From positions 1 through 49,593 of the forward strand of contig NZ_RDSD01000028.1 in NCBI RefSeq assembly GCF_003712195.1: a DNA stretch of 49,593 nucleotides, in the 5' to 3' direction. The translations under genes were made by a program, and so were the position numbers. Numbering within the stretch: the stretch's first letter is position 1; each line of letters begins with the position of its first letter. The stretch is from Proteiniphilum sp. X52. GTDB lineage: Bacteria; Bacteroidota; Bacteroidia; Bacteroidales; Dysgonomonadaceae. This document shows, in pieces, positions 1-49,593 of this stretch. Below the pieces are notes generated by a model. The model did not search any database. It worked only from the letters and a program-made list of their open reading frames with translations, and was not told where the DNA came from.

Positions 1-557
1 TATTGGTAACAAATTATAATTCAAAACAAAGGTATGCAAGAAAAGTATAAATGTAAACTATTTACCACGAAAAAAAATGACAAGTTTTTAAAAATCATGA
101 AAATCTATTTTTTAATCACTTTCTTTTGCATCTTTTCAGTCACGGCTGAAAATATTTACTCACAGTCTAAAACGGTGAGTGCCGAATTGAAAAATGTGAC
201 GCTGAAAGAAGCATTTCGTGAATTGGAGAAAAACAGCGATTACCTCTTCCTCTTTATGGATAATACGGAGAACAGCCTGTCGAGAAATGTCAACGCTTCC
301 CTGAGCAATAAATCCATGGAGGAAATTCTGGATATGTTGCTGAGCAATACGGACCTCACCTACTCCATTGTCAACCGGCAGATTACCATCTCAAGGAAAC
401 CCGGTGGTGTGGAGACTAACAAAGAGGCTGAAAACAAAATCAATACCCGGGAAGTGCGGCAAACCCGCAAGACAATTAGCGGAACGGTGACGGATGTGAA
501 TGGTGAGTCCATCATCGGGGCCAACATTATTGAAGTGGGCACCTCCAACGGCACCAT
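1..557 (+). repeat. Long direct repeat, copy 1 (susC leader and 5' end)
   Basis: This block recurs at 5451-6007 with about a dozen mismatches by eye. It covers the 33 bases before the first SusC gene, its signal peptide, the whole STN domain and the start of the carboxypeptidase-like domain. The first ~145 bases are identical in both copies. Identity collapses soon after the STN region, so the two receptors share a front end but not a substrate-binding barrel. The left border lies at or beyond the window edge. Confidence 0.95.
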
Positions 558-3500
558 CACCGATGTAAACGGAAATTTCACGTTGCAAGTGGCAAACGAT
601 GCAACCATACAGGTCTCCTATATCGGATATTTGAACCAGACAATCAATACAGAGGGAAACACAAATTTCAACATCACGCTCATAGAAGACTCTCAGGCAT
701 TGGAAGAGGTGGTGGTCGTGGGATACGGTATACAGAAAAAAGCCAATTTAACTGGAGCCGTGTCTACCGTGGATGTAAGCAAGACACTGGAGGCTCGCCC
801 CTATTCGGATATTTCCAAAGCCTTACAAGGAGCGGTCCCGGGATTATCCGTCATAAGCAGCAGCGGCAAGTTAGGGGCACAGCCCACAGTTACGATCAGG
901 GGGTTGGGAACATTGAGCAATGATGCGAAAAGTAATCCTCTGATAGTTGTGGATGGGGTACCGATGGACGACCTTTCCTTATTGAATACACAGGATATCC
1001 AAAGTGTTTCAGTGTTAAAAGATGCGGCCTCAACTTCTATTTACGGCACCAGAGCCGCTTTTGGGGTAATACTCATCACCACCAAATCAGCCCGCCAGGT
1101 CGACCGGGTATCGGTGAACTATAATGGAAATGTCGCTTGGGATACACCTACCATACTACCCGACTACCCCGACGTGCCCACTCAGTTGAAAGCGTTAATC
1201 GCGGCAAACGGTCGGAGCGGTGCGGCAAATGAGTTGTTCGGCATGTATTTGGATCAAATGCTTCCATATGCCGAAAAATGGAGAGATGAGCATAACGGTA
1301 AAAAATCAGGTTATAGGGAAATGATCCCGGGTCACAGAGATGCCCTTACGGATAGTTCCAAGCCACTCGGAGATTTCATTCTCGACAACAACGGAGTGGG
1401 TATGTATTTTGCCGATTGGGATGTGGTAGATATCATGTTCAGGAACTGGAAGCCGTCGCAAAGCCATAACTTGTCCGTACAGGGAACAAGTGGAAAAACA
1501 TCTTACTACATGTCGGTAGGATACAACCATGATGAAGGTGTCATGACCTTCTTCCCCGAAAAACTGGATAAATGGACGGCCATGATGAATGTAACCACCG
1601 ATGTAAAGGACTGGTTGCAGGTGGGAGCCCGATTCAATTACAGCAATAAAGACTTCATCGGGCCTGCCACCCGTAGAACGACTTATCAGTATATGTGGCG
1701 ATGGGGAAGTTTCTTCGGCCCTTACGGCACCTATCAAGGTACTGATTTCAGGAATGATATAGCATACCGGAAGCAGGCAGGAGATTGGACCGACAATAAT
1801 GGTTTTATCCGCATGGGTACGTTTGCAAAAGCTACCCTCGCAAAAGGGCTGACGTTAAATGCCGATTACACCTACGATGTAAATAACTATACTTACAAGG
1901 GTGCCTATATTCCCGTACAGGCTTGGAACTCTTGGGGTGGAGCCATTGAAAATATTGGAACTTTTGAAACCACCTCATACCTGATCCAGGAATCACGAAA
2001 GGATAAGTCATTCGCGTTCAATATTTTTTCCAATTATGAATTCTCGCTTGCCAATCAACATAATTTTAATTTTATGTTGGGAGCCAATGCTGAGAGCGGC
2101 ACCCATTTCAGACATTCTTCCAGACGAGACAACCTTTTGGATTACAAGCTCCCGGAGTTCAATCTGGCAACCGGCCCTCAGTACGTGACCGGACAGCATA
2201 ACCATTGGGCGACAGCAGGTTACTTCGGCCGTATTAATTACGATTACAAGGGTGTCTGGTTACTGGAGATGAACGGCCGTTACGACGGTTCATCACGTTT
2301 TCCCGCGTCCGATAGATGGGCGTTCTTCCCTTCCGCCTCGGCAGGTTACAGGATCAGCGAAGAATCATTTTTTATTCCTCTGAAAGAATCCATTAGCAAC
2401 CTGAAATTCAGGGCCTCTTATGGTGAAATTGGTAATCAGGCGGTAGGGGACAACATGTTCCTGTCCACGTTGGCAAAGCGCTCCGATACCGATACCTATT
2501 GGCTGGCCGATGATGGCACCAAAGTGGTGGCATATGATTTACCCAAGTTGGTTTCGTCCACATTGATGTGGGAACGGATTCAAACGCTTGACGCGGGATT
2601 GGATTTAGGGCTGTTGAACAATGAACTGAACTTCACGTTCGACTGGTACCAACGTACCACAAAAGATATGTTGGCTCCCGGTCAAACCATGCCTCAGGTA
2701 TTGGGTGCCGATGCTCCATATGTGAATGCCGGCACACTCCGCACACGTGGTTGGGAACTCACAGTGGACTGGCGTCACCGTTTCAATCAACTGCTTGTTT
2801 ATGCCAATGCAAATATAGGAGATTTCGTCACCGATATTACCAAATGGGAAAATGAGGCGAAGTTACTGAATCAAAATTACTCCGGAAAAAGATATGGTGA
2901 TATCTGGGGATTTGAGACTGAGCGTTATTTCACACAGGATGATTTTAATGCCGATGGGACTTATAAGACTGGGGTTGCTTCTCAAAAGGGACTGGAACAG
3001 GGAAGTTTCGTATTTGGTCCCGGTGATGTCAAGTTCAAGGATCTAAACGGAGACGGCGTGATCGATGGTGGAAAAGGCACTGCCGATGATCACGGCGACC
3101 TGAAAGTGATAGGTAATACGACCCCTCGTTATCAATATAGTTTCAGATTAGGTGCGGAATGGAAGGGTTTTGACATTGACATGTTTCTCCAGGGCGTGGG
3201 CAAACGGGCAGTTTGGACCCAAAGTGCTTTTGTTATGCCGATGATGCGCGGCGCCGATGCTATTTATGCAAACCAGACCAGCTATTGGACAGAAGAAAAT
3301 CCCGATCCCAATGCTGATTTCCCCCGTTTATTCCCCGGTAATGCGGGAAGAGGAACTATCTCTGTGTTAGAGTTAGGAAATCATAATTTCTATCCCCAAT
3401 CCAAATATCTTGTCAATATGGCCTATTTGCGGTTAAAGAATTTAACGGTCGGATATACTTTGCCTTCAGAGATTGCATCGAAGATCTACATGCAAAGAGC

Positions 3501-3672
3501 CAGGATATACTTTAGCGGGAATAACCTGATGGAGCTGATCAACAAAAGCAATGCTCCTGTCGATCCCGAGGTAAATGATAAAGAAGAAGGTGCAAGCCTG
3601 GGTAACGCCACATGGGGGCGTATAGACCCGATGTACAGGACAGTATCATTTGGAGTTCAGCTTACCTTCTAA
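34..3672 (+). CDS. SusC/RagA-family TonB-dependent receptor with STN domain
   Basis: Outer membrane active transporter that would import an oligosaccharide or cell-wall fragment using TonB energy, with the SusD-like lipoprotein encoded next as its lid. A signal peptide lies at about residues 22-44 after a basic leader, then an STN domain (about 48-120), a carboxypeptidase-regulatory-like beta domain (about 148-225), the EEVVVVGYG segment that opens the plug (about 228-236), the plug, and a barrel ending in aromatic Phe (VQLTF). At 1212 aa it is full length for the family. STN domains usually signal to a FecR anti-sigma factor; none is in the window, so any regulator would lie elsewhere. The start follows a short A-rich leader shared exactly with the second SusC gene. 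Substrate is not visible from sequence; the downstream genes suggest peptidoglycan fragments (inference). Confidence 0.95.
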   Translation: MQEKYKCKLFTTKKNDKFLKIMKIYFLITFFCIFSVTAENIYSQSKTVSAELKNVTLKEAFRELEKNSDYLFLFMDNTENSLSRNVNASLSNKSMEEILDMLLSNTDLTYSIVNRQITISRKPGGVETNKEAENKINTREVRQTRKTISGTVTDVNGESIIGANIIEVGTSNGTITDVNGNFTLQVANDATIQVSYIGYLNQTINTEGNTNFNITLIEDSQALEEVVVVGYGIQKKANLTGAVSTVDVSKTLEARPYSDISKALQGAVPGLSVISSSGKLGAQPTVTIRGLGTLSNDAKSNPLIVVDGVPMDDLSLLNTQDIQSVSVLKDAASTSIYGTRAAFGVILITTKSARQVDRVSVNYNGNVAWDTPTILPDYPDVPTQLKALIAANGRSGAANELFGMYLDQMLPYAEKWRDEHNGKKSGYREMIPGHRDALTDSSKPLGDFILDNNGVGMYFADWDVVDIMFRNWKPSQSHNLSVQGTSGKTSYYMSVGYNHDEGVMTFFPEKLDKWTAMMNVTTDVKDWLQVGARFNYSNKDFIGPATRRTTYQYMWRWGSFFGPYGTYQGTDFRNDIAYRKQAGDWTDNNGFIRMGTFAKATLAKGLTLNADYTYDVNNYTYKGAYIPVQAWNSWGGAIENIGTFETTSYLIQESRKDKSFAFNIFSNYEFSLANQHNFNFMLGANAESGTHFRHSSRRDNLLDYKLPEFNLATGPQYVTGQHNHWATAGYFGRINYDYKGVWLLEMNGRYDGSSRFPASDRWAFFPSASAGYRISEESFFIPLKESISNLKFRASYGEIGNQAVGDNMFLSTLAKRSDTDTYWLADDGTKVVAYDLPKLVSSTLMWERIQTLDAGLDLGLLNNELNFTFDWYQRTTKDMLAPGQTMPQVLGADAPYVNAGTLRTRGWELTVDWRHRFNQLLVYANANIGDFVTDITKWENEAKLLNQNYSGKRYGDIWGFETERYFTQDDFNADGTYKTGVASQKGLEQGSFVFGPGDVKFKDLNGDGVIDGGKGTADDHGDLKVIGNTTPRYQYSFRLGAEWKGFDIDMFLQGVGKRAVWTQSAFVMPMMRGADAIYANQTSYWTEENPDPNADFPRLFPGNAGRGTISVLELGNHNFYPQSKYLVNMAYLRLKNLTVGYTLPSEIASKIYMQRARIYFSGNNLMELINKSNAPVDPEVNDKEEGASLGNATWGRIDPMYRTVSFGVQLTF

Positions 3673-3702
3673 ATTGTTTTATTATTGAAAAAAGAAAGTA
3701 AT

Positions 3703-5433
3703 ATGAAGAATATAAATATAATATGCATATCTACTATCGCTTTAGTGCTGGCCTCGTGTAGCGATTTTCTGGACAAAGGACCGCTGGATACGTTCACTAA
3801 CGATAATTTTTGGACCAATGAAAATAATGTGACCGGCTACGCCAACACCTTCTATCAAACATTCCTGGGGTATGGCAATGCCGGTGGAAGCGGACTCTTT
3901 TATTACCGTACTCTGTCGGATGATCAGGCAGGCAACAGTTTTGCGAACTGGACCTTTCAGAATGTGCCGGCAAGTAGCACCAACTGGCGGGACGGATGGG
4001 TGGAAATACGCCGAGCAAACATTTTGCTTGAGAACGTGGACAATGTGGATATGAGTGACGAGGCAAAAAACCATTGGAGAGGCGTGGGCCGTTTAATGCG
4101 CGCATGGCATTACTATCAGCTTGTGCGTGCCTACGGCGATCTACCCTGGGTCGATCAGTCTCTGGATATTACGGATGATGGATACCTCTACGGTACGCGT
4201 GAAAATCGTGACGGGATAATGGATAAAGTACTCGAAGACCTGAATTATGCTTGTCAGAATATGTATGATAACTCAGCAAAAAATAAGCTGAACCGGAATG
4301 TGGCTTACGCGATGAAAGCGGAGATATGCCTCTTTGAAGGAACTTACCGTAAATATAGGAAAGCAGAAGATAACCAATCGGCACCGGATATGACGGGAGC
4401 CAACAGGTTTCTGAATGAAACCAAGAGTGCAGCGGCCTATTTGATGGGGAAAGGATTTTCCCTAAACAGCTCATATCAGGGAAATTACAACTCAACTGAT
4501 TTGTCGGGTAATCCCGAGATGATTTTTTATAAAGCATACAAGCAAAGTGTTTTACACCACTCCCTGATCGCTTATATCAGTTCATCGACACAGATCAGTG
4601 GAATGTCGAAAAACGCTTTTGAATCTTATCTGTTTACCGATGGTAGACCATTGGCATCGACATCACTCGACACAAGCGATGAAGCAGAATTCCTGGTAGG
4701 AACTAAAACAGTTGCCGGAGAAGTGGTCCCCGATACGGTATTGTCCATTAGGAAAATGTTGGAAATACGTGATAAACGGCTCAGTGAGACGATTGATACG
4801 GCGCTCTGTTATGTGGGAAGAGGGTTCACTCGTTTTGGAACCGGTATTTCCATGACTTCGTCTACCGGCTATGGAGTATCCAAATACGACAACAAGAATC
4901 TGGAGAACATATACAGGAACCAGACTTCGGCTAATTTCACGCATGCTCCTATTTTCTGGTTGGCGACCGTCTACCTGCAGTACGCGGAAGCTTGTGCGGA
5001 GTTGGGCGATATGAGCCAGGAGGATCTTGATAAATCGGTTAATAAATTGAAGAGCAGGGCTGGACTTCCTCCATTAACTGTGGATGTGGGTTTTTCCGAT
5101 CCTGCCAATAATATGGGAGTAAGTGATCTAATCTGGGAAATCCGTCGTGAACGCCGTACCGAACTGATGTTTGACAACTGGACACGCTACTGGGATCTGA
5201 TCAGATGGCATCAACTCGATAAGCTCGACTCGTCGGTATATCCCGATATCCTGCTGGGCGCCAATATTGCGAACGACCCCTATAACCGTGTCATAGACAA
5301 GGTGGGAACCTATATTGACGGTAGCAAGGAAATGACACGTCTGTTCGATAAGAAACACTATTGGTATCCCATACCCTCAGATCAGATTTCTTTGAATCCT
5401 CAATTAGGGCAGAACCCCGGATGGAAGCAATAG
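3703..5433 (+). CDS. SusD/RagB-family nutrient-binding lipoprotein
   Basis: Surface lipoprotein expected to cap the SusC barrel encoded just upstream and capture its ligand. The product is 576 aa with a signal peptide and lipobox LASC followed by SDFLDKGP, a typical SusD mature start. The C-terminal half has the usual WEIRRERRTELMFDNWTRYWDLIRW signature (about residues 480-505, given here only as a landmark), and the end PSDQISLNPQLGQNPGW is classic SusD. The reading frame is open further upstream to a TTG at 3685, but the ATG at 3703 sits directly before the signal peptide after an A-rich stretch and is preferred. It lies 30 bases after the SusC stop, so the two are co-transcribed. The four-TPR-type helical fold is inferred from the family. 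Confidence 0.95.
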   Translation: MKNINIICISTIALVLASCSDFLDKGPLDTFTNDNFWTNENNVTGYANTFYQTFLGYGNAGGSGLFYYRTLSDDQAGNSFANWTFQNVPASSTNWRDGWVEIRRANILLENVDNVDMSDEAKNHWRGVGRLMRAWHYYQLVRAYGDLPWVDQSLDITDDGYLYGTRENRDGIMDKVLEDLNYACQNMYDNSAKNKLNRNVAYAMKAEICLFEGTYRKYRKAEDNQSAPDMTGANRFLNETKSAAAYLMGKGFSLNSSYQGNYNSTDLSGNPEMIFYKAYKQSVLHHSLIAYISSSTQISGMSKNAFESYLFTDGRPLASTSLDTSDEAEFLVGTKTVAGEVVPDTVLSIRKMLEIRDKRLSETIDTALCYVGRGFTRFGTGISMTSSTGYGVSKYDNKNLENIYRNQTSANFTHAPIFWLATVYLQYAEACAELGDMSQEDLDKSVNKLKSRAGLPPLTVDVGFSDPANNMGVSDLIWEIRRERRTELMFDNWTRYWDLIRWHQLDKLDSSVYPDILLGANIANDPYNRVIDKVGTYIDGSKEMTRLFDKKHYWYPIPSDQISLNPQLGQNPGWKQ

Positions 5434-5450
5434 ATCAAGTGAATCGAATG

Positions 5451-6007
5451 TATTGGTAACAAATTATAATTCAAAACAAAGGTATGCAAGAAAAGTATAA
5501 ATGTAAACTATTTACCACGAAAAAAAATGACAAGTTTTTAAAAATCATGAAAATCTATTTTTTAATCACTTTCTTTTGCATCTTTTCAGTCACGGCTGAA
5601 AATATCTACTCACAGTCTAAAACGGTGAGTGCCGAATTGAAAAATGTGACGCTCAAAGATGCATTTCGTGAATTGGAGAAAAACAGCGATTACCTCTTCC
5701 TCTTTATGGATAATACGGAGAACAGCCTGTCGAGAAATGTCAACGCTTCCCTGAGCAATAAATCCATGGAGGAAATTCTGGATATGTTGCTGAGCAATAC
5801 GGACCTCACCTACTCCATTGTCAACCGGCAGATTACCATCTCAAGGAAACCCGGTGGTGTGAAGACTAACAAAGAGGCGGAAAACAAAATCAATACCCGG
5901 GAAGTGCAACAAACCCGCAAGACAATTACCGGAACGGTAACGGATGTGAATGGTGAAGCCATCATCGGGGCCAACATTATTGAAGTGGGGACCTCCAACG
6001 GCACCAT
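5451..6007 (+). repeat. Long direct repeat, copy 2 (susC leader and 5' end)
   Basis: Second copy of the block at 1-557, offset exactly 5450 bases. It begins 17 bases after the first SusD stop and includes the pre-gene leader, so it could carry a duplicated promoter or translation-initiation region as well as coding sequence. Confidence 0.95.
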
Positions 6008-9000
6008 TACAGACATTGACGGAAAATTCAGCCTGAGGGTGGCCGATAATGCCTCCATCCGTGTCACTTATATCGGTTTTCTGCCCCAAACCCTTAACAC
6101 AGCAGGAAGGACAAGTTTCAATATCATACTGCAGGAAGATGCCCAAGCATTGGAAGAGGTGGTGGTTGTAGGCTATGGAATCCAGAAGAAAGTAAATCTC
6201 ACCGGAGCCGTATCCACAGTCAATGTGGAAGAGGCAATGGGAAGCCGACCTATTCCCGATCTGGGACGCGGGCTACAAGGCGCCGTTCCGGGACTTTCCA
6301 TCCTTGTGCCCAGTGGCGAAGTGGGTTCCGACCCGGTCATGAAAATTCGTGGCCAGGTAGCCTCTATTGCCGGCTCTAGCGATCCTCTTATATTGGTAGA
6401 TAATGTTGAAATCCCAAGTATTCAATATATCAATCCCAATGATATCGAAACCATTACGGTATTAAAAGACGCGGCAGCCAGCTCTATATACGGAGCCAAA
6501 GCGGCATTTGGCGTAATCCTCATCACAACGAAAAAAGGGGTTCAAACGGAGACCACCAATATCACTTATACCACCAATTTATCTTGGCAACAACCTTTTA
6601 AGGAAATAGAACTGGCAGGAGTGGAAGGATTGGAATATACCTTGGATGCACACCGCAACATGAAATCCAGTGGACCGGCCGGAGGGTTTTGGCGTGTAAA
6701 TGAAGAAAGCCTTGAAAAAATCAGGGAATGGCAAAGGCTGTATGGCTCAACTGTCAAGAATTCCGATCCGGTATTATACGGTCGGGATTGGTTTTATGAC
6801 GGTACTGATAAGTTCGGTTACAGAATCTACGATCCGGTGGAAGCGATGGTCAAAAATTCCGCGTTTTCACAGAATCATAATCTGTCACTCAACGGGAGAC
6901 GGGGCGATACAAGTTATAATCTAAGTATCGGTTACCTCGGACAAGAGGGAATGATGAAACCCGCCAATCATGACGATTACAAAAGACTTACCGGAAATCT
7001 GAACATCTCTACAAAAGTAACCGATTTCCTCACAATAAGGGGAGGTGCCCGCTATTCCGACGCCACCAAACGGTATCCCAATTCGACGAGCGCATGGGCA
7101 TTTGCAGCCGACCCATGGCTTTACCTGTACAGGTGGAGCAGGCTTTTCCCTATTGCCACTACCGAACACGGACAAGAAATTCATGACCCCTATTGGGATA
7201 CAAAGAATACCAACGATGTGATCAAAAGGGACAGGTATATAAACCTGAACGTGGGAACCACTATCGACATTACAAGCAACTGGAACGTGGAGGCGGATTA
7301 TGCCTACACTTCCGAAATGAAACCCCTTACCATGTCACTGCCGGTATCCACCGCCCTTGAACACTGGTACGCACCTGTTGCTTGGGTAGATGATAACGGA
7401 GATCGGGTATATGTCGACGAGACCGGACAAATTACAAACGATGGGGGTATGCCTGCCTACCGGTTCTACACATCGAACTATATAACCGAAAACCAAAGTT
7501 ATTTCTATCAGAACTCTTATCTTTCCGATAAAAGCACCTTTAATGCCTATTCCACCTACAATTTAAATTTGCAGGATACCCACAAATTCAAATTCATGGT
7601 AGGTTCCAACGTTGTGGCTTATAAGTGGAATAATCATTGGTCAAACAGGACAGACCTGTTAGACAGCAATAATCCTCAATTCGCTTTCACGGTGGGTGAA
7701 GAAACAGTAGGCGGAGGAGCAAACTGGGATTCACAAGTGGGTTTCTTCGGACGTATCAACTACTCATTGATGGATAAATACCTGTTGGAGGCGAACCTGC
7801 GCTACGACGCCACATCCAAATTCCCCGCGCATATCCGCTGGAAATGGTATCCCTCATTCTCGGGGGGATGGATCCTCTCAAACGAACAATTTATGAACCC
7901 TTTGCAACCGGTATTGAGCTTTGCCAAGCTCCGCGCTTCATGGGGATCCATCGGCGACCAGTCTGTCTCAAACAGTCTCTACCAGCCCACTATGAGTTTA
8001 GGTAAAAACAATTGGTTGAGCAGTGATGGAAAGCAATTCTTCCAATTGGGAACACCTGTCCCCATTTCGGAGGGAATTACCTGGCAGGATATCGAATCGC
8101 TGAACTTAGGACTTGACCTACGCTTTTTCAAAGACAAATTGGGACTTGTCTTCGAGTGGTTTCAACGCGACACAAAAAACATGATCATCGCCGGTGAAGC
8201 CTTGCCGGCCACCTACGGAGCAACGGCACCCCAAGGCAACTATGGCAATTTGCGTACCAAAGGATGGGAAATTGCGGCCGATTTCCAACACCGCTTCAGC
8301 AATGGTATCAACGTCCGGGTAAATGCCAATATCTCCGATGCTATTACCGATATTACCAAGGGAGCCGATTGGAACACTCCTTGGGAAAACAGAAATATTC
8401 ACGACACTTACACAACCGGTAAACGGTATGGCGACATATATGGATTTGTGACCGACAGGCTTTATCAAAAAGATGATTTTCTGTATGATGAGAATGGCAA
8501 TATCCAACAAACTGTGATCATCTGGGAAGGAACGGCCAAACGTACCAATCAGTTAGCGGGGAACAATCCTGTTTACCAAACCTTCTTCGAGGATGGGAAC
8601 CAGGTGCTGTTGGTCAGCCCCGGTGATGTTAAGTTTGTGGATGTGAATGGCGACGGATATATCACCGCAGGAAAAAACACCTTTGGCGATCCCGGAGACC
8701 AAGTGGTTATCGGCAACTTCACGCCCCGCTATGAGTATGGGTTGAGGCTGGGGATCGATTATAAGGATTTCGATGCTTCCATCTTCTTCCAAGGTGTGGG
8801 AAAAAGAAAAATATGGGGATCAGGACAATTGGCTATCCCCGGATATTTCTCGAAAGAGGGAGCCATGCCCAAAGCCATCGCCGAAAACTACTGGAGGGAA
8901 GACCGTACCGATGCTTTCTATCCACGGGCATGGAACTTGAATGGTGCTGATGAGGGATTTGTCATGAGGAAGCAGACCCGTTATTTGCTGAACATGGCCT

Positions 9001-9257
9001 ATTTGAAAATTAAAAACATCACCTTCGGCTACAGTTTGCCAAAAAATATCACGCAAAACATCCATCTGTCGAACGCGCGCGTATATGTTTCAATGGAGAA
9101 CTTCTTCACCTTCGACAAACTGCGTGGACTTCCCATTGATCCCGAAACCATTTCCGGACACTCCATGCTTCGTGATAGCGGTTACAACAACAACCGTACC
9201 GGAACCGGTAACCCCACCTTTAAATCGGCCTCGATAGGTGTACAAATTGGTCTATAA
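5484..9257 (+). CDS. Second SusC/RagA-family TonB-dependent receptor with STN domain
   Basis: Outer membrane TonB-dependent importer of 1257 aa. Domain order matches the first SusC protein: basic leader and signal peptide (to about residue 44), STN domain, carboxypeptidase-like domain, EEVVVVGYG plug entry, plug, barrel. The first ~175 residues differ from the first SusC at only a handful of positions, whereas plug and barrel are clearly divergent, so the two pumps should recognise different or differently sized ligands. The C-terminus is VQIGL rather than the more usual terminal Phe. The gene follows the first SusD by 50 bases and precedes its own SusD, giving a C-D-C-D order. The very high identity limited to the front end suggests recent duplication or gene conversion. 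Confidence 0.95.
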   Translation: MQEKYKCKLFTTKKNDKFLKIMKIYFLITFFCIFSVTAENIYSQSKTVSAELKNVTLKDAFRELEKNSDYLFLFMDNTENSLSRNVNASLSNKSMEEILDMLLSNTDLTYSIVNRQITISRKPGGVKTNKEAENKINTREVQQTRKTITGTVTDVNGEAIIGANIIEVGTSNGTITDIDGKFSLRVADNASIRVTYIGFLPQTLNTAGRTSFNIILQEDAQALEEVVVVGYGIQKKVNLTGAVSTVNVEEAMGSRPIPDLGRGLQGAVPGLSILVPSGEVGSDPVMKIRGQVASIAGSSDPLILVDNVEIPSIQYINPNDIETITVLKDAAASSIYGAKAAFGVILITTKKGVQTETTNITYTTNLSWQQPFKEIELAGVEGLEYTLDAHRNMKSSGPAGGFWRVNEESLEKIREWQRLYGSTVKNSDPVLYGRDWFYDGTDKFGYRIYDPVEAMVKNSAFSQNHNLSLNGRRGDTSYNLSIGYLGQEGMMKPANHDDYKRLTGNLNISTKVTDFLTIRGGARYSDATKRYPNSTSAWAFAADPWLYLYRWSRLFPIATTEHGQEIHDPYWDTKNTNDVIKRDRYINLNVGTTIDITSNWNVEADYAYTSEMKPLTMSLPVSTALEHWYAPVAWVDDNGDRVYVDETGQITNDGGMPAYRFYTSNYITENQSYFYQNSYLSDKSTFNAYSTYNLNLQDTHKFKFMVGSNVVAYKWNNHWSNRTDLLDSNNPQFAFTVGEETVGGGANWDSQVGFFGRINYSLMDKYLLEANLRYDATSKFPAHIRWKWYPSFSGGWILSNEQFMNPLQPVLSFAKLRASWGSIGDQSVSNSLYQPTMSLGKNNWLSSDGKQFFQLGTPVPISEGITWQDIESLNLGLDLRFFKDKLGLVFEWFQRDTKNMIIAGEALPATYGATAPQGNYGNLRTKGWEIAADFQHRFSNGINVRVNANISDAITDITKGADWNTPWENRNIHDTYTTGKRYGDIYGFVTDRLYQKDDFLYDENGNIQQTVIIWEGTAKRTNQLAGNNPVYQTFFEDGNQVLLVSPGDVKFVDVNGDGYITAGKNTFGDPGDQVVIGNFTPRYEYGLRLGIDYKDFDASIFFQGVGKRKIWGSGQLAIPGYFSKEGAMPKAIAENYWREDRTDAFYPRAWNLNGADEGFVMRKQTRYLLNMAYLKIKNITFGYSLPKNITQNIHLSNARVYVSMENFFTFDKLRGLPIDPETISGHSMLRDSGYNNNRTGTGNPTFKSASIGVQIGL

Positions 9258-9276
9258 ATTGAAAAAATTTAATCGT

Positions 9277-11061
9277 ATGAAGAATATAAGCATAATTATC
9301 GTTTTATCTGTGATCATGCTGATGATTACCGGATGTGAAGATTTTCTCAACCGTCCGCAATTGACCCAGGATACCGATGAAACCGCATGGACTTCCGAAC
9401 AAAAAGTAAGACTCTATGCCAATAAATTCTATCCCACCTTCTTTGTCGGATACAGTAATGATGTGTCTTTATTTACCGATGATGTAGTGCAACGAGGGAA
9501 TCAGGGAAATTTCACCCGGGCTGTTCCTAACAGCGCTATTTGGAGTATGACTTCATTGCGATCCATCAATATCATGATCGACAGGGTTGGAAGCCGCATG
9601 GAGGGTGTCCTCTCGGAAGAGGCATATAACCACTGGATGGGAGTCGGCCGGTTTTTCAGGGGATTAAGGTATTCCGAGCTGGTTTTTGCCTACGGTGACG
9701 TTCCCTATTACGATCATGTGGTGAGTGATATCGACAAGGATGACCTCTATAAACCCCGCACTCCGCGCAATGAGGTGATGGACGCCGTTTACAATGACCT
9801 GGAGTTCGCTTTTGCCAATGTGCGCCTCAACGATGGCGACCAATCCCTGAACCGGTACATTGTCGCGGGATTTATTTCCCGGATCGCCCTGTACGAAGGA
9901 ACCTGGCAAAAATACTATTATAAAAATAACGCGAGGGCAGAAAAATTCCTCGCCTTGGCCATGGAAACCGCGGAATTCCTGATGAACAGCGGAAAATATG
10001 CAATCGACACCGACTTCCGGAGCCTGTTCACCTCAAACGATCTGAAAAACAACAGGGAATGTATCCTTTACCGGAAATATGACAATGCCGTTAGCGTCAC
10101 GCACAGTGTGGCACATTATAATAATCCGCTTAACTCCATCAATTACGGAGGAACTACCGCCTTGCTCAAATCCTTTATTTGTGTCGATGGAAAGGTATGG
10201 CAAAACTCCGATATTGAGGGAGCTAATGACTTCAGGATTGCAAGCCTGGTAAAGACAAGAGACTCCCGCTTTGAAGGGACATTTTACGACAAACCCAATA
10301 TCAACGCAAAAGGATCCTTCCTGTTCCCCATCAAGTTCTACCCCAGGTATGGAGTAAAAAAGGCGGAAGAGGAAGGAACTACTCCTGATGAATTAAAAGG
10401 TAGTAAAAATATCACCGACGCACCCGTCCTTCGCTACGCGGAGATTCTACTTAACTGGATCGAAGCCAAGGCCGAATTGGCATCCATAGGCGGTGATGCT
10501 GTCACGCAAGCCGACCTGGACAGGACTATCAACCTGATACGTAACAGGCCGTTAGCACCCGAAGCTATTGAGAAAGGCGTACAAAAAACAGCTCCCCTGA
10601 TGCTCGATGCGCTCCCGGACGATCCCGGCAAAGACCCCAACGTTTCGCCCCTGTTATGGGAAATCAGACGTGAGCGCCGTATGGAATTTATATTTGAAGA
10701 TGGAAGGCTTATCGATTTGAAGCGCTGGTACAAACTCGAATATATGGATACCGACAGTGATCCGGAATTACTGACAGGCGCCTGGGTGAACTTCCCGGCA
10801 GAGGCAAACGATTACCTTGCCAGTGCAAAACCCGAAGCTTTCTCGGTAACAAAAGCCGATGGATCAGTAATCGTCTATAATGGAACGAATGGTGCCCAAA
10901 TGGTGGGTTTCTATAAAGACATCGTGACTAACGGGCGACAACCGTTCCTGAACCAGGTGAACGTAAATCCTTACCTCTCTCCTGTCGGAAAAACGCAAAT
11001 AGATGATTATGCCAGTAGAGGATATGTTTTGCAACAAACCGAAGGATGGCCACAGAATTAA
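9277..11061 (+). CDS. Second SusD/RagB-family lipoprotein
   Basis: Surface ligand-binding lipoprotein partner of the SusC just upstream, 594 aa. It has a signal peptide with lipobox ITGC followed by EDFLNRPQ. The WEIRRERRMEFIFEDGR segment near residue 470 is the SusD C-terminal signature. The ending (VNPYLSPVGKTQIDDYASRG...QTEGWP) is a typical SusD tail. A GTG at 9238 would extend the frame but overlaps the SusC end; the ATG at 9277, 19 bases after the SusC stop and just before the signal peptide, is preferred. It diverges strongly from the first SusD, in line with the divergent SusC barrels. Confidence 0.95.
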   Translation: MKNISIIIVLSVIMLMITGCEDFLNRPQLTQDTDETAWTSEQKVRLYANKFYPTFFVGYSNDVSLFTDDVVQRGNQGNFTRAVPNSAIWSMTSLRSINIMIDRVGSRMEGVLSEEAYNHWMGVGRFFRGLRYSELVFAYGDVPYYDHVVSDIDKDDLYKPRTPRNEVMDAVYNDLEFAFANVRLNDGDQSLNRYIVAGFISRIALYEGTWQKYYYKNNARAEKFLALAMETAEFLMNSGKYAIDTDFRSLFTSNDLKNNRECILYRKYDNAVSVTHSVAHYNNPLNSINYGGTTALLKSFICVDGKVWQNSDIEGANDFRIASLVKTRDSRFEGTFYDKPNINAKGSFLFPIKFYPRYGVKKAEEEGTTPDELKGSKNITDAPVLRYAEILLNWIEAKAELASIGGDAVTQADLDRTINLIRNRPLAPEAIEKGVQKTAPLMLDALPDDPGKDPNVSPLLWEIRRERRMEFIFEDGRLIDLKRWYKLEYMDTDSDPELLTGAWVNFPAEANDYLASAKPEAFSVTKADGSVIVYNGTNGAQMVGFYKDIVTNGRQPFLNQVNVNPYLSPVGKTQIDDYASRGYVLQQTEGWPQN

Positions 11062-11085
11062 TCACATTAAAAAAATGATCCTACT

Positions 11086-12510
11086 ATGAGAATAATCAAT
11101 ATCACACCAAAATGCGGAATAATTTTCGCTTCATTGCTCATAATGTTCTTCCTGTCTTGTGAGGAAGATTTTCCGAAAAATATGGAATCAGACAAATATA
11201 CCGTATTGAAATCTATCAAGATACTCAATGCCGGTGTAGAGGGAAATACCGTTGTGGAGGGAACGGTGGACGAGGTATCAAAAAAAGTATCATTTCCCAG
11301 AATAGATCCCGAAACGGATGTATCCGCTATCCGTTTTGAGGTTGAACTGTCAGATGGTGCCAAACTGGACCGTGAAACCTACAGTTTCAACTTTGCCGAG
11401 GGAGTGGATGCCAATACAATTGTGGTAAAAGTGATCAACGAACCCAGGTTTCGTGAATATTTTGTTGAACTCAGGCTCAACATTCCACTCTTTGGCGCTG
11501 ATTTTAATAAACCTCAGATCATCGATCATACCAACAATGAATTGGGAAATCCCATTTACCCCGTTTTCACCGGTTCAACAACCCGAGGTTCCGGATTCGA
11601 TGGTCAACACGTATTAATTGTCACCCGCAATGCCATGGGGTCACATTTATTAGACGTAAAGGATCTGAGAAATGGCGAGATCAACCCCATCCCGTTAAAT
11701 CTCACTGGCGTAACGGGGGGCACCTTCTCGGTGAACTTAGGAGCCCAGGTACACGGGCATACCTATATCGCCAATCTGTCGGCTGGACTTGTCTCGCCGC
11801 TAAAGATTTATCACTGGACAGATCCTTCACAGGAACCGCAGGTAATCGCCAATATCAATAAGGCAACGATAGCCGGTGCGGGGGCACGTCATGGCGACAA
11901 CCTCTCGGTAAACGTGGATGAGAACGGAAACGGCCACATCTACTTCGGAGACAATGCCGTAACACAGATACTACGGCTTAAGGTAACCAACTTTACAGAG
12001 ATATCCGAACCAACAATCTTAGGAACCCAGAAAGGCCTGGGAGGATTCATGAATATAAACCGTATCGGGGACAGCGATCAATACCTGCTTACCGGCCACG
12101 AAGCACCCATTATGGTCACTAACGCTGATGCCGAGGTGGTATATAAAATGGACAATACCTCCATCCCCATCAGGGCTTCCGATCCCAGAGTGGTCTATTT
12201 TAACGGTGAACGTTACCTGTTGACAGTTACTGCGGCAAGAGGTGGAAGCGATCCGGTGGTAATGTATGTATATGATATTACCAGGGGTGGATCCATCACA
12301 GAGGCTTTGGAAATATTTGAGGCCGGAAGCAAATCCCCCGTTTTCCAATATTCTCTCCTTGGACCGGTAAACGCGTCTCCTTCTACCCAGACAGGCTGGA
12401 ATGTCACCAAAGATGAGGAAGGCAACGATGATAAATTGGTGCTCTACGGCGCTTCCAACGATGCAGGGTTTGTTATGGTTGAATTTCCTAAAAAATCACT
12501 GGATGATTAA
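11086..12510 (+). CDS. DUF4623-like surface lipoprotein of the SusCD operon
   Basis: Lipoprotein of 474 aa with signal peptide and lipobox FLSC followed by EEDF. The N-terminal part (about 40-135) looks like a small immunoglobulin-like beta domain (repeated 'VSAIRFEVELSDGAKL' style strands); the remaining part has repeated beta strands of propeller type and resembles the DUF4623 family of Bacteroidales. It lies 24 bases after the second SusD and before a terminator, the place where SusE/SusF-type surface glycan-binding proteins are usually encoded, so a ligand-binding role at the cell surface is likely. The family name is from memory of similar proteins, and no enzyme motif is visible. Confidence 0.65.
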   Translation: MRIINITPKCGIIFASLLIMFFLSCEEDFPKNMESDKYTVLKSIKILNAGVEGNTVVEGTVDEVSKKVSFPRIDPETDVSAIRFEVELSDGAKLDRETYSFNFAEGVDANTIVVKVINEPRFREYFVELRLNIPLFGADFNKPQIIDHTNNELGNPIYPVFTGSTTRGSGFDGQHVLIVTRNAMGSHLLDVKDLRNGEINPIPLNLTGVTGGTFSVNLGAQVHGHTYIANLSAGLVSPLKIYHWTDPSQEPQVIANINKATIAGAGARHGDNLSVNVDENGNGHIYFGDNAVTQILRLKVTNFTEISEPTILGTQKGLGGFMNINRIGDSDQYLLTGHEAPIMVTNADAEVVYKMDNTSIPIRASDPRVVYFNGERYLLTVTAARGGSDPVVMYVYDITRGGSITEALEIFEAGSKSPVFQYSLLGPVNASPSTQTGWNVTKDEEGNDDKLVLYGASNDAGFVMVEFPKKSLDD

Positions 12511-12554
12511 GGATGAAATTAAGGATGAAATAAACTCTCCTTAATGAGAAATGG

Positions 12555-12587
12555 CTTTGCCGGTCTCTTTCCGGCAAAGTTATTTTT
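12555..12587 (+). terminator. Rho-independent terminator after the SusCD operon
   Basis: A perfect 9-bp stem (CTTTGCCGG / CCGGCAAAG) with a 7-base loop is followed by TTATTTTT. It lies 45 bases after the DUF4623-like gene and marks the end of the susC-susD-susC-susD unit. Confidence 0.85.
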
Positions 12588-12637
12588 CTGATCATTTGTT
12601 TTATCCGCGGTAACATTACTGCATAAACTTTCTGAAA

Positions 12638-14098
12638 ATGAGAAAAAAAATCTATTATTATATTCTATTTCTGTTCACGGCTTTTGTTATCTCCTGTAAG
12701 GATGACATCCCCGATACCGATACTCCCGATAATCCGGATCCGAAACCGACCGCTGAATTGATCTTCCCCAAAAAAGAGATGCGTTCGGTATGGATCACTA
12801 CCGCCTGGGGACTCGACTGGCCTATGGGTAAATATGGAATCCAAGCCCAGAAAGACCAATATATCCAATATCTCGACCGATTCGAAGAACTGAATATCAA
12901 CACGGTTATCTTCCAGGTTAAACCGATGGGAGATGCCTTCTATAACTCTCCTTACGAACCATGGAGTGTGTCCATTACCGGTGAAAGGGGGAAGGATCCG
13001 GGGTATGATGTGCTAAAGTTCCTCATCGACGAGGCACACAAAAGAAACATCGAATTCCATGCATGGATGAATCCTTATCGCATCGCCACCCGTGCCAGTA
13101 ACGCGACTCCCTATCCTGCTTTGCATCCATCGGTCAACCCCGAGTGGGTAGTCAGCCACGAGAAAATACAGATATACAATCCTGCTTTACCCGAAGTAAG
13201 GCAGCGTCTGGCTGATATAGTGAAAGACCTTATAACGAAATACAATGTAGACGGAATTCATTTTGACGACTATTTCTATCCTGATCCTTCTTCCGCAGGC
13301 ACAATGGTTTCCGATGCACCCGACTATCAGAAATATGGTGCGGGCTACAACTCTATTGAAGACTTCAGAAGAGCGAATGTGGATATGGCTATCAAGGGAG
13401 TACACGATGCAATTGTGGCCACCAAACCGGAGGTTATTTTTACCATTTCCCCCGCAGCCAGTCCCGATTATAATTTAAACACCCTGTTTGCCAATGTGCG
13501 CAAATGGTGCCAGGAAGGCTGGCTGGATGTGGTAATGCCGCAATTATACCAGGAGGTGGGCAACCCCTACAACGATTTTCAGGAAAGATTGGGCTGGTGG
13601 ACACAATACAGCTATACCGCCGCGCCGATGATAGGGCATGCCCTTTATAAATTCGGCGATGGTACAAGTCCCTCACCCTTTCAATCGACTGCCGAACTAC
13701 AACGACAGTTCGACTTGACCCGCAAAAACCAGAAAGTGAAGGGAAATGCCATGTATAGCGCCAGATTTGTACTTTTCAACAACATCAACATCACCGATAA
13801 ACTGGCTGATATTTACAAAAATCCGGCCGTTATTCCGTTTTTGGGACGTGAAGTGGCTCCTGCTCCAACAAAACCGACAAACGTGAAAATTGAAAACGGG
13901 CAATTGACCTGGACTAAACAGGGAAACCTCAGATCCGTAGTCTATTATTTCGCCGATGTCAAAAAAGAGGGTGTGGTACTGGCAATCACAGACAAAAATA
14001 GTCTTCCGGTGACTTCCCGGGGATCCTACTGTGTGACAACCATCAATGCGGACAATAGTGAGAGTGAACCATCAGAAATAGTGGAAATGAATAACTAA
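12638..14098 (+). CDS. GHL10-family (DUF187) glycoside hydrolase lipoprotein
   Basis: Lipoprotein of 486 aa: signal peptide with lipobox VISC, then a TIM-barrel of the glycosyl-hydrolase-like 10 family (about 45-360) and a C-terminal fibronectin-III-like domain (about 405-486). Family landmarks are REMRSVWI-type opening (here KKEMRSVWITTAWGLDWP), FHAWMNPYR, and GIHFDDYFYPDP near residue 206, where acidic residues line the barrel end. E. coli DigH (YddW), a member of this family, cleaves glycan strands of denuded peptidoglycan; that activity fits the genes that follow. It lies after a terminator, so it is a new transcription unit. The exact bond cut here is inference. Confidence 0.85.
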   Translation: MRKKIYYYILFLFTAFVISCKDDIPDTDTPDNPDPKPTAELIFPKKEMRSVWITTAWGLDWPMGKYGIQAQKDQYIQYLDRFEELNINTVIFQVKPMGDAFYNSPYEPWSVSITGERGKDPGYDVLKFLIDEAHKRNIEFHAWMNPYRIATRASNATPYPALHPSVNPEWVVSHEKIQIYNPALPEVRQRLADIVKDLITKYNVDGIHFDDYFYPDPSSAGTMVSDAPDYQKYGAGYNSIEDFRRANVDMAIKGVHDAIVATKPEVIFTISPAASPDYNLNTLFANVRKWCQEGWLDVVMPQLYQEVGNPYNDFQERLGWWTQYSYTAAPMIGHALYKFGDGTSPSPFQSTAELQRQFDLTRKNQKVKGNAMYSARFVLFNNINITDKLADIYKNPAVIPFLGREVAPAPTKPTNVKIENGQLTWTKQGNLRSVVYYFADVKKEGVVLAITDKNSLPVTSRGSYCVTTINADNSESEPSEIVEMNN

Positions 14099-14113
14099 TA
14101 TCTTTATATTTGA

Positions 14114-14121
14114 TATCTTTG
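14114..14121 (+). promoter_or_regulatory. Candidate Bacteroidetes -7 element upstream of the amidase gene
   Basis: TATCTTTG matches the Bacteroidetes -7 consensus TAnnTTTG. No clear TTTG -33 box at the expected distance was found. It would place a start site about 85 bases before the gene at 14214. Confidence 0.4.
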
Positions 14122-14213
14122 TCTGTGAGAGGAAGATTACTGTGTCAAAAATGATGCTGTTGTACTTGATCTCATTGTCCAAAAGAAAAAGATAAAAAAG
14201 ATAAAATAGCCGC

Positions 14214-17200
14214 ATGAGAAAATCCATTTTTATCCTGTTGATACTACTCATATCTTATTCTGCTTTTTCCCGGAATCTTGCCAATGATTCTCTGAAACAA
14301 AAGTTGAACAGTTCCCTCACCAATATCTATAAGGAGGTCATGCTGCGCCCCGGAAGGGTTACGGTGGACAGCATCGCGATGAATGAACGGGAAAAGAGTA
14401 TGGAGTTGCACACCAACCTGTCACTATCATACCTACCCATGCGGGAGAATACCGTACTGCATATCTACGACAGCGTGCGTTACCACCTCCCCCAGCCACA
14501 GAAAAAATATCACATAAGCGTTTTTTCCGACGGACAGGAGATCAGCCACCTGATCCCCAATTTCTTCCGGACCAAGCAGAAAGACAAAAACCGGATGATC
14601 GCGCACCGGGTGGAAAAACCGCTCGTCACCAATATCTCTTCTCCTGTGGGCGATTTCGACAAAGGATTGCAAAACAACCATATTGCACTGTGGCAAAGTC
14701 ATGGTTGGTATTACGAGCAGAAGCTGGGACGGTGGGAATGGCAGCGGGCACGTATCTTCCAAACGGTAGAAGACCTCTACACACAGAGTTATGTGCTTCC
14801 GTTCCTGGCACCGATGCTCGAGAACGCGGGAGCGAACGTGCTGATGCCGCGCGAACGGGATTATAACAAAACGGAACTGATCATAGACAATGATGATGTT
14901 GCCGGAGGAAACCGTTCCGGCCATTCAGGCCGATATGGCGATTCGCATTATGGGGAAATCGATGGAAAAGAAAGATGGCGAAATACCGATTCCGCAGGTT
15001 TTGCCAATCCAAAAGAGATCTATCGCGATGGTGAAAATCCGTTCAGGATGGGAACAGCCAGACAAATCAAGACGATCACCCGCGGTGAAGAGAGTCTCGC
15101 CGAATGGTGTCCCGATATTCCCGAAAAGGGAAAATATGGTGTCTATGTCTCCTATCAGACAGTCAGGAACAGTACAGACGACGCGCTCTACAGCGTGTAT
15201 CATGCCGGCGGAAGGACCGATTTCCGGGTCAACCAGCAAATGGGGGGCGGCACCTGGATATTTCTGGGATATTTTCATTTCGACGAAGGGAATAGTCATA
15301 AAATAACACTCACCAACAGGAGCAGCCGCGCAGGGAGGATTGTCATTGCCGATGCGGTAAAAATAGGCGGGGGAATGGGAAATATCGCAAGAATGCCCCA
15401 TCCCGACGGATTTGAAAAAGAAAATACAAAAAGTTCCGAAAAACAGGTCGCCAAGGAAACACTTATACCAAAGATCAACTATTCACCCGAGACAAGCGGC
15501 TACCCGCGCTATACCGAGGGAGCGCGTTACTGGATGCAGTGGGCGGGCGTACCCGACAGCGTGTACAACCGTACTGAAGGGAAGAATGATTACACCGACG
15601 ACTATGCGTCACGCGGCGCATGGGTGAACTGGCTGGCAGGCGGCTCGCCGGCACTGCCCAAAGAAGAGGGTCTCAATATCCCTGTGGACTTGGCTTTTGC
15701 TTTCCATACCGATGCGGGGACTTTCTGGGGAGACACCATCGTGGGAACACTCGGTATTTATATGACGCATTTTAACGACGGGGTATTCGAAAACGGAAGA
15801 TCGAGATGGGCCTCGCGCGATCTCTCCGAACTGGTGATGGAAGAGATCGTCAGCGATATACGACGCGAGTTCGAACCGGAATGGACACGCCGCCATCTCT
15901 GGAACCGTTCTTATGCCGAGGCGCGTATGCCTAACGTGCCGACCATGCTGCTGGAGTTGTTGTCCCATCAAAACTTCGCAGACATGCGCTACGGGCTGGA
16001 TCCCTCTTTCCGCTTTACCGTGAGCCGCTCCATCTACAAAGGGATGCTCCGCTTCCTGGCGAACCAGTACAACCGTCCCTACGTAGTACAACCCCTTCCT
16101 GTAAAAGAGTTCAGCACCCGCTTCTGCGGCGATACGGAAGTGGAATTGAAATGGCAGCCATCGCCCGATCCCGCGGAACCGTCAGCCACGCCCGCCCGGT
16201 ATATAGTCTATACCCGCCTCAACGGCGGAGGATTCGATAACGGTGTGATGGTGAAAAATAACCGTTATGTGGCATCCATACAAAAAGACACTGTTTACAG
16301 TTTTAAGGTAGTGGCTGTGAACGACGGTGGCATCAGCTTTCCCTCGGAAATACTATCCGTATGCCGTAAAACGGCCCAGAGAGGGGAAGCCTTAATCGTA
16401 AACGGATTTACCAGGGTGTCCGCTCCGTTCAGTTTCACTACCTCCCAAGACAGCATCGCCGGTTTCGCGGGAAATGTGGACAATGGCGTACCCTATATTG
16501 CCGACCATCATTTTATAGGCCATATGCATGAATTCCGCCGCGTGATACCATGGATGGATGACGACGCGTCGGGATTCGGTGACAGCGGCGCGAATTACGA
16601 AACTACCGCCATCGCGGGTAATACTTTCGATTACCCCTTTATTCACGGGCAGGCCTTCGCCAAAGCAGGCTATTCATTTGTATCCTCATCTGTCGCTGCT
16701 ATTGAAAATAAAAGCTTATCTTTAAACTCCTATGGTATTGTGGACTGGATACTGGGTAAACAACGGGAATGGTCGGTGGCCCGGGGAGCTAAACCTCCTC
16801 GCTTCAAAACATTCTCCCAATCCACCCAGGAAGCCATTACCGATTATTGTAACCATGGCGGCAACATCATCGTTAGCGGCGCTTTTGTGGGAACCGATCT
16901 GTGGGACAATCCCCATGCTTCGGCGCGAGACAGGGAGTGGGCGCAAAACACCCTCAGATACAAATGGCGCAACAATCATGGGGCAGTAACCGGAGAGGTC
17001 AAAGCGGTGGCTTCTCCCTTTCCCTCTCTTCACGGTAATTGGTCCTATTATAATACCCTGAACAGTGAAAGCTATGTGGTGGAATATCCCGATGCCGTTG
17101 AACCGGCAGACCAGAACGCCTTTACCGTCTTTCGCTATTCAGAGAATAACCTAAGCGCCGGCATCATATATAAAGGGGAACAATATGGCACCGCCATACT

Positions 17201-17282
17201 GGGTTTTCCGATAGAAGCCATAAAAGGGGCGGAGAACCGGAATAAATTGGTGAAAGGACTGGTGGATGCCCTCACTGATTAG
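14214..17282 (+). CDS. Secreted N-acetylmuramoyl-L-alanine amidase-like protein with inserted golvesin-type domain
   Basis: Exported protein of 1022 aa (signal peptide 1-25). The pieces of an amidase_3 zinc fold can be read in order but split: His163 in LWQSHGW, Glu186 in TVEDLYT, an RxxD motif at 213-216 (RERD), then after ~280 residues His498 in AFHTDAG and Glu581 in MLLELLSH followed by the family's closing helix (SRSIYKGMLRF). Between RxxD and His498 sits a beta-sandwich like the golvesin C-terminal/xanthan-lyase domain (about 222-395; IIDNDD start, YGVYVSYQ, IADAVKIGGG end). A fibronectin-III-like domain follows (about 640-720), then an alpha/beta C-terminal domain of unknown role (730-1022). 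Proteins of this type are often named xanthan lyase; the zinc and glutamate pattern argues for peptide cleavage from muramic acid. The residue assignment is mine and not structurally verified. Confidence 0.75.
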   Translation: MRKSIFILLILLISYSAFSRNLANDSLKQKLNSSLTNIYKEVMLRPGRVTVDSIAMNEREKSMELHTNLSLSYLPMRENTVLHIYDSVRYHLPQPQKKYHISVFSDGQEISHLIPNFFRTKQKDKNRMIAHRVEKPLVTNISSPVGDFDKGLQNNHIALWQSHGWYYEQKLGRWEWQRARIFQTVEDLYTQSYVLPFLAPMLENAGANVLMPRERDYNKTELIIDNDDVAGGNRSGHSGRYGDSHYGEIDGKERWRNTDSAGFANPKEIYRDGENPFRMGTARQIKTITRGEESLAEWCPDIPEKGKYGVYVSYQTVRNSTDDALYSVYHAGGRTDFRVNQQMGGGTWIFLGYFHFDEGNSHKITLTNRSSRAGRIVIADAVKIGGGMGNIARMPHPDGFEKENTKSSEKQVAKETLIPKINYSPETSGYPRYTEGARYWMQWAGVPDSVYNRTEGKNDYTDDYASRGAWVNWLAGGSPALPKEEGLNIPVDLAFAFHTDAGTFWGDTIVGTLGIYMTHFNDGVFENGRSRWASRDLSELVMEEIVSDIRREFEPEWTRRHLWNRSYAEARMPNVPTMLLELLSHQNFADMRYGLDPSFRFTVSRSIYKGMLRFLANQYNRPYVVQPLPVKEFSTRFCGDTEVELKWQPSPDPAEPSATPARYIVYTRLNGGGFDNGVMVKNNRYVASIQKDTVYSFKVVAVNDGGISFPSEILSVCRKTAQRGEALIVNGFTRVSAPFSFTTSQDSIAGFAGNVDNGVPYIADHHFIGHMHEFRRVIPWMDDDASGFGDSGANYETTAIAGNTFDYPFIHGQAFAKAGYSFVSSSVAAIENKSLSLNSYGIVDWILGKQREWSVARGAKPPRFKTFSQSTQEAITDYCNHGGNIIVSGAFVGTDLWDNPHASARDREWAQNTLRYKWRNNHGAVTGEVKAVASPFPSLHGNWSYYNTLNSESYVVEYPDAVEPADQNAFTVFRYSENNLSAGIIYKGEQYGTAILGFPIEAIKGAENRNKLVKGLVDALTD

Positions 17283-17583
17283 TTGATTGGATGATTGGGA
17301 AATTGAGAACTGAGAAATTAGAAATTAGAAATTAGAAATTAGAACTTCGAGATCTAAATGTGATCTGATCAGTTATAAATTGGATAATGGAACTGTGTAC
17401 TCGCAAATTGCTACTTTGAACTGTGTACTGGGAAATTGAGAACTGAGAAATTAGAAATTAGAACTGGGAAATTGAGAACTGGGAATTTAGAATTTAGAAC
17501 ATTAGTCACTACTACCCGAAAGATCGGGAGCAGTCATCCCGACATATCGGGATTGCCATATTAGCGACTTTAAAAAAAATCCT
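17283..17583. other. 301-bp intergenic region with AATTAGA-type heptamer repeats
   Basis: No gene is visible. Two stretches (17302-17343 and roughly 17436-17501) consist of 7-bp units such as AATTAGA, AACTGAG and GAACTGG; four AATTAGA units are exact at 17316-17343. A longer segment (GGGAAATTGAGAACTGAGAA) occurs in both stretches. The rest is unremarkable apart from the hairpin at 17536-17553. Confidence 0.85.
17536..17553. repeat. Small perfect inverted repeat upstream of the glycosyltransferase
   Basis: ATCCCGA and TCGGGAT flank a 4-base loop, with a further ATCGGGA copy just upstream at about 17523. It has no adjacent T run on either strand, so a terminator role is doubtful; a protein-binding site or leader hairpin is possible. 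Confidence 0.6.
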
Positions 17584-19050
17584 ATGCAAAAAATAAACGC
17601 ATTTATTCTTTTCACACAACCTGAACAGGCAAGAAAAACAGTAGAAGAACTTAAACAGTCGGAACTGATACAAAATATTTATCTGCTTACTCCGGATGAG
17701 ACTCTCACAACTTTGGAAGGTTGTGAAAAGATTATCATCGATAGACTGCAAAGCACCGAAACCATCAAAAAAATCGCCGGCAAATCTACTACCGCCTACA
17801 CATTGATCTATCAGAAACCGTCCGTGCTGAAACCGGGTTATTTTGCCCTCGAACGGATGACTCGCATTGCCGGAGATATGCAGGCGGGAATGGCATACGC
17901 CGACTATTACGCGGTGATCGACGGCGAAAAAAAGAATCACCCTGTGATAGATTATCAGGAAGGAAGCCTGCGCGATGATTTCAATTTCGGGTCGTTGCTG
18001 CTCTATAACGCAGACGCGCTCAAAGAGGCGGCAGCAAGGATGAATGAGGATTACCGATTCGCCGGACTATATGACTTGCGGCTCAAAGTCTCACAACACC
18101 ATCCGCTCATACATATCAATGAATACCTTTACACGGAGATAGAAGAGGACAAACGCGCGTCGGGAGAAAAAATATTCGATTACGTGGATCCCAAAAACCG
18201 GCAGGTGCAGATCGAGATGGAACAGGCCTGTACCCAACACCTGAAAGAAGTGGGCGCCTACCTGGCACCACAATTCGAAGAAATCGAATTCAACAAGGAT
18301 CATTTCGAATATGAAGCTTCGGTAATCATTCCGGTGCGCAACCGTGTAAAAACCATTAAAGACGCCATCGCATCCGTATTGAAACAGAAGACCGGCTTCC
18401 CGTTCAATCTCATTGTGGTGGATAACTACTCTACGGACGGCACCACAGAGGCTATCGACGGATTTAAAGATGATGAGCGACTGATACATATTATCCCGGA
18501 GAGGGACGACCTGGGCATAGGCGGATGCTGGAATCTGGGAGCACACCACCCCCAATGCGGGAAATTTGCCGTACAACTCGACAGTGACGATGTCTACAGC
18601 GGTGAAGATACTCTGCAAAAAATTGTCGACGCCTTCTACGAACAGCAGTGCGCCATGGTGGTAGGCACCTACCGGATGACCAACTTCCATATGGAGGAGA
18701 TTCCACCGGGCATTATCGACCATCGCGAATGGACACCCGATAACGGCCGGAATAACGCTTTGCGCATCAACGGGCTGGGAGCCCCCCGCGCGTTCTATAC
18801 GCCGGTACTGCGCGATATCAAAGTGCCCAACACCAGCTATGGTGAGGATTATGCCCTGGGATTGAATATCTCACGGCGCTACCAGATAGGCCGCATTTAT
18901 GATGTGCTTTACCTCTGCCGCCGTTGGGAGGATAATAGTGACGCGTCGCTCGATATAGTGAAAATGAACGCACATAACACCTATAAAGACAGGATCAGGA
19001 CATGGGAATTACAGGCAAGGAAGAAATTAAGAGTGAAGAATGAAGAATGA
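17584..19050 (+). CDS. Family 2 glycosyltransferase (GT-A fold)
   Basis: Predicted cytoplasmic glycosyltransferase of 488 aa without signal peptide or membrane segment. The N-terminal half (1-240) is unlike known domains to me. The GT-A domain starts at about 248 with ASVIIPVRNR, continues with VVDNYSTDGT, has the metal-binding acidic motif LDSDD near residues 331-335 and the catalytic-base region GEDYALG near 420. Acceptor and donor cannot be read. It sits between peptidoglycan hydrolase genes, an odd place for a synthetic enzyme; it may modify or re-use a cell-wall sugar (inference). The last codons and the stop lie within a 7-bp tandem repeat, so the C-terminal tail KVKNEE-type end may be recent and non-functional. 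Confidence 0.85.
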   Translation: MQKINAFILFTQPEQARKTVEELKQSELIQNIYLLTPDETLTTLEGCEKIIIDRLQSTETIKKIAGKSTTAYTLIYQKPSVLKPGYFALERMTRIAGDMQAGMAYADYYAVIDGEKKNHPVIDYQEGSLRDDFNFGSLLLYNADALKEAAARMNEDYRFAGLYDLRLKVSQHHPLIHINEYLYTEIEEDKRASGEKIFDYVDPKNRQVQIEMEQACTQHLKEVGAYLAPQFEEIEFNKDHFEYEASVIIPVRNRVKTIKDAIASVLKQKTGFPFNLIVVDNYSTDGTTEAIDGFKDDERLIHIIPERDDLGIGGCWNLGAHHPQCGKFAVQLDSDDVYSGEDTLQKIVDAFYEQQCAMVVGTYRMTNFHMEEIPPGIIDHREWTPDNGRNNALRINGLGAPRAFYTPVLRDIKVPNTSYGEDYALGLNISRRYQIGRIYDVLYLCRRWEDNSDASLDIVKMNAHNTYKDRIRTWELQARKKLRVKNEE

Positions 19051-19106
19051 AGAGTGAAAAGTGAAAAGTGAAGAGTGAAGAGTGAAAAGTGAAGAGTGAA
19101 GAATGA
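19030..19106 (+). repeat. Heptamer array, 11 units of AGAGTGA/AAAGTGA/AGAATGA
   Basis: Eleven consecutive 7-bp units run through the stop codon of the glycosyltransferase and into the intergenic region before the SpoIID gene. Units differ by A/G transitions only. Confidence 0.95.
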
Positions 19107-19155
19107 CAGTCAACAACCCACAATCAATTGGCAGTTAATAATTGGTATTTAAAAT

Positions 19156-20478
19156 ATGGACGCACCGCTGATTCATGTAGGCATATTATTGCAACAGCAA
19201 AAAATTGATTTTTCGCTGCCTGACGGCTATAAGTCGAAGGGCCGGGAAATAGCGCCGGGAGATTATTCGGTTGAAATCTCGGGGGAAAAGATCCTTTTCA
19301 ACGGGGAGATATCCGATGAACTCGTTTTCGAAGCCGATGATCCGCATCATAATGCTTTCGGATTGAAAAATGTGATCATCGGCGTGCAATTTCACTGGGA
19401 ACGAAAAGAAGATCAATATTTTTTGGGCAGCCTGAAATTTATCGTGGAAAACGGCAGTCTCACGGCAATTAACATCGTTTCATTAGAAGATTACCTCACC
19501 AGTGTGATCTCATCCGAAATGAGCGCTACAAGTTCCGAAGAGTTGCTGAAAGCACATGCTGTCATCTCCCGAAGCTGGCTGCTGGCGCAGATACAAAAGA
19601 GACAATCTCTTGGAAATTCAGAAACCGTTTACCGGACTTGGTTTGAGACACCCGCAGAAATAGTCCGTTGGTACGACCGGGAAAATCACCATCGGTTCGA
19701 CGTCTGTGCCGACGACCACTGCCAGCGCTACCAGGGAATCACCCGTCAATCCACCGAATTGGTAAAAAAGGTGATTCAGGAAACATGGGGGGAAGTCCTT
19801 TTCTATGACGGTACCATTTGCGATGCCCGCTTCTCAAAGTGTTGCGGCGGCGTGATGGAAACATTCGAGAACGTATGGGAACCCGTAATACATCCCTATC
19901 TGCAGGAAAAACCCGACTATACCGAAGGTTCCCCCCTACCCGACCTGACCATCGAAGAGAATGCGGAGGAATGGATCCGCGCTTCCCCTCCCGCTTTTTG
20001 TAACACTCAGGACGCAAATGTATTAAAACAAGTGCTGAACGATTATGACCGGGAAACAGCCGATTTTTACCGCTGGAAGATGACCTATTCCCAGAAAGAG
20101 TTATCGACGCTTATCAAAGAACGTTCCGGGATCGATTTTGGTGATATCATTGCCCTGCAACCGCTCGAAAGAGGTGCTTCCGGCCGTATCATCCGCCTGA
20201 AGATCATCGGCACCGAACGGGTGATGACGATAGGGAAAGAATTGGAAATACGGCGCACTTTATCCAAGTCGCATCTTTATAGTTCCGCATTCGTAACCGA
20301 TACTCAGGACGAAGACGAGAACGGAATCCCGCAGACATTCATACTCACCGGTGCCGGATGGGGTCATGGTGTGGGGTTATGTCAGATTGGCGCCGCCATC
20401 ATGGCGGAAAAAGGATACAGCTATAATGAGATACTGGCGCATTATTTCCCTGCATCTGAAACAATTACTAATTACTAA
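19156..20478 (+). CDS. SpoIID/LytB-domain protein (peptidoglycan glycan-strand lyase family)
   Basis: Protein of 440 aa of the SpoIID/LytB (amidase enhancer) family. Family landmarks are SLEDYLTSVISSEM with Glu121 in the SEM motif (equivalent to the essential Glu of SpoIID), ELLKAHAVISRSWLL right after, and the closing motif GAGWGHGVGLCQIGA near residue 400. Cys pairs (VCADDHC, SKCCGG) fall in the middle region where clostridial SpoIID binds zinc. SpoIID is a lytic transglycosylase that acts on glycan strands lacking stem peptides, the product of the amidase encoded two genes upstream. Oddly, no signal peptide is visible at the N-terminus (MDAPLIHVGILLQQQ), so it may act in the cytoplasm on imported material or leave the cell another way. 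The final codons are supplied by a heptamer repeat. Confidence 0.85.
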   Translation: MDAPLIHVGILLQQQKIDFSLPDGYKSKGREIAPGDYSVEISGEKILFNGEISDELVFEADDPHHNAFGLKNVIIGVQFHWERKEDQYFLGSLKFIVENGSLTAINIVSLEDYLTSVISSEMSATSSEELLKAHAVISRSWLLAQIQKRQSLGNSETVYRTWFETPAEIVRWYDRENHHRFDVCADDHCQRYQGITRQSTELVKKVIQETWGEVLFYDGTICDARFSKCCGGVMETFENVWEPVIHPYLQEKPDYTEGSPLPDLTIEENAEEWIRASPPAFCNTQDANVLKQVLNDYDRETADFYRWKMTYSQKELSTLIKERSGIDFGDIIALQPLERGASGRIIRLKIIGTERVMTIGKELEIRRTLSKSHLYSSAFVTDTQDEDENGIPQTFILTGAGWGHGVGLCQIGAAIMAEKGYSYNEILAHYFPASETITNY

Positions 20479-20519
20479 TTACCAATTACCAATTACCAAT
20501 TACTAATTACCAATTACTA
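20464..20519 (+). repeat. Heptamer array, 8 units of ATTACTA/ATTACCA (left arm)
   Basis: Eight consecutive 7-bp units overlap the SpoIID stop codon. An 18-base segment (20470-20487, repeated at 20498-20515) is the exact reverse complement of 20947-20964 on the far side of the four-helix-bundle gene. Confidence 0.95.
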
Positions 20520-20582
20520 ATGATTGGTTGGTTTATATCAGGAAAGGGATATTAGACTTATGACTAATTACAAGGGTTGATT

Positions 20583-20948
20583 ATGGTTCATCGTGAGAAA
20601 GAGAATATTATATTAGATAAGACATATAACTATGCGATAAGAATTGTGAAGTTATATCAGTATTTATGTAAAGAGAAAAAGGAATTTGAGTTATCTCGAC
20701 AAATTCTACGAAGTGGAACATCTATCGGTGCAAATGTCGAAGAGTCTGTCGGAGGGCATTCCCGAAAGGATTTTCTGGCCAAATTGGGCGTATCATACCG
20801 GGAAGCCCGTGAAACTCGTTTCTGGTTAAAATTATTGAGAGATACCAATTATATCTCTACAGAACAATGTGAAAGCTTGTTAGAAGATCTGGAGGAAATT
20901 ATCCGTATTATCACGGCAATTCAAAAAACCACAAAAAGCAATATCTAA
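20583..20948 (+). CDS. Four-helix-bundle protein (23S rRNA IVP / Avd-like family)
   Basis: Small protein of 121 aa, predicted all-helical. The pattern YNYAIRIVKLYQYL...FELSRQILRSGTSIGANVEE followed by KDFLAKLGVSYREARET and WLKLL is the signature of the S23 / intervening-sequence-protein family, which also contains Avd of diversity-generating retroelements. Members form positively charged pentameric barrels that bind nucleic acid; no catalytic activity is known. A TTG at 20577 would add two residues; the ATG at 20583 is preferred. The gene is unrelated to its peptidoglycan neighbours and is enclosed by inverted heptamer arrays, with its stop codon inside the right arm, so it looks like an inserted unit. 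Confidence 0.9.
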   Translation: MVHREKENIILDKTYNYAIRIVKLYQYLCKEKKEFELSRQILRSGTSIGANVEESVGGHSRKDFLAKLGVSYREARETRFWLKLLRDTNYISTEQCESLLEDLEEIIRIITAIQKTTKSNI

Positions 20949-20976
20949 TTGGTAATTAGTAATTTTTAATTGGTAA
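20949..20976 (+). repeat. Inverted heptamer array, 4 units (right arm)
   Basis: TTGGTAA, TTAGTAA, TTTTTAA, TTGGTAA run 7 bases each and are the reverse complement of the unit family at 20464-20519. The arm starts at the stop codon of the four-helix-bundle gene and ends 10 bases before the AmpG start. Confidence 0.9.
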
Positions 20977-20986
20977 TTTTCATAGT

Positions 20987-22303
20987 ATGAAATCAACACG
21001 CAATCCTTGGGCATGGATCCCCACCTTGTATTTTGCCGAAGGTTTACCCTACGTAGCGGTAATGGTCGTTTCGGTGGTTATGTACAAACGCTTCGGATTA
21101 TCTAATACCGAAATAGCCCTGTACACCAGCTGGCTCTACCTTCCATGGGTCATCAAACCCTTCTGGAGCCCGTTTGTGGATATCCTGAAAACCAAACGAT
21201 GGTGGATCGTATCCATGCAGCTGCTCATCGGCGCCGGATTCGCGGGTATCGCCTTTACCCTTCCCACCCCATTCTACCTGCAGGCATCACTCGCATTCTT
21301 CTGGCTGATGGCCTTCAGTTCCGCCACACACGACATCGCCGCCGACGGCTTTTACATGCTGGCGCTGGACGACTCTCAACAATCTTTCTTCGTCGGTATA
21401 CGCAGCACCTTCTATCGCCTCGCCTCCATCGCGGGACAGGGACTGCTGGTGATCCTGGCCGGATTCCTCGAGAAAAGTACCGGCAATATCCCATACGCGT
21501 GGAGCATTACCTTTTTCATTTTGGCGGGCCTGTTCATCGCTTTCTTCGCCTGGCACCGCTTTATTCTGCCCTACCCTGCAACCGATGCGGGAAAAGCCGC
21601 GCACACCCCGAAGGAGGTAATGACAGAGTTCGAGAACACATTCAAATCGTTTTTCACGAAGAAAGGGATCGGTTTGGCCATCGCCTTCATGCTCTTATAC
21701 CGACTGGCTGAAGCCATGTTGGTGAAGCTGGCATCACCTTTCCTGCTCGATGCCCGCGAAGTGGGCGGAGCGGGGTTAAATACTCAGGAGGTAGGTCTCG
21801 CCTACGGTACGGTCGGCGTGATATCCCTGACCCTTGGCGGCATCATAGGCGGCATCGTCGCGTCGCGTAAAGGATTAAAATACTGGCTTTGGCCTATGGC
21901 ACTGGCCATCACACTTCCCAATGCCGCTTATCTCCTGTTGGCGATATACCAACCCCAAAGTTTCATTTGGATAAATGTGGCAGTGGCCATCGAACAACTC
22001 GGTTACGGGTTTGGCTTTACCGCCTATATGCTCTATCTGATCTATTTCTCTCAGGGCGAACACAAGACTGCGCACTACTCCATCTGTACGGGATTCATGG
22101 CACTGGGAATGATGCTCCCCGGTATGGCGGCCGGCTGGATTCAGGAACAACTGGGATATGTGAATTTCTTTATCTTTATCCTGATCGCGACTATTCCCAC
22201 CTTCCTGTTGATCCCCTTTATGAAAGTCGACAAGGATTTTGGGAAAGCAAAGAAAGAAACACCAGCAGCAGAAGAAGAATCAGCAGAAGAAGAAGCTGAG
22301 TAA
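20987..22303 (+). CDS. ampG: AmpG-type major facilitator permease for muropeptides
   Basis: Inner membrane transporter of 438 aa with about twelve hydrophobic segments. The opening (NPWAWIPTLYFAEGLPY) and the first loop (SWLYLPWVIKPFWSPFVD) match the AmpG branch of the MFS, which brings GlcNAc-anhydroMurNAc muropeptides into the cytoplasm in Enterobacteria. The charged tail after residue 410 is rich in Glu and Ala and is probably cytosolic. Close neighbours NamZ, MurT, MurK and MurQ support a cell-wall salvage role, and Tannerella forsythia is known to have an AmpG involved in muropeptide uptake. Whether substrate is anhydro or ordinary muropeptide, or a free sugar, cannot be read from sequence. 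Confidence 0.85.
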   Translation: MKSTRNPWAWIPTLYFAEGLPYVAVMVVSVVMYKRFGLSNTEIALYTSWLYLPWVIKPFWSPFVDILKTKRWWIVSMQLLIGAGFAGIAFTLPTPFYLQASLAFFWLMAFSSATHDIAADGFYMLALDDSQQSFFVGIRSTFYRLASIAGQGLLVILAGFLEKSTGNIPYAWSITFFILAGLFIAFFAWHRFILPYPATDAGKAAHTPKEVMTEFENTFKSFFTKKGIGLAIAFMLLYRLAEAMLVKLASPFLLDAREVGGAGLNTQEVGLAYGTVGVISLTLGGIIGGIVASRKGLKYWLWPMALAITLPNAAYLLLAIYQPQSFIWINVAVAIEQLGYGFGFTAYMLYLIYFSQGEHKTAHYSICTGFMALGMMLPGMAAGWIQEQLGYVNFFIFILIATIPTFLLIPFMKVDKDFGKAKKETPAAEEESAEEEAE

Positions 22304-22314
22304 TCAGATAGTAG

Positions 22315-22326
22315 GTCACGCGTGAC
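22315..22326. promoter_or_regulatory. 12-bp perfect palindrome upstream of namZ
   Basis: GTCACGCGTGAC lies 11 bases after the AmpG stop; a further GGGTGAC follows at about 22335. It could be an operator, but no regulator gene is nearby. Confidence 0.3.
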
Positions 22327-22373
22327 AGTGTCTTGGGTGACATATACCGCGGATGATAATCCCGTGGCGATAT

Positions 22374-22401
22374 TTCGTAATTCGTAATTCGTAATTCGTA
22401 A
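22374..22401 (+). repeat. Heptamer array, 4 exact units of TTCGTAA
   Basis: Four identical 7-bp units end 12 bases before the NamZ start codon. Confidence 0.95.
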
Positions 22402-22413
22402 TTTAAAAAAGAC

Positions 22414-23658
22414 ATGAATAATTTGAGGTTAATAACAGCATTTACCATCTGTGGTCTACTCATTTCCTTCTCCTCTTCCGCCCAGAAAATAAACGTGAAG
22501 AGCGGGATCGAAGTGCTGAAAGAAACCAACTTTAAAATATTGCAGGGGAAACGAGTGGGCCTGATCACTAATCCGACGGGAGTCGATAACAACCTGAAAT
22601 CGACCATCGATATCCTGTATGAAGCGCCCAATGTGCAACTGGTGGCACTTTATGGCCCGGAACACGGCGTACGCGGTGATGTGCATGCCGGCGATAAGAT
22701 AGAATCATTCACTGACCCCAATACCGGGGCACCTGTCCATTCCCTCTACGGAGCTACCCGAAAGCCCACCCAAGAGATGCTGGAAGGCGTGGATGTGCTG
22801 GTGTATGATATCCAGGATATAGGATGCCGGTCTTATACCTATATATCCACCATGTATCTGGCTATGCAGGCCGCCGCGGAAAACAACATCGAATTCGTGG
22901 TGCTCGACCGCCCCAACCCGTTGGGCGGCCTGAAAGTGGAAGGCAACCTGGTGGAAGAAGGTTTCTTCTCTTTCGTAAGCCAACTGCGGATCCCTTATCT
23001 CTACGGCCTTACCTGCGGAGAATTGGCAGAAATGATCATCGGGGAAAAGATGATCCCTCATCCTTGTAAGCTGACGGTGGTAAAGATGAAAAAATGGCGC
23101 CGGAAAATGAATTTCGAAGACACAGGGTTGCCCTGGGTTCCCACCTCACCCCATATACCGTTCGCCCATTCAGCCTATTTTTATCCTGTTTCGGGCATCA
23201 TGGGTGAACTGGGATATATGTCTATCGGCGTGGGTTATACGCTTCCCTTTGAGATGTTCGCGGCCGAATGGATCAATGCCGAGGAGTTTGCCCGGGCATT
23301 GAATGCGAAGCGACTGCCGGGAGTAACGTTCCGTCCTATCCACCTGAAGCCCTATTATTCGGTTGGGCAAGGAAGTAACTTCCAGGGAGTACAGATATAT
23401 CTGACCGGTTTCCGACAAGCACGCCTGTCGGATATCCAGTTCCATGTAATGGAGGTAGCCGCGCAACTTTACCCCGACAAGAAGGTGTTTGATCATGCTT
23501 CCGAAAACCGTTTCGACATGTTCGACAAAGTGAGCGGAAGTGATTTTATCCGACTGGAATTTTCCAAAAACCACCGTTTCGCTGAAATTCAATCCTACTG
23601 GACAAAAGATGAAGAAGCATTCAGGAAATTGTCGAAGAAGTATTATCTTTACAGATAA
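22414..23658 (+). CDS. namZ: NamZ-family exo-beta-N-acetylmuramidase (DUF1343, GH171)
   Basis: Exported enzyme of 414 aa with signal peptide (cleavage after FSSSAQ, about residue 24). The family hydrolyses the terminal MurNAc from the non-reducing end of peptidoglycan disaccharides and chains lacking peptides; it was defined from Bacillus subtilis NamZ and is also known in Tannerella forsythia. Landmarks: RVGLITNPTG near 45, LYGPEHGVRG with Glu83, LVYDIQDIGCRSYTY near 130, VLDRPNPLGG near 165 and the beta-hairpin-rich C-terminal domain. It would release free MurNAc in the periplasm for the MurT-MurK-MurQ route encoded next. Assigning catalytic function to Glu83 is inference from its conservation. 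Confidence 0.93.
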   Translation: MNNLRLITAFTICGLLISFSSSAQKINVKSGIEVLKETNFKILQGKRVGLITNPTGVDNNLKSTIDILYEAPNVQLVALYGPEHGVRGDVHAGDKIESFTDPNTGAPVHSLYGATRKPTQEMLEGVDVLVYDIQDIGCRSYTYISTMYLAMQAAAENNIEFVVLDRPNPLGGLKVEGNLVEEGFFSFVSQLRIPYLYGLTCGELAEMIIGEKMIPHPCKLTVVKMKKWRRKMNFEDTGLPWVPTSPHIPFAHSAYFYPVSGIMGELGYMSIGVGYTLPFEMFAAEWINAEEFARALNAKRLPGVTFRPIHLKPYYSVGQGSNFQGVQIYLTGFRQARLSDIQFHVMEVAAQLYPDKKVFDHASENRFDMFDKVSGSDFIRLEFSKNHRFAEIQSYWTKDEEAFRKLSKKYYLYR

Positions 23659-23685
23659 TATAGCTCGCAGGATAATGACTTCGGC

Positions 23686-23706
23686 GACAATGCGCTTCGC
23701 GCGATA
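23686..23706 (-). repeat. REP-like palindromic element
   Basis: The reverse complement, TATCGCGCGAAGCGCATTGTC, matches 47541-47561 at 19 of 21 bases. Its core GCGC-GAA-GCGC can form a tight hairpin. It lies 11 bases before the murT start. Confidence 0.65.
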
Positions 23707-23717
23707 GATAAAAGATA

Positions 23718-24914
23718 ATGGATTTTGAATTTGAAAATGATATGAATACAATCACCACACCCCAGCAGAGCGGCCGGTTGCTCTCACTCGATATTCTTCG
23801 CGGAATCACCATCGCCGGTATGATTATGGTTAACAATGCCGGTTCATGGAGCGCTGTCTATACTCCTCTCCGCCACGCGCATTGGCATGGGCTCACCCCC
23901 ACCGACCTGGTATTCCCGTTCTTTATGTTTATCATGGGCGTATCCACTTTCATGTCTTTGAGAAAATTCCACTTCGAACCCTCTAAGGCGGCTATCTGGA
24001 AAATTGTACGGCGCGCCGTCCTTATTTTCGTGATCGGATTGGCGCTGGGCTGGTTCGGACAACTGTGCAGGGGACTGGCTTCGGGAGAGTCCTTCACACA
24101 AGCTGCCACCCATTTCAATACCCTCCGCATATTAGGCGTACTGCAACGATTGGGGCTGGCTTATGGCTTTGCAGCACTGATCGCCATATTTGTAAAAAGC
24201 AAGTATCTGCCCTGGGTGATTGCCTTGCTGTTATTGGGATATTTCCTCATCCTACAATTCGGGAAAGGTTTTGAGATGTCGGAACAGAATATCATCGCCG
24301 TAGTCGACCGCGCCTTATGGGGTACTGATCATATGTACAAAGATACCGCGCCGTCAGGAGAACGGATTGCGTTCGATCCGGAAGGTCTGCTCAGCACACT
24401 TCCTTCCATTGCCCATGTACTGATCGGCTTCCTCTTCGGCAAGCTTATCGTTGACAACAAGGAGAATCATACCCGCGTGGAAAAACTGCTGATCTGGGGA
24501 ACCGTACTTGCATTTGCCGGATTACTGTTACAATATGGCTGCCCTATCAACAAGAAAATATGGAGTCCTACTTTCGTCCTTGCAACCACAGGTTTCGCCG
24601 CCCAACTGTTGGGATTGCTGATCTGGATCATCGATATCAATAAAAAAGAGCGATGGAGCCGGTTTTTCCATGCATTCGGTGTGAATCCGCTTATCGTGTA
24701 TGTGTTCGCGGGAGTATTTGCCACCCTGCTTTCCAACATCAGGTTTACAGTACAGGGGGAAGCTGTTTCCATCAAAGGGTTTGTCTATGAAATGTTACTG
24801 CGTCCCTGGGCGGGTGATTATTTCGGATCGTTGCTTTACGCGCTCCTGTTTGTCGCTGCTTGTTGGCTGTTCGGATATATCCTCTACAAACGGAATATCT
24901 ACATCAAATTATGA
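23718..24914 (+). CDS. murT: MurT/NagX-like inner membrane protein (COG4299, DUF5009)
   Basis: Polytopic membrane protein of 398 aa. The start LSLDILRGITIAGMIMVNNAG and HGLTPTDLVFPFFMFIMGVS are hallmarks of the COG4299 family, related to heparan-alpha-glucosaminide N-acetyltransferase. The order of this gene, a BadF-type kinase and MurQ matches what I recall of the murT-murK-murQ operon of Tannerella forsythia, where MurT is reported as the inner membrane MurNAc transporter; the same family is called NagX near chitin genes. Role here is therefore MurNAc entry or acetyl transfer, not resolvable by eye. About ten hydrophobic segments are visible. An in-frame ATG at 23742 is an alternative start and would remove eight acidic residues. 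Confidence 0.75.
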   Translation: MDFEFENDMNTITTPQQSGRLLSLDILRGITIAGMIMVNNAGSWSAVYTPLRHAHWHGLTPTDLVFPFFMFIMGVSTFMSLRKFHFEPSKAAIWKIVRRAVLIFVIGLALGWFGQLCRGLASGESFTQAATHFNTLRILGVLQRLGLAYGFAALIAIFVKSKYLPWVIALLLLGYFLILQFGKGFEMSEQNIIAVVDRALWGTDHMYKDTAPSGERIAFDPEGLLSTLPSIAHVLIGFLFGKLIVDNKENHTRVEKLLIWGTVLAFAGLLLQYGCPINKKIWSPTFVLATTGFAAQLLGLLIWIIDINKKERWSRFFHAFGVNPLIVYVFAGVFATLLSNIRFTVQGEAVSIKGFVYEMLLRPWAGDYFGSLLYALLFVAACWLFGYILYKRNIYIKL

Positions 24915-24990
24915 TAGCCAATTTCATTGCGATCACGCGTTATGGGCGACAATTAAAAGGAATTTACCAATTATCCATGGATTTTGCCAT

Positions 24991-25830
24991 ATGCAAGAAC
25001 TATTAATAGCCGACAGCGGCGCTACAAAATCAGACTGGTGTCTTACAAGAAACGGAGAGATAACACACCGTTTTTCCGGGAAAGGTATTAGCCCTGTATA
25101 TCAGACACAAGAAGAGATCGCTGAAGAGATACGGCTAAATGTGTATCCTCTCTTAAAAGAGGCCGATATAGAAGCGATTTATTTCTATGGAGCAGGGTGT
25201 ATCCCTGAGAAAACGGGTCTGGTACGCGATGCCATTCGTCAATCATTTCCCGTTGACACTGTCCAAGTCTACAGTGACCTGATAGCGGCCACTCACAGCC
25301 TTTGTGGACGCGGATCCGGAATTGCCTGTATCCTGGGAACCGGAAGTAATTCCTGTGAATGGGATGGTACAAGTATCGTGAACCAGATATCTCCCCTCGG
25401 TTTTATTTTGGGTGACGAAGGAAGTGGTGCCGCATTGGGAAAAAACCTGATAGGAGATGCTTTGAAAAATCAACTTACGGAAGGGCTGAAAGAAACATTA
25501 CTCGACGAGTATGATCTTACACCCGCGCTAATTATTGACAAAGTATACCGTCAACCTTTCCCTAATCGTTTTCTGGCAAGCCTCTGCCCGTTTCTGCACA
25601 AACATATCGAAGACCCGACTATCCGCAGAGTCGTTACCCGCAGTTTTTCCGCTTTTTTTGAAAGAAACGTGATGCAATACGATTATCATAATAATAAAGT
25701 TAATTTTGTGGGCTCTATAGCTTGGTATTTTTCCGAACCGTTGAAGGAGGTCGCGGCAGAGAAAGGGATTGAGTTGGGAACAATATCCCAATCACCTATG
25801 CCGGGGCTGATTGAATTCCATAATCACTAA
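24991..25830 (+). CDS. murK: MurNAc kinase-like protein of the BadF/BadG ATPase family
   Basis: Cytoplasmic sugar kinase of 279 aa in the ASKHA fold. Phosphate-1 motif IADSGATKSDW (residues 6-16), the catalytic Asp96 in SDLIAA, and phosphate-2 GTGSNS (116-121) are all present, as is GDEGSGAALG (about 138-147). The expected reaction is MurNAc + ATP to MurNAc-6-phosphate, the substrate of MurQ encoded next; GlcNAc is a possible second substrate. The frame stays open back to 24700 over the murT end, but the ATG at 24991 matches the family N-terminus and is preferred. It lies 76 bases after murT. Confidence 0.85.
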   Translation: MQELLIADSGATKSDWCLTRNGEITHRFSGKGISPVYQTQEEIAEEIRLNVYPLLKEADIEAIYFYGAGCIPEKTGLVRDAIRQSFPVDTVQVYSDLIAATHSLCGRGSGIACILGTGSNSCEWDGTSIVNQISPLGFILGDEGSGAALGKNLIGDALKNQLTEGLKETLLDEYDLTPALIIDKVYRQPFPNRFLASLCPFLHKHIEDPTIRRVVTRSFSAFFERNVMQYDYHNNKVNFVGSIAWYFSEPLKEVAAEKGIELGTISQSPMPGLIEFHNH

Positions 25831-25993
25831 CGACAAATTACAAACAGTAACGACAAATTACGAATTTAACTATGCCAACCAGTTATCCAGATTTGCACTA
25901 CCTGTCGCAACGCGTCGGGACGTGCACATTTAACTACGCTTCGCTCCGTTGAACGTTGTTTGTCACATTATATTAATCATCACATCAACAGTC
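25831..25993. other. Intergenic region between murK and murQ with a short direct repeat
   Basis: TAACGACAAATTAC occurs twice with a 20-bp period (25828-25841 and 25848-25861), overlapping the murK stop. The rest holds no gene. The AAATTACGAATTT end resembles the heptamer arrays elsewhere but is not periodic. Confidence 0.6.
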
Positions 25994-26815
25994 ATGTCTT
26001 TTACTAAAATAACAGAGCAATCATCGCTCTATGACAACTTAGAACAAAAATCCGTTCTCGAAATTCTTACAGAGATCAATCAAGAAGATCAGAAAGTGGC
26101 GCTTGCCGTACAGAAAACCATTCCCGAAATAGAGAAATTGGTGACCGGCATCGTGGCAAGAATGCAGCGAGGCGGACGTCTTTTCTATATCGGCGCGGGT
26201 ACAAGCGGGAGGCTTGGAGTGCTTGACGCCTCCGAGATCCCACCAACCTTCGGCATGCCCGACACTTATGTGATCGGGTTGATTGCCGGAGGAGACGTCG
26301 CGTTACGTAATCCGGTGGAAGCAGCCGAAGACAACCTTGAGAAAGCCTGGGAAGAGCTTATGGCACATAAGATCGACCAAAACGATGTGTTGGTCGGTAT
26401 TGCAGCTTCTGGCACTACTCCTTATGTGATAGGGGCGTTACGCCGGGCCCGTGAAAAGGGTATCCTTACGGCAGCCATCTGCTGTAATCCCGACTCTCCC
26501 GTGGCAGCTGAAGCGGAGATCAGGATAGAACCCATTGTCGGGCCGGAATATGTGACGGGCAGTACCCGGATGAAGGCCGGGACAGCCCAGAAGATGGTGC
26601 TCAATATGATCACAACAAGTACCATGATCCAGCTTGGGAGGGTAAAAGGCAACCGTATGGTAAATATGCAACTCACCAATCAAAAACTGGTGGACAGAGG
26701 CACACGTATGATCGTCGATGAACTGGGGCTGTCGTACGAACAGGCTAAAAACCTGCTATTACTCCATGGATCAGTCAAAAATGCCATCAACAGTTATCAC
26801 TCTAAAAAGCAATAA
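25994..26815 (+). CDS. murQ: N-acetylmuramic acid 6-phosphate etherase
   Basis: Cytoplasmic enzyme of 273 aa that splits the D-lactyl ether of MurNAc-6-phosphate, giving GlcNAc-6-phosphate and D-lactate. It has the SIS fold and the family signature YIGAGTSGRLGVLDASEIPPTFG, with Glu81 in SEIPP and Glu112 in VEAAEDN at the places of the two catalytic glutamates of E. coli MurQ (Glu83, Glu114). The GSTRMKAGTAQKM segment near 195 completes the signature. The open frame begins earlier (25949), but the ATG at 25994 gives the family N-terminus. This gene is the firmest evidence that the locus feeds on or recycles muramic acid. Confidence 0.97.
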   Translation: MSFTKITEQSSLYDNLEQKSVLEILTEINQEDQKVALAVQKTIPEIEKLVTGIVARMQRGGRLFYIGAGTSGRLGVLDASEIPPTFGMPDTYVIGLIAGGDVALRNPVEAAEDNLEKAWEELMAHKIDQNDVLVGIAASGTTPYVIGALRRAREKGILTAAICCNPDSPVAAEAEIRIEPIVGPEYVTGSTRMKAGTAQKMVLNMITTSTMIQLGRVKGNRMVNMQLTNQKLVDRGTRMIVDELGLSYEQAKNLLLLHGSVKNAINSYHSKKQ

Positions 26816-26841
26816 CACTATACTAAATAAGATTAAGCTAT

Positions 26842-27183
26842 ATGGCCATCATCATTTACACCGATCACCCCGATCTCTTACTGGACAAGATATATGAGGC
26901 AATAGAAAACGGAAAGGCGGATAAATGGGTGGCGACTGCCGACGGTTATCTCACCTACGGATCACTTCTTTGGAAAAATGAAGCTTTTTTTAAGCCTGAG
27001 ATCTGGGTGGATGACAAACAACTCCGTTTCGGATTGATAAAGCGAAAGGACAGAAAACATATCTCGACAAAACTCTATACAGCTTTTCACACCAAACTGG
27101 TTGAGTTGTTGCTCTCCCGTTTCGACCGGGATTTCCGCAATGTCACAGCTACCGCCACTCGCACAGAACCCGACCGGTTCTGA
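26842..27183 (+). CDS. Small conserved-looking protein of unknown function
   Basis: Product of 113 aa, not recognised. It begins MAIIIYTDHPDLLLDKI and has no signal peptide or membrane segment; secondary structure looks mixed alpha/beta, with a Trp-rich middle (DKWVATADGYLTYGSLLWKN). It lies 26 bases after murQ on the same strand, so it is probably co-transcribed. Coding character looks real: ATG start, codon use like its neighbours, short gap. Function cannot be assigned. Confidence 0.7.
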   Translation: MAIIIYTDHPDLLLDKIYEAIENGKADKWVATADGYLTYGSLLWKNEAFFKPEIWVDDKQLRFGLIKRKDRKHISTKLYTAFHTKLVELLLSRFDRDFRNVTATATRTEPDRF

Positions 27184-27200
27184 ATGGTATATTCCCTATT

Positions 27201-27305
27201 TTCCTAGTTCCTAGTTCCCAGTTCTAAGTTCCAAGTTCTAAGTTCCAAGTTCTAAGTTCCAAGTTCTAAGTTCCAAGTTCTAAGTTCTCATTTCCAAGTT
27301 CTTAT
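27201..27305 (+). repeat. Heptamer array, 15 units of TTCTAAG/TTCCAAG
   Basis: Fifteen consecutive 7-bp units, the longest array in the window. Two unit versions alternate strictly through the middle (TTCTAAG, TTCCAAG), giving a 14-bp higher-order repeat. The array ends 10 bases before the next start codon. Confidence 0.95.
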
Positions 27306-27315
27306 CCAAATAATT

Positions 27316-28146
27316 ATGACCAAAAATATAACCCTCTTCCTTTTCATTGCATTATCCCCATCCCTGGTAGCACAGGAGATAGGATACAAAACTATTTCCG
27401 ACATTCCCTATTATGCGGAAGAAATGCTTCGACAAGACAGCTATATGGGAGAGCGATGCCTGCTCGATATTTACTATCCGGTAAATAAAAAAGATTTTAC
27501 CACGGTCGTCTGGTTTCACGGTGGTGGTCTGACAGGAGGCAATAAAGAACTTCCCGAGGCACTGAAAAATAAAGGTCTGTGCATTGTCGGCGTCAACTAT
27601 AGGCTTGCCCCGGGGGTAAAAGCACCCGCTTATATTGAAGATGCGGCAGCAGCGGTGGCTTGGGTCTTTAAAAATATCGGGAGATATGGAGGTGACAGTT
27701 CGCGGATATTTGTATCGGGGCATTCTGCCGGAGGATATCTGTCCATGATGATTGGACTGGATAAACACTATCTCGCAGTTCACGGCATCGACGCCGACAG
27801 TATTGCCGGTCTGATCCCTTTCAGCGGGCAGGCCATCACCCACTTCACCATACGAAAGGAGAACGGTATCGACGACAAACAACCGGTTATAGATAAATAT
27901 GCCCCGCTGTTCCATGTCCGCTCCGATGCCCCTCCCATGCTGCTTATCACGGGAGACCGCGAGCTGGAAATGCTGGGTCGCTATGAAGAGAACGCCTATC
28001 TTGCCCGCATGATGCAAATAGCAGGACATCAGGATACCCGCTTGCTCGAACTGCAAGGTTATGGGCATGACATGGCATATCCCGCATTTCCTTTGATGTT
28101 AAATGAGATAACACGCTTAAACAGGGACAAAAAACGATTTCCCTGA
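27316..28146 (+). CDS. Exported alpha/beta hydrolase (esterase-like)
   Basis: Protein of 276 aa with a signal peptide (about 1-20, ending LVAQ). It has the alpha/beta-hydrolase core: oxyanion motif HGGGLTGGN near 72, nucleophile elbow GHSAGG with Ser near 136, an acidic member around GDRELE near 216, and His in GYGHDMAYP near 254. The HGGG form points to the hormone-sensitive-lipase/BD-FAE branch, which includes carbohydrate deacetylases. It might remove O-acetyl groups from peptidoglycan or other glycans before hydrolysis (inference from context). It is the last gene of the salvage cluster. Confidence 0.85.
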   Translation: MTKNITLFLFIALSPSLVAQEIGYKTISDIPYYAEEMLRQDSYMGERCLLDIYYPVNKKDFTTVVWFHGGGLTGGNKELPEALKNKGLCIVGVNYRLAPGVKAPAYIEDAAAAVAWVFKNIGRYGGDSSRIFVSGHSAGGYLSMMIGLDKHYLAVHGIDADSIAGLIPFSGQAITHFTIRKENGIDDKQPVIDKYAPLFHVRSDAPPMLLITGDRELEMLGRYEENAYLARMMQIAGHQDTRLLELQGYGHDMAYPAFPLMLNEITRLNRDKKRFP

Positions 28147-28166
28147 AGAAACAGCTTTATTTTGCC

Positions 28167-28174
28167 TACCTTTG
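28167..28174 (+). promoter_or_regulatory. Candidate -7 promoter element for the FemAB-like gene
   Basis: TACCTTTG matches TAnnTTTG and lies 20 bases before the ATG at 28195, within the region that an upstream TTG start would translate. It therefore supports the ATG as the true start. Confidence 0.5.
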
Positions 28175-28194
28175 CGGGTTTAAATAAAGAAGAT

Positions 28195-29319
28195 ATGCTA
28201 ACGAACGTCTGCCTCAAGGAGACCGAAGAGTTGTATGCCACACCCATTTTACAGCAAACGGCCTTCTGGTCGGAGGTGAAAACATCCCTGGGAGCCGACA
28301 CCCTTGCCGTCAATTTCACGTCACAAAGGCCCGATCTCTTTCCGAAATTAGGCGATCGGTCGCACATTCAATCGGATCTGCTGGTTATCTTGCAACAGAT
28401 CAATCGGAATCATTCCGTAGCGTATGTGCCTTACGGCCCGGAAATTGAACCGGCCGACGAATTCCAGGGTATATTTTTAGAAGAACTCTCCGAATCTCTC
28501 CGCTCAGTGCTGCCTCCCGATTGCATACATATTCGTTACGACCTTTGCTGGGAATCATACTGGGCCGGGGAGAAAGATCATTTCCACGAGAACGGGATAT
28601 GGAAAGGCGAACCGGAAAGTCTCTCACAGGAACTACGGTTCAATTTCAGTACGCATAACTGGAATTTCAAGAAAGCCCACTCCAATATTTTACCGGCCAA
28701 TACCATCTATCTCGATCTGGCACAGGATAAAGAAACCCTTCTCCAGAGGATGAAACCGAAAACACGTTACAACATCAAATTAGCACAACGCAAAGGGGTG
28801 ACGGTAAGATCGATGGGTATGGAAGGAATGGATATCTGGCATGAACTCTATAAAGAGACAGCGACCCGGAATCGCCTTTTCCTGAACGATATCAAGTATT
28901 TCCGGGCAGTGCTTGACGCCCGCGCGGACAATACCAGTTCCCCGGCCGATGTGAGCCTTCTTATTGCGGAACACGACGAAAAGCCGTTAGCCGCTATGTT
29001 CCTGGTCATTACAGGTAACAGAGGATCTTACCTTTACGGTGCATCCTCATCGTCACACCGCAACCTTATGGCAACCTACGCATTGCAGTGGGAAGCGATC
29101 ATGAGATCGCAACAGGCGGGTTGCACCCAGTATGACATGTTCGGCATTTCCCCTTCCCCCGATCCCGAACATCCGCTCTACGGCTTATACAAATTCAAAT
29201 CGGGATTCGGAGGTGAAATATACCATAGTCTCGGCTGCTGGGATTATCCGTTAGATAAGGAGACCTATAACCTCTTCCGGGCATCGGAACTGCGCAGCCA
29301 GGGATATCATTTAAGTTAA
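28195..29319 (+). CDS. FemAB-like peptidoglycan aminoacyltransferase (GNAT fold)
   Basis: Cytoplasmic protein of 374 aa resembling the FemA/FemB/FemX family, which adds amino acids from aminoacyl-tRNA to the lipid II stem peptide. Visible pieces are the tandem GNAT-like halves, YLDLAQDKETLLQRMKPKTRYNIKLAQRKGV near 175-205 (the conserved KxRxxIxxAxRxG stretch), and the closing YDMFGISP...GLYKFKSGFGGE near 320-350. The ATG at 28195 is chosen over an earlier TTG because a -7 element sits between them. Bacteroidales peptidoglycan is usually cross-linked directly, so the acceptor is uncertain. It directly follows the salvage cluster but probably has its own promoter. Confidence 0.8.
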   Translation: MLTNVCLKETEELYATPILQQTAFWSEVKTSLGADTLAVNFTSQRPDLFPKLGDRSHIQSDLLVILQQINRNHSVAYVPYGPEIEPADEFQGIFLEELSESLRSVLPPDCIHIRYDLCWESYWAGEKDHFHENGIWKGEPESLSQELRFNFSTHNWNFKKAHSNILPANTIYLDLAQDKETLLQRMKPKTRYNIKLAQRKGVTVRSMGMEGMDIWHELYKETATRNRLFLNDIKYFRAVLDARADNTSSPADVSLLIAEHDEKPLAAMFLVITGNRGSYLYGASSSSHRNLMATYALQWEAIMRSQQAGCTQYDMFGISPSPDPEHPLYGLYKFKSGFGGEIYHSLGCWDYPLDKETYNLFRASELRSQGYHLS

Positions 29320-29338
29320 AACCGTCTTAAGAAGCCGT

Positions 29339-29363
29339 TTTGAATTTTCATGCAAAATTCAAA
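29339..29363. repeat. AT-rich hairpin after the FemAB-like gene
   Basis: A perfect 10-bp stem TTTGAATTTT / AAAATTCAAA with a 5-base loop lies 20 bases after the stop. No T run follows on the + strand, so intrinsic termination would be weak. Confidence 0.45.
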
Positions 29364-29455
29364 CCTTGTTCCTCTAGTGACGATGCATCTTTTCTCAAAA
29401 AAAATGCCTACTAATATCAAAAACCAATGCTAGCCTGAAAAAAGGTGTAATTCGT

Positions 29456-29680
29456 TTGGAAGGTATTTTGTATCTTACAGATAAACATATCCTGTTTATC
29501 GGGACAGAGTTTTTTGACCGAAATAAAAAGTTGATCTGCTTACCTTTACATTCAATAGCCGGACATGAGCTTGACGATAATTATCAACTGAAAATAAGAG
29601 AAGACTCTGGTAAAGAGTATATCATTGCTTTAGAAGGAGCTTTCGAATTTCTCTCAAAACTGAACAATGTCTTGGAGTAG
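29456..29680 (+). pseudogene. Probable remnant of a PH/GRAM-like domain gene
   Basis: An open frame of 74 codons (EGILYLTDKHILFIG...IREDSGKEYIIALEGAFEFLSKL) looks like the core of a small bacterial PH/GRAM-like domain. The only start in this frame is a TTG, yet the homologous-looking reading continues upstream (ASLKKGVIRLEG) without ATG. An ATG at 29404 (MPTNIKNQC, then stop) lies in another frame and may be the original start, separated by a frameshift or short deletion. I call it a remnant; a functional TTG start is the alternative. Confidence 0.45.
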
Positions 29681-29716
29681 TATGAACTCAAAATGGAACG
29701 TCATAAAAAACATAAT

Positions 29717-29745
29717 TTTGTTCATCTTTTTTTTTCGTATATTTG
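29717..29745 (+). promoter_or_regulatory. Candidate promoter 1 for the DUF433 gene
   Basis: TTTG at 29717-29720 and TATATTTG at 29738-29745, 17 bases apart, match the Bacteroidetes -33/-7 pattern. Confidence 0.55.
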
Positions 29746-29752
29746 TATAATA

Positions 29753-29786
29753 CAAGATGAGTCTTGGGCAAGCTCAAGCAAGCTTG
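29753..29786. promoter_or_regulatory. Inverted repeats between the two DUF433 promoters
   Basis: CAAGA-TGAG-TCTTG (29753-29766) and the palindrome CAAGCTTG (29779-29786) lie between the tandem promoters. They would suit autoregulation by the antitoxin-like product, which is inference. Confidence 0.35.
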
Positions 29787-29814
29787 TCTTGTCTCTCGAC
29801 TTTCCGTATATTTG
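29784..29814 (+). promoter_or_regulatory. Candidate promoter 2 for the DUF433 gene
   Basis: TTGT at 29784-29787 and TATATTTG at 29807-29814, 19 bases apart. The segment around the -7 (TTTCCGTATATTTGTA) is almost a copy of promoter 1 (TTTTCGTATATTTGTA). Translation starts 29 bases downstream. Confidence 0.55.
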
Positions 29815-29842
29815 TAAATCCTTTAAAAAAAATGAATTTATT

Positions 29843-30148
29843 ATGGTAGATTTTAATCACATTATCCGGATCAATCCGAAAAAACGTTTTGGTAAACCTT
29901 GCGTAAGGGATACCCGTATTACGGTTTACGATGTGTTGGGCTGGCTTTCGGTAGGAATGACCTACGATGAAATTATCGCTGATTTTCCTGAGTTGACAAA
30001 GGAAGATATTCTTGCTTGCCTGGCATTTGCCGCCCGACGCGAACGCTCTTTGCAAACAGCTCTCCAAGACGGAGGACTCGGAATTGAAGAAAGTCCCATA
30101 CTCCGTCTTCACAACGATATGCAAATTTGCCAGCACCCATACATATAG
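29843..30148 (+). CDS. DUF433 antitoxin-like protein without visible toxin partner
   Basis: Small protein of 101 aa. Residues 6-72 match DUF433, a helical DNA-binding family: IIRINPKKRFGKPCVRDTRITVYDVLGWLSVGMTYDEIIADFPELTKEDI and ACLAFAARRE (quoted in two landmarks only as family signature). Members are usually followed by a DUF5615 PIN-like ribonuclease, together a toxin-antitoxin pair. Here the next 89 bases hold no such gene and the following gene is on the opposite strand, so the partner is missing. The 25-residue tail after the DUF433 core is unusual and may come from readthrough into the decayed toxin region. The start at 29843 is chosen because both promoters lie upstream of it. Confidence 0.8.
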   Translation: MVDFNHIIRINPKKRFGKPCVRDTRITVYDVLGWLSVGMTYDEIIADFPELTKEDILACLAFAARRERSLQTALQDGGLGIEESPILRLHNDMQICQHPYI

Positions 30149-30237
30149 CCCAAAATGACGGCGCCACGTTAAGTTACTGACATTAGATGCGGAGAGGTAT
30201 GCCAGAAAATCCAAATTTCCCGTTTTAGCCGGGCGTA

Positions 30238-31320
30238 CTACGGGATCCGGTAAACAATACTGTTGATATTCATACCGGCACCTACCGAAGCCAACACAAT
30301 ATTGTCGCCGCTGGCGAGGGTATGCCCCTTCATCTCACCCCGTGTGATGATATCGAGCAACGTGGGGACGGTAGCCACCGATGAGTTACCCAACCATGAA
30401 ATAGTCATCGGCATAATATGTGCAGGCACCTCCTTGAGGTCATACAATTTAAATAACCGCTTCAGGATAGCATCGTCCATCTTCCCGTTTGCCTGATGAA
30501 TCAACACCTTACCGATCTCACTGACATGTAACTTCAATTTATCAAGTCCGGATTTAATGGCTTTCGGCACGTTCTCAAGGGCGTACTGATAAAGACGCCG
30601 GCCATTCATCTTCAGATAATACTCTTTTTTCTCTGCCAATTCCGGTTTATAAGAATAACCTAAATAAAGCATATTGACATATTCCAATGCATCGCTGCGC
30701 GAATTATGACCGATGACACCCACTGGAGTATCGCTTTCTCTGGCCTCCATGACGGCCGCGCCCGCGCCGTCGGCATAGATCATGCTGTCACGGTCGTGCG
30801 GGTCGGAAATACGTGACAACACATCCGCCCCTACCACCAATATCTTCTTCGCATCTCCGGAACGGATATAGTAGTCGGCCTGAATAACCGCCTGCACCCA
30901 CCCCGGACAACCATATAAGATATCATAAGCCACGGCAGAGGGATTGGCAATGCCCAGCTTATGCTTCAAACGGGCAGCCATCGTCGGCAATATATCTATC
31001 CGCATATTATCTTGGGTTGTCTCTCCGAAGTTATGGGCGAAAATAATATAATCGAGTTCCTCCTTATCCACGCCGGCCGCCTCCAAAGCTCTCCGTGATG
31101 CCACAAGGGCCAGATCGGAAGTCGACTCGTCATCGCTGGCATAGCGCCGCTCGGCAATAGTGGTGATCTCTTCAAATTTCCGAGTGATTTCTTCATTGGG
31201 TGTGGGCAATTTTTCTCCCGTAGAGTCATAAAACTCATAATCATGAAAAAACTCGTTCTTTATCTGTTTGGCAGGAACATAACTCCCTGTTCCGGTAAAA
31301 ACACTATAAAACTTACTCAT
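30238..31320 (-). CDS. 3-oxoacyl-ACP synthase III family protein (FabH-like)
   Basis: Thiolase-fold ketosynthase of 360 aa. The condensing Cys138 lies in YDILYGCPGWVQA, the active-site His in LIHQANGKM near 285, and Asn in WLGNSSVATVP near 315, completing the Cys-His-Asn triad of KAS III enzymes. It would join an acyl-CoA and malonyl-ACP in fatty acid or related lipid synthesis. It is longer than housekeeping FabH (~320-335 aa), with an insertion in the first 60 residues (YEFYDSTGEKLPTPNEEI), and is not near other fab genes, so it may be a second, specialised ketosynthase. It is convergent with the DUF433 gene. Confidence 0.88.
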   Translation of the reverse strand: MSKFYSVFTGTGSYVPAKQIKNEFFHDYEFYDSTGEKLPTPNEEITRKFEEITTIAERRYASDDESTSDLALVASRRALEAAGVDKEELDYIIFAHNFGETTQDNMRIDILPTMAARLKHKLGIANPSAVAYDILYGCPGWVQAVIQADYYIRSGDAKKILVVGADVLSRISDPHDRDSMIYADGAGAAVMEARESDTPVGVIGHNSRSDALEYVNMLYLGYSYKPELAEKKEYYLKMNGRRLYQYALENVPKAIKSGLDKLKLHVSEIGKVLIHQANGKMDDAILKRLFKLYDLKEVPAHIMPMTISWLGNSSVATVPTLLDIITRGEMKGHTLASGDNIVLASVGAGMNINSIVYRIP

Positions 31321-31389
31321 TGTAAATCTTTCTTATTTGACTTGATAACCGTGTACCTTTTTTACCTCTCTATTCCCTGTAAGGGAATA

Positions 31390-31397
31390 CAAAAGTA
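31390..31397 (-). promoter_or_regulatory. Candidate -7 element for the KAS III gene
   Basis: On the minus strand this reads TACTTTTG, matching TAnnTTTG, 70 bases before the start codon. No clear -33 box was found. Confidence 0.4.
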
Positions 31398-31457
31398 CAT
31401 GATTTTTTCCAAATAAACCACACACAGTTAAAAATAACCGTTTTAATCGACGGAAAA

Positions 31458-32771
31458 CTAATTGTATGAATGGGTTATTCCCGCTTCGGGTATTTGGGTG
31501 ACGACCGGATTAGAGACATCCTCGTAAAGTTCCAGATCGAAATATTTAGCTGCCGCTGTCACGTGGTCAAAAACATCCGATACAATGTCTTCATATTGCA
31601 CCCAAACGGTAGTGTCAGTAAAGAAATAGAGTTCCAGGGGAAGCCCCTTTGAAGTGGGTTGCAGTTGACGCACAATCAGCAGCAACTCTTTATGGACATA
31701 GGGGTGATTTTTCAGATAGTTTTTGACATACTGTCTGTAAAGCCCCATATTGGTCAGATTTCTTCCATTGATGGAAAGTGACTTGTCCACACCCCTGGCC
31801 TTGTTGTACTCATCGATCTCGGCACTCCTTGAACGGATATAATCCGAAATAAGTCCTATTTTCTCCAATTCTTTCAACTCCTCATCCTTTACAAACCTTA
31901 TGGTGGACTGTTTCACGAAAACAGAACGTTTTAATCTTCTCCCGCCAGTATCCACCATACCGCGCCAGTTCTGGAACGACTCCGACACCAGCGAGTAAGG
32001 AGGGATAGTGGTGATGGTCTTATCGAAATTCCTTATCTTCACGGTAGTGAGTGAAATTTCGAACACATCCCCGTCCGCGTCATACTTGGGCATGGTGATC
32101 CAGTCACCAATGCGCACCATATCATTGGCCGACACCTGGATACTGGCCATAAATCCAAGGATAGGGTCTTTGAATACCAGCATCAATACGGCGGAAAGGG
32201 CTCCCAGGCCGGTCAGGATATGAGCAGGATTTTGTCCGGTGAGGATAGAGAAAAAGACGATAAAACCGACACAATAGAGCACAATCTTCACCACCTGGGC
32301 ATAACTCTCCAGCGGCTTATCCCTCATCCTCGGTTTCTTGGCCAGCGAGTCGAAGAATGCATTAAAAACAGACATCAGAAGCCATATCACATAGAATATC
32401 AGGAAAATGTCGATTAATTTATTGATCAACACCATTGTTTTCGGGAATTGGTCAAAAATAATAGGGACGGAACCCTTTACCAGACTATAGGGTATCACCA
32501 TGGCCAGGTAATGAGGAAATCTTCTGTTAGAAAGATTTTTAGGGAATTCGGCGCGTGAAATCTTGCCAAAACGGTTGAGTATCTTCTGCAGGATAGTGCG
32601 GGTAAGATATTGCACTATAAATACCAGTGCTGTCAATACTATCAACAGGATGACCAAGTTGATATACTTAGCCCAGGTATCGGTAATGCCGAGGCTTTGG
32701 AGTAATTGGAGCGACCAATCGCTGACAGCATTGGTCGAACGTGAAATTTGTTGGATGTTCTCTTCGTTCAT
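31458..32771 (-). CDS. MscS-family mechanosensitive channel, YbdG/MscM-like
   Basis: Inner membrane channel of 437 aa that would open on membrane tension during osmotic downshock. Five hydrophobic segments are visible (about 38-62, 90-110, 122-146, 165-183 and the pore helix 190-222 with LTGLGALSAVLMLVFKDPILGF). The beta domain follows (DMVRIGDWITMPKYDADGDV near 226-246, then TTIPPYSLVSESFQNW). Length and the WRGMVDTGGRRLKRS stretch resemble the ~415-aa E. coli YbdG rather than the 286-aa MscS. Its promoter is probably within 32772-33000. Confidence 0.9.
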   Translation of the reverse strand: MNEENIQQISRSTNAVSDWSLQLLQSLGITDTWAKYINLVILLIVLTALVFIVQYLTRTILQKILNRFGKISRAEFPKNLSNRRFPHYLAMVIPYSLVKGSVPIIFDQFPKTMVLINKLIDIFLIFYVIWLLMSVFNAFFDSLAKKPRMRDKPLESYAQVVKIVLYCVGFIVFFSILTGQNPAHILTGLGALSAVLMLVFKDPILGFMASIQVSANDMVRIGDWITMPKYDADGDVFEISLTTVKIRNFDKTITTIPPYSLVSESFQNWRGMVDTGGRRLKRSVFVKQSTIRFVKDEELKELEKIGLISDYIRSRSAEIDEYNKARGVDKSLSINGRNLTNMGLYRQYVKNYLKNHPYVHKELLLIVRQLQPTSKGLPLELYFFTDTTVWVQYEDIVSDVFDHVTAAAKYFDLELYEDVSNPVVTQIPEAGITHSYN

Positions 32772-33126
32772 AAAATCATTTGTCTTTTAAAGAAGCCTGA
32801 CAGCGCAAAGATGAAGCGCAAAGATTATCAGGGTCAGGAATCAAAACCTGGGTTGTTTGATTAACTAATGAATACATCATCAGACAAGGTGATGAAGCGA
32901 CAAAGGTATAATTTTTTAGGTTAAACACGTCCCATTTCACCGATTCATTGTATATTTGTGGAACATAGGATGCGGTTCGGCAGAATCTTCAAAACAAGTT
33001 TGATTTTCCGCGCTCATCTTTCACTATCTTTGTGGAATGCGATTTATCAAGGCAGTCATTTGACTGATTATGTGGTTATTAAATAAAAATTCACCAAACT
33101 ATTCATCTAAACAACTTGACAAGAAT
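32772..33126. promoter_or_regulatory. Divergent promoter region between mscS-like and CASDH genes
   Basis: No gene is visible. For the minus strand a -7 element TACCTTTG lies at 32901-32908. For the plus strand TTTG at 32999-33002 and TATCTTTG at 33025-33032 (22-base spacing) form the best promoter for the dehydrogenase gene, and another TATATTTG is at 32951-32958. Confidence 0.6.
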
Positions 33127-34329
33127 ATGGGAAAAGTACTGATTATCGGCGCCGGTGGCGTGGGAACAGTGGTAGCCAATAAAGTGGCACAAAACAGCGA
33201 TATCTTCACCGATATTATGCTGGCAAGCCGTACCAAAAGCAAATGCGACGCCATTGCCGAAGATGTGAAACGCCGTACCGGCGTAACCATTCAGACGGCA
33301 CAGGTGGATGCCGACAATGTGCCGGAATTGGTAAAGCTGTTCAACGAACAAAAACCGGAATTGGTGGTGAATGTGGCGTTGCCCTATCAGGATCTGACCA
33401 TCATGGATGCCTGCCTGGAATGCGGTGTGAACTATCTCGACACGGCCAATTACGAGCCGAAAGATGAAGCCAAGTTCGAATACAAATGGCAGTGGGCCTA
33501 TAAAGAAAAGTTCGAAAAAGCGGGACTGACAGCCATCCTCGGCTGCGGCTTCGATCCCGGAGTGACAAGTGTCTTTACGGCATACGCCGCCAAACATCAT
33601 TTCGATGAGATCCACTATCTCGACATTGTGGATTGCAACGCCGGAGATCATGGCAAAGCCTTTGCCACCAATTTCAATCCCGAGATCAATATCCGCGAAG
33701 TAACCCAAAAGGGAAAATACTGGGAAAACGGGCAATGGGTTGAAACGGAGCCGCACGAAATCCACAAGCCGCTCACCTACCCCGAGATCGGCCCCAAAGA
33801 GTCCTACGTGATCTATCACGAGGAATTGGAATCGCTCGTGAAAAACTTTCCCACCCTCAAGCGGGCACGCTTCTGGATGACCTTCGGACAGGAGTACCTC
33901 ACCCACCTGCGTGTGATCCAGAACATCGGTATGGCCCGGATCGATGAAGTGGAATACAACGGACAAAAGATCGTCCCCATCCAGTTCCTGAAAGCGGTGC
34001 TTCCCGATCCCGGCGAACTGGGAGAGAATTACACGGGAGAGACATCCATTGGATGCCGTATACGGGGCATGAAAGACGGTAAGGAACGTACCTACTATAT
34101 CTATAATAACTGCAGCCACCAAGAGGCCTACCAAGAGACAGGCGCCCAAGGTGTAAGCTATACTACCGGCGTACCGGCAACCATCGGGGCGATGATGTTC
34201 TTACAGGGTATCTGGAAGAAGCCGGGGGTGTTCAACGTAGAAGAGTTCGATCCCGATCCCTTCATGGATCAACTCAACAAACAGGGATTGCCCTGGCACG
34301 AACAGTTCGACATAGACCTGGAAGTGTAA
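33127..34329 (+). CDS. Carboxy(nor)spermidine dehydrogenase, saccharopine dehydrogenase family
   Basis: NADPH-dependent enzyme of 400 aa. It opens with a Rossmann motif GAGGVGTVVANKVAQ (residues 8-22), has NVALPYQDLTIMDACLECGVNYLDTANYE near 80-108 (quoted as landmark in part), and GCGFDPGVTSVF near 140, all typical of the saccharopine-dehydrogenase-like family of Bacteroidales. Characterised members in Vibrio and Campylobacter condense aspartate semialdehyde with diaminopropane or putrescine, giving carboxynorspermidine or carboxyspermidine for polyamine synthesis. The matching decarboxylase is not in the window. The ATG at 33127 is preferred over an in-frame extension from 33070 because the Rossmann strand starts right after it. 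Confidence 0.85.
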   Translation: MGKVLIIGAGGVGTVVANKVAQNSDIFTDIMLASRTKSKCDAIAEDVKRRTGVTIQTAQVDADNVPELVKLFNEQKPELVVNVALPYQDLTIMDACLECGVNYLDTANYEPKDEAKFEYKWQWAYKEKFEKAGLTAILGCGFDPGVTSVFTAYAAKHHFDEIHYLDIVDCNAGDHGKAFATNFNPEINIREVTQKGKYWENGQWVETEPHEIHKPLTYPEIGPKESYVIYHEELESLVKNFPTLKRARFWMTFGQEYLTHLRVIQNIGMARIDEVEYNGQKIVPIQFLKAVLPDPGELGENYTGETSIGCRIRGMKDGKERTYYIYNNCSHQEAYQETGAQGVSYTTGVPATIGAMMFLQGIWKKPGVFNVEEFDPDPFMDQLNKQGLPWHEQFDIDLEV

Positions 34330-34342
34330 AAGAAATTATTTT

Positions 34343-34374
34343 AAACCTTGCATCACCAGTTGCAAGGTTTTTTT
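34343..34374 (+). terminator. Rho-independent terminator between CASDH and pyrB
   Basis: A perfect 10-bp stem AAACCTTGCA / TGCAAGGTTT with 8-base loop is followed by T4, making seven T in a row with the stem end. It lies 13 bases after the dehydrogenase stop. Confidence 0.9.
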
Positions 34375-34375
34375 C

Positions 34376-34383
34376 TAATTTTG
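34376..34383 (+). promoter_or_regulatory. Candidate -7 element for pyrBI
   Basis: TAATTTTG matches TAnnTTTG and lies two bases after the terminator, 24 bases before the pyrB ATG. The terminator stem occupies the place of the -33 region. Confidence 0.45.
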
Positions 34384-34407
34384 TCAATAATCTCAAAACA
34401 GCGACAA

Positions 34408-35328
34408 ATGGGGATCAAAAGTTTAGTAAATATCGATGATTACGACAGGGATGATATCTATCGTATCATCAAAAGCACGTCCAGGTTCAAGCAAAATCCT
34501 GACCGTGATTTGTTGCAGGGAAAAGTGTGCGCCACGCTTTTCTTCGAACCCTCTACCCGTACACGGCTCAGTTTCGAGACGGCAGTCAACCGCCTGCGCG
34601 GACGCATCATCGGCTTCTCCGACTCGGCCACCAGCAGTTCCACCAAAGGAGAGTCGCTCAAGGATACCATCATGATGGTAAGCAACTATGCCGACCTGAT
34701 CGTCATGCGTCACCATTTGGAAGGGTCGGCCCGCTACGCCTCGGAGATATCACCCGTACCCCTCATCAATGCCGGGGACGGCTCAAACCAGCATCCCACG
34801 CAAACAATGCTCGACCTGTTCACCATCTACGAGACGCAGGGGACATTGGAAAACCTCACCGTCACCATCGTGGGCGACCTGAAATACGGGCGCGCGGTAC
34901 ACTCGCTTATCCAGGGACTATCCCACTTCAACCCCCTATTCAATTTCGTGGCACCGGAAGAGTTACATATCCCCGACAAGTACAAAACGTTCTGCGACAA
35001 CAAACAGATCCCTTACAGGGAATTTACGGAATTCTCCCCCGAAGCGATCAACAGCGCCGACATCCTTTATATGACCCGCGTGCAGAAAGAACGTTTTACC
35101 GACCTGATGGAATATGAAAAAGTGAAGAATGTATATATCCTGCATAACCGCATGCTGGATGAGTCCAAAGAGAATCTGAAGGTGCTGCACCCACTTCCGC
35201 GCGTGAAAGAGATCGACCAGGATGTGGATGAAAACCCGAAAGCTTACTATTTTGAGCAGGCAAAAAACGGCATGTATACACGCCAAGCAATCATTTGTGA
35301 TTTAATGGGAATCGTAGACAATGGATAA
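34408..35328 (+). CDS. pyrB: Aspartate carbamoyltransferase catalytic subunit
   Basis: Cytoplasmic enzyme of 306 aa for the first committed step of pyrimidine synthesis, making carbamoyl-aspartate from carbamoyl phosphate and aspartate. Carbamoyl phosphate site [13 protein letters not shown] (about 49-61), the SSSTKGES loop near 80, [10 protein letters not shown] near 130 and the aspartate-site motif LHPLPRV near 265 are all present. The ATG at 34408 gives the family N-terminus ([12 protein letters not shown]); the frame is open further upstream across the terminator. It pairs with pyrI downstream, so the holoenzyme is likely the allosteric c6r6 type. Confidence 0.97.
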
Positions 35329-35430
35329 TCGATAAGTGCGGGATTGAAATTTAAATCCAGATCCATCAAAAAATGGCTAAAAAACAATGGATGAAAAAAT
35401 TCAAAACAGTTTCTTAGCGTTTCCTACTTA

Positions 35431-35479
35431 ATTGGTATTTCGTAATTGGTAATTGGTAATTGGTATTTCGTAATTGGTA
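35431..35479 (+). repeat. Heptamer array, 7 units of ATTGGTA/TTTCGTA
   Basis: Seven consecutive 7-bp units (five ATTGGTA, two TTTCGTA) lie between pyrB and pyrI, ending 15 bases before the pyrI start. The ATTGGTA unit belongs to the same sequence family as the right arm at 20949-20976, and TTTCGTA resembles the array at 22374. Confidence 0.95.
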
Positions 35480-35494
35480 ATTTTAAAAAAAATT

Positions 35495-35947
35495 ATGGGA
35501 AAAGAACTACAGGTTGCAGCGCTCGAGAATGGCACAGCCATCGATCACATACCCAGTGATGCCGTTTTCAAAGTGGTCTCACTGCTTCAACTACAGAAGC
35601 TGAACAACCGGATAACTATCGGCAATAACCTGAAAAGCAACAAGATGGGATCCAAGGGGATCATCAAGGTATCGGACAAATTCTTCCGCGAGGATGAACT
35701 CAACCGTATTGCCCTGGTTGCACCCAATGTGAATTTGAATATTATCCGTAATTTCGAGGTGATAGAGAAAAAGAAAGTGGTGCTTCCCGATGAGATTGTG
35801 GAGATCGTGAAGTGCAACAATCCCAAATGTATCACCAACAATGAACCGATGAAAACCCGGTTCCATGTGACAGACAAAGAGAAAGTGGAACTTCAGTGCC
35901 ACTACTGCGAAGTAAAAATAAAAAAAGAAGAAGTGGTGCTTCTTTAA
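35495..35947 (+). CDS. pyrI: Aspartate carbamoyltransferase regulatory subunit
   Basis: Regulatory subunit of 150 aa that binds nucleotides and couples them to PyrB. The N-terminal allosteric domain ([18 protein letters not shown], residues ~4-21) and the C-terminal zinc domain with four Cys (CNNPKC and CHYC spaced by ~25 residues, about 106-140) are complete. An in-frame TTG at 35474 lies in the heptamer array; the ATG at 35495 is preferred. It is 166 bases after pyrB, an unusually large gap for pyrBI, filled by the repeat array. Confidence 0.97.
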
Positions 35948-35964
35948 TTGAAATTGAACGAATC

Positions 35965-36900
35965 ATGCCCGTCAATATACCCGATAAATTACCCGCGATT
36001 GAGATATTAAAAAAAGAGCATATTTTTGTGATGGACGATTTGCGCGCGTCCACACAGGATATACGTCCGCTGAAAATCCTGATCCTCAACCTGATGCCCA
36101 TCAAAATCACGACAGAGACCGATCTTATACGCCTTCTGTCCAATTCTCCGCTTCAGCTTGAGATTGAATTTCTGGGACTCTCCACGCATACTCCCAAGAA
36201 TACGCCTATCGAGCACCTCATGTCGTTTTACACCACTTTCTCCAAAATAAAAAATGCCTATTACGACGGGATGATTATCACCGGGGCTCCGGTGGAAATG
36301 CTGCCTTTTGATGAGGTGAAGTATTGGAAAGAGTTCACCCAGATTTTAGATTGGGCACGTACGCATGTCACCTCCACTTTCTATATCTGCTGGGGGGCCC
36401 AGGCTGCGTTGCATCATTTTTACGGTATCAATAAATATCCGTTGGAGAAAAAACTCTTCGGCGTCTTCAAGCATAGGATAAACGATCCTTCATTCCCCTT
36501 GTTCCGCGGCTTCGACGACGAATTCCATGCGCCTCACAGCAGGCATACCACTATCCTGGCCGACGAGATCAACCGGCATCCCGCTCTGACCATTCTCTCC
36601 GAATCGGATGAAGCCGGCGTATATATTGTCACTTCGCGCGGCGGAAGGGAGTTTTACGTAACCGGCCACTCCGAATACTCTCCTTCCACCCTGCATAAGG
36701 AATATATACGTGACAAGGAGAAAGGGATGGACTCTGTCGCACTGCCTGAAAACTATTACAGGAACAATGATCCTGAACAACCGCCGTTAGTGCGATGGAG
36801 ATCTCACGCCTATCTGTTATACATAAACTGGCTGAATTACTTTGTGTATCAGGCCACTCCATTCCACATCGAAGAGGTTGCCCAGTTGGGGGAGTTGTAA
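35965..36900 (+). CDS. metA: Homoserine O-acyltransferase MetA family, predicted acetyl-CoA-specific
   Basis: Cytoplasmic enzyme of 311 aa for methionine synthesis, acylating the hydroxyl of homoserine. Nucleophile Cys142 in YICWGAQAALHHFYG, and His in VTGHSEYSP near 235, are in place. Residue 111 is Glu (GAPVEMLPFDEV); work on this family showed Glu111 favours acetyl-CoA and Gly111 (as in E. coli) succinyl-CoA. The product is therefore predicted to be O-acetylhomoserine despite the usual succinyltransferase label. It starts 17 bases after pyrI and is likely co-transcribed with pyrBI. Confidence 0.93.
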   Translation: MPVNIPDKLPAIEILKKEHIFVMDDLRASTQDIRPLKILILNLMPIKITTETDLIRLLSNSPLQLEIEFLGLSTHTPKNTPIEHLMSFYTTFSKIKNAYYDGMIITGAPVEMLPFDEVKYWKEFTQILDWARTHVTSTFYICWGAQAALHHFYGINKYPLEKKLFGVFKHRINDPSFPLFRGFDDEFHAPHSRHTTILADEINRHPALTILSESDEAGVYIVTSRGGREFYVTGHSEYSPSTLHKEYIRDKEKGMDSVALPENYYRNNDPEQPPLVRWRSHAYLLYINWLNYFVYQATPFHIEEVAQLGEL

Positions 36901-36939
36901 AGCATTCCTAGCCGGGAAAAAGCAGTGAGAGGGCCCGCG

Positions 36940-37257
36940 TCATTCAACCGGTTTTACCACGGTGCACTCCTCTATTCCCCACATGTAGGCGGCGACAAGT
37001 TCACTGTTGTTGAACGCTGCCGCGTTCATCTTATTGATTTCTCCGATCAACCCCTTCGCTTTCTCCGGATCAACCTCCTGCACAATAATGGCAGAGTTGT
37101 AACCCGGCCATACGGCGGTATTTTGCCGGGGTTCTCCCCATCGGCTCATGGCTGTCACCTGCTCTATTACCTGATAATCGGCATACTCCATTTCATCGAG
37201 CAAAAGTGTCAGGCTTTCCAGCATACTTACGTTACATGTAATATAGATAAATTTCAT
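36940..37257 (-). CDS. PG0541-type transporter-associated protein
   Basis: Small soluble protein of 105 aa beginning MKFIYITCNVSMLESLTLLLDE. It resembles the PG0541 family of Porphyromonas gingivalis, small P-II-like (ferredoxin-like fold) proteins encoded next to RND efflux pumps; PII-like features are the MDEVEYADYQVIEQV-type strand and the C-terminal hairpin. Here too it is the last gene of the tolC-mfp-rnd unit, 84 bases after the pump gene. A regulatory or assembly role for the pump is inferred from this association only. The frame is open upstream to 37302, but the ATG at 37257 matches the family start. Confidence 0.75.
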   Translation of the reverse strand: MKFIYITCNVSMLESLTLLLDEMEYADYQVIEQVTAMSRWGEPRQNTAVWPGYNSAIIVQEVDPEKAKGLIGEINKMNAAAFNNSELVAAYMWGIEECTVVKPVE

Positions 37258-37341
37258 TGTAAAACTATGATGAATGTTTACAGCGGGGGCGCAATCTTTC
37301 ATTGTCGCCCGCCGCGAAAAATTGTTAAAAGCAATGAGTGA

Positions 37342-40300
37342 TTAATTTGTCCTGTTCTCTTCTGTTTTACCCGTTCCCTTGGCCAACCGAACCGAGATAC
37401 GATCCTTTATCAATGTACGGTGATAGAGCGCCGTATACATGGTGGGAACCAGTATCAGGGTTGTGAGCACCGACACGAACAGTCCGCCAATAATCGTGAC
37501 ACCCAGCGGGGCGTACATCTCTTTTCCCATTCCTGTACTGAGGGCCATGGGCAACATACCGAGAATGGTGGTAAGCGAGGTCATCAGTACGGGGCGCAGA
37601 CGCGAGCGGCCGGCCTCCATCACGGCATCGCGAAGAGAATAGTTTCGTTTACGCAACATATTGGTATAGTCGACCAGCACGATTCCGTTATTCACCACGA
37701 TCCCGACAAGCATGATCAATCCGATGAAGGTGACAACGCTTAACGTGATATTGGTGACAAAGAACGCCAAGATAACCCCCACAAGGGTAAAGGGAATAGC
37801 AAAAAGAATGATAAAGGGGTCTTTAAACGATTCGAATTGCGCCGCCATCACCATATACACCAGCGTTATACCCAAAAAGAAAATCAGATAAAGCGATTGA
37901 AATGATGAGGACTGGTCATTTACCTGTCCACCGATCTCAACGGTTATGCCCTCCGGGACGGTGGTTTCATCGATCAACTGCCGGGCCAGACGGGTAGCTT
38001 CACCCAGGGAGATATCGTTCAAATTGGCGACAGTTTTCACATATCTCTGTTGTGACAGGCGCTGTATCTCAATGGGACCGCTCTCTTCCACAATGTCGGC
38101 CACCGACGAGAGGGGTATTTGTTGCCCCAGCAGGTTGGTGATTTGCATTCCATGGAGTTTCGACACTTCATCGCGATACTCCGGCGCATATTGTATCACC
38201 ACACCGTAATCGTTTCCCTCTTCGGTAAACTCACCCGACTCGGTACCGTACAGGTTCTGTCGCACCTGCATCCCCACCATGGCAACATTTAATGCCATCT
38301 GTGAGGCTTTCTCCTTATCCACCCGCACTTGTACCTCTAACTTGCCGGGATCGACAGTGGTGGAGACATCGGTGAACGATTTCTCGGCAATCATTTTCTT
38401 CTCAAAATCAAGAGCCACCGCTTTGATTTTATCCAGATCATTTCCGGAAACAATAATTTCGATGGGTTTTTTATTTCCCGTCACGGCAGTAGCCAAAGCG
38501 CTCCCTCCCTGTATACTCACTTCCTCTATTTGCGGGATCGCTTCCACCCGCTGACGGATAGATTCGGCCACTTCGGCGGCAGAGCGGCTCCGTTGCTCAA
38601 CCGGCACAAGGTGACAAAGCACCGTGCCCACGTTTTTTCCCTCTTTGAAACCTACGGTTGTAAGCGCCCCGTCACGCGTCTGACCTGAGATAGACGCGAT
38701 AGCGCCGTCGGCTATTTCAGGGATCTCCTCGAGCATGATTTTTAATATCTGCTGCCCGACGCTGTCTGTTTGACTTGCCGCCGTTCCCACTTCGGTTTCG
38801 AACACCACGGACACCGTTCCCGCGTCAAAATCGGGAATATAGTCGGTACCGATTCCCCTGCCTATAAGAATCGTTATCACAAAGACCAACAATGCGATGG
38901 CCAATGTCATCCCTTTGTGAAAAACCGCCCAGCCCAATATTCTTTTGTAACCGTTTTCAATTCTGTTGAATAATTTCTCACTGGCCACATACAGTTTGGA
39001 ACGGCGCTGTGCCCGCCTATCGCGGGAAACCCTTTTCAACAGTTTCGATGAAAGCATGGGAGTAAGCGTAAGGGCCGTGAAAAGCGACATGATCATGCAG
39101 ACGACCGTAAGAATGGCAAGTTGCTTGAACATGATCCCTACAATCCCCCCCATAAAAAGTAACGGGAGAAATACCACCAGCGTGGTCGCCGTTGAGGCTG
39201 CAATAGCCATGCCCATCTCCGAAGTGCCAAAGATAGCCGCCTGTTTGGGATCGGCTCCCTTTTCGATATGCTGCGTGATATTCTCGAGTACCACGATCGC
39301 GTTATCCACCACCATTCCTATGGCAATCACGAGCGACATCAACGAAAATATGTTGATGGTGTAGTCCATGATATACATCGCTATGAATGCGGAAATAAGA
39401 GATACCGGCATGGTGATGAAAACAATGAAGCTCGATTTCCACTCACGCAGGAACATAAGGACTACCAACGTCACAAAGACCAGGGCGTACCATATGGAAG
39501 AGGTGAGGTTCCGGATGGAACCAGTAATGATCTCTTCGGAGCTGAGCACCTCGTTCACACGGATGTCCGCAGGCAGTTGTCGCTCAAGCTCTGCCATCTT
39601 GGCGCGGACGGCATCCACCACCTCCACGGTATTGGCTCCCGACTGTTTCTGTACCATCAAAGCCACCCCTTCGCCGATGTGATTACGGGCAAACGATTCT
39701 TTTTCCTTGAACGTGTCCTCGATGTCGGCCACATCTCTCAACCGCACAACCTGACCGTTGAAGGCTTTCAACACCGTATTGCCTATTTCATCCACCGATT
39801 CGAATTTCCCGGGCACACGCACGGAGAAATCGTACACACCCAGATTGATATTTCCCGCGGGGATATTGATGTTATTGGCTTTAAGCATTGTGGATATCTG
39901 CGATGTTGACAGTCCGTACGCCTTCATCTGTTGCGGATTGATATTCACTTTTATCTCACGTTCGGGTTGCCCCAGATAAAGCACTGTCCCCACCCCTTCC
40001 ACTTTGCGCAGGACAGAGGCGATATCTTCCTCCACGATATGCTCTATGCCGTCGTAATGGGCATCGGCATTGATGGCATAGGCCAGGACCGGCATCATCG
40101 AGGAGTTGATCTTGTAGATGATGGGTTGTTGTGCTGCTGCCGGCAGTCGGCTCTTTCCCAACTCGATCAGGTCGCGCGCGTTGTTTGCCGCGGAGGTCAC
40201 ATCACCACCCCATTCATAACTGAGTTGAATGAATGAGACGTTCTCCTTCGATGTCGATTTGATTTCCTTCAAACGCTCCGCGGCAGAGAGCACGGTTTCC

Positions 40301-40500
40301 AATGGCTTGGTGACCTGTTCTTCCACCTCGTTGGCCGAGGCTCCGGGATATACGGTGATCACCGTCACGGAAGGGAACTCCATTTCCGGCATCAGGTCAA
40401 GCGGCAACATTTTGAGCGAGACGATACCCAGCAGGATAATTGCCATGAACAACATGGCGGTTGCCACAGGTCTTCTCACACCTATTTCGGGTAATTTCAT
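37342..40500 (-). CDS. RND efflux pump inner membrane subunit (AcrB-like, HAE1 type)
   Basis: Proton-driven inner membrane transporter of 1052 aa, full length for the family. It starts in family style (LPEIGVRRPVATAML), has a first periplasmic loop with EFPSVTVITVYPGASANEVEEQV, and TM4 GMVVDNAIVVLEN near 400. The two-Asp relay of AcrB TM4 is reduced to Asp-Asn, as in several non-enterobacterial HAE1 pumps. The second half repeats the layout (LVGIVVNNGIVLVDY near 945). It works with the membrane fusion protein and TolC-like channel encoded upstream on the same strand. Substrates are unknown; drugs, bile acids or lipids are usual. Confidence 0.95.
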   Translation of the reverse strand: MKLPEIGVRRPVATAMLFMAIILLGIVSLKMLPLDLMPEMEFPSVTVITVYPGASANEVEEQVTKPLETVLSAAERLKEIKSTSKENVSFIQLSYEWGGDVTSAANNARDLIELGKSRLPAAAQQPIIYKINSSMMPVLAYAINADAHYDGIEHIVEEDIASVLRKVEGVGTVLYLGQPEREIKVNINPQQMKAYGLSTSQISTMLKANNINIPAGNINLGVYDFSVRVPGKFESVDEIGNTVLKAFNGQVVRLRDVADIEDTFKEKESFARNHIGEGVALMVQKQSGANTVEVVDAVRAKMAELERQLPADIRVNEVLSSEEIITGSIRNLTSSIWYALVFVTLVVLMFLREWKSSFIVFITMPVSLISAFIAMYIMDYTINIFSLMSLVIAIGMVVDNAIVVLENITQHIEKGADPKQAAIFGTSEMGMAIAASTATTLVVFLPLLFMGGIVGIMFKQLAILTVVCMIMSLFTALTLTPMLSSKLLKRVSRDRRAQRRSKLYVASEKLFNRIENGYKRILGWAVFHKGMTLAIALLVFVITILIGRGIGTDYIPDFDAGTVSVVFETEVGTAASQTDSVGQQILKIMLEEIPEIADGAIASISGQTRDGALTTVGFKEGKNVGTVLCHLVPVEQRSRSAAEVAESIRQRVEAIPQIEEVSIQGGSALATAVTGNKKPIEIIVSGNDLDKIKAVALDFEKKMIAEKSFTDVSTTVDPGKLEVQVRVDKEKASQMALNVAMVGMQVRQNLYGTESGEFTEEGNDYGVVIQYAPEYRDEVSKLHGMQITNLLGQQIPLSSVADIVEESGPIEIQRLSQQRYVKTVANLNDISLGEATRLARQLIDETTVPEGITVEIGGQVNDQSSSFQSLYLIFFLGITLVYMVMAAQFESFKDPFIILFAIPFTLVGVILAFFVTNITLSVVTFIGLIMLVGIVVNNGIVLVDYTNMLRKRNYSLRDAVMEAGRSRLRPVLMTSLTTILGMLPMALSTGMGKEMYAPLGVTIIGGLFVSVLTTLILVPTMYTALYHRTLIKDRISVRLAKGTGKTEENRTN

Positions 40501-40545
40501 TTGTATGTTGTTTATAAGATGATCAAAAGTAGGATAAACACCCTG

Positions 40546-41613
40546 TTATTTATTCACTATTTCAATAGGCGAACCGTCGTCCAATTTATTTTTCCCATCG
40601 ACAACCACATATTCATCGGCATTGATTTCGGGGATCCGGATAAGGTTCCCTTTTGATTCGCCGCGAGTGACTTTCCGGCGGGTGACCCGGTTCTGGTCGA
40701 CGACCATAAAGAGATAGTCATCGCCCGTTCCCTGTTGCCTGTACAGGGCATTCACGGGGACAAACACGCCGGTTGTCCGCGGCATGGAGATCGAAACCCT
40801 GCCGAACATACCCGGTTTGAATTTCATTTCCCTGTTGGGAATGGTAACCTCTACCGTGGCGGTACGGGTCACCGACGACAGGACAGGTGAAATATAGCTC
40901 ACTTTCCCTGAAACGGGTTCATCCGGATAAGCATCAAACACCACCTCCGCATGTTGTCCCCGGCTGATGGAGTTAATCTGTTTTTCGTTCACTTCTATAA
41001 TTATCTTGAGCGGATTGAGCTGGCGTATGGTAAGTATGCCGCTCTGCATTTTCAGGTCGGAGCTTACCGAAGGAACAAAAGTATAATTCTCTCCCTCCTG
41101 CACCGTTATATCGGTTAACACCCCCCCGAAAGGAGCGGTAATGGAGGTATTCTTCTTCAGCATGTCCACCTTGGTTTGCGATGCGTCGAACTTGGCCTTG
41201 ATATGGTCGTAGTCCATCACGCTCACGCTCTCTTTTTCTTTCAGGCGGCTGATCCGCTCAAAATCCTTGCGAATCGCTTCCAATTCAATTTGTGCCTGAA
41301 TCAGCATTTCGTCCGACATCTCGGCTATCACGGCTCCTTCCGGGACATAACTGCCCTTGGAGAAATGAATCTTTTCCACCCGTCCCGGGATGGAAGCTCC
41401 GAGAGCAGCTTCCCTGTTTGCTTGGGCCGTACCTGCAAAATTCAGCACGGGAATATACTCCATCTCTTTGGCAACATGCACCGTGACTTTTGTCGCAGCT
41501 GCCGGACTTGTTGCGGAATGAGGGCCGTTCTCTGTCGTTTTTGTACTGCATCCGCCCGCAAAAACGGCGAGCAAACAGGTTGTGTAAGCTAATTTATTTG
41601 TCAGTCGCATCAT
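40546..41613 (-). CDS. RND efflux membrane fusion lipoprotein (AcrA-like)
   Basis: Periplasmic adaptor of 355 aa, anchored by a lipobox (FAGGC, Cys near 22). Order of domains: half lipoyl (GTAQANREAALGASIPGRVEKI near 60-82), short helical hairpin (about 100-140), second half lipoyl (SITAPFGGVLTDITVQEGE near 143-160), beta-barrel and a membrane-proximal domain. The hairpin is short for the family. It lies between the TolC-like and RND genes with gaps of 38 and 45 bases, so the three form one operon. Confidence 0.93.
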   Translation of the reverse strand: MMRLTNKLAYTTCLLAVFAGGCSTKTTENGPHSATSPAAATKVTVHVAKEMEYIPVLNFAGTAQANREAALGASIPGRVEKIHFSKGSYVPEGAVIAEMSDEMLIQAQIELEAIRKDFERISRLKEKESVSVMDYDHIKAKFDASQTKVDMLKKNTSITAPFGGVLTDITVQEGENYTFVPSVSSDLKMQSGILTIRQLNPLKIIIEVNEKQINSISRGQHAEVVFDAYPDEPVSGKVSYISPVLSSVTRTATVEVTIPNREMKFKPGMFGRVSISMPRTTGVFVPVNALYRQQGTGDDYLFMVVDQNRVTRRKVTRGESKGNLIRIPEINADEYVVVDGKNKLDDGSPIEIVNK

Positions 41614-41651
41614 TGTATTGTAATGTATATTTTTTGTTTAAAATGCAAGTC

Positions 41652-43163
41652 TCAATAAAGGTGATTGTAAATCTCGCCTGTCGATTTATCCAGTTCGAGC
41701 AATGTTGTCCTCATCTCCACAAGTGCGTCGATATGTTCCGAGGAGGCATTCTCCCATTGCAGTTGGGCTTCAAGCAATTCCGTCAGGCGGCTCCGGCCTT
41801 CCATCAGGTTCTCTTTTGCCATGCGCATATTCTCTTCAGCCTGCTTCCTGGAAAGGCCGGTCATCTCCGCCTTTTTCAATGCCTCACTGTATCGATAGCG
41901 ATTCTGGCGAATTTGCAGGTCAATCATTTCGCGGGCTTCATTGAGTTCAAGCTGCACATTCTCCATCTTCAGCTTTGCGGCATGCAGATCATGTCGGCGT
42001 TCACCCCAGGTGAAAATAGGTATCGAGACCATTACTCCCACGCTCCAATTTCCCCCGAACTCACTTCTCAATCCATTGTAGGGATTAGGATTCATCCATC
42101 CATACCCGCCGGTAAGCATCACATCGGGCATAAATTTGGAACGTTCGATATTTCTTTTCGACTCCATGATGGCGGCCTTCTCCTTCAGCATGGCTATCTC
42201 TGCCCGCTTATCGGGAGAGATTTCCTGGGAGAAAGAAGCCGGCATGGAAAGCGGAAGCTTTTCCATATTATCCGGATCGACCTCTATCTCGCTCTCTTCC
42301 ATGCCGATAATCTGTGCCAGCGCCATTTTTGAGAGCGCACATCCGTTTTCGGCCTGCAACGTTTTCAGTTTTGCTTCGTTTTGTTTTACCTGGGCTTTCA
42401 ACACATCATTCCGCGTAATGATACCTTCGGCATACATATTCTCCAGGTCGGTGACCAGCCTGTCGAGCAACGCTTCATAAGCGTTTGCCAGCTTCAATTT
42501 CTCCTGTAGAGACACCACACGCCAAAAAGCTTCGTCGGTCTTGGCCACAACCTCCGCCCGGGTCAGTACCTCCTTCTCTTTGGCGATATTTTCGGCTCGC
42601 CTGGCAATGTGGTTGGCTTCCGTAATTTTAAAACCCGTAAAGATTGGCTGGGTAACGGTAAAACGGGCGTAATAACTGTTCTTATGGTCAAAAACAAGTT
42701 TATCGGCCGGCAGCATCGCATAATTCCTGAAGATGGGATTCCCCTCCTGATCGACCATGGGCGCCCCGGTTTGAGGATTAATGACAAGCGTGTTCATAGC
42801 CGTTTCAGGATCCGTCAATGCTTCCGGGTTAAATCTTCCCGTTGCGGGATCAATAGTATTGAACGGCACTATCGGAAGGAACAGGTCATTCTCCAGCGGT
42901 TGAAGAGCCTTGCCTGTACGTAACCATGCCCCTCCGAAACTTACTTTGGGAAGATATTGTGTTTGCGCGGATTTTCTGGCATGTGTGGCTGTCCGCATCT
43001 CGTTTCGCGCGATACGGATTTCCCTGTTCTGCTCAAGCGCCATGCTACGGCACTCGTCGAGCGAGAGTTTTTGCTGCGCGGAGAGAGGGAATAAAAAGAG
43101 TGTGAACAGTGTCAATAAACAGGTAAATTGCTGTCTGTCTGGGTTCATAATTCTCATTTTCAT
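41652..43163 (-). CDS. TolC-family outer membrane channel
   Basis: Outer membrane efflux protein of 503 aa with a signal peptide ending LFPLSAQ. The repeat structure of the family is visible: two outer-membrane-efflux-protein halves (about 30-265 and 285-500) rich in long helices, with LSLDECRSMALEQNREIRIAR at the first and a matching RAEIAMLKEKAAIMES at the second. A ~60-residue stretch with NTIDPATGRFNPEALTDPETAMNTLV near 100-150 is an insertion. In-frame ATGs at 43163, 43157 and 43148 are all possible starts. First gene of the efflux operon, with promoter and candidate operator upstream. Confidence 0.93.
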   Translation of the reverse strand: MKMRIMNPDRQQFTCLLTLFTLFLFPLSAQQKLSLDECRSMALEQNREIRIARNEMRTATHARKSAQTQYLPKVSFGGAWLRTGKALQPLENDLFLPIVPFNTIDPATGRFNPEALTDPETAMNTLVINPQTGAPMVDQEGNPIFRNYAMLPADKLVFDHKNSYYARFTVTQPIFTGFKITEANHIARRAENIAKEKEVLTRAEVVAKTDEAFWRVVSLQEKLKLANAYEALLDRLVTDLENMYAEGIITRNDVLKAQVKQNEAKLKTLQAENGCALSKMALAQIIGMEESEIEVDPDNMEKLPLSMPASFSQEISPDKRAEIAMLKEKAAIMESKRNIERSKFMPDVMLTGGYGWMNPNPYNGLRSEFGGNWSVGVMVSIPIFTWGERRHDLHAAKLKMENVQLELNEAREMIDLQIRQNRYRYSEALKKAEMTGLSRKQAEENMRMAKENLMEGRSRLTELLEAQLQWENASSEHIDALVEMRTTLLELDKSTGEIYNHLY

Positions 43164-43189
43164 CTATTTTCATTCTACATTTACGGCTG

Positions 43190-43197
43190 CAAAATTA
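43190..43197 (-). promoter_or_regulatory. Candidate -7 element of the efflux operon
   Basis: On the minus strand this reads TAATTTTG (TAnnTTTG), 26 bases before the first ATG of the TolC-like gene. No good -33 TTTG is present, as expected for an activated promoter. Confidence 0.55.
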
Positions 43198-43249
43198 TGA
43201 AACAACAGCTGACCCTGTGTTGAAAAAAATGCTGAGCTGGAAAAATTGA

Positions 43250-43282
43250 ATCTTTAAGCGACAATAACGTATCTTAAAGCGA
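43250..43282 (-). promoter_or_regulatory. Candidate LytTR operator: two 12-bp direct repeats, 21-bp period
   Basis: On the minus strand TCGCTTTAAGAT and TCGCTTAAAGAT are separated by 9 bases, so they lie on the same helix face two turns apart. LytTR response regulators typically bind paired direct repeats with about this period. The pair is centred roughly 80 bases upstream of the predicted start site of the efflux operon and 140 bases from the end of the LytTR gene. Confidence 0.6.
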
Positions 43283-43418
43283 TTACAGGAAAACGTGACA
43301 GGGAGAGGGAGGCAACAATCAATATTTCTGGCCGGGAACGGTCAAAGGCAACAGCAGGCTCTTCCGGCAAGAGGAGTCGAGCGGTATTTATCACAAGAAG
43401 GAGGAGGTAAGGAAAAGC

Positions 43419-44186
43419 CTACAGGATATTATCCATGTACCAGTCTTTAAAGTCACGATTGCGCGCCCGGCTTACCATGATTCGCTCGGGCGTCTCCACT
43501 GAAAGATTTACCGCCAGCTTGCCTCCGAACCAAACCGACATATCCTTTATGGCGCGGTGGGATACAATATATTGCCGGTTAGCACGGAAAAATTGTGCCG
43601 GATTCAACTGTCCCATTAACTCATCGAGGGAGCTATCCAGAGAGAATGTCTTTTGATTGAAGCAAACAATTTTCGCTATTTTATATTCGGTATAGATATA
43701 GGCAATGTCATCCACCGGCAGCGGGATAAGCTTATCCTTATTGGGAATGAGGAAATGCCTCTTATAGGGTATCTTCGATTCATGCATCGATTGCATAATT
43801 TGCGAGACAAGCTCCCTGTTATTTTGTCGAGAGGTCAGTGAAGTGAGCTTGTTCAGCGCCTTCTCAAGATTCTGCCGGTTGATCGGCTTCAGCAGGTAAT
43901 CGATACTGTTTACCTCGAACGCCTTGAGTGCATATTCATCGTACGCGGTGGTAAAGATAATGGGGCTAAGGATTTCAACTTGCTCGAAAACCGAGAAAAC
44001 ATCACCATCGGCCAAATGAATATCCATGAAAACAACATCAGGAGAAGCGTTCAACGAAAACCATTCCACAGACTCCTCCACACTTTGCAGCACGGCCAGA
44101 ATTTCCATACTTCCATCCACCGCCTGTATCATCCGTTCCAAGTTTTGCGCGGCGACAATCTCATCTTCCACAATTACTACTTTCAT
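43419..44186 (-). CDS. LytTR-family response regulator
   Basis: Cytoplasmic transcription factor of 255 aa: receiver domain (1-120) with acidic pair EDE at 7-9 and phosphorylation site Asp55 in VVFMDIHLADGD, Lys in YLLKPI near 105, then a LytTR DNA-binding domain (about 150-250; IPLPVDDIAYIYTE, FFRANRQYIVSHRAI, RNRDFKDW). It starts 11 bases after the histidine kinase gene and is co-transcribed with it. The efflux operon next to it is the obvious target (inference), supported by the direct repeat at 43250-43282. Confidence 0.95.
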   Translation of the reverse strand: MKVVIVEDEIVAAQNLERMIQAVDGSMEILAVLQSVEESVEWFSLNASPDVVFMDIHLADGDVFSVFEQVEILSPIIFTTAYDEYALKAFEVNSIDYLLKPINRQNLEKALNKLTSLTSRQNNRELVSQIMQSMHESKIPYKRHFLIPNKDKLIPLPVDDIAYIYTEYKIAKIVCFNQKTFSLDSSLDELMGQLNPAQFFRANRQYIVSHRAIKDMSVWFGGKLAVNLSVETPERIMVSRARNRDFKDWYMDNIL

Positions 44187-44197
44187 CGAATATGGCT

Positions 44198-45301
44198 TTA
44201 CGTATATTTATAGCTATCCCTATCTTTTATGAGCGGGATCTCAACAGAGAATACCCCGTGGGCAGAACTGACAACAATCTCCTTTCCGAATAACAATCTG
44301 TATTGTTCGTTCAGATTCGACAGTCCCAGGCCGTTACTTCCCTTCTCGCCGGTTTTTATCTGCAGATTATTCTCCACACGAATCCTGTCATCCGGGAGGG
44401 TTTCAATCACGATACGAAGCGGCTTCCTCCGGCTTATGACATTATGCTTAATGGCGTTCTCAATCAGTACCTGCAGTCCTGACGGAATCATATAATACCC
44501 CTTTTTCTCATCGTCGACACGTATTTGCACATCCAATCCGTCGCTATAACGGATCTTCATCAGGTAGATATACGACTCTGCAAACTCCAACTCATCGGAC
44601 AATCTGGATACCACCCTGTTCTGCATCGTATAGCGGAACACATGGGAAAGTTGTTCGACATAATCCCTGGCTCGTTGATCATCATACCCGATCAGCCCGT
44701 TCAACGTATTCAGCGAATTGAACAGGAAATGCGGATCGGTCTGGTTCTTAAGCGCATTGTATCTGTTTTGCAGATTCTCTAAAACCAGGTGTTGATTTTC
44801 GGTCACCCTCTTTTGATTCTGATTGATAAAATAGATCAACATCGTAAAGAGAAAAGAGATGATAAGGATAATAAAGTCTTTCACATAGTGCAATGTGAAA
44901 TAGGCTCCGGGCGATACTTCACCGCGAAACCACCACCACTGCATCTGTGAAAAAAAGGGGCTCAGGAAGATAATCACCACAAAGAGACTCAGCAAGAGCA
45001 GCCACATTTTATATGGGCGGCTCAGGAAGTGCGTTACCGCCCAAAATTGCAGTCGGAAAAGGAAATAGAAAACCAGCGTATTGACCAGCAGCGTGACAAC
45101 AGACTCCGGTGTGATGATATCAACCAGCCCTATCTCGCTTTTCTTATTTAACGATATGGTGTAGTACATCGACGACGACAGCATGACGAAAGCCAGGATA
45201 AAACTGATGATAACCGCAGCTGTGAGCGCCGTTTTTTTATCGTAACTGAGGATAAAAGAACGTTCTTTTCGTAGTTTCATTTTTTCAATTACCGTTTCCA
45301 T
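44198..45301 (-). CDS. LytS-type sensor histidine kinase
   Basis: Inner membrane sensor kinase of 367 aa. Four hydrophobic segments occupy the first ~165 residues with only short loops, so it probably senses something in or near the membrane. The His_kinase (PF06580-type) box QTDPHFLFNSLNTLNGLI follows, with phospho-acceptor His, then an HATPase region with LIENAIKHNV and GLGLSNLNEQYRLLFG. The frame stays open to 45409, but the ATG at 45301 begins right after a -7 promoter element and gives a sensible cytosolic start (METVIEKMKLRKER). It pairs with the LytTR regulator. Confidence 0.93.
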   Translation of the reverse strand: METVIEKMKLRKERSFILSYDKKTALTAAVIISFILAFVMLSSSMYYTISLNKKSEIGLVDIITPESVVTLLVNTLVFYFLFRLQFWAVTHFLSRPYKMWLLLLSLFVVIIFLSPFFSQMQWWWFRGEVSPGAYFTLHYVKDFIILIISFLFTMLIYFINQNQKRVTENQHLVLENLQNRYNALKNQTDPHFLFNSLNTLNGLIGYDDQRARDYVEQLSHVFRYTMQNRVVSRLSDELEFAESYIYLMKIRYSDGLDVQIRVDDEKKGYYMIPSGLQVLIENAIKHNVISRRKPLRIVIETLPDDRIRVENNLQIKTGEKGSNGLGLSNLNEQYRLLFGKEIVVSSAHGVFSVEIPLIKDRDSYKYT

Positions 45302-45314
45302 TATGACTGACTTA

Positions 45315-45322
45315 CAAATGTA
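45315..45322 (-). promoter_or_regulatory. Candidate -7 element of the LytS-LytTR operon
   Basis: On the minus strand this reads TACATTTG, 14 bases before the ATG at 45301. It implies a very short leader and supports that start. Confidence 0.5.
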
Positions 45323-45337
45323 CGGAAAAAGAGAGAG

Positions 45338-45383
45338 AAAAAAAACCCGATGAACATCGGTTATCTGGCGGATGTCCATCGGG
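45338..45383 (-). terminator. Rho-independent terminator of the outer membrane protein gene
   Basis: On the minus strand a 13-bp stem with one mismatch (CCCGATGGACATC / GATGTTCATCGGG) and 12-base loop is followed by eight T. It lies 85 bases after the beta-barrel gene stop and just ahead of the histidine kinase promoter. Confidence 0.9.
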
Positions 45384-45468
45384 ATCGGAAAAATCGACCC
45401 AGGGTTCATTTCCGGCCTCCATGACCGGACCTTGAGACAATCTCTTTGGGTTCAGCGTTCCGCTTCTG

Positions 45469-46110
45469 TCAGAAACGATATCCTATACCGATATTCACAG
45501 TTTGGGTCCGCATCTTAGCATCGTCCGAACCGCTGATCACATTTTTCAAACCGGTCAACTCGTCCGCCTGATTTACCAATCCGAACTGGTAGCCTGCGTT
45601 CACTTGAAAACCACTGTTGAACTCATATCCCAGCAGGAGCCCAAGACCAAAATCCCAACGGTTCAAAGGCGTTTTACCCGCTACTTCCTTATACAGGTCT
45701 ATGTCAAGATCATCAAGTCTTGCATCAAAACCCAATCCTACGAACGGCCCCACACCTCCATAGAACAATCCGTGATTGGTTCTGTATTGACCCAAAGCAT
45801 ATATCGGGAGCTGCATTCCCCACTGCTTGAATGTGTCATCTTCCGAGAGAGCTTCCATTTTAGCATTTCTATAGAAAAACGACAGCTCCGGTTGAAGCGC
45901 AAAATTATCGTGTAATTCAACTCTCATGAACCCGCCTAAATTAGGGCCCAGCTTCATTTTACTCGATAGATGATCGAAGTCGCTCAATAAAAAGTTCGAC
46001 AAATTCATTTCACCTTTCACACCCCAATAGATAGGTGTTCGTGCATTTACACCTGTTGTCCCTATGGTTATAAGGGCAATTAAACTTAGTAAAATTGTTT
46101 TTTTCTTCAT
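45469..46110 (-). CDS. Outer membrane beta-barrel protein (OmpX/PorT-like)
   Basis: Exported protein of 213 aa, signal peptide about 1-21 (ending VNA). The mature part alternates in short amphipathic strands and ends with IGIGYRF, a terminal Phe typical of outer membrane barrels. Strand markers such as KGEMNLSNFLL, PQLELSF-type and GLLLGYEFNSGFQVNAGYQFG fit an eight-stranded small barrel of the outer-membrane-protein-beta-barrel (PorT/OmpW-like) families. The frame is open upstream to 46332, but the ATG at 46110 is placed before the signal peptide and after a promoter. Specific function unknown. Confidence 0.85.
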   Translation of the reverse strand: MKKKTILLSLIALITIGTTGVNARTPIYWGVKGEMNLSNFLLSDFDHLSSKMKLGPNLGGFMRVELHDNFALQPELSFFYRNAKMEALSEDDTFKQWGMQLPIYALGQYRTNHGLFYGGVGPFVGLGFDARLDDLDIDLYKEVAGKTPLNRWDFGLGLLLGYEFNSGFQVNAGYQFGLVNQADELTGLKNVISGSDDAKMRTQTVNIGIGYRF

Positions 46111-46169
46111 TGTTTCAATATTTAAATTTGGACAAATTTTGACTGTTCTTCTCTTCAAGCTTGACGACA

Positions 46170-46203
46170 CAAAAGTAGCACACGATATCATGCCAGATAC
46201 AAA
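46170..46203 (-). promoter_or_regulatory. Candidate promoter of the beta-barrel gene
   Basis: On the minus strand TTTG (46203-46200) and TACTTTTG (46177-46170) are 22 bases apart. Start codon follows 60 bases downstream. Confidence 0.55.
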
Positions 46204-46306
46204 AAAAGTATCCAACCGAAAAATCAGAGGCTTGAAATGTGAAAAACCAATACTGAAACGATCTTGAACCTCAATGTGAATTGAAAAAATTATGAAGGCG
46301 TAAAAC

Positions 46307-47509
46307 TCAGTCGTTCCCGGCTGTCCCTGCAAACTTCAGGCAGACCGGTTTACTGACGGAGATATCCTGATGGGTGTCGGTCAACAACCCTGTCCCGGGA
46401 TCAACGCGGAACACCTGGATCTTATCATCATCCCTGCCGGCTACCAGAAGGAACTTCCCATTCGGTGTGATCACAAAATTACGCGGATGCTTTGCGGTCC
46501 ATTGATAACCCGTTTTGGTGAGTGTTCCCTCGGCCGGGTCAATGGAAAAGATAGCGATCCCGTCGGCCTGCAACCGGTTCGAGGCATACAGAAAACGCCC
46601 GTCGGGTGAGACATGGATATCGGCGCTACCCCTGGCACCCGTCGAATCAGCCGCGATGATCTGTTTTTGGGTCAACTCACCGAAAGCATAATCAAAAACA
46701 ATCACTTCCCCCGATAACTCACCCAACAGGTAAAAATATCTGCCTCCGTGGGGGTGGAAATCGAAGTGGCGCGGCCCGGTGCCCGCAGGTAAAATAAATT
46801 CTTTCAAGCTATTCTCCATCAACGCGGGCTGTCCCTCAAACGGGGTATCGTTCACATCGAAACGATAAAGTTTATCACTCCCAAGATCGGCGGCAAACAG
46901 ATATTGCCCGTCGGAAGAATACCTCACGCAGTGCGGGTGGGCGCGCTCCTGGCGGACAGAGTCCGGGCCGGATCCATTGAAAGCGATCATCGAGACGGCT
47001 GAAGTGAGTGTGCCGTCCTCTTTTACCTGAAACGAGGTAATGGTTCCTCCTCCATAATTTGCAGTATGCACATTCCGGCCTTTACTGTCGATAGTGATAT
47101 AACAAGGGGCGCTACTCTTCACAGGGCGGGAGTTCAGCAATTCCATCTTCCCGATCCGTTTATCGAGCGAAAAAGCATGTACGGCACTACCTGACTCGTT
47201 ATTTTCACTTACCGCGTAAATAAACCGCTCGTTCGGACTCAAGGTCAGGTATGATGGGTTATCGACTTCCACCATGCTGACTGAGTCGGAATTCCCGGTA
47301 TCGGTATTGAAACGGTACAAATATATCCCTTTACCACCCTCTTCTGAAGTGTAGGTTCCTGCCAATAAAAAGAGGTCTCCACTCATAGTCTCTGTCGCGG
47401 CAAGCGTCTCCTCCGACGCGTTACCATCGCCTGCCTTTCCGGAACGGCTTCCTGTACATGAAATAAACAAAGCCGCCGCCATACCGGCCACCATTACTTT
47501 CTTGATCAT
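46307..47509 (-). CDS. Lactonase-family (Pgl-type) seven-bladed propeller lipoprotein
   Basis: Lipoprotein of 400 aa (lipobox FISC, Cys18). It has the 6-phosphogluconolactonase/YbhE propeller pattern: LLAGTYTSEEGGKGIYLYRFN near 47, NPSYLTLSPNERFIYAVSE, HPHCVRYSSDGQYLFAADLGSDKL near 195, GPRHFDFHPHGGRYFYLLGEL near 245, and HPRNFVITPNGKFLLVAG near 345. The E. coli enzyme is cytosolic, whereas this one is exported and membrane-anchored, so its lactone substrate is unlikely to be 6-phosphogluconolactone. Divergent from the DUF5606 gene. Confidence 0.9.
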   Translation of the reverse strand: MIKKVMVAGMAAALFISCTGSRSGKAGDGNASEETLAATETMSGDLFLLAGTYTSEEGGKGIYLYRFNTDTGNSDSVSMVEVDNPSYLTLSPNERFIYAVSENNESGSAVHAFSLDKRIGKMELLNSRPVKSSAPCYITIDSKGRNVHTANYGGGTITSFQVKEDGTLTSAVSMIAFNGSGPDSVRQERAHPHCVRYSSDGQYLFAADLGSDKLYRFDVNDTPFEGQPALMENSLKEFILPAGTGPRHFDFHPHGGRYFYLLGELSGEVIVFDYAFGELTQKQIIAADSTGARGSADIHVSPDGRFLYASNRLQADGIAIFSIDPAEGTLTKTGYQWTAKHPRNFVITPNGKFLLVAGRDDDKIQVFRVDPGTGLLTDTHQDISVSKPVCLKFAGTAGND

Positions 47510-47540
47510 CTTTCTTACATTTATCGGTCACAGCATATAT

Positions 47541-47622
47541 TATCGCGCAAGGCGCATTGTCAACGAAGGCGCGTTGTCAACGAAGGCGCTATCGTGCAAA
47601 ACACACTATGCGCGAAGCGCAT
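47541..47622. repeat. Cluster of REP-like palindromes and short direct repeats
   Basis: TATCGCGCAAGGCGCATTGTC (47541-47561) matches the element at 23686-23706 in reverse. TTGTCAACGAAGGCGC occurs twice with an 18-bp period (about 47558 and 47574). ATGCGC-GAA-GCGCAT (47608-47622) is a perfect hairpin with the same core. The cluster fills the gap between two divergent genes. Confidence 0.75.
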
Positions 47623-47673
47623 TTCACGAAAGTAACTTATTTTTCCGAAACAATTTCTCTTTTTTGGAAAAAG

Positions 47674-47705
47674 TTTGCGAATGTGGCGCGGACTCCGTAT
47701 TTTTG
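47674..47705 (+). promoter_or_regulatory. Promoter of the DUF5606 gene
   Basis: TTTG at 47674-47677 and TATTTTTG at 47698-47705, 20 bases apart, are the best match in the window to the Bacteroidetes housekeeping promoter. The start codon is 44 bases downstream. Confidence 0.75.
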
Positions 47706-47748
47706 CACCGTCAAAAAATCAAACCCGATTGCTAAACAGAAATTAATT

Positions 47749-48192
47749 ATGTTGTCCGAAATATTATCCATCACCGGCCGCCCAGGCTTATATAAACTCA
47801 TCTCCACCAATAAAAATATGAATATCGTTGAATCGCTTGCCGATGGAAAACGTGTTCCTGTATATGCACAGGAAAAGGCGGTGGCCCTGAGTGACGTATC
47901 CATATATACCCAAAGTGGGGATACTCCGTTGCGGGAGGTATTGAAAAAAATAAAAGAAAAAGAGGGAGGCAAACAGGTATTCCTGGGATCGAAAGCGTCC
48001 GGCAAAGAGTTGTTCACATATCTGGGCGAGGTACTCCCCGATTACAGCCGGGACAGCGTCTATGCGGGTGATGTGAAAAAAATAATTTCCTGGTATAATA
48101 TTTTGACAGAGCACAATATCGACCTGGAAGAAGCGGAAAAAACGGTAGAAAGCGCTTCTGATGAATCTCAAACAAAAGAAGGAGAAAAATAA
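47749..48192 (+). CDS. DUF5606-domain protein
   Basis: Cytoplasmic protein of 147 aa, beginning MLSEILSITGRPGLYKLISTNK, the family's typical opening (short beta-rich domain, about 1-60), with a helical second part (SGKELFTYLGEVLPDY...VKKIISWYNIL, about 88-122) and a charged tail. DUF5606 proteins are widespread in Bacteroidetes, often near conserved housekeeping genes; function unknown. The frame is open back to 47557 through the REP cluster, but the promoter at 47674-47705 places the real start at the ATG 47749. It lies 90 bases before cdsA. Confidence 0.88.
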   Translation: MLSEILSITGRPGLYKLISTNKNMNIVESLADGKRVPVYAQEKAVALSDVSIYTQSGDTPLREVLKKIKEKEGGKQVFLGSKASGKELFTYLGEVLPDYSRDSVYAGDVKKIISWYNILTEHNIDLEEAEKTVESASDESQTKEGEK

Positions 48193-48249
48193 TTCTCCTA
48201 TTCTGGACTTTGCAGCGAAGGTTCTTGTTTCCCTAAGGAAAGAAAAGCG

Positions 48250-48257
48250 TATCTTTG
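48250..48257 (+). promoter_or_regulatory. Candidate -7 element of cdsA
   Basis: TATCTTTG matches TAnnTTTG; a TTGT at 48225-48228 is 21 bases upstream. It lies 25 bases before the TTG start. Confidence 0.5.
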
Positions 48258-48282
48258 GCAGGTCTTAAAATCATAAGGAAAA

Positions 48283-49119
48283 TTGAACATAAAAGATATC
48301 TCTACCCGCGCGGGAGCCGGCATCATTTATATCCTGGTCATACTTTTGGGTCTGCTGGGAGGCCGGTTTTCGTTCCTTGCCGTTTTCGGGGCCATACTGG
48401 GTTCCGGACTGTTTGAGTTTTATCGCATGGTTGAGAAAGACACCTCACACGCCATCAGCAAGGTATTCAATATTTTGTCAGGGGTTATCATTTTTATCTC
48501 GGTCTTTCTCTATCTCGAAGGTATCCACACCTATCTCTTGCCCGTCTTCATCCTTGGCTACCTGCTTATACTGATTGCCTCAGCCATTTTCCTGCGCAGG
48601 CATGATGTCCTTCACGGTATCATCTATTCGGTTTTCGGACAGGTTTATATTACCATGCCGTTGAGCCTGCTCATGTTCATTTCCTATTCTCCCAATGTCG
48701 GGGGCAACGAGTACGATTGGCTTCCGGTACTGGCGCTCTTTGTCTTCCTGTGGGTGAACGACACGGCCGCTTATTTCATCGGATCGCTGATTGGCAAACA
48801 CAAGTTGATAAAACATATCTCCCCCAAAAAATCGATAGAGGGTTTTATCGCGGGTATCCTGTTCACCATGCTTGCCTCGCTGATCTTCGCCCGGCTTTAT
48901 CCCGGCTTTTCCGTCCCTTTCTGGATGGGATTGGCCATAGTGGTCTGCCTGTTCGGAACGTTGGGCGATCTGTTTGAGTCGCTTATCAAGCGGACATGCA
49001 ACGTAAAAGATGCCGGCGACCTCATTCCCGGGCATGGCGGTATACTCGACCGGATCGACAGTCTTTTAGGGGCTGTCCCTGCCGTTTTCCTCTACCTGAT
49101 TCTGTTCCTCTTTTTTTAA
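48283..49119 (+). CDS. cdsA: Phosphatidate cytidylyltransferase (CDP-diacylglycerol synthase)
   Basis: Inner membrane enzyme of 278 aa that makes CDP-diacylglycerol from phosphatidate and CTP, the precursor of all phospholipids. About seven or eight hydrophobic segments are visible. The family signature near the end is complete: LIKRTCNVKDAGDLIPGHGG followed by ILDRIDS (about residues 238-264). No in-frame ATG exists near the expected N-terminus; the start is TTG at 48283, preceded at a good distance by AAGGA, one of few Shine-Dalgarno-like sites in the window. Translation from TTG gives the normal family start. Confidence 0.95.
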   Translation: MNIKDISTRAGAGIIYILVILLGLLGGRFSFLAVFGAILGSGLFEFYRMVEKDTSHAISKVFNILSGVIIFISVFLYLEGIHTYLLPVFILGYLLILIASAIFLRRHDVLHGIIYSVFGQVYITMPLSLLMFISYSPNVGGNEYDWLPVLALFVFLWVNDTAAYFIGSLIGKHKLIKHISPKKSIEGFIAGILFTMLASLIFARLYPGFSVPFWMGLAIVVCLFGTLGDLFESLIKRTCNVKDAGDLIPGHGGILDRIDSLLGAVPAVFLYLILFLFF

Positions 49120-49271
49120 GAAACTGTTGTGAATTTTACGAGTAATTGTTTTACGCTTATTTTTCCACTCTTTCATATATAAATTGTTTGATATATAAAT
49201 ATCTATTAATTAATGATTTAATTTATTTTAAAAATTATATCTCTTCGTTTTGACAAAACAAAAGACAGCAC
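49120..49271. other. AT-rich intergenic region
   Basis: Convergent gap after cdsA, very A/T rich (ATATATAAATTG, TTAATTAATGATTTAATTTATTTTAAAAATTAT). No gene or clear terminator hairpin was found. Confidence 0.6.
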
Positions 49272-49409
49272 TCATCTTTTTTTGCATTCCCATGTACCGA
49301 TTATTTGCTGTTTCATAAGCTCGGTTTCCGATAATTCTTTCTCGCAGTCCATTCCTACCATCATCATGAATAGGGCGATTATGCTAAATAAAATTGTTTT
49401 TGGTTTCAT
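49272..49409 (-). CDS. Very short lipoprotein ORF, possibly truncated
   Basis: A 45-codon frame starting MKPKTILFSIIALFMMMVGMDC has a signal peptide with a Cys after VGMD, followed by EKELSETELMKQQIIGTWEC. The IIGTW motif is how many small Bacteroidales lipocalin-like lipoproteins begin their mature domain, but here the frame stops four residues later, right after a run of seven A. A one-base slip would allow only about ten more residues. It is probably a truncated gene or a tiny lipoprotein. Confidence 0.5.
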   Translation of the reverse strand: MKPKTILFSIIALFMMMVGMDCEKELSETELMKQQIIGTWECKKR

Positions 49410-49501
49410 AGTTCATCATTTTTGTAGTTAAAAATTCGGTTATATATTCTTTTTTTCGCTTGCAAACAAGGACTGCAAGCGGTTTTTAACATTCCTTCCG
49501 G

Positions 49502-49593
49502 TCATCTCTTCAACAACTTCTTCGTCTGGGTTTTCCCGTCTTTTATCACCCGCACAAAGTACATGCCTTTGGGTAGATCTGACACGGAGATTT
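49502..49593 (-). CDS. C-terminal end of a T9SS-exported protein (partial)
   Basis: The last 29 codons of a minus-strand gene enter from the right edge: ISVSDLPKGMYFVRVIKDGK then TQTKKLLKR and stop. The pattern L-P-x-G-x-Y-x-V-x-V...K-x-x-x-K is the type A sorting domain that sends proteins through the type IX secretion system (PorSS). The cargo domain lies beyond the window. Confidence 0.85.
   Translation of the reverse strand, partial: ISVSDLPKGMYFVRVIKDGKTQTKKLLKR

Follow-up and report, generated by a model that had tools for sequence, protein, structure and literature searches.

Gene content of the locus

The window, which is the whole of contig C27 at its full length of 49,593 nt, holds a run of genes that all lie on the plus strand: susC-susD-susC-susD, followed by genes for DUF4623, GHL10, amidase, GT2, SpoIID, AmpG, NamZ, MurT, MurK and MurQ proteins, as assigned from Pfam and NCBIfam. 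A first-pass annotation had described its named genes as one run behind two SusCD pairs, which was confirmed by these matches and by a genome of another genus (G412) with an identical gene set and order, in which GH9/CE4 and FecR genes stand between the two SusCD pairs and the IVP gene is absent. Its recurrence in another genus shows that the arrangement is not due to chance. The span first given, 12638 to 28146, does contain genes of the run, but it starts after the SusCD genes and ends past MurQ, which stops at 26815; the gene list was also correct in what it named but omitted the DUF4623, GT2 and 23S-IVP-type genes. Beyond MurQ, at 27316-28146, lies an alpha/beta hydrolase that matches an esterase family.

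The inner genes are those of MurNAc and muropeptide salvage. MurQ (25994-26815; the ORF opens at 25949, with 25994 the likely start) scores 327 bits against the TIGR00274 cut-off of 302, and NamZ (22414-23658), of the exo-beta-N-acetylmuramidase family, has both Pfam domains and a signal peptide, so that the family membership claimed for both holds. The AmpG-family permease (20987-22303) matches TIGR00901 at 178 bits (E 3e-52), below the model's cut-off of 350, and the MurT-like membrane protein (23718-24914) matches the NagX model NF046061 at 135 bits (E 3e-39), below its cut-off of 480. The MurK-type kinase (24991-25830) contains the S-P-L specificity residues, described in the relevant passages of PMC10465942 as the motif of Tannerella forsythia MurK, and is closer to S-P-L chains than to 8ow7. 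The order amidase-gtf-SpoIID-AmpG-NamZ-MurT-MurK-MurQ on one strand is that of a Tannerella-type operon, with one gtf fewer and one gene inserted. The inserted gene (20577-20948, Pfam) is of the four-helix 23S-IVP type; it is missing from a close relative (G364) and has no match in 80 loci, of which 24 hold both SpoIID and AmpG. In the genome, two nagA genes score above cut-off, as do murA and murB, side by side on contig C96. As murA and murB are both present, no Tannerella-like auxotrophy is expected, and the idea of a MurNAc auxotroph, for which a check of these two genes had been proposed, is ruled out.

Two genes of the run fit an outside-in degradation chain poorly, and count against the reading that we favour below. 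The SpoIID/LytB-family protein (19156-20478; TIGR02669, 172 bits, cut-off 83) has no signal peptide, and neither do 33 of 34 orthologues, with N-termini judged by eye and the start of the last, L143, not judgeable. SpoIID is thus probably not a wall-facing step; that role was rejected on the N-termini of the 34 orthologues, although the protein may be exported by some other route. The GT2 glycosyltransferase-like protein (17584-19050, Pfam) likewise shows no signal peptide at its N-terminus.

The 1022-residue secreted protein at 14214-17282 is matched by profiles only over an inserted, CBM-like Golvesin_C domain and an fn3 domain; Amidase_3 gave no match at E 0.001, and CwlD was matched only weakly (E 0.2). 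The predicted fold supports an amidase. A model of the 497-residue core, built with 75 sequences, reached a pLDDT of 89.5 and superseded a first full-length model (12 sequences; pLDDT 71.1) that was poor over the active site. The best Foldseek match of the core is a xanthan lyase, which counts against an amidase, and next come the amidases CwlD, 4rn7, Rv3717 and AmiC, at E values of 2.5e-6 to 3e-5, over partial lengths and with TM-scores by target of at most 0.62. H163, E186, H498 and E581 are invariant in 12/12 and 75/75 sequences; going by the Amidase_3 motif, they would be the three zinc ligands and the catalytic Glu. The protein thus resembles the Amidase_3 N-acetylmuramoyl-L-alanine amidases in predicted fold and at four key positions, and differs from them in the CBM-like domain inserted between the ligands and in the missing profile match. 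We suggest that it is an Amidase_3-fold amidase, as its early label of amidase_3-like had implied, and that it may act as one. Xanthan lyase was rejected as its function, as that profile match is confined to one stretch, some 95 positions long, at the C-terminal end, and amidases follow in Foldseek.

The GHL10 lipoprotein (12638-14098; Pfam E 1e-64) carries C-KDD after its lipobox, presumably a surface-exposure motif, and is probably exposed at the cell surface. Its GHL10 domain, over residues 44-395, resembles that of Clostridioides difficile Cwp19 (E 5e-80), an enzyme for which cutting of peptidoglycan glycan is published (PMC6016235, in the passages on it); by analogy, the GHL10 lipoprotein may do the same. 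Here the domain belongs to a lipoprotein and, unlike in Cwp19, no CWB2 repeats were found by Pfam. The neighbouring DUF4623 lipoprotein (11086-12510; Pfam E 2e-178) occurs with SusCD2 and GHL10 in L045, L135, L139 and L171+L177, and more distantly in L140.

Importers, regulator and an exchangeable cassette

The tandem susC-susD arrangement of Sus-type loci is present at the start of the window, by Pfam: SusC1 (34-3672), a TonB-dependent transporter with an N-terminal STN extension; the lipoprotein SusD1 (3703-5433; the ORF opens at 3685, with 3703 the likely start); SusC2 (5484-9257); and the lipoprotein SusD2 (9277-11061; the ORF opens at 9238, and the N-terminus favours 9277). Both SusC proteins have an STN domain, and their N-terminal signalling parts are 90% identical and specific to this locus, while their barrels differ. 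This 90% identity is seen between positions 1-776 and 5451-6226 of the window. SusD2 has weak matches to solved structures, one of them a sialic-acid binder, which counts against the reading that we favour below.

Contig C28 ends in thyA-dfrA-ECF sigma-FecR, and its last 77 nt are identical to the end of C27 at positions 1-77. As the end of C28 also matches the upstream part of SusC2 (97.8% over 91 nt), what places it before SusC1 is the exact overlap of 77 nt together with G364, in which an ECF sigma/FecR regulator lies directly upstream of SusC1. With that placement, the locus has the linked ECF sigma/FecR pair and the STN-bearing SusC of Sus-type systems. Six relatives have dfrA and the amidase gene with an empty site between them. 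In G364 another SusCD-hydrolase cassette is present, and the seam lies within susC2 at about 6532; the segment it replaces, 6533-14196 on the plus strand, comprises most of SusC2, SusD2, DUF4623 and GHL10. As judged by these sequence comparisons, what is new here is an ECF-sigma/FecR pair with importers inserted between dfrA and the amidase gene, a signalling part shared by both SusC proteins, and cassette swap. The module's own regulator, the shared signalling part and the swap were absent from the first-pass annotation.

Linkage to the operon and the likely substrate

Of 23 loci that have the operon, 13 carry a SusD in the 10 kb upstream of the amidase gene (9 on the same strand), as do 3 of 25 without it (2 on the same strand; Fisher p 0.0018), and for the same strand alone the comparison is 9/23 to 2/25 (p 0.016); these counted loci share descent, the SusD model was partly built from them, and 32 of the 80 loci, with less than 9 kb upstream, were omitted (9 with the operon and 23 without, including L033, which has SusCD1). 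Control downstream windows held a SusD in 0/55. When SusD1 orthologues were sought irrespective of the operon, with our own genome excluded, 10 of 17 genomes had the amidase gene close by: 8/11 in the family and 2/6 in the order, with one more undecided in each (G281 and G410, whose contigs end soon after SusD1). The amidase gene was missing from the visible stretch in the other seven (G302, G423, G430, G506, G380, G396 and G353), although in G423, G430 and G506 the contig stops 5 to 10 kb past SusD1 on the downstream side. Among 22 picked genomes, SusD1 is near the operon in 8/10, our own included, and G168 and G169 have no amidase gene beside it; this is not a rate, as selection was partly on SusCD near the amidase. 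These orthologue searches scored the best 3, 4, 4 or 13 candidates per genome, so extra copies may be missed. In G059 and G301, SusCD2-DUF4623-GHL10 is not accompanied by operon genes, and other SusD2 orthologues have operon genes in 2/7. SusCD pairs kept without the downstream genes had been named in advance as evidence against the proposal, and the seven SusD1 genomes together with G059 and G301 provide some, yet on gene neighbourhoods the link is more than chance.

Collectively, peptidoglycan or MurNAc utilisation, as first proposed, is well supported. We think it likely that this is a peptidoglycan-fragment utilisation locus, in which a known Bacteroidales MurNAc/muropeptide salvage operon is joined by an accessory block for outer-membrane import that has a regulator of its own and barrels that can be exchanged. 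By analogy with Cwp19, the surface GHL10 lipoprotein would cut released wall glycan, and the two SusCD pairs would bind and import the fragments. The secreted Amidase_3-fold enzyme, to judge from its computed fold and residues, would remove stem peptides, and NamZ would release MurNAc. AmpG and MurT would bring fragments and MurNAc inward, where MurK would phosphorylate MurNAc and MurQ would convert the product to GlcNAc-6-P, from which NagA could take over. Domains and gene position suggest that a loaded SusC, by way of its STN extension, would signal to FecR and on to the ECF sigma factor encoded upstream, switching the block on. Relatives would swap the barrels and hydrolases that follow the signalling part, perhaps to suit different wall chemistries.

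The SusCD block could instead serve a different amino-sugar polymer (chitin, chitosan, PNAG or a host glycan) and have only GlcNAc/MurNAc catabolism in common with the salvage operon. Consistent with this are GH9-CE4 and CE4 proteins in relatives' cassettes, the weak match of GHL10 to PgaB, the operon-free sets in G059 and G301, and the 10 of 23 operon loci with no SusD within 10 kb upstream, which also count against the reading that we prefer; the authors of a comparable Urechidicola locus, in the passages on it, leave the substrate source open (PMC10199937). Yet SusD is enriched over both controls, the G364 cassette includes a NamZ paralogue, NlpC/P60 and MR_MLE genes, with a transglutaminase-core gene, precede SusCD1 in P. 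cerevisiae, an S13 D-Ala-D-Ala carboxypeptidase closes the G380 gene run, and the nearest relative of GHL10 is a lytic transglycosylase. We regard another polymer as unlikely. Plain recycling, in which the cell recovers its own turnover fragments and SusCD merely improves recapture, would accord with relatives that have the core operon and no nearby SusCD, and with the presence of murA and murB. Against it, the surface-type GHL10 lipoprotein, the presence of two importer pairs and that of a sigma/anti-sigma pair hint at a substrate from outside the cell, and cassette exchange is hard to square with a constant self substrate, which makes this account distinctly improbable.

An extension of the peptidoglycan-fragment reading, offered tentatively and somewhat more apt to be wrong than right, is that a fixed ECF sigma-FecR-STN unit sits at one chromosomal site, flanked by dfrA and the amidase gene, and that recombination inside susC joins it to importer barrels and wall-cutting enzymes from different sources. 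Relatives would thus be specialised on different bacteria's walls but share a single regulator and a single MurNAc catabolic core, and the SpoIID-type protein would additionally act in the cytosol on imported fragments.

Comparison with known systems

Dead bacteria offer a great deal of food, and in the open-licence literature little is worked out on how wall fragments pass the Bacteroidota outer membrane. SusCD1, found alongside the MurNAc operon in several groups, is a testable importer candidate, and the exchange of barrels with the signalling part unchanged amounts to a natural experiment in how a SusC might change substrate without loss of control. An independent parallel, which supports our reading, is a wall-salvage locus with SusCD in a Urechidicola mussel symbiont, which we take to belong to the Flavobacteriaceae, another lineage. 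Its murein-type PUL of about 27 kb is described, in the passages on it, as having two susCD pairs, murQ, ampG, GH171, amidase, carboxypeptidase and epimerase genes, most of which its authors assign to murein metabolism, with the origin of the substrate left open (PMC10199937). By that description, the two susCD pairs, murQ, ampG and GH171 are common to both loci, and two importers beside wall-salvage genes, once put forward here as new, are already in print. The same passages name nagB, GH3, GH18 and a deoR regulator, and do not name MurTK, SpoIID, GHL10 or cassette swap. This genome description is the one account of a murein-type SusCD locus that we found in a survey of the open-licence literature, mostly by listings, in which no test of such an importer was found.

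The operon itself is that of T. forsythia, in which Tanf_08345-08385 ('xanthane lyase', gtf, gtf, lytB, ampG, ybbC, murT, murK, murQ) form a single transcript, according to the passages on it (PMC5388701). The order from amidase to MurQ matches, including MurT-MurK-MurQ as first noted, if 'xanthane lyase' is equated with the Golvesin amidase and ybbC with NamZ by name and position; the larger hydrolase set was thus not new. Here, however, there is one gtf where T. forsythia has two, the IVP gene is inserted, and GHL10, DUF4623 and two SusCD pairs stand in front; the passages on the T. forsythia operon name no SusCD in it. The regulator is ECF sigma/FecR here and, in those passages, the hybrid regulator GppX in T. 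forsythia, and murA and murB, both lacking there, are kept, although their loss does not define the operon. With Sus-type polysaccharide utilisation loci the locus shares susC-susD pairs, a surface lipoprotein glycanase and the ECF sigma/FecR/STN system, whereas its substrate would be peptidoglycan and its cassette is swapped behind a fixed signalling part.

Gene content and enzymes

Contig C27, one of 96 in a 4.43-Mb genome, makes up the entire window. Profile searches place on the + strand, in order, SusC1 (34-3672), SusD1 (3703-5433), SusC2 (5484-9257), SusD2 (9277-11061), a DUF4623 protein (11086-12510), GHL10 (12638-14098), a 1022-aa Golvesin_C/fn3 protein (14214-17282), GT2, SpoIID, an IVP-type protein, AmpG, NamZ, a MurT/NagX-like protein, MurK and MurQ. 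The GHL10, SpoIID, AmpG, NamZ, MurT-like, MurK, MurQ and SusCD genes named in the first-pass annotation were all recovered, and the family assignments of NamZ and MurQ, which it had called certain, are firm. Downstream of MurQ come a 113-aa protein unmatched in Pfam, an alpha/beta hydrolase and a FemAB protein. From N-termini read by eye, NamZ and the 1022-aa protein carry signal peptides, SusD1, SusD2, DUF4623 and GHL10 carry lipoboxes, and 33 of 34 SpoIID orthologues lack a signal peptide.

The 1022-aa protein had been described as amidase_3-like. A Pfam search returned no Amidase_3 profile match for it; the predicted fold does bear out the description. A model of residues 136-632, built with 75 sequences (pLDDT 89.5), was ranked by Foldseek nearest to xanthan lyase, followed by N-acetylmuramoyl-L-alanine amidases (CwlD 7rag, 4rn7, Rv3717, AmiC) and CBM6/35 modules. 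H163, E186, H498 and E581, which by the family motif would be the zinc ligands and catalytic Glu, are unchanged in all 12 sequences of one set and all 75 of another. For MurK, the two S-P-L chains 8ow9 and 8oqw gave higher scores than 8ow7, where R-A-G occupies that place; the score with 8oqk resembled that with 8ow7. S-P-L denotes MurK and R-A denotes K1058 (PMC10465942). GHL10 is nearest to Cwp19, which is reported to be a lytic transglycosylase (PMC6016235).

A 23S-IVP-type four-helix gene (20577-20948) is inserted within the operon. With its surroundings, about 436 nt, it is missing from the aligned relative G364, and it had no match in the best 80 named amidase loci, of which 24 have both flanking genes, SpoIID and AmpG. 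Intergenic arrays of 7-bp units that differ in sequence lie at 17299-17500, 19029-19106, 20462-20521, 22374-22403, 27201-27301 and 35429-35482; of the five covered, four lie inside or border on stretches with no alignment to G364, and the 27201-27301 array has relatives on contig C28 of the same genome. On the - strand lie RND efflux genes (AcrB, HlyD and OEP types; 37342-43163), adjoined by a LytTR response regulator and a His_kinase protein (43419-45409).

Association of the SusCD pairs with the operon

The 80 named records that match the amidase gene best are headed by Proteiniphilum and Petrimonas, which most likely places the organism in Dysgonomonadaceae. The 48 of them with at least 9 kb upstream were used. 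SusD lay upstream in 13 of 23 loci with at least two other operon genes downstream (nine same strand, four opposite) and in 3 of 25 loci without them (two and one); this enrichment, among loci that are not independent, has a Fisher p of 0.0018, or 0.016 for the same strand only. As a control, SusD occurred in 0/55 downstream windows.

A search for SusD1 orthologues irrespective of the operon recovered them in 13 of 101 genomes at family level and in 8 of 393 at order level, with the own genome counted in both. The first-pass annotation had held that SusCD pairs kept without the downstream genes would speak against its reading, and here the outcome is divided. The amidase gene lay on the same strand at a distance of up to about 13 kb in eight of the 12 other family genomes (G364, G377, G375, G371, G394, G390, G412, G339) and two of the seven others in the order (G059, G301); it was not near in G380, G396, G353, G302, G423, G430 and G506, and G410 (family) and G281 (order), where the contig ends soon after, count in neither class. 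G302 has two other operon-type genes near SusD1, and G380 has a SusCD', a GH9/CE4 protein and an S13 carboxypeptidase there. SusD2 has seven orthologues besides its own among 295 genomes, two with operon genes (G133, G019) and three with DUF4623 and GHL10 (G059, G301, G019); no operon gene was seen at the SusCD2-DUF4623-GHL10 sets of G059 and G301. G412, of another genus, carries both SusCD1 and SusCD2-DUF4623-GHL10 in front of the operon. From the orthologue contexts, therefore, SusCD1 is a frequent partner of the operon and SusCD2-DUF4623-GHL10 a looser module.

One genome (G156, the same as G371) has two amidase loci (L043, L045), either a real duplication or a mixed bin; one stands behind SusCD1 and the other behind SusCD2-DUF4623-GHL10-GH9/CE4. 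GH9-CelD_N-polysaccharide deacetylase proteins also stand behind SusCD pairs of relatives (L041 7469-9940, L045 7362-9935, L052, L165, L171, L173), with domains scanned in L041 and the others assigned by similarity. Upstream of SusCD1 in Prevotella cerevisiae are NlpC/P60, MR_MLE and transglutaminase-core genes, the first two presumably resembling the YkfC/YkfB route for wall peptides.

An exchangeable import front and its putative regulator

The two SusC proteins share a signalling part (signal peptide, STN and carboxypeptidase-like domain), with 90% identity between 1-776 and 5451-6226; outside it the two proteins match at 7-31 of every 60 columns and have different barrels. Identity to this part is 41-51% for the 12 other matches listed in the own genome at E 1e-40; in G364 it reaches 87 and 79% for the two SusC proteins at the locus, against 40-52% for the remaining ten. 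Among 55 scored SusC1/SusC2-type proteins, ten carry the extension, each beside the operon in Proteiniphilum-like genomes (L033, L040, L041, L043, L164 twice, L166, L167, L168, L171). It is absent from the SusC1 orthologues (75-80% identity) of L165, L169, L170 and L172, none seen beside the operon, and, among the same 55, from operon-linked orthologues in other groups and in G339 (L173) and L052.

The window aligns with G364 at ~90% identity over 1-6532 and again at ~92% from 14197. Between these stretches lie 7.7 kb that hold most of SusC2, SusD2, DUF4623 and GHL10; in their place G364 has a different barrel, a different SusD, a CE4 protein and a NamZ paralogue, of a type 33-35% similar to NamZ of the window. 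The seams lie ~350 codons into susC2 and just 5' of the amidase start.

Contig C28 ends in thyA-dfrA-ECF sigma-FecR. Its last 77 nt are the first 77 nt of the window, and its end also matches the stretch 5' of SusC2 (97.8% over 91 nt). We place it before SusC1 because the 77-nt overlap is exact, in the window SusC2 follows SusD1 without a break, and in G364 ECF-FecR runs directly into SusC1. thyA-dfrA directly adjoins the amidase gene in six relatives (L035, L037, L038, L039, L042, L070), and an ECF gene comes next after dfrA in five loci (L040, L043, L166, L171, L181). An ECF-FecR-SusCD block recurs on the side of the amidase gene that faces dfrA: of these 11 loci, six have the place empty and five have it filled. 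By the computed position of the regulator, the import block would have its own switch, presumably responding to substrate.

Proposed working and known systems

Families, fold, residues, gene order, regulator position and the swap were computed for the locus; its substrate, localisation and regulation by substrate we infer. GHL10 probably cuts strands outside the cell, and SusCD probably imports the fragments. The amidase and NamZ would then complete breakdown in the periplasm, AmpG and MurT probably carry the products inward, and MurK and MurQ would supply GlcNAc-6-P to NagA, two copies of which pass the cut-off in this genome. murA and murB, for which a check had been suggested, are both present, adjacent on contig C96. 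Overall, we think it fairly likely that this is a peptidoglycan-fragment utilisation locus with a known core and a modular SusCD import front.

The first-pass annotation saw the new element in the hydrolase set and two importers; precedents in print overturn this. Tanf_08345-08385 is a single transcript of xanthane lyase, gtf, gtf, lytB, ampG, ybbC, murT, murK and murQ (PMC5388701), and 14214-26815 of the window corresponds to this T. forsythia set by name and order, with one gtf fewer and the IVP gene inserted. The Urechidicola symbiont locus of ~27 kb (PMC10199937) holds two susCD pairs, murQ, nagB, ampG, an amidase, a carboxypeptidase, an epimerase and GH3, 18, 171 and 10; its authors assign most genes to murein metabolism and leave the origin of the substrates open. 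Like the window, it joins two susCD pairs to murQ, ampG and an amidase. Given these two sources, the operon is not in itself new, nor is its combination with two SusCD pairs. The core is known and the SusCD pairing is in print once elsewhere; the new part is the modular, exchangeable, self-regulated import front.
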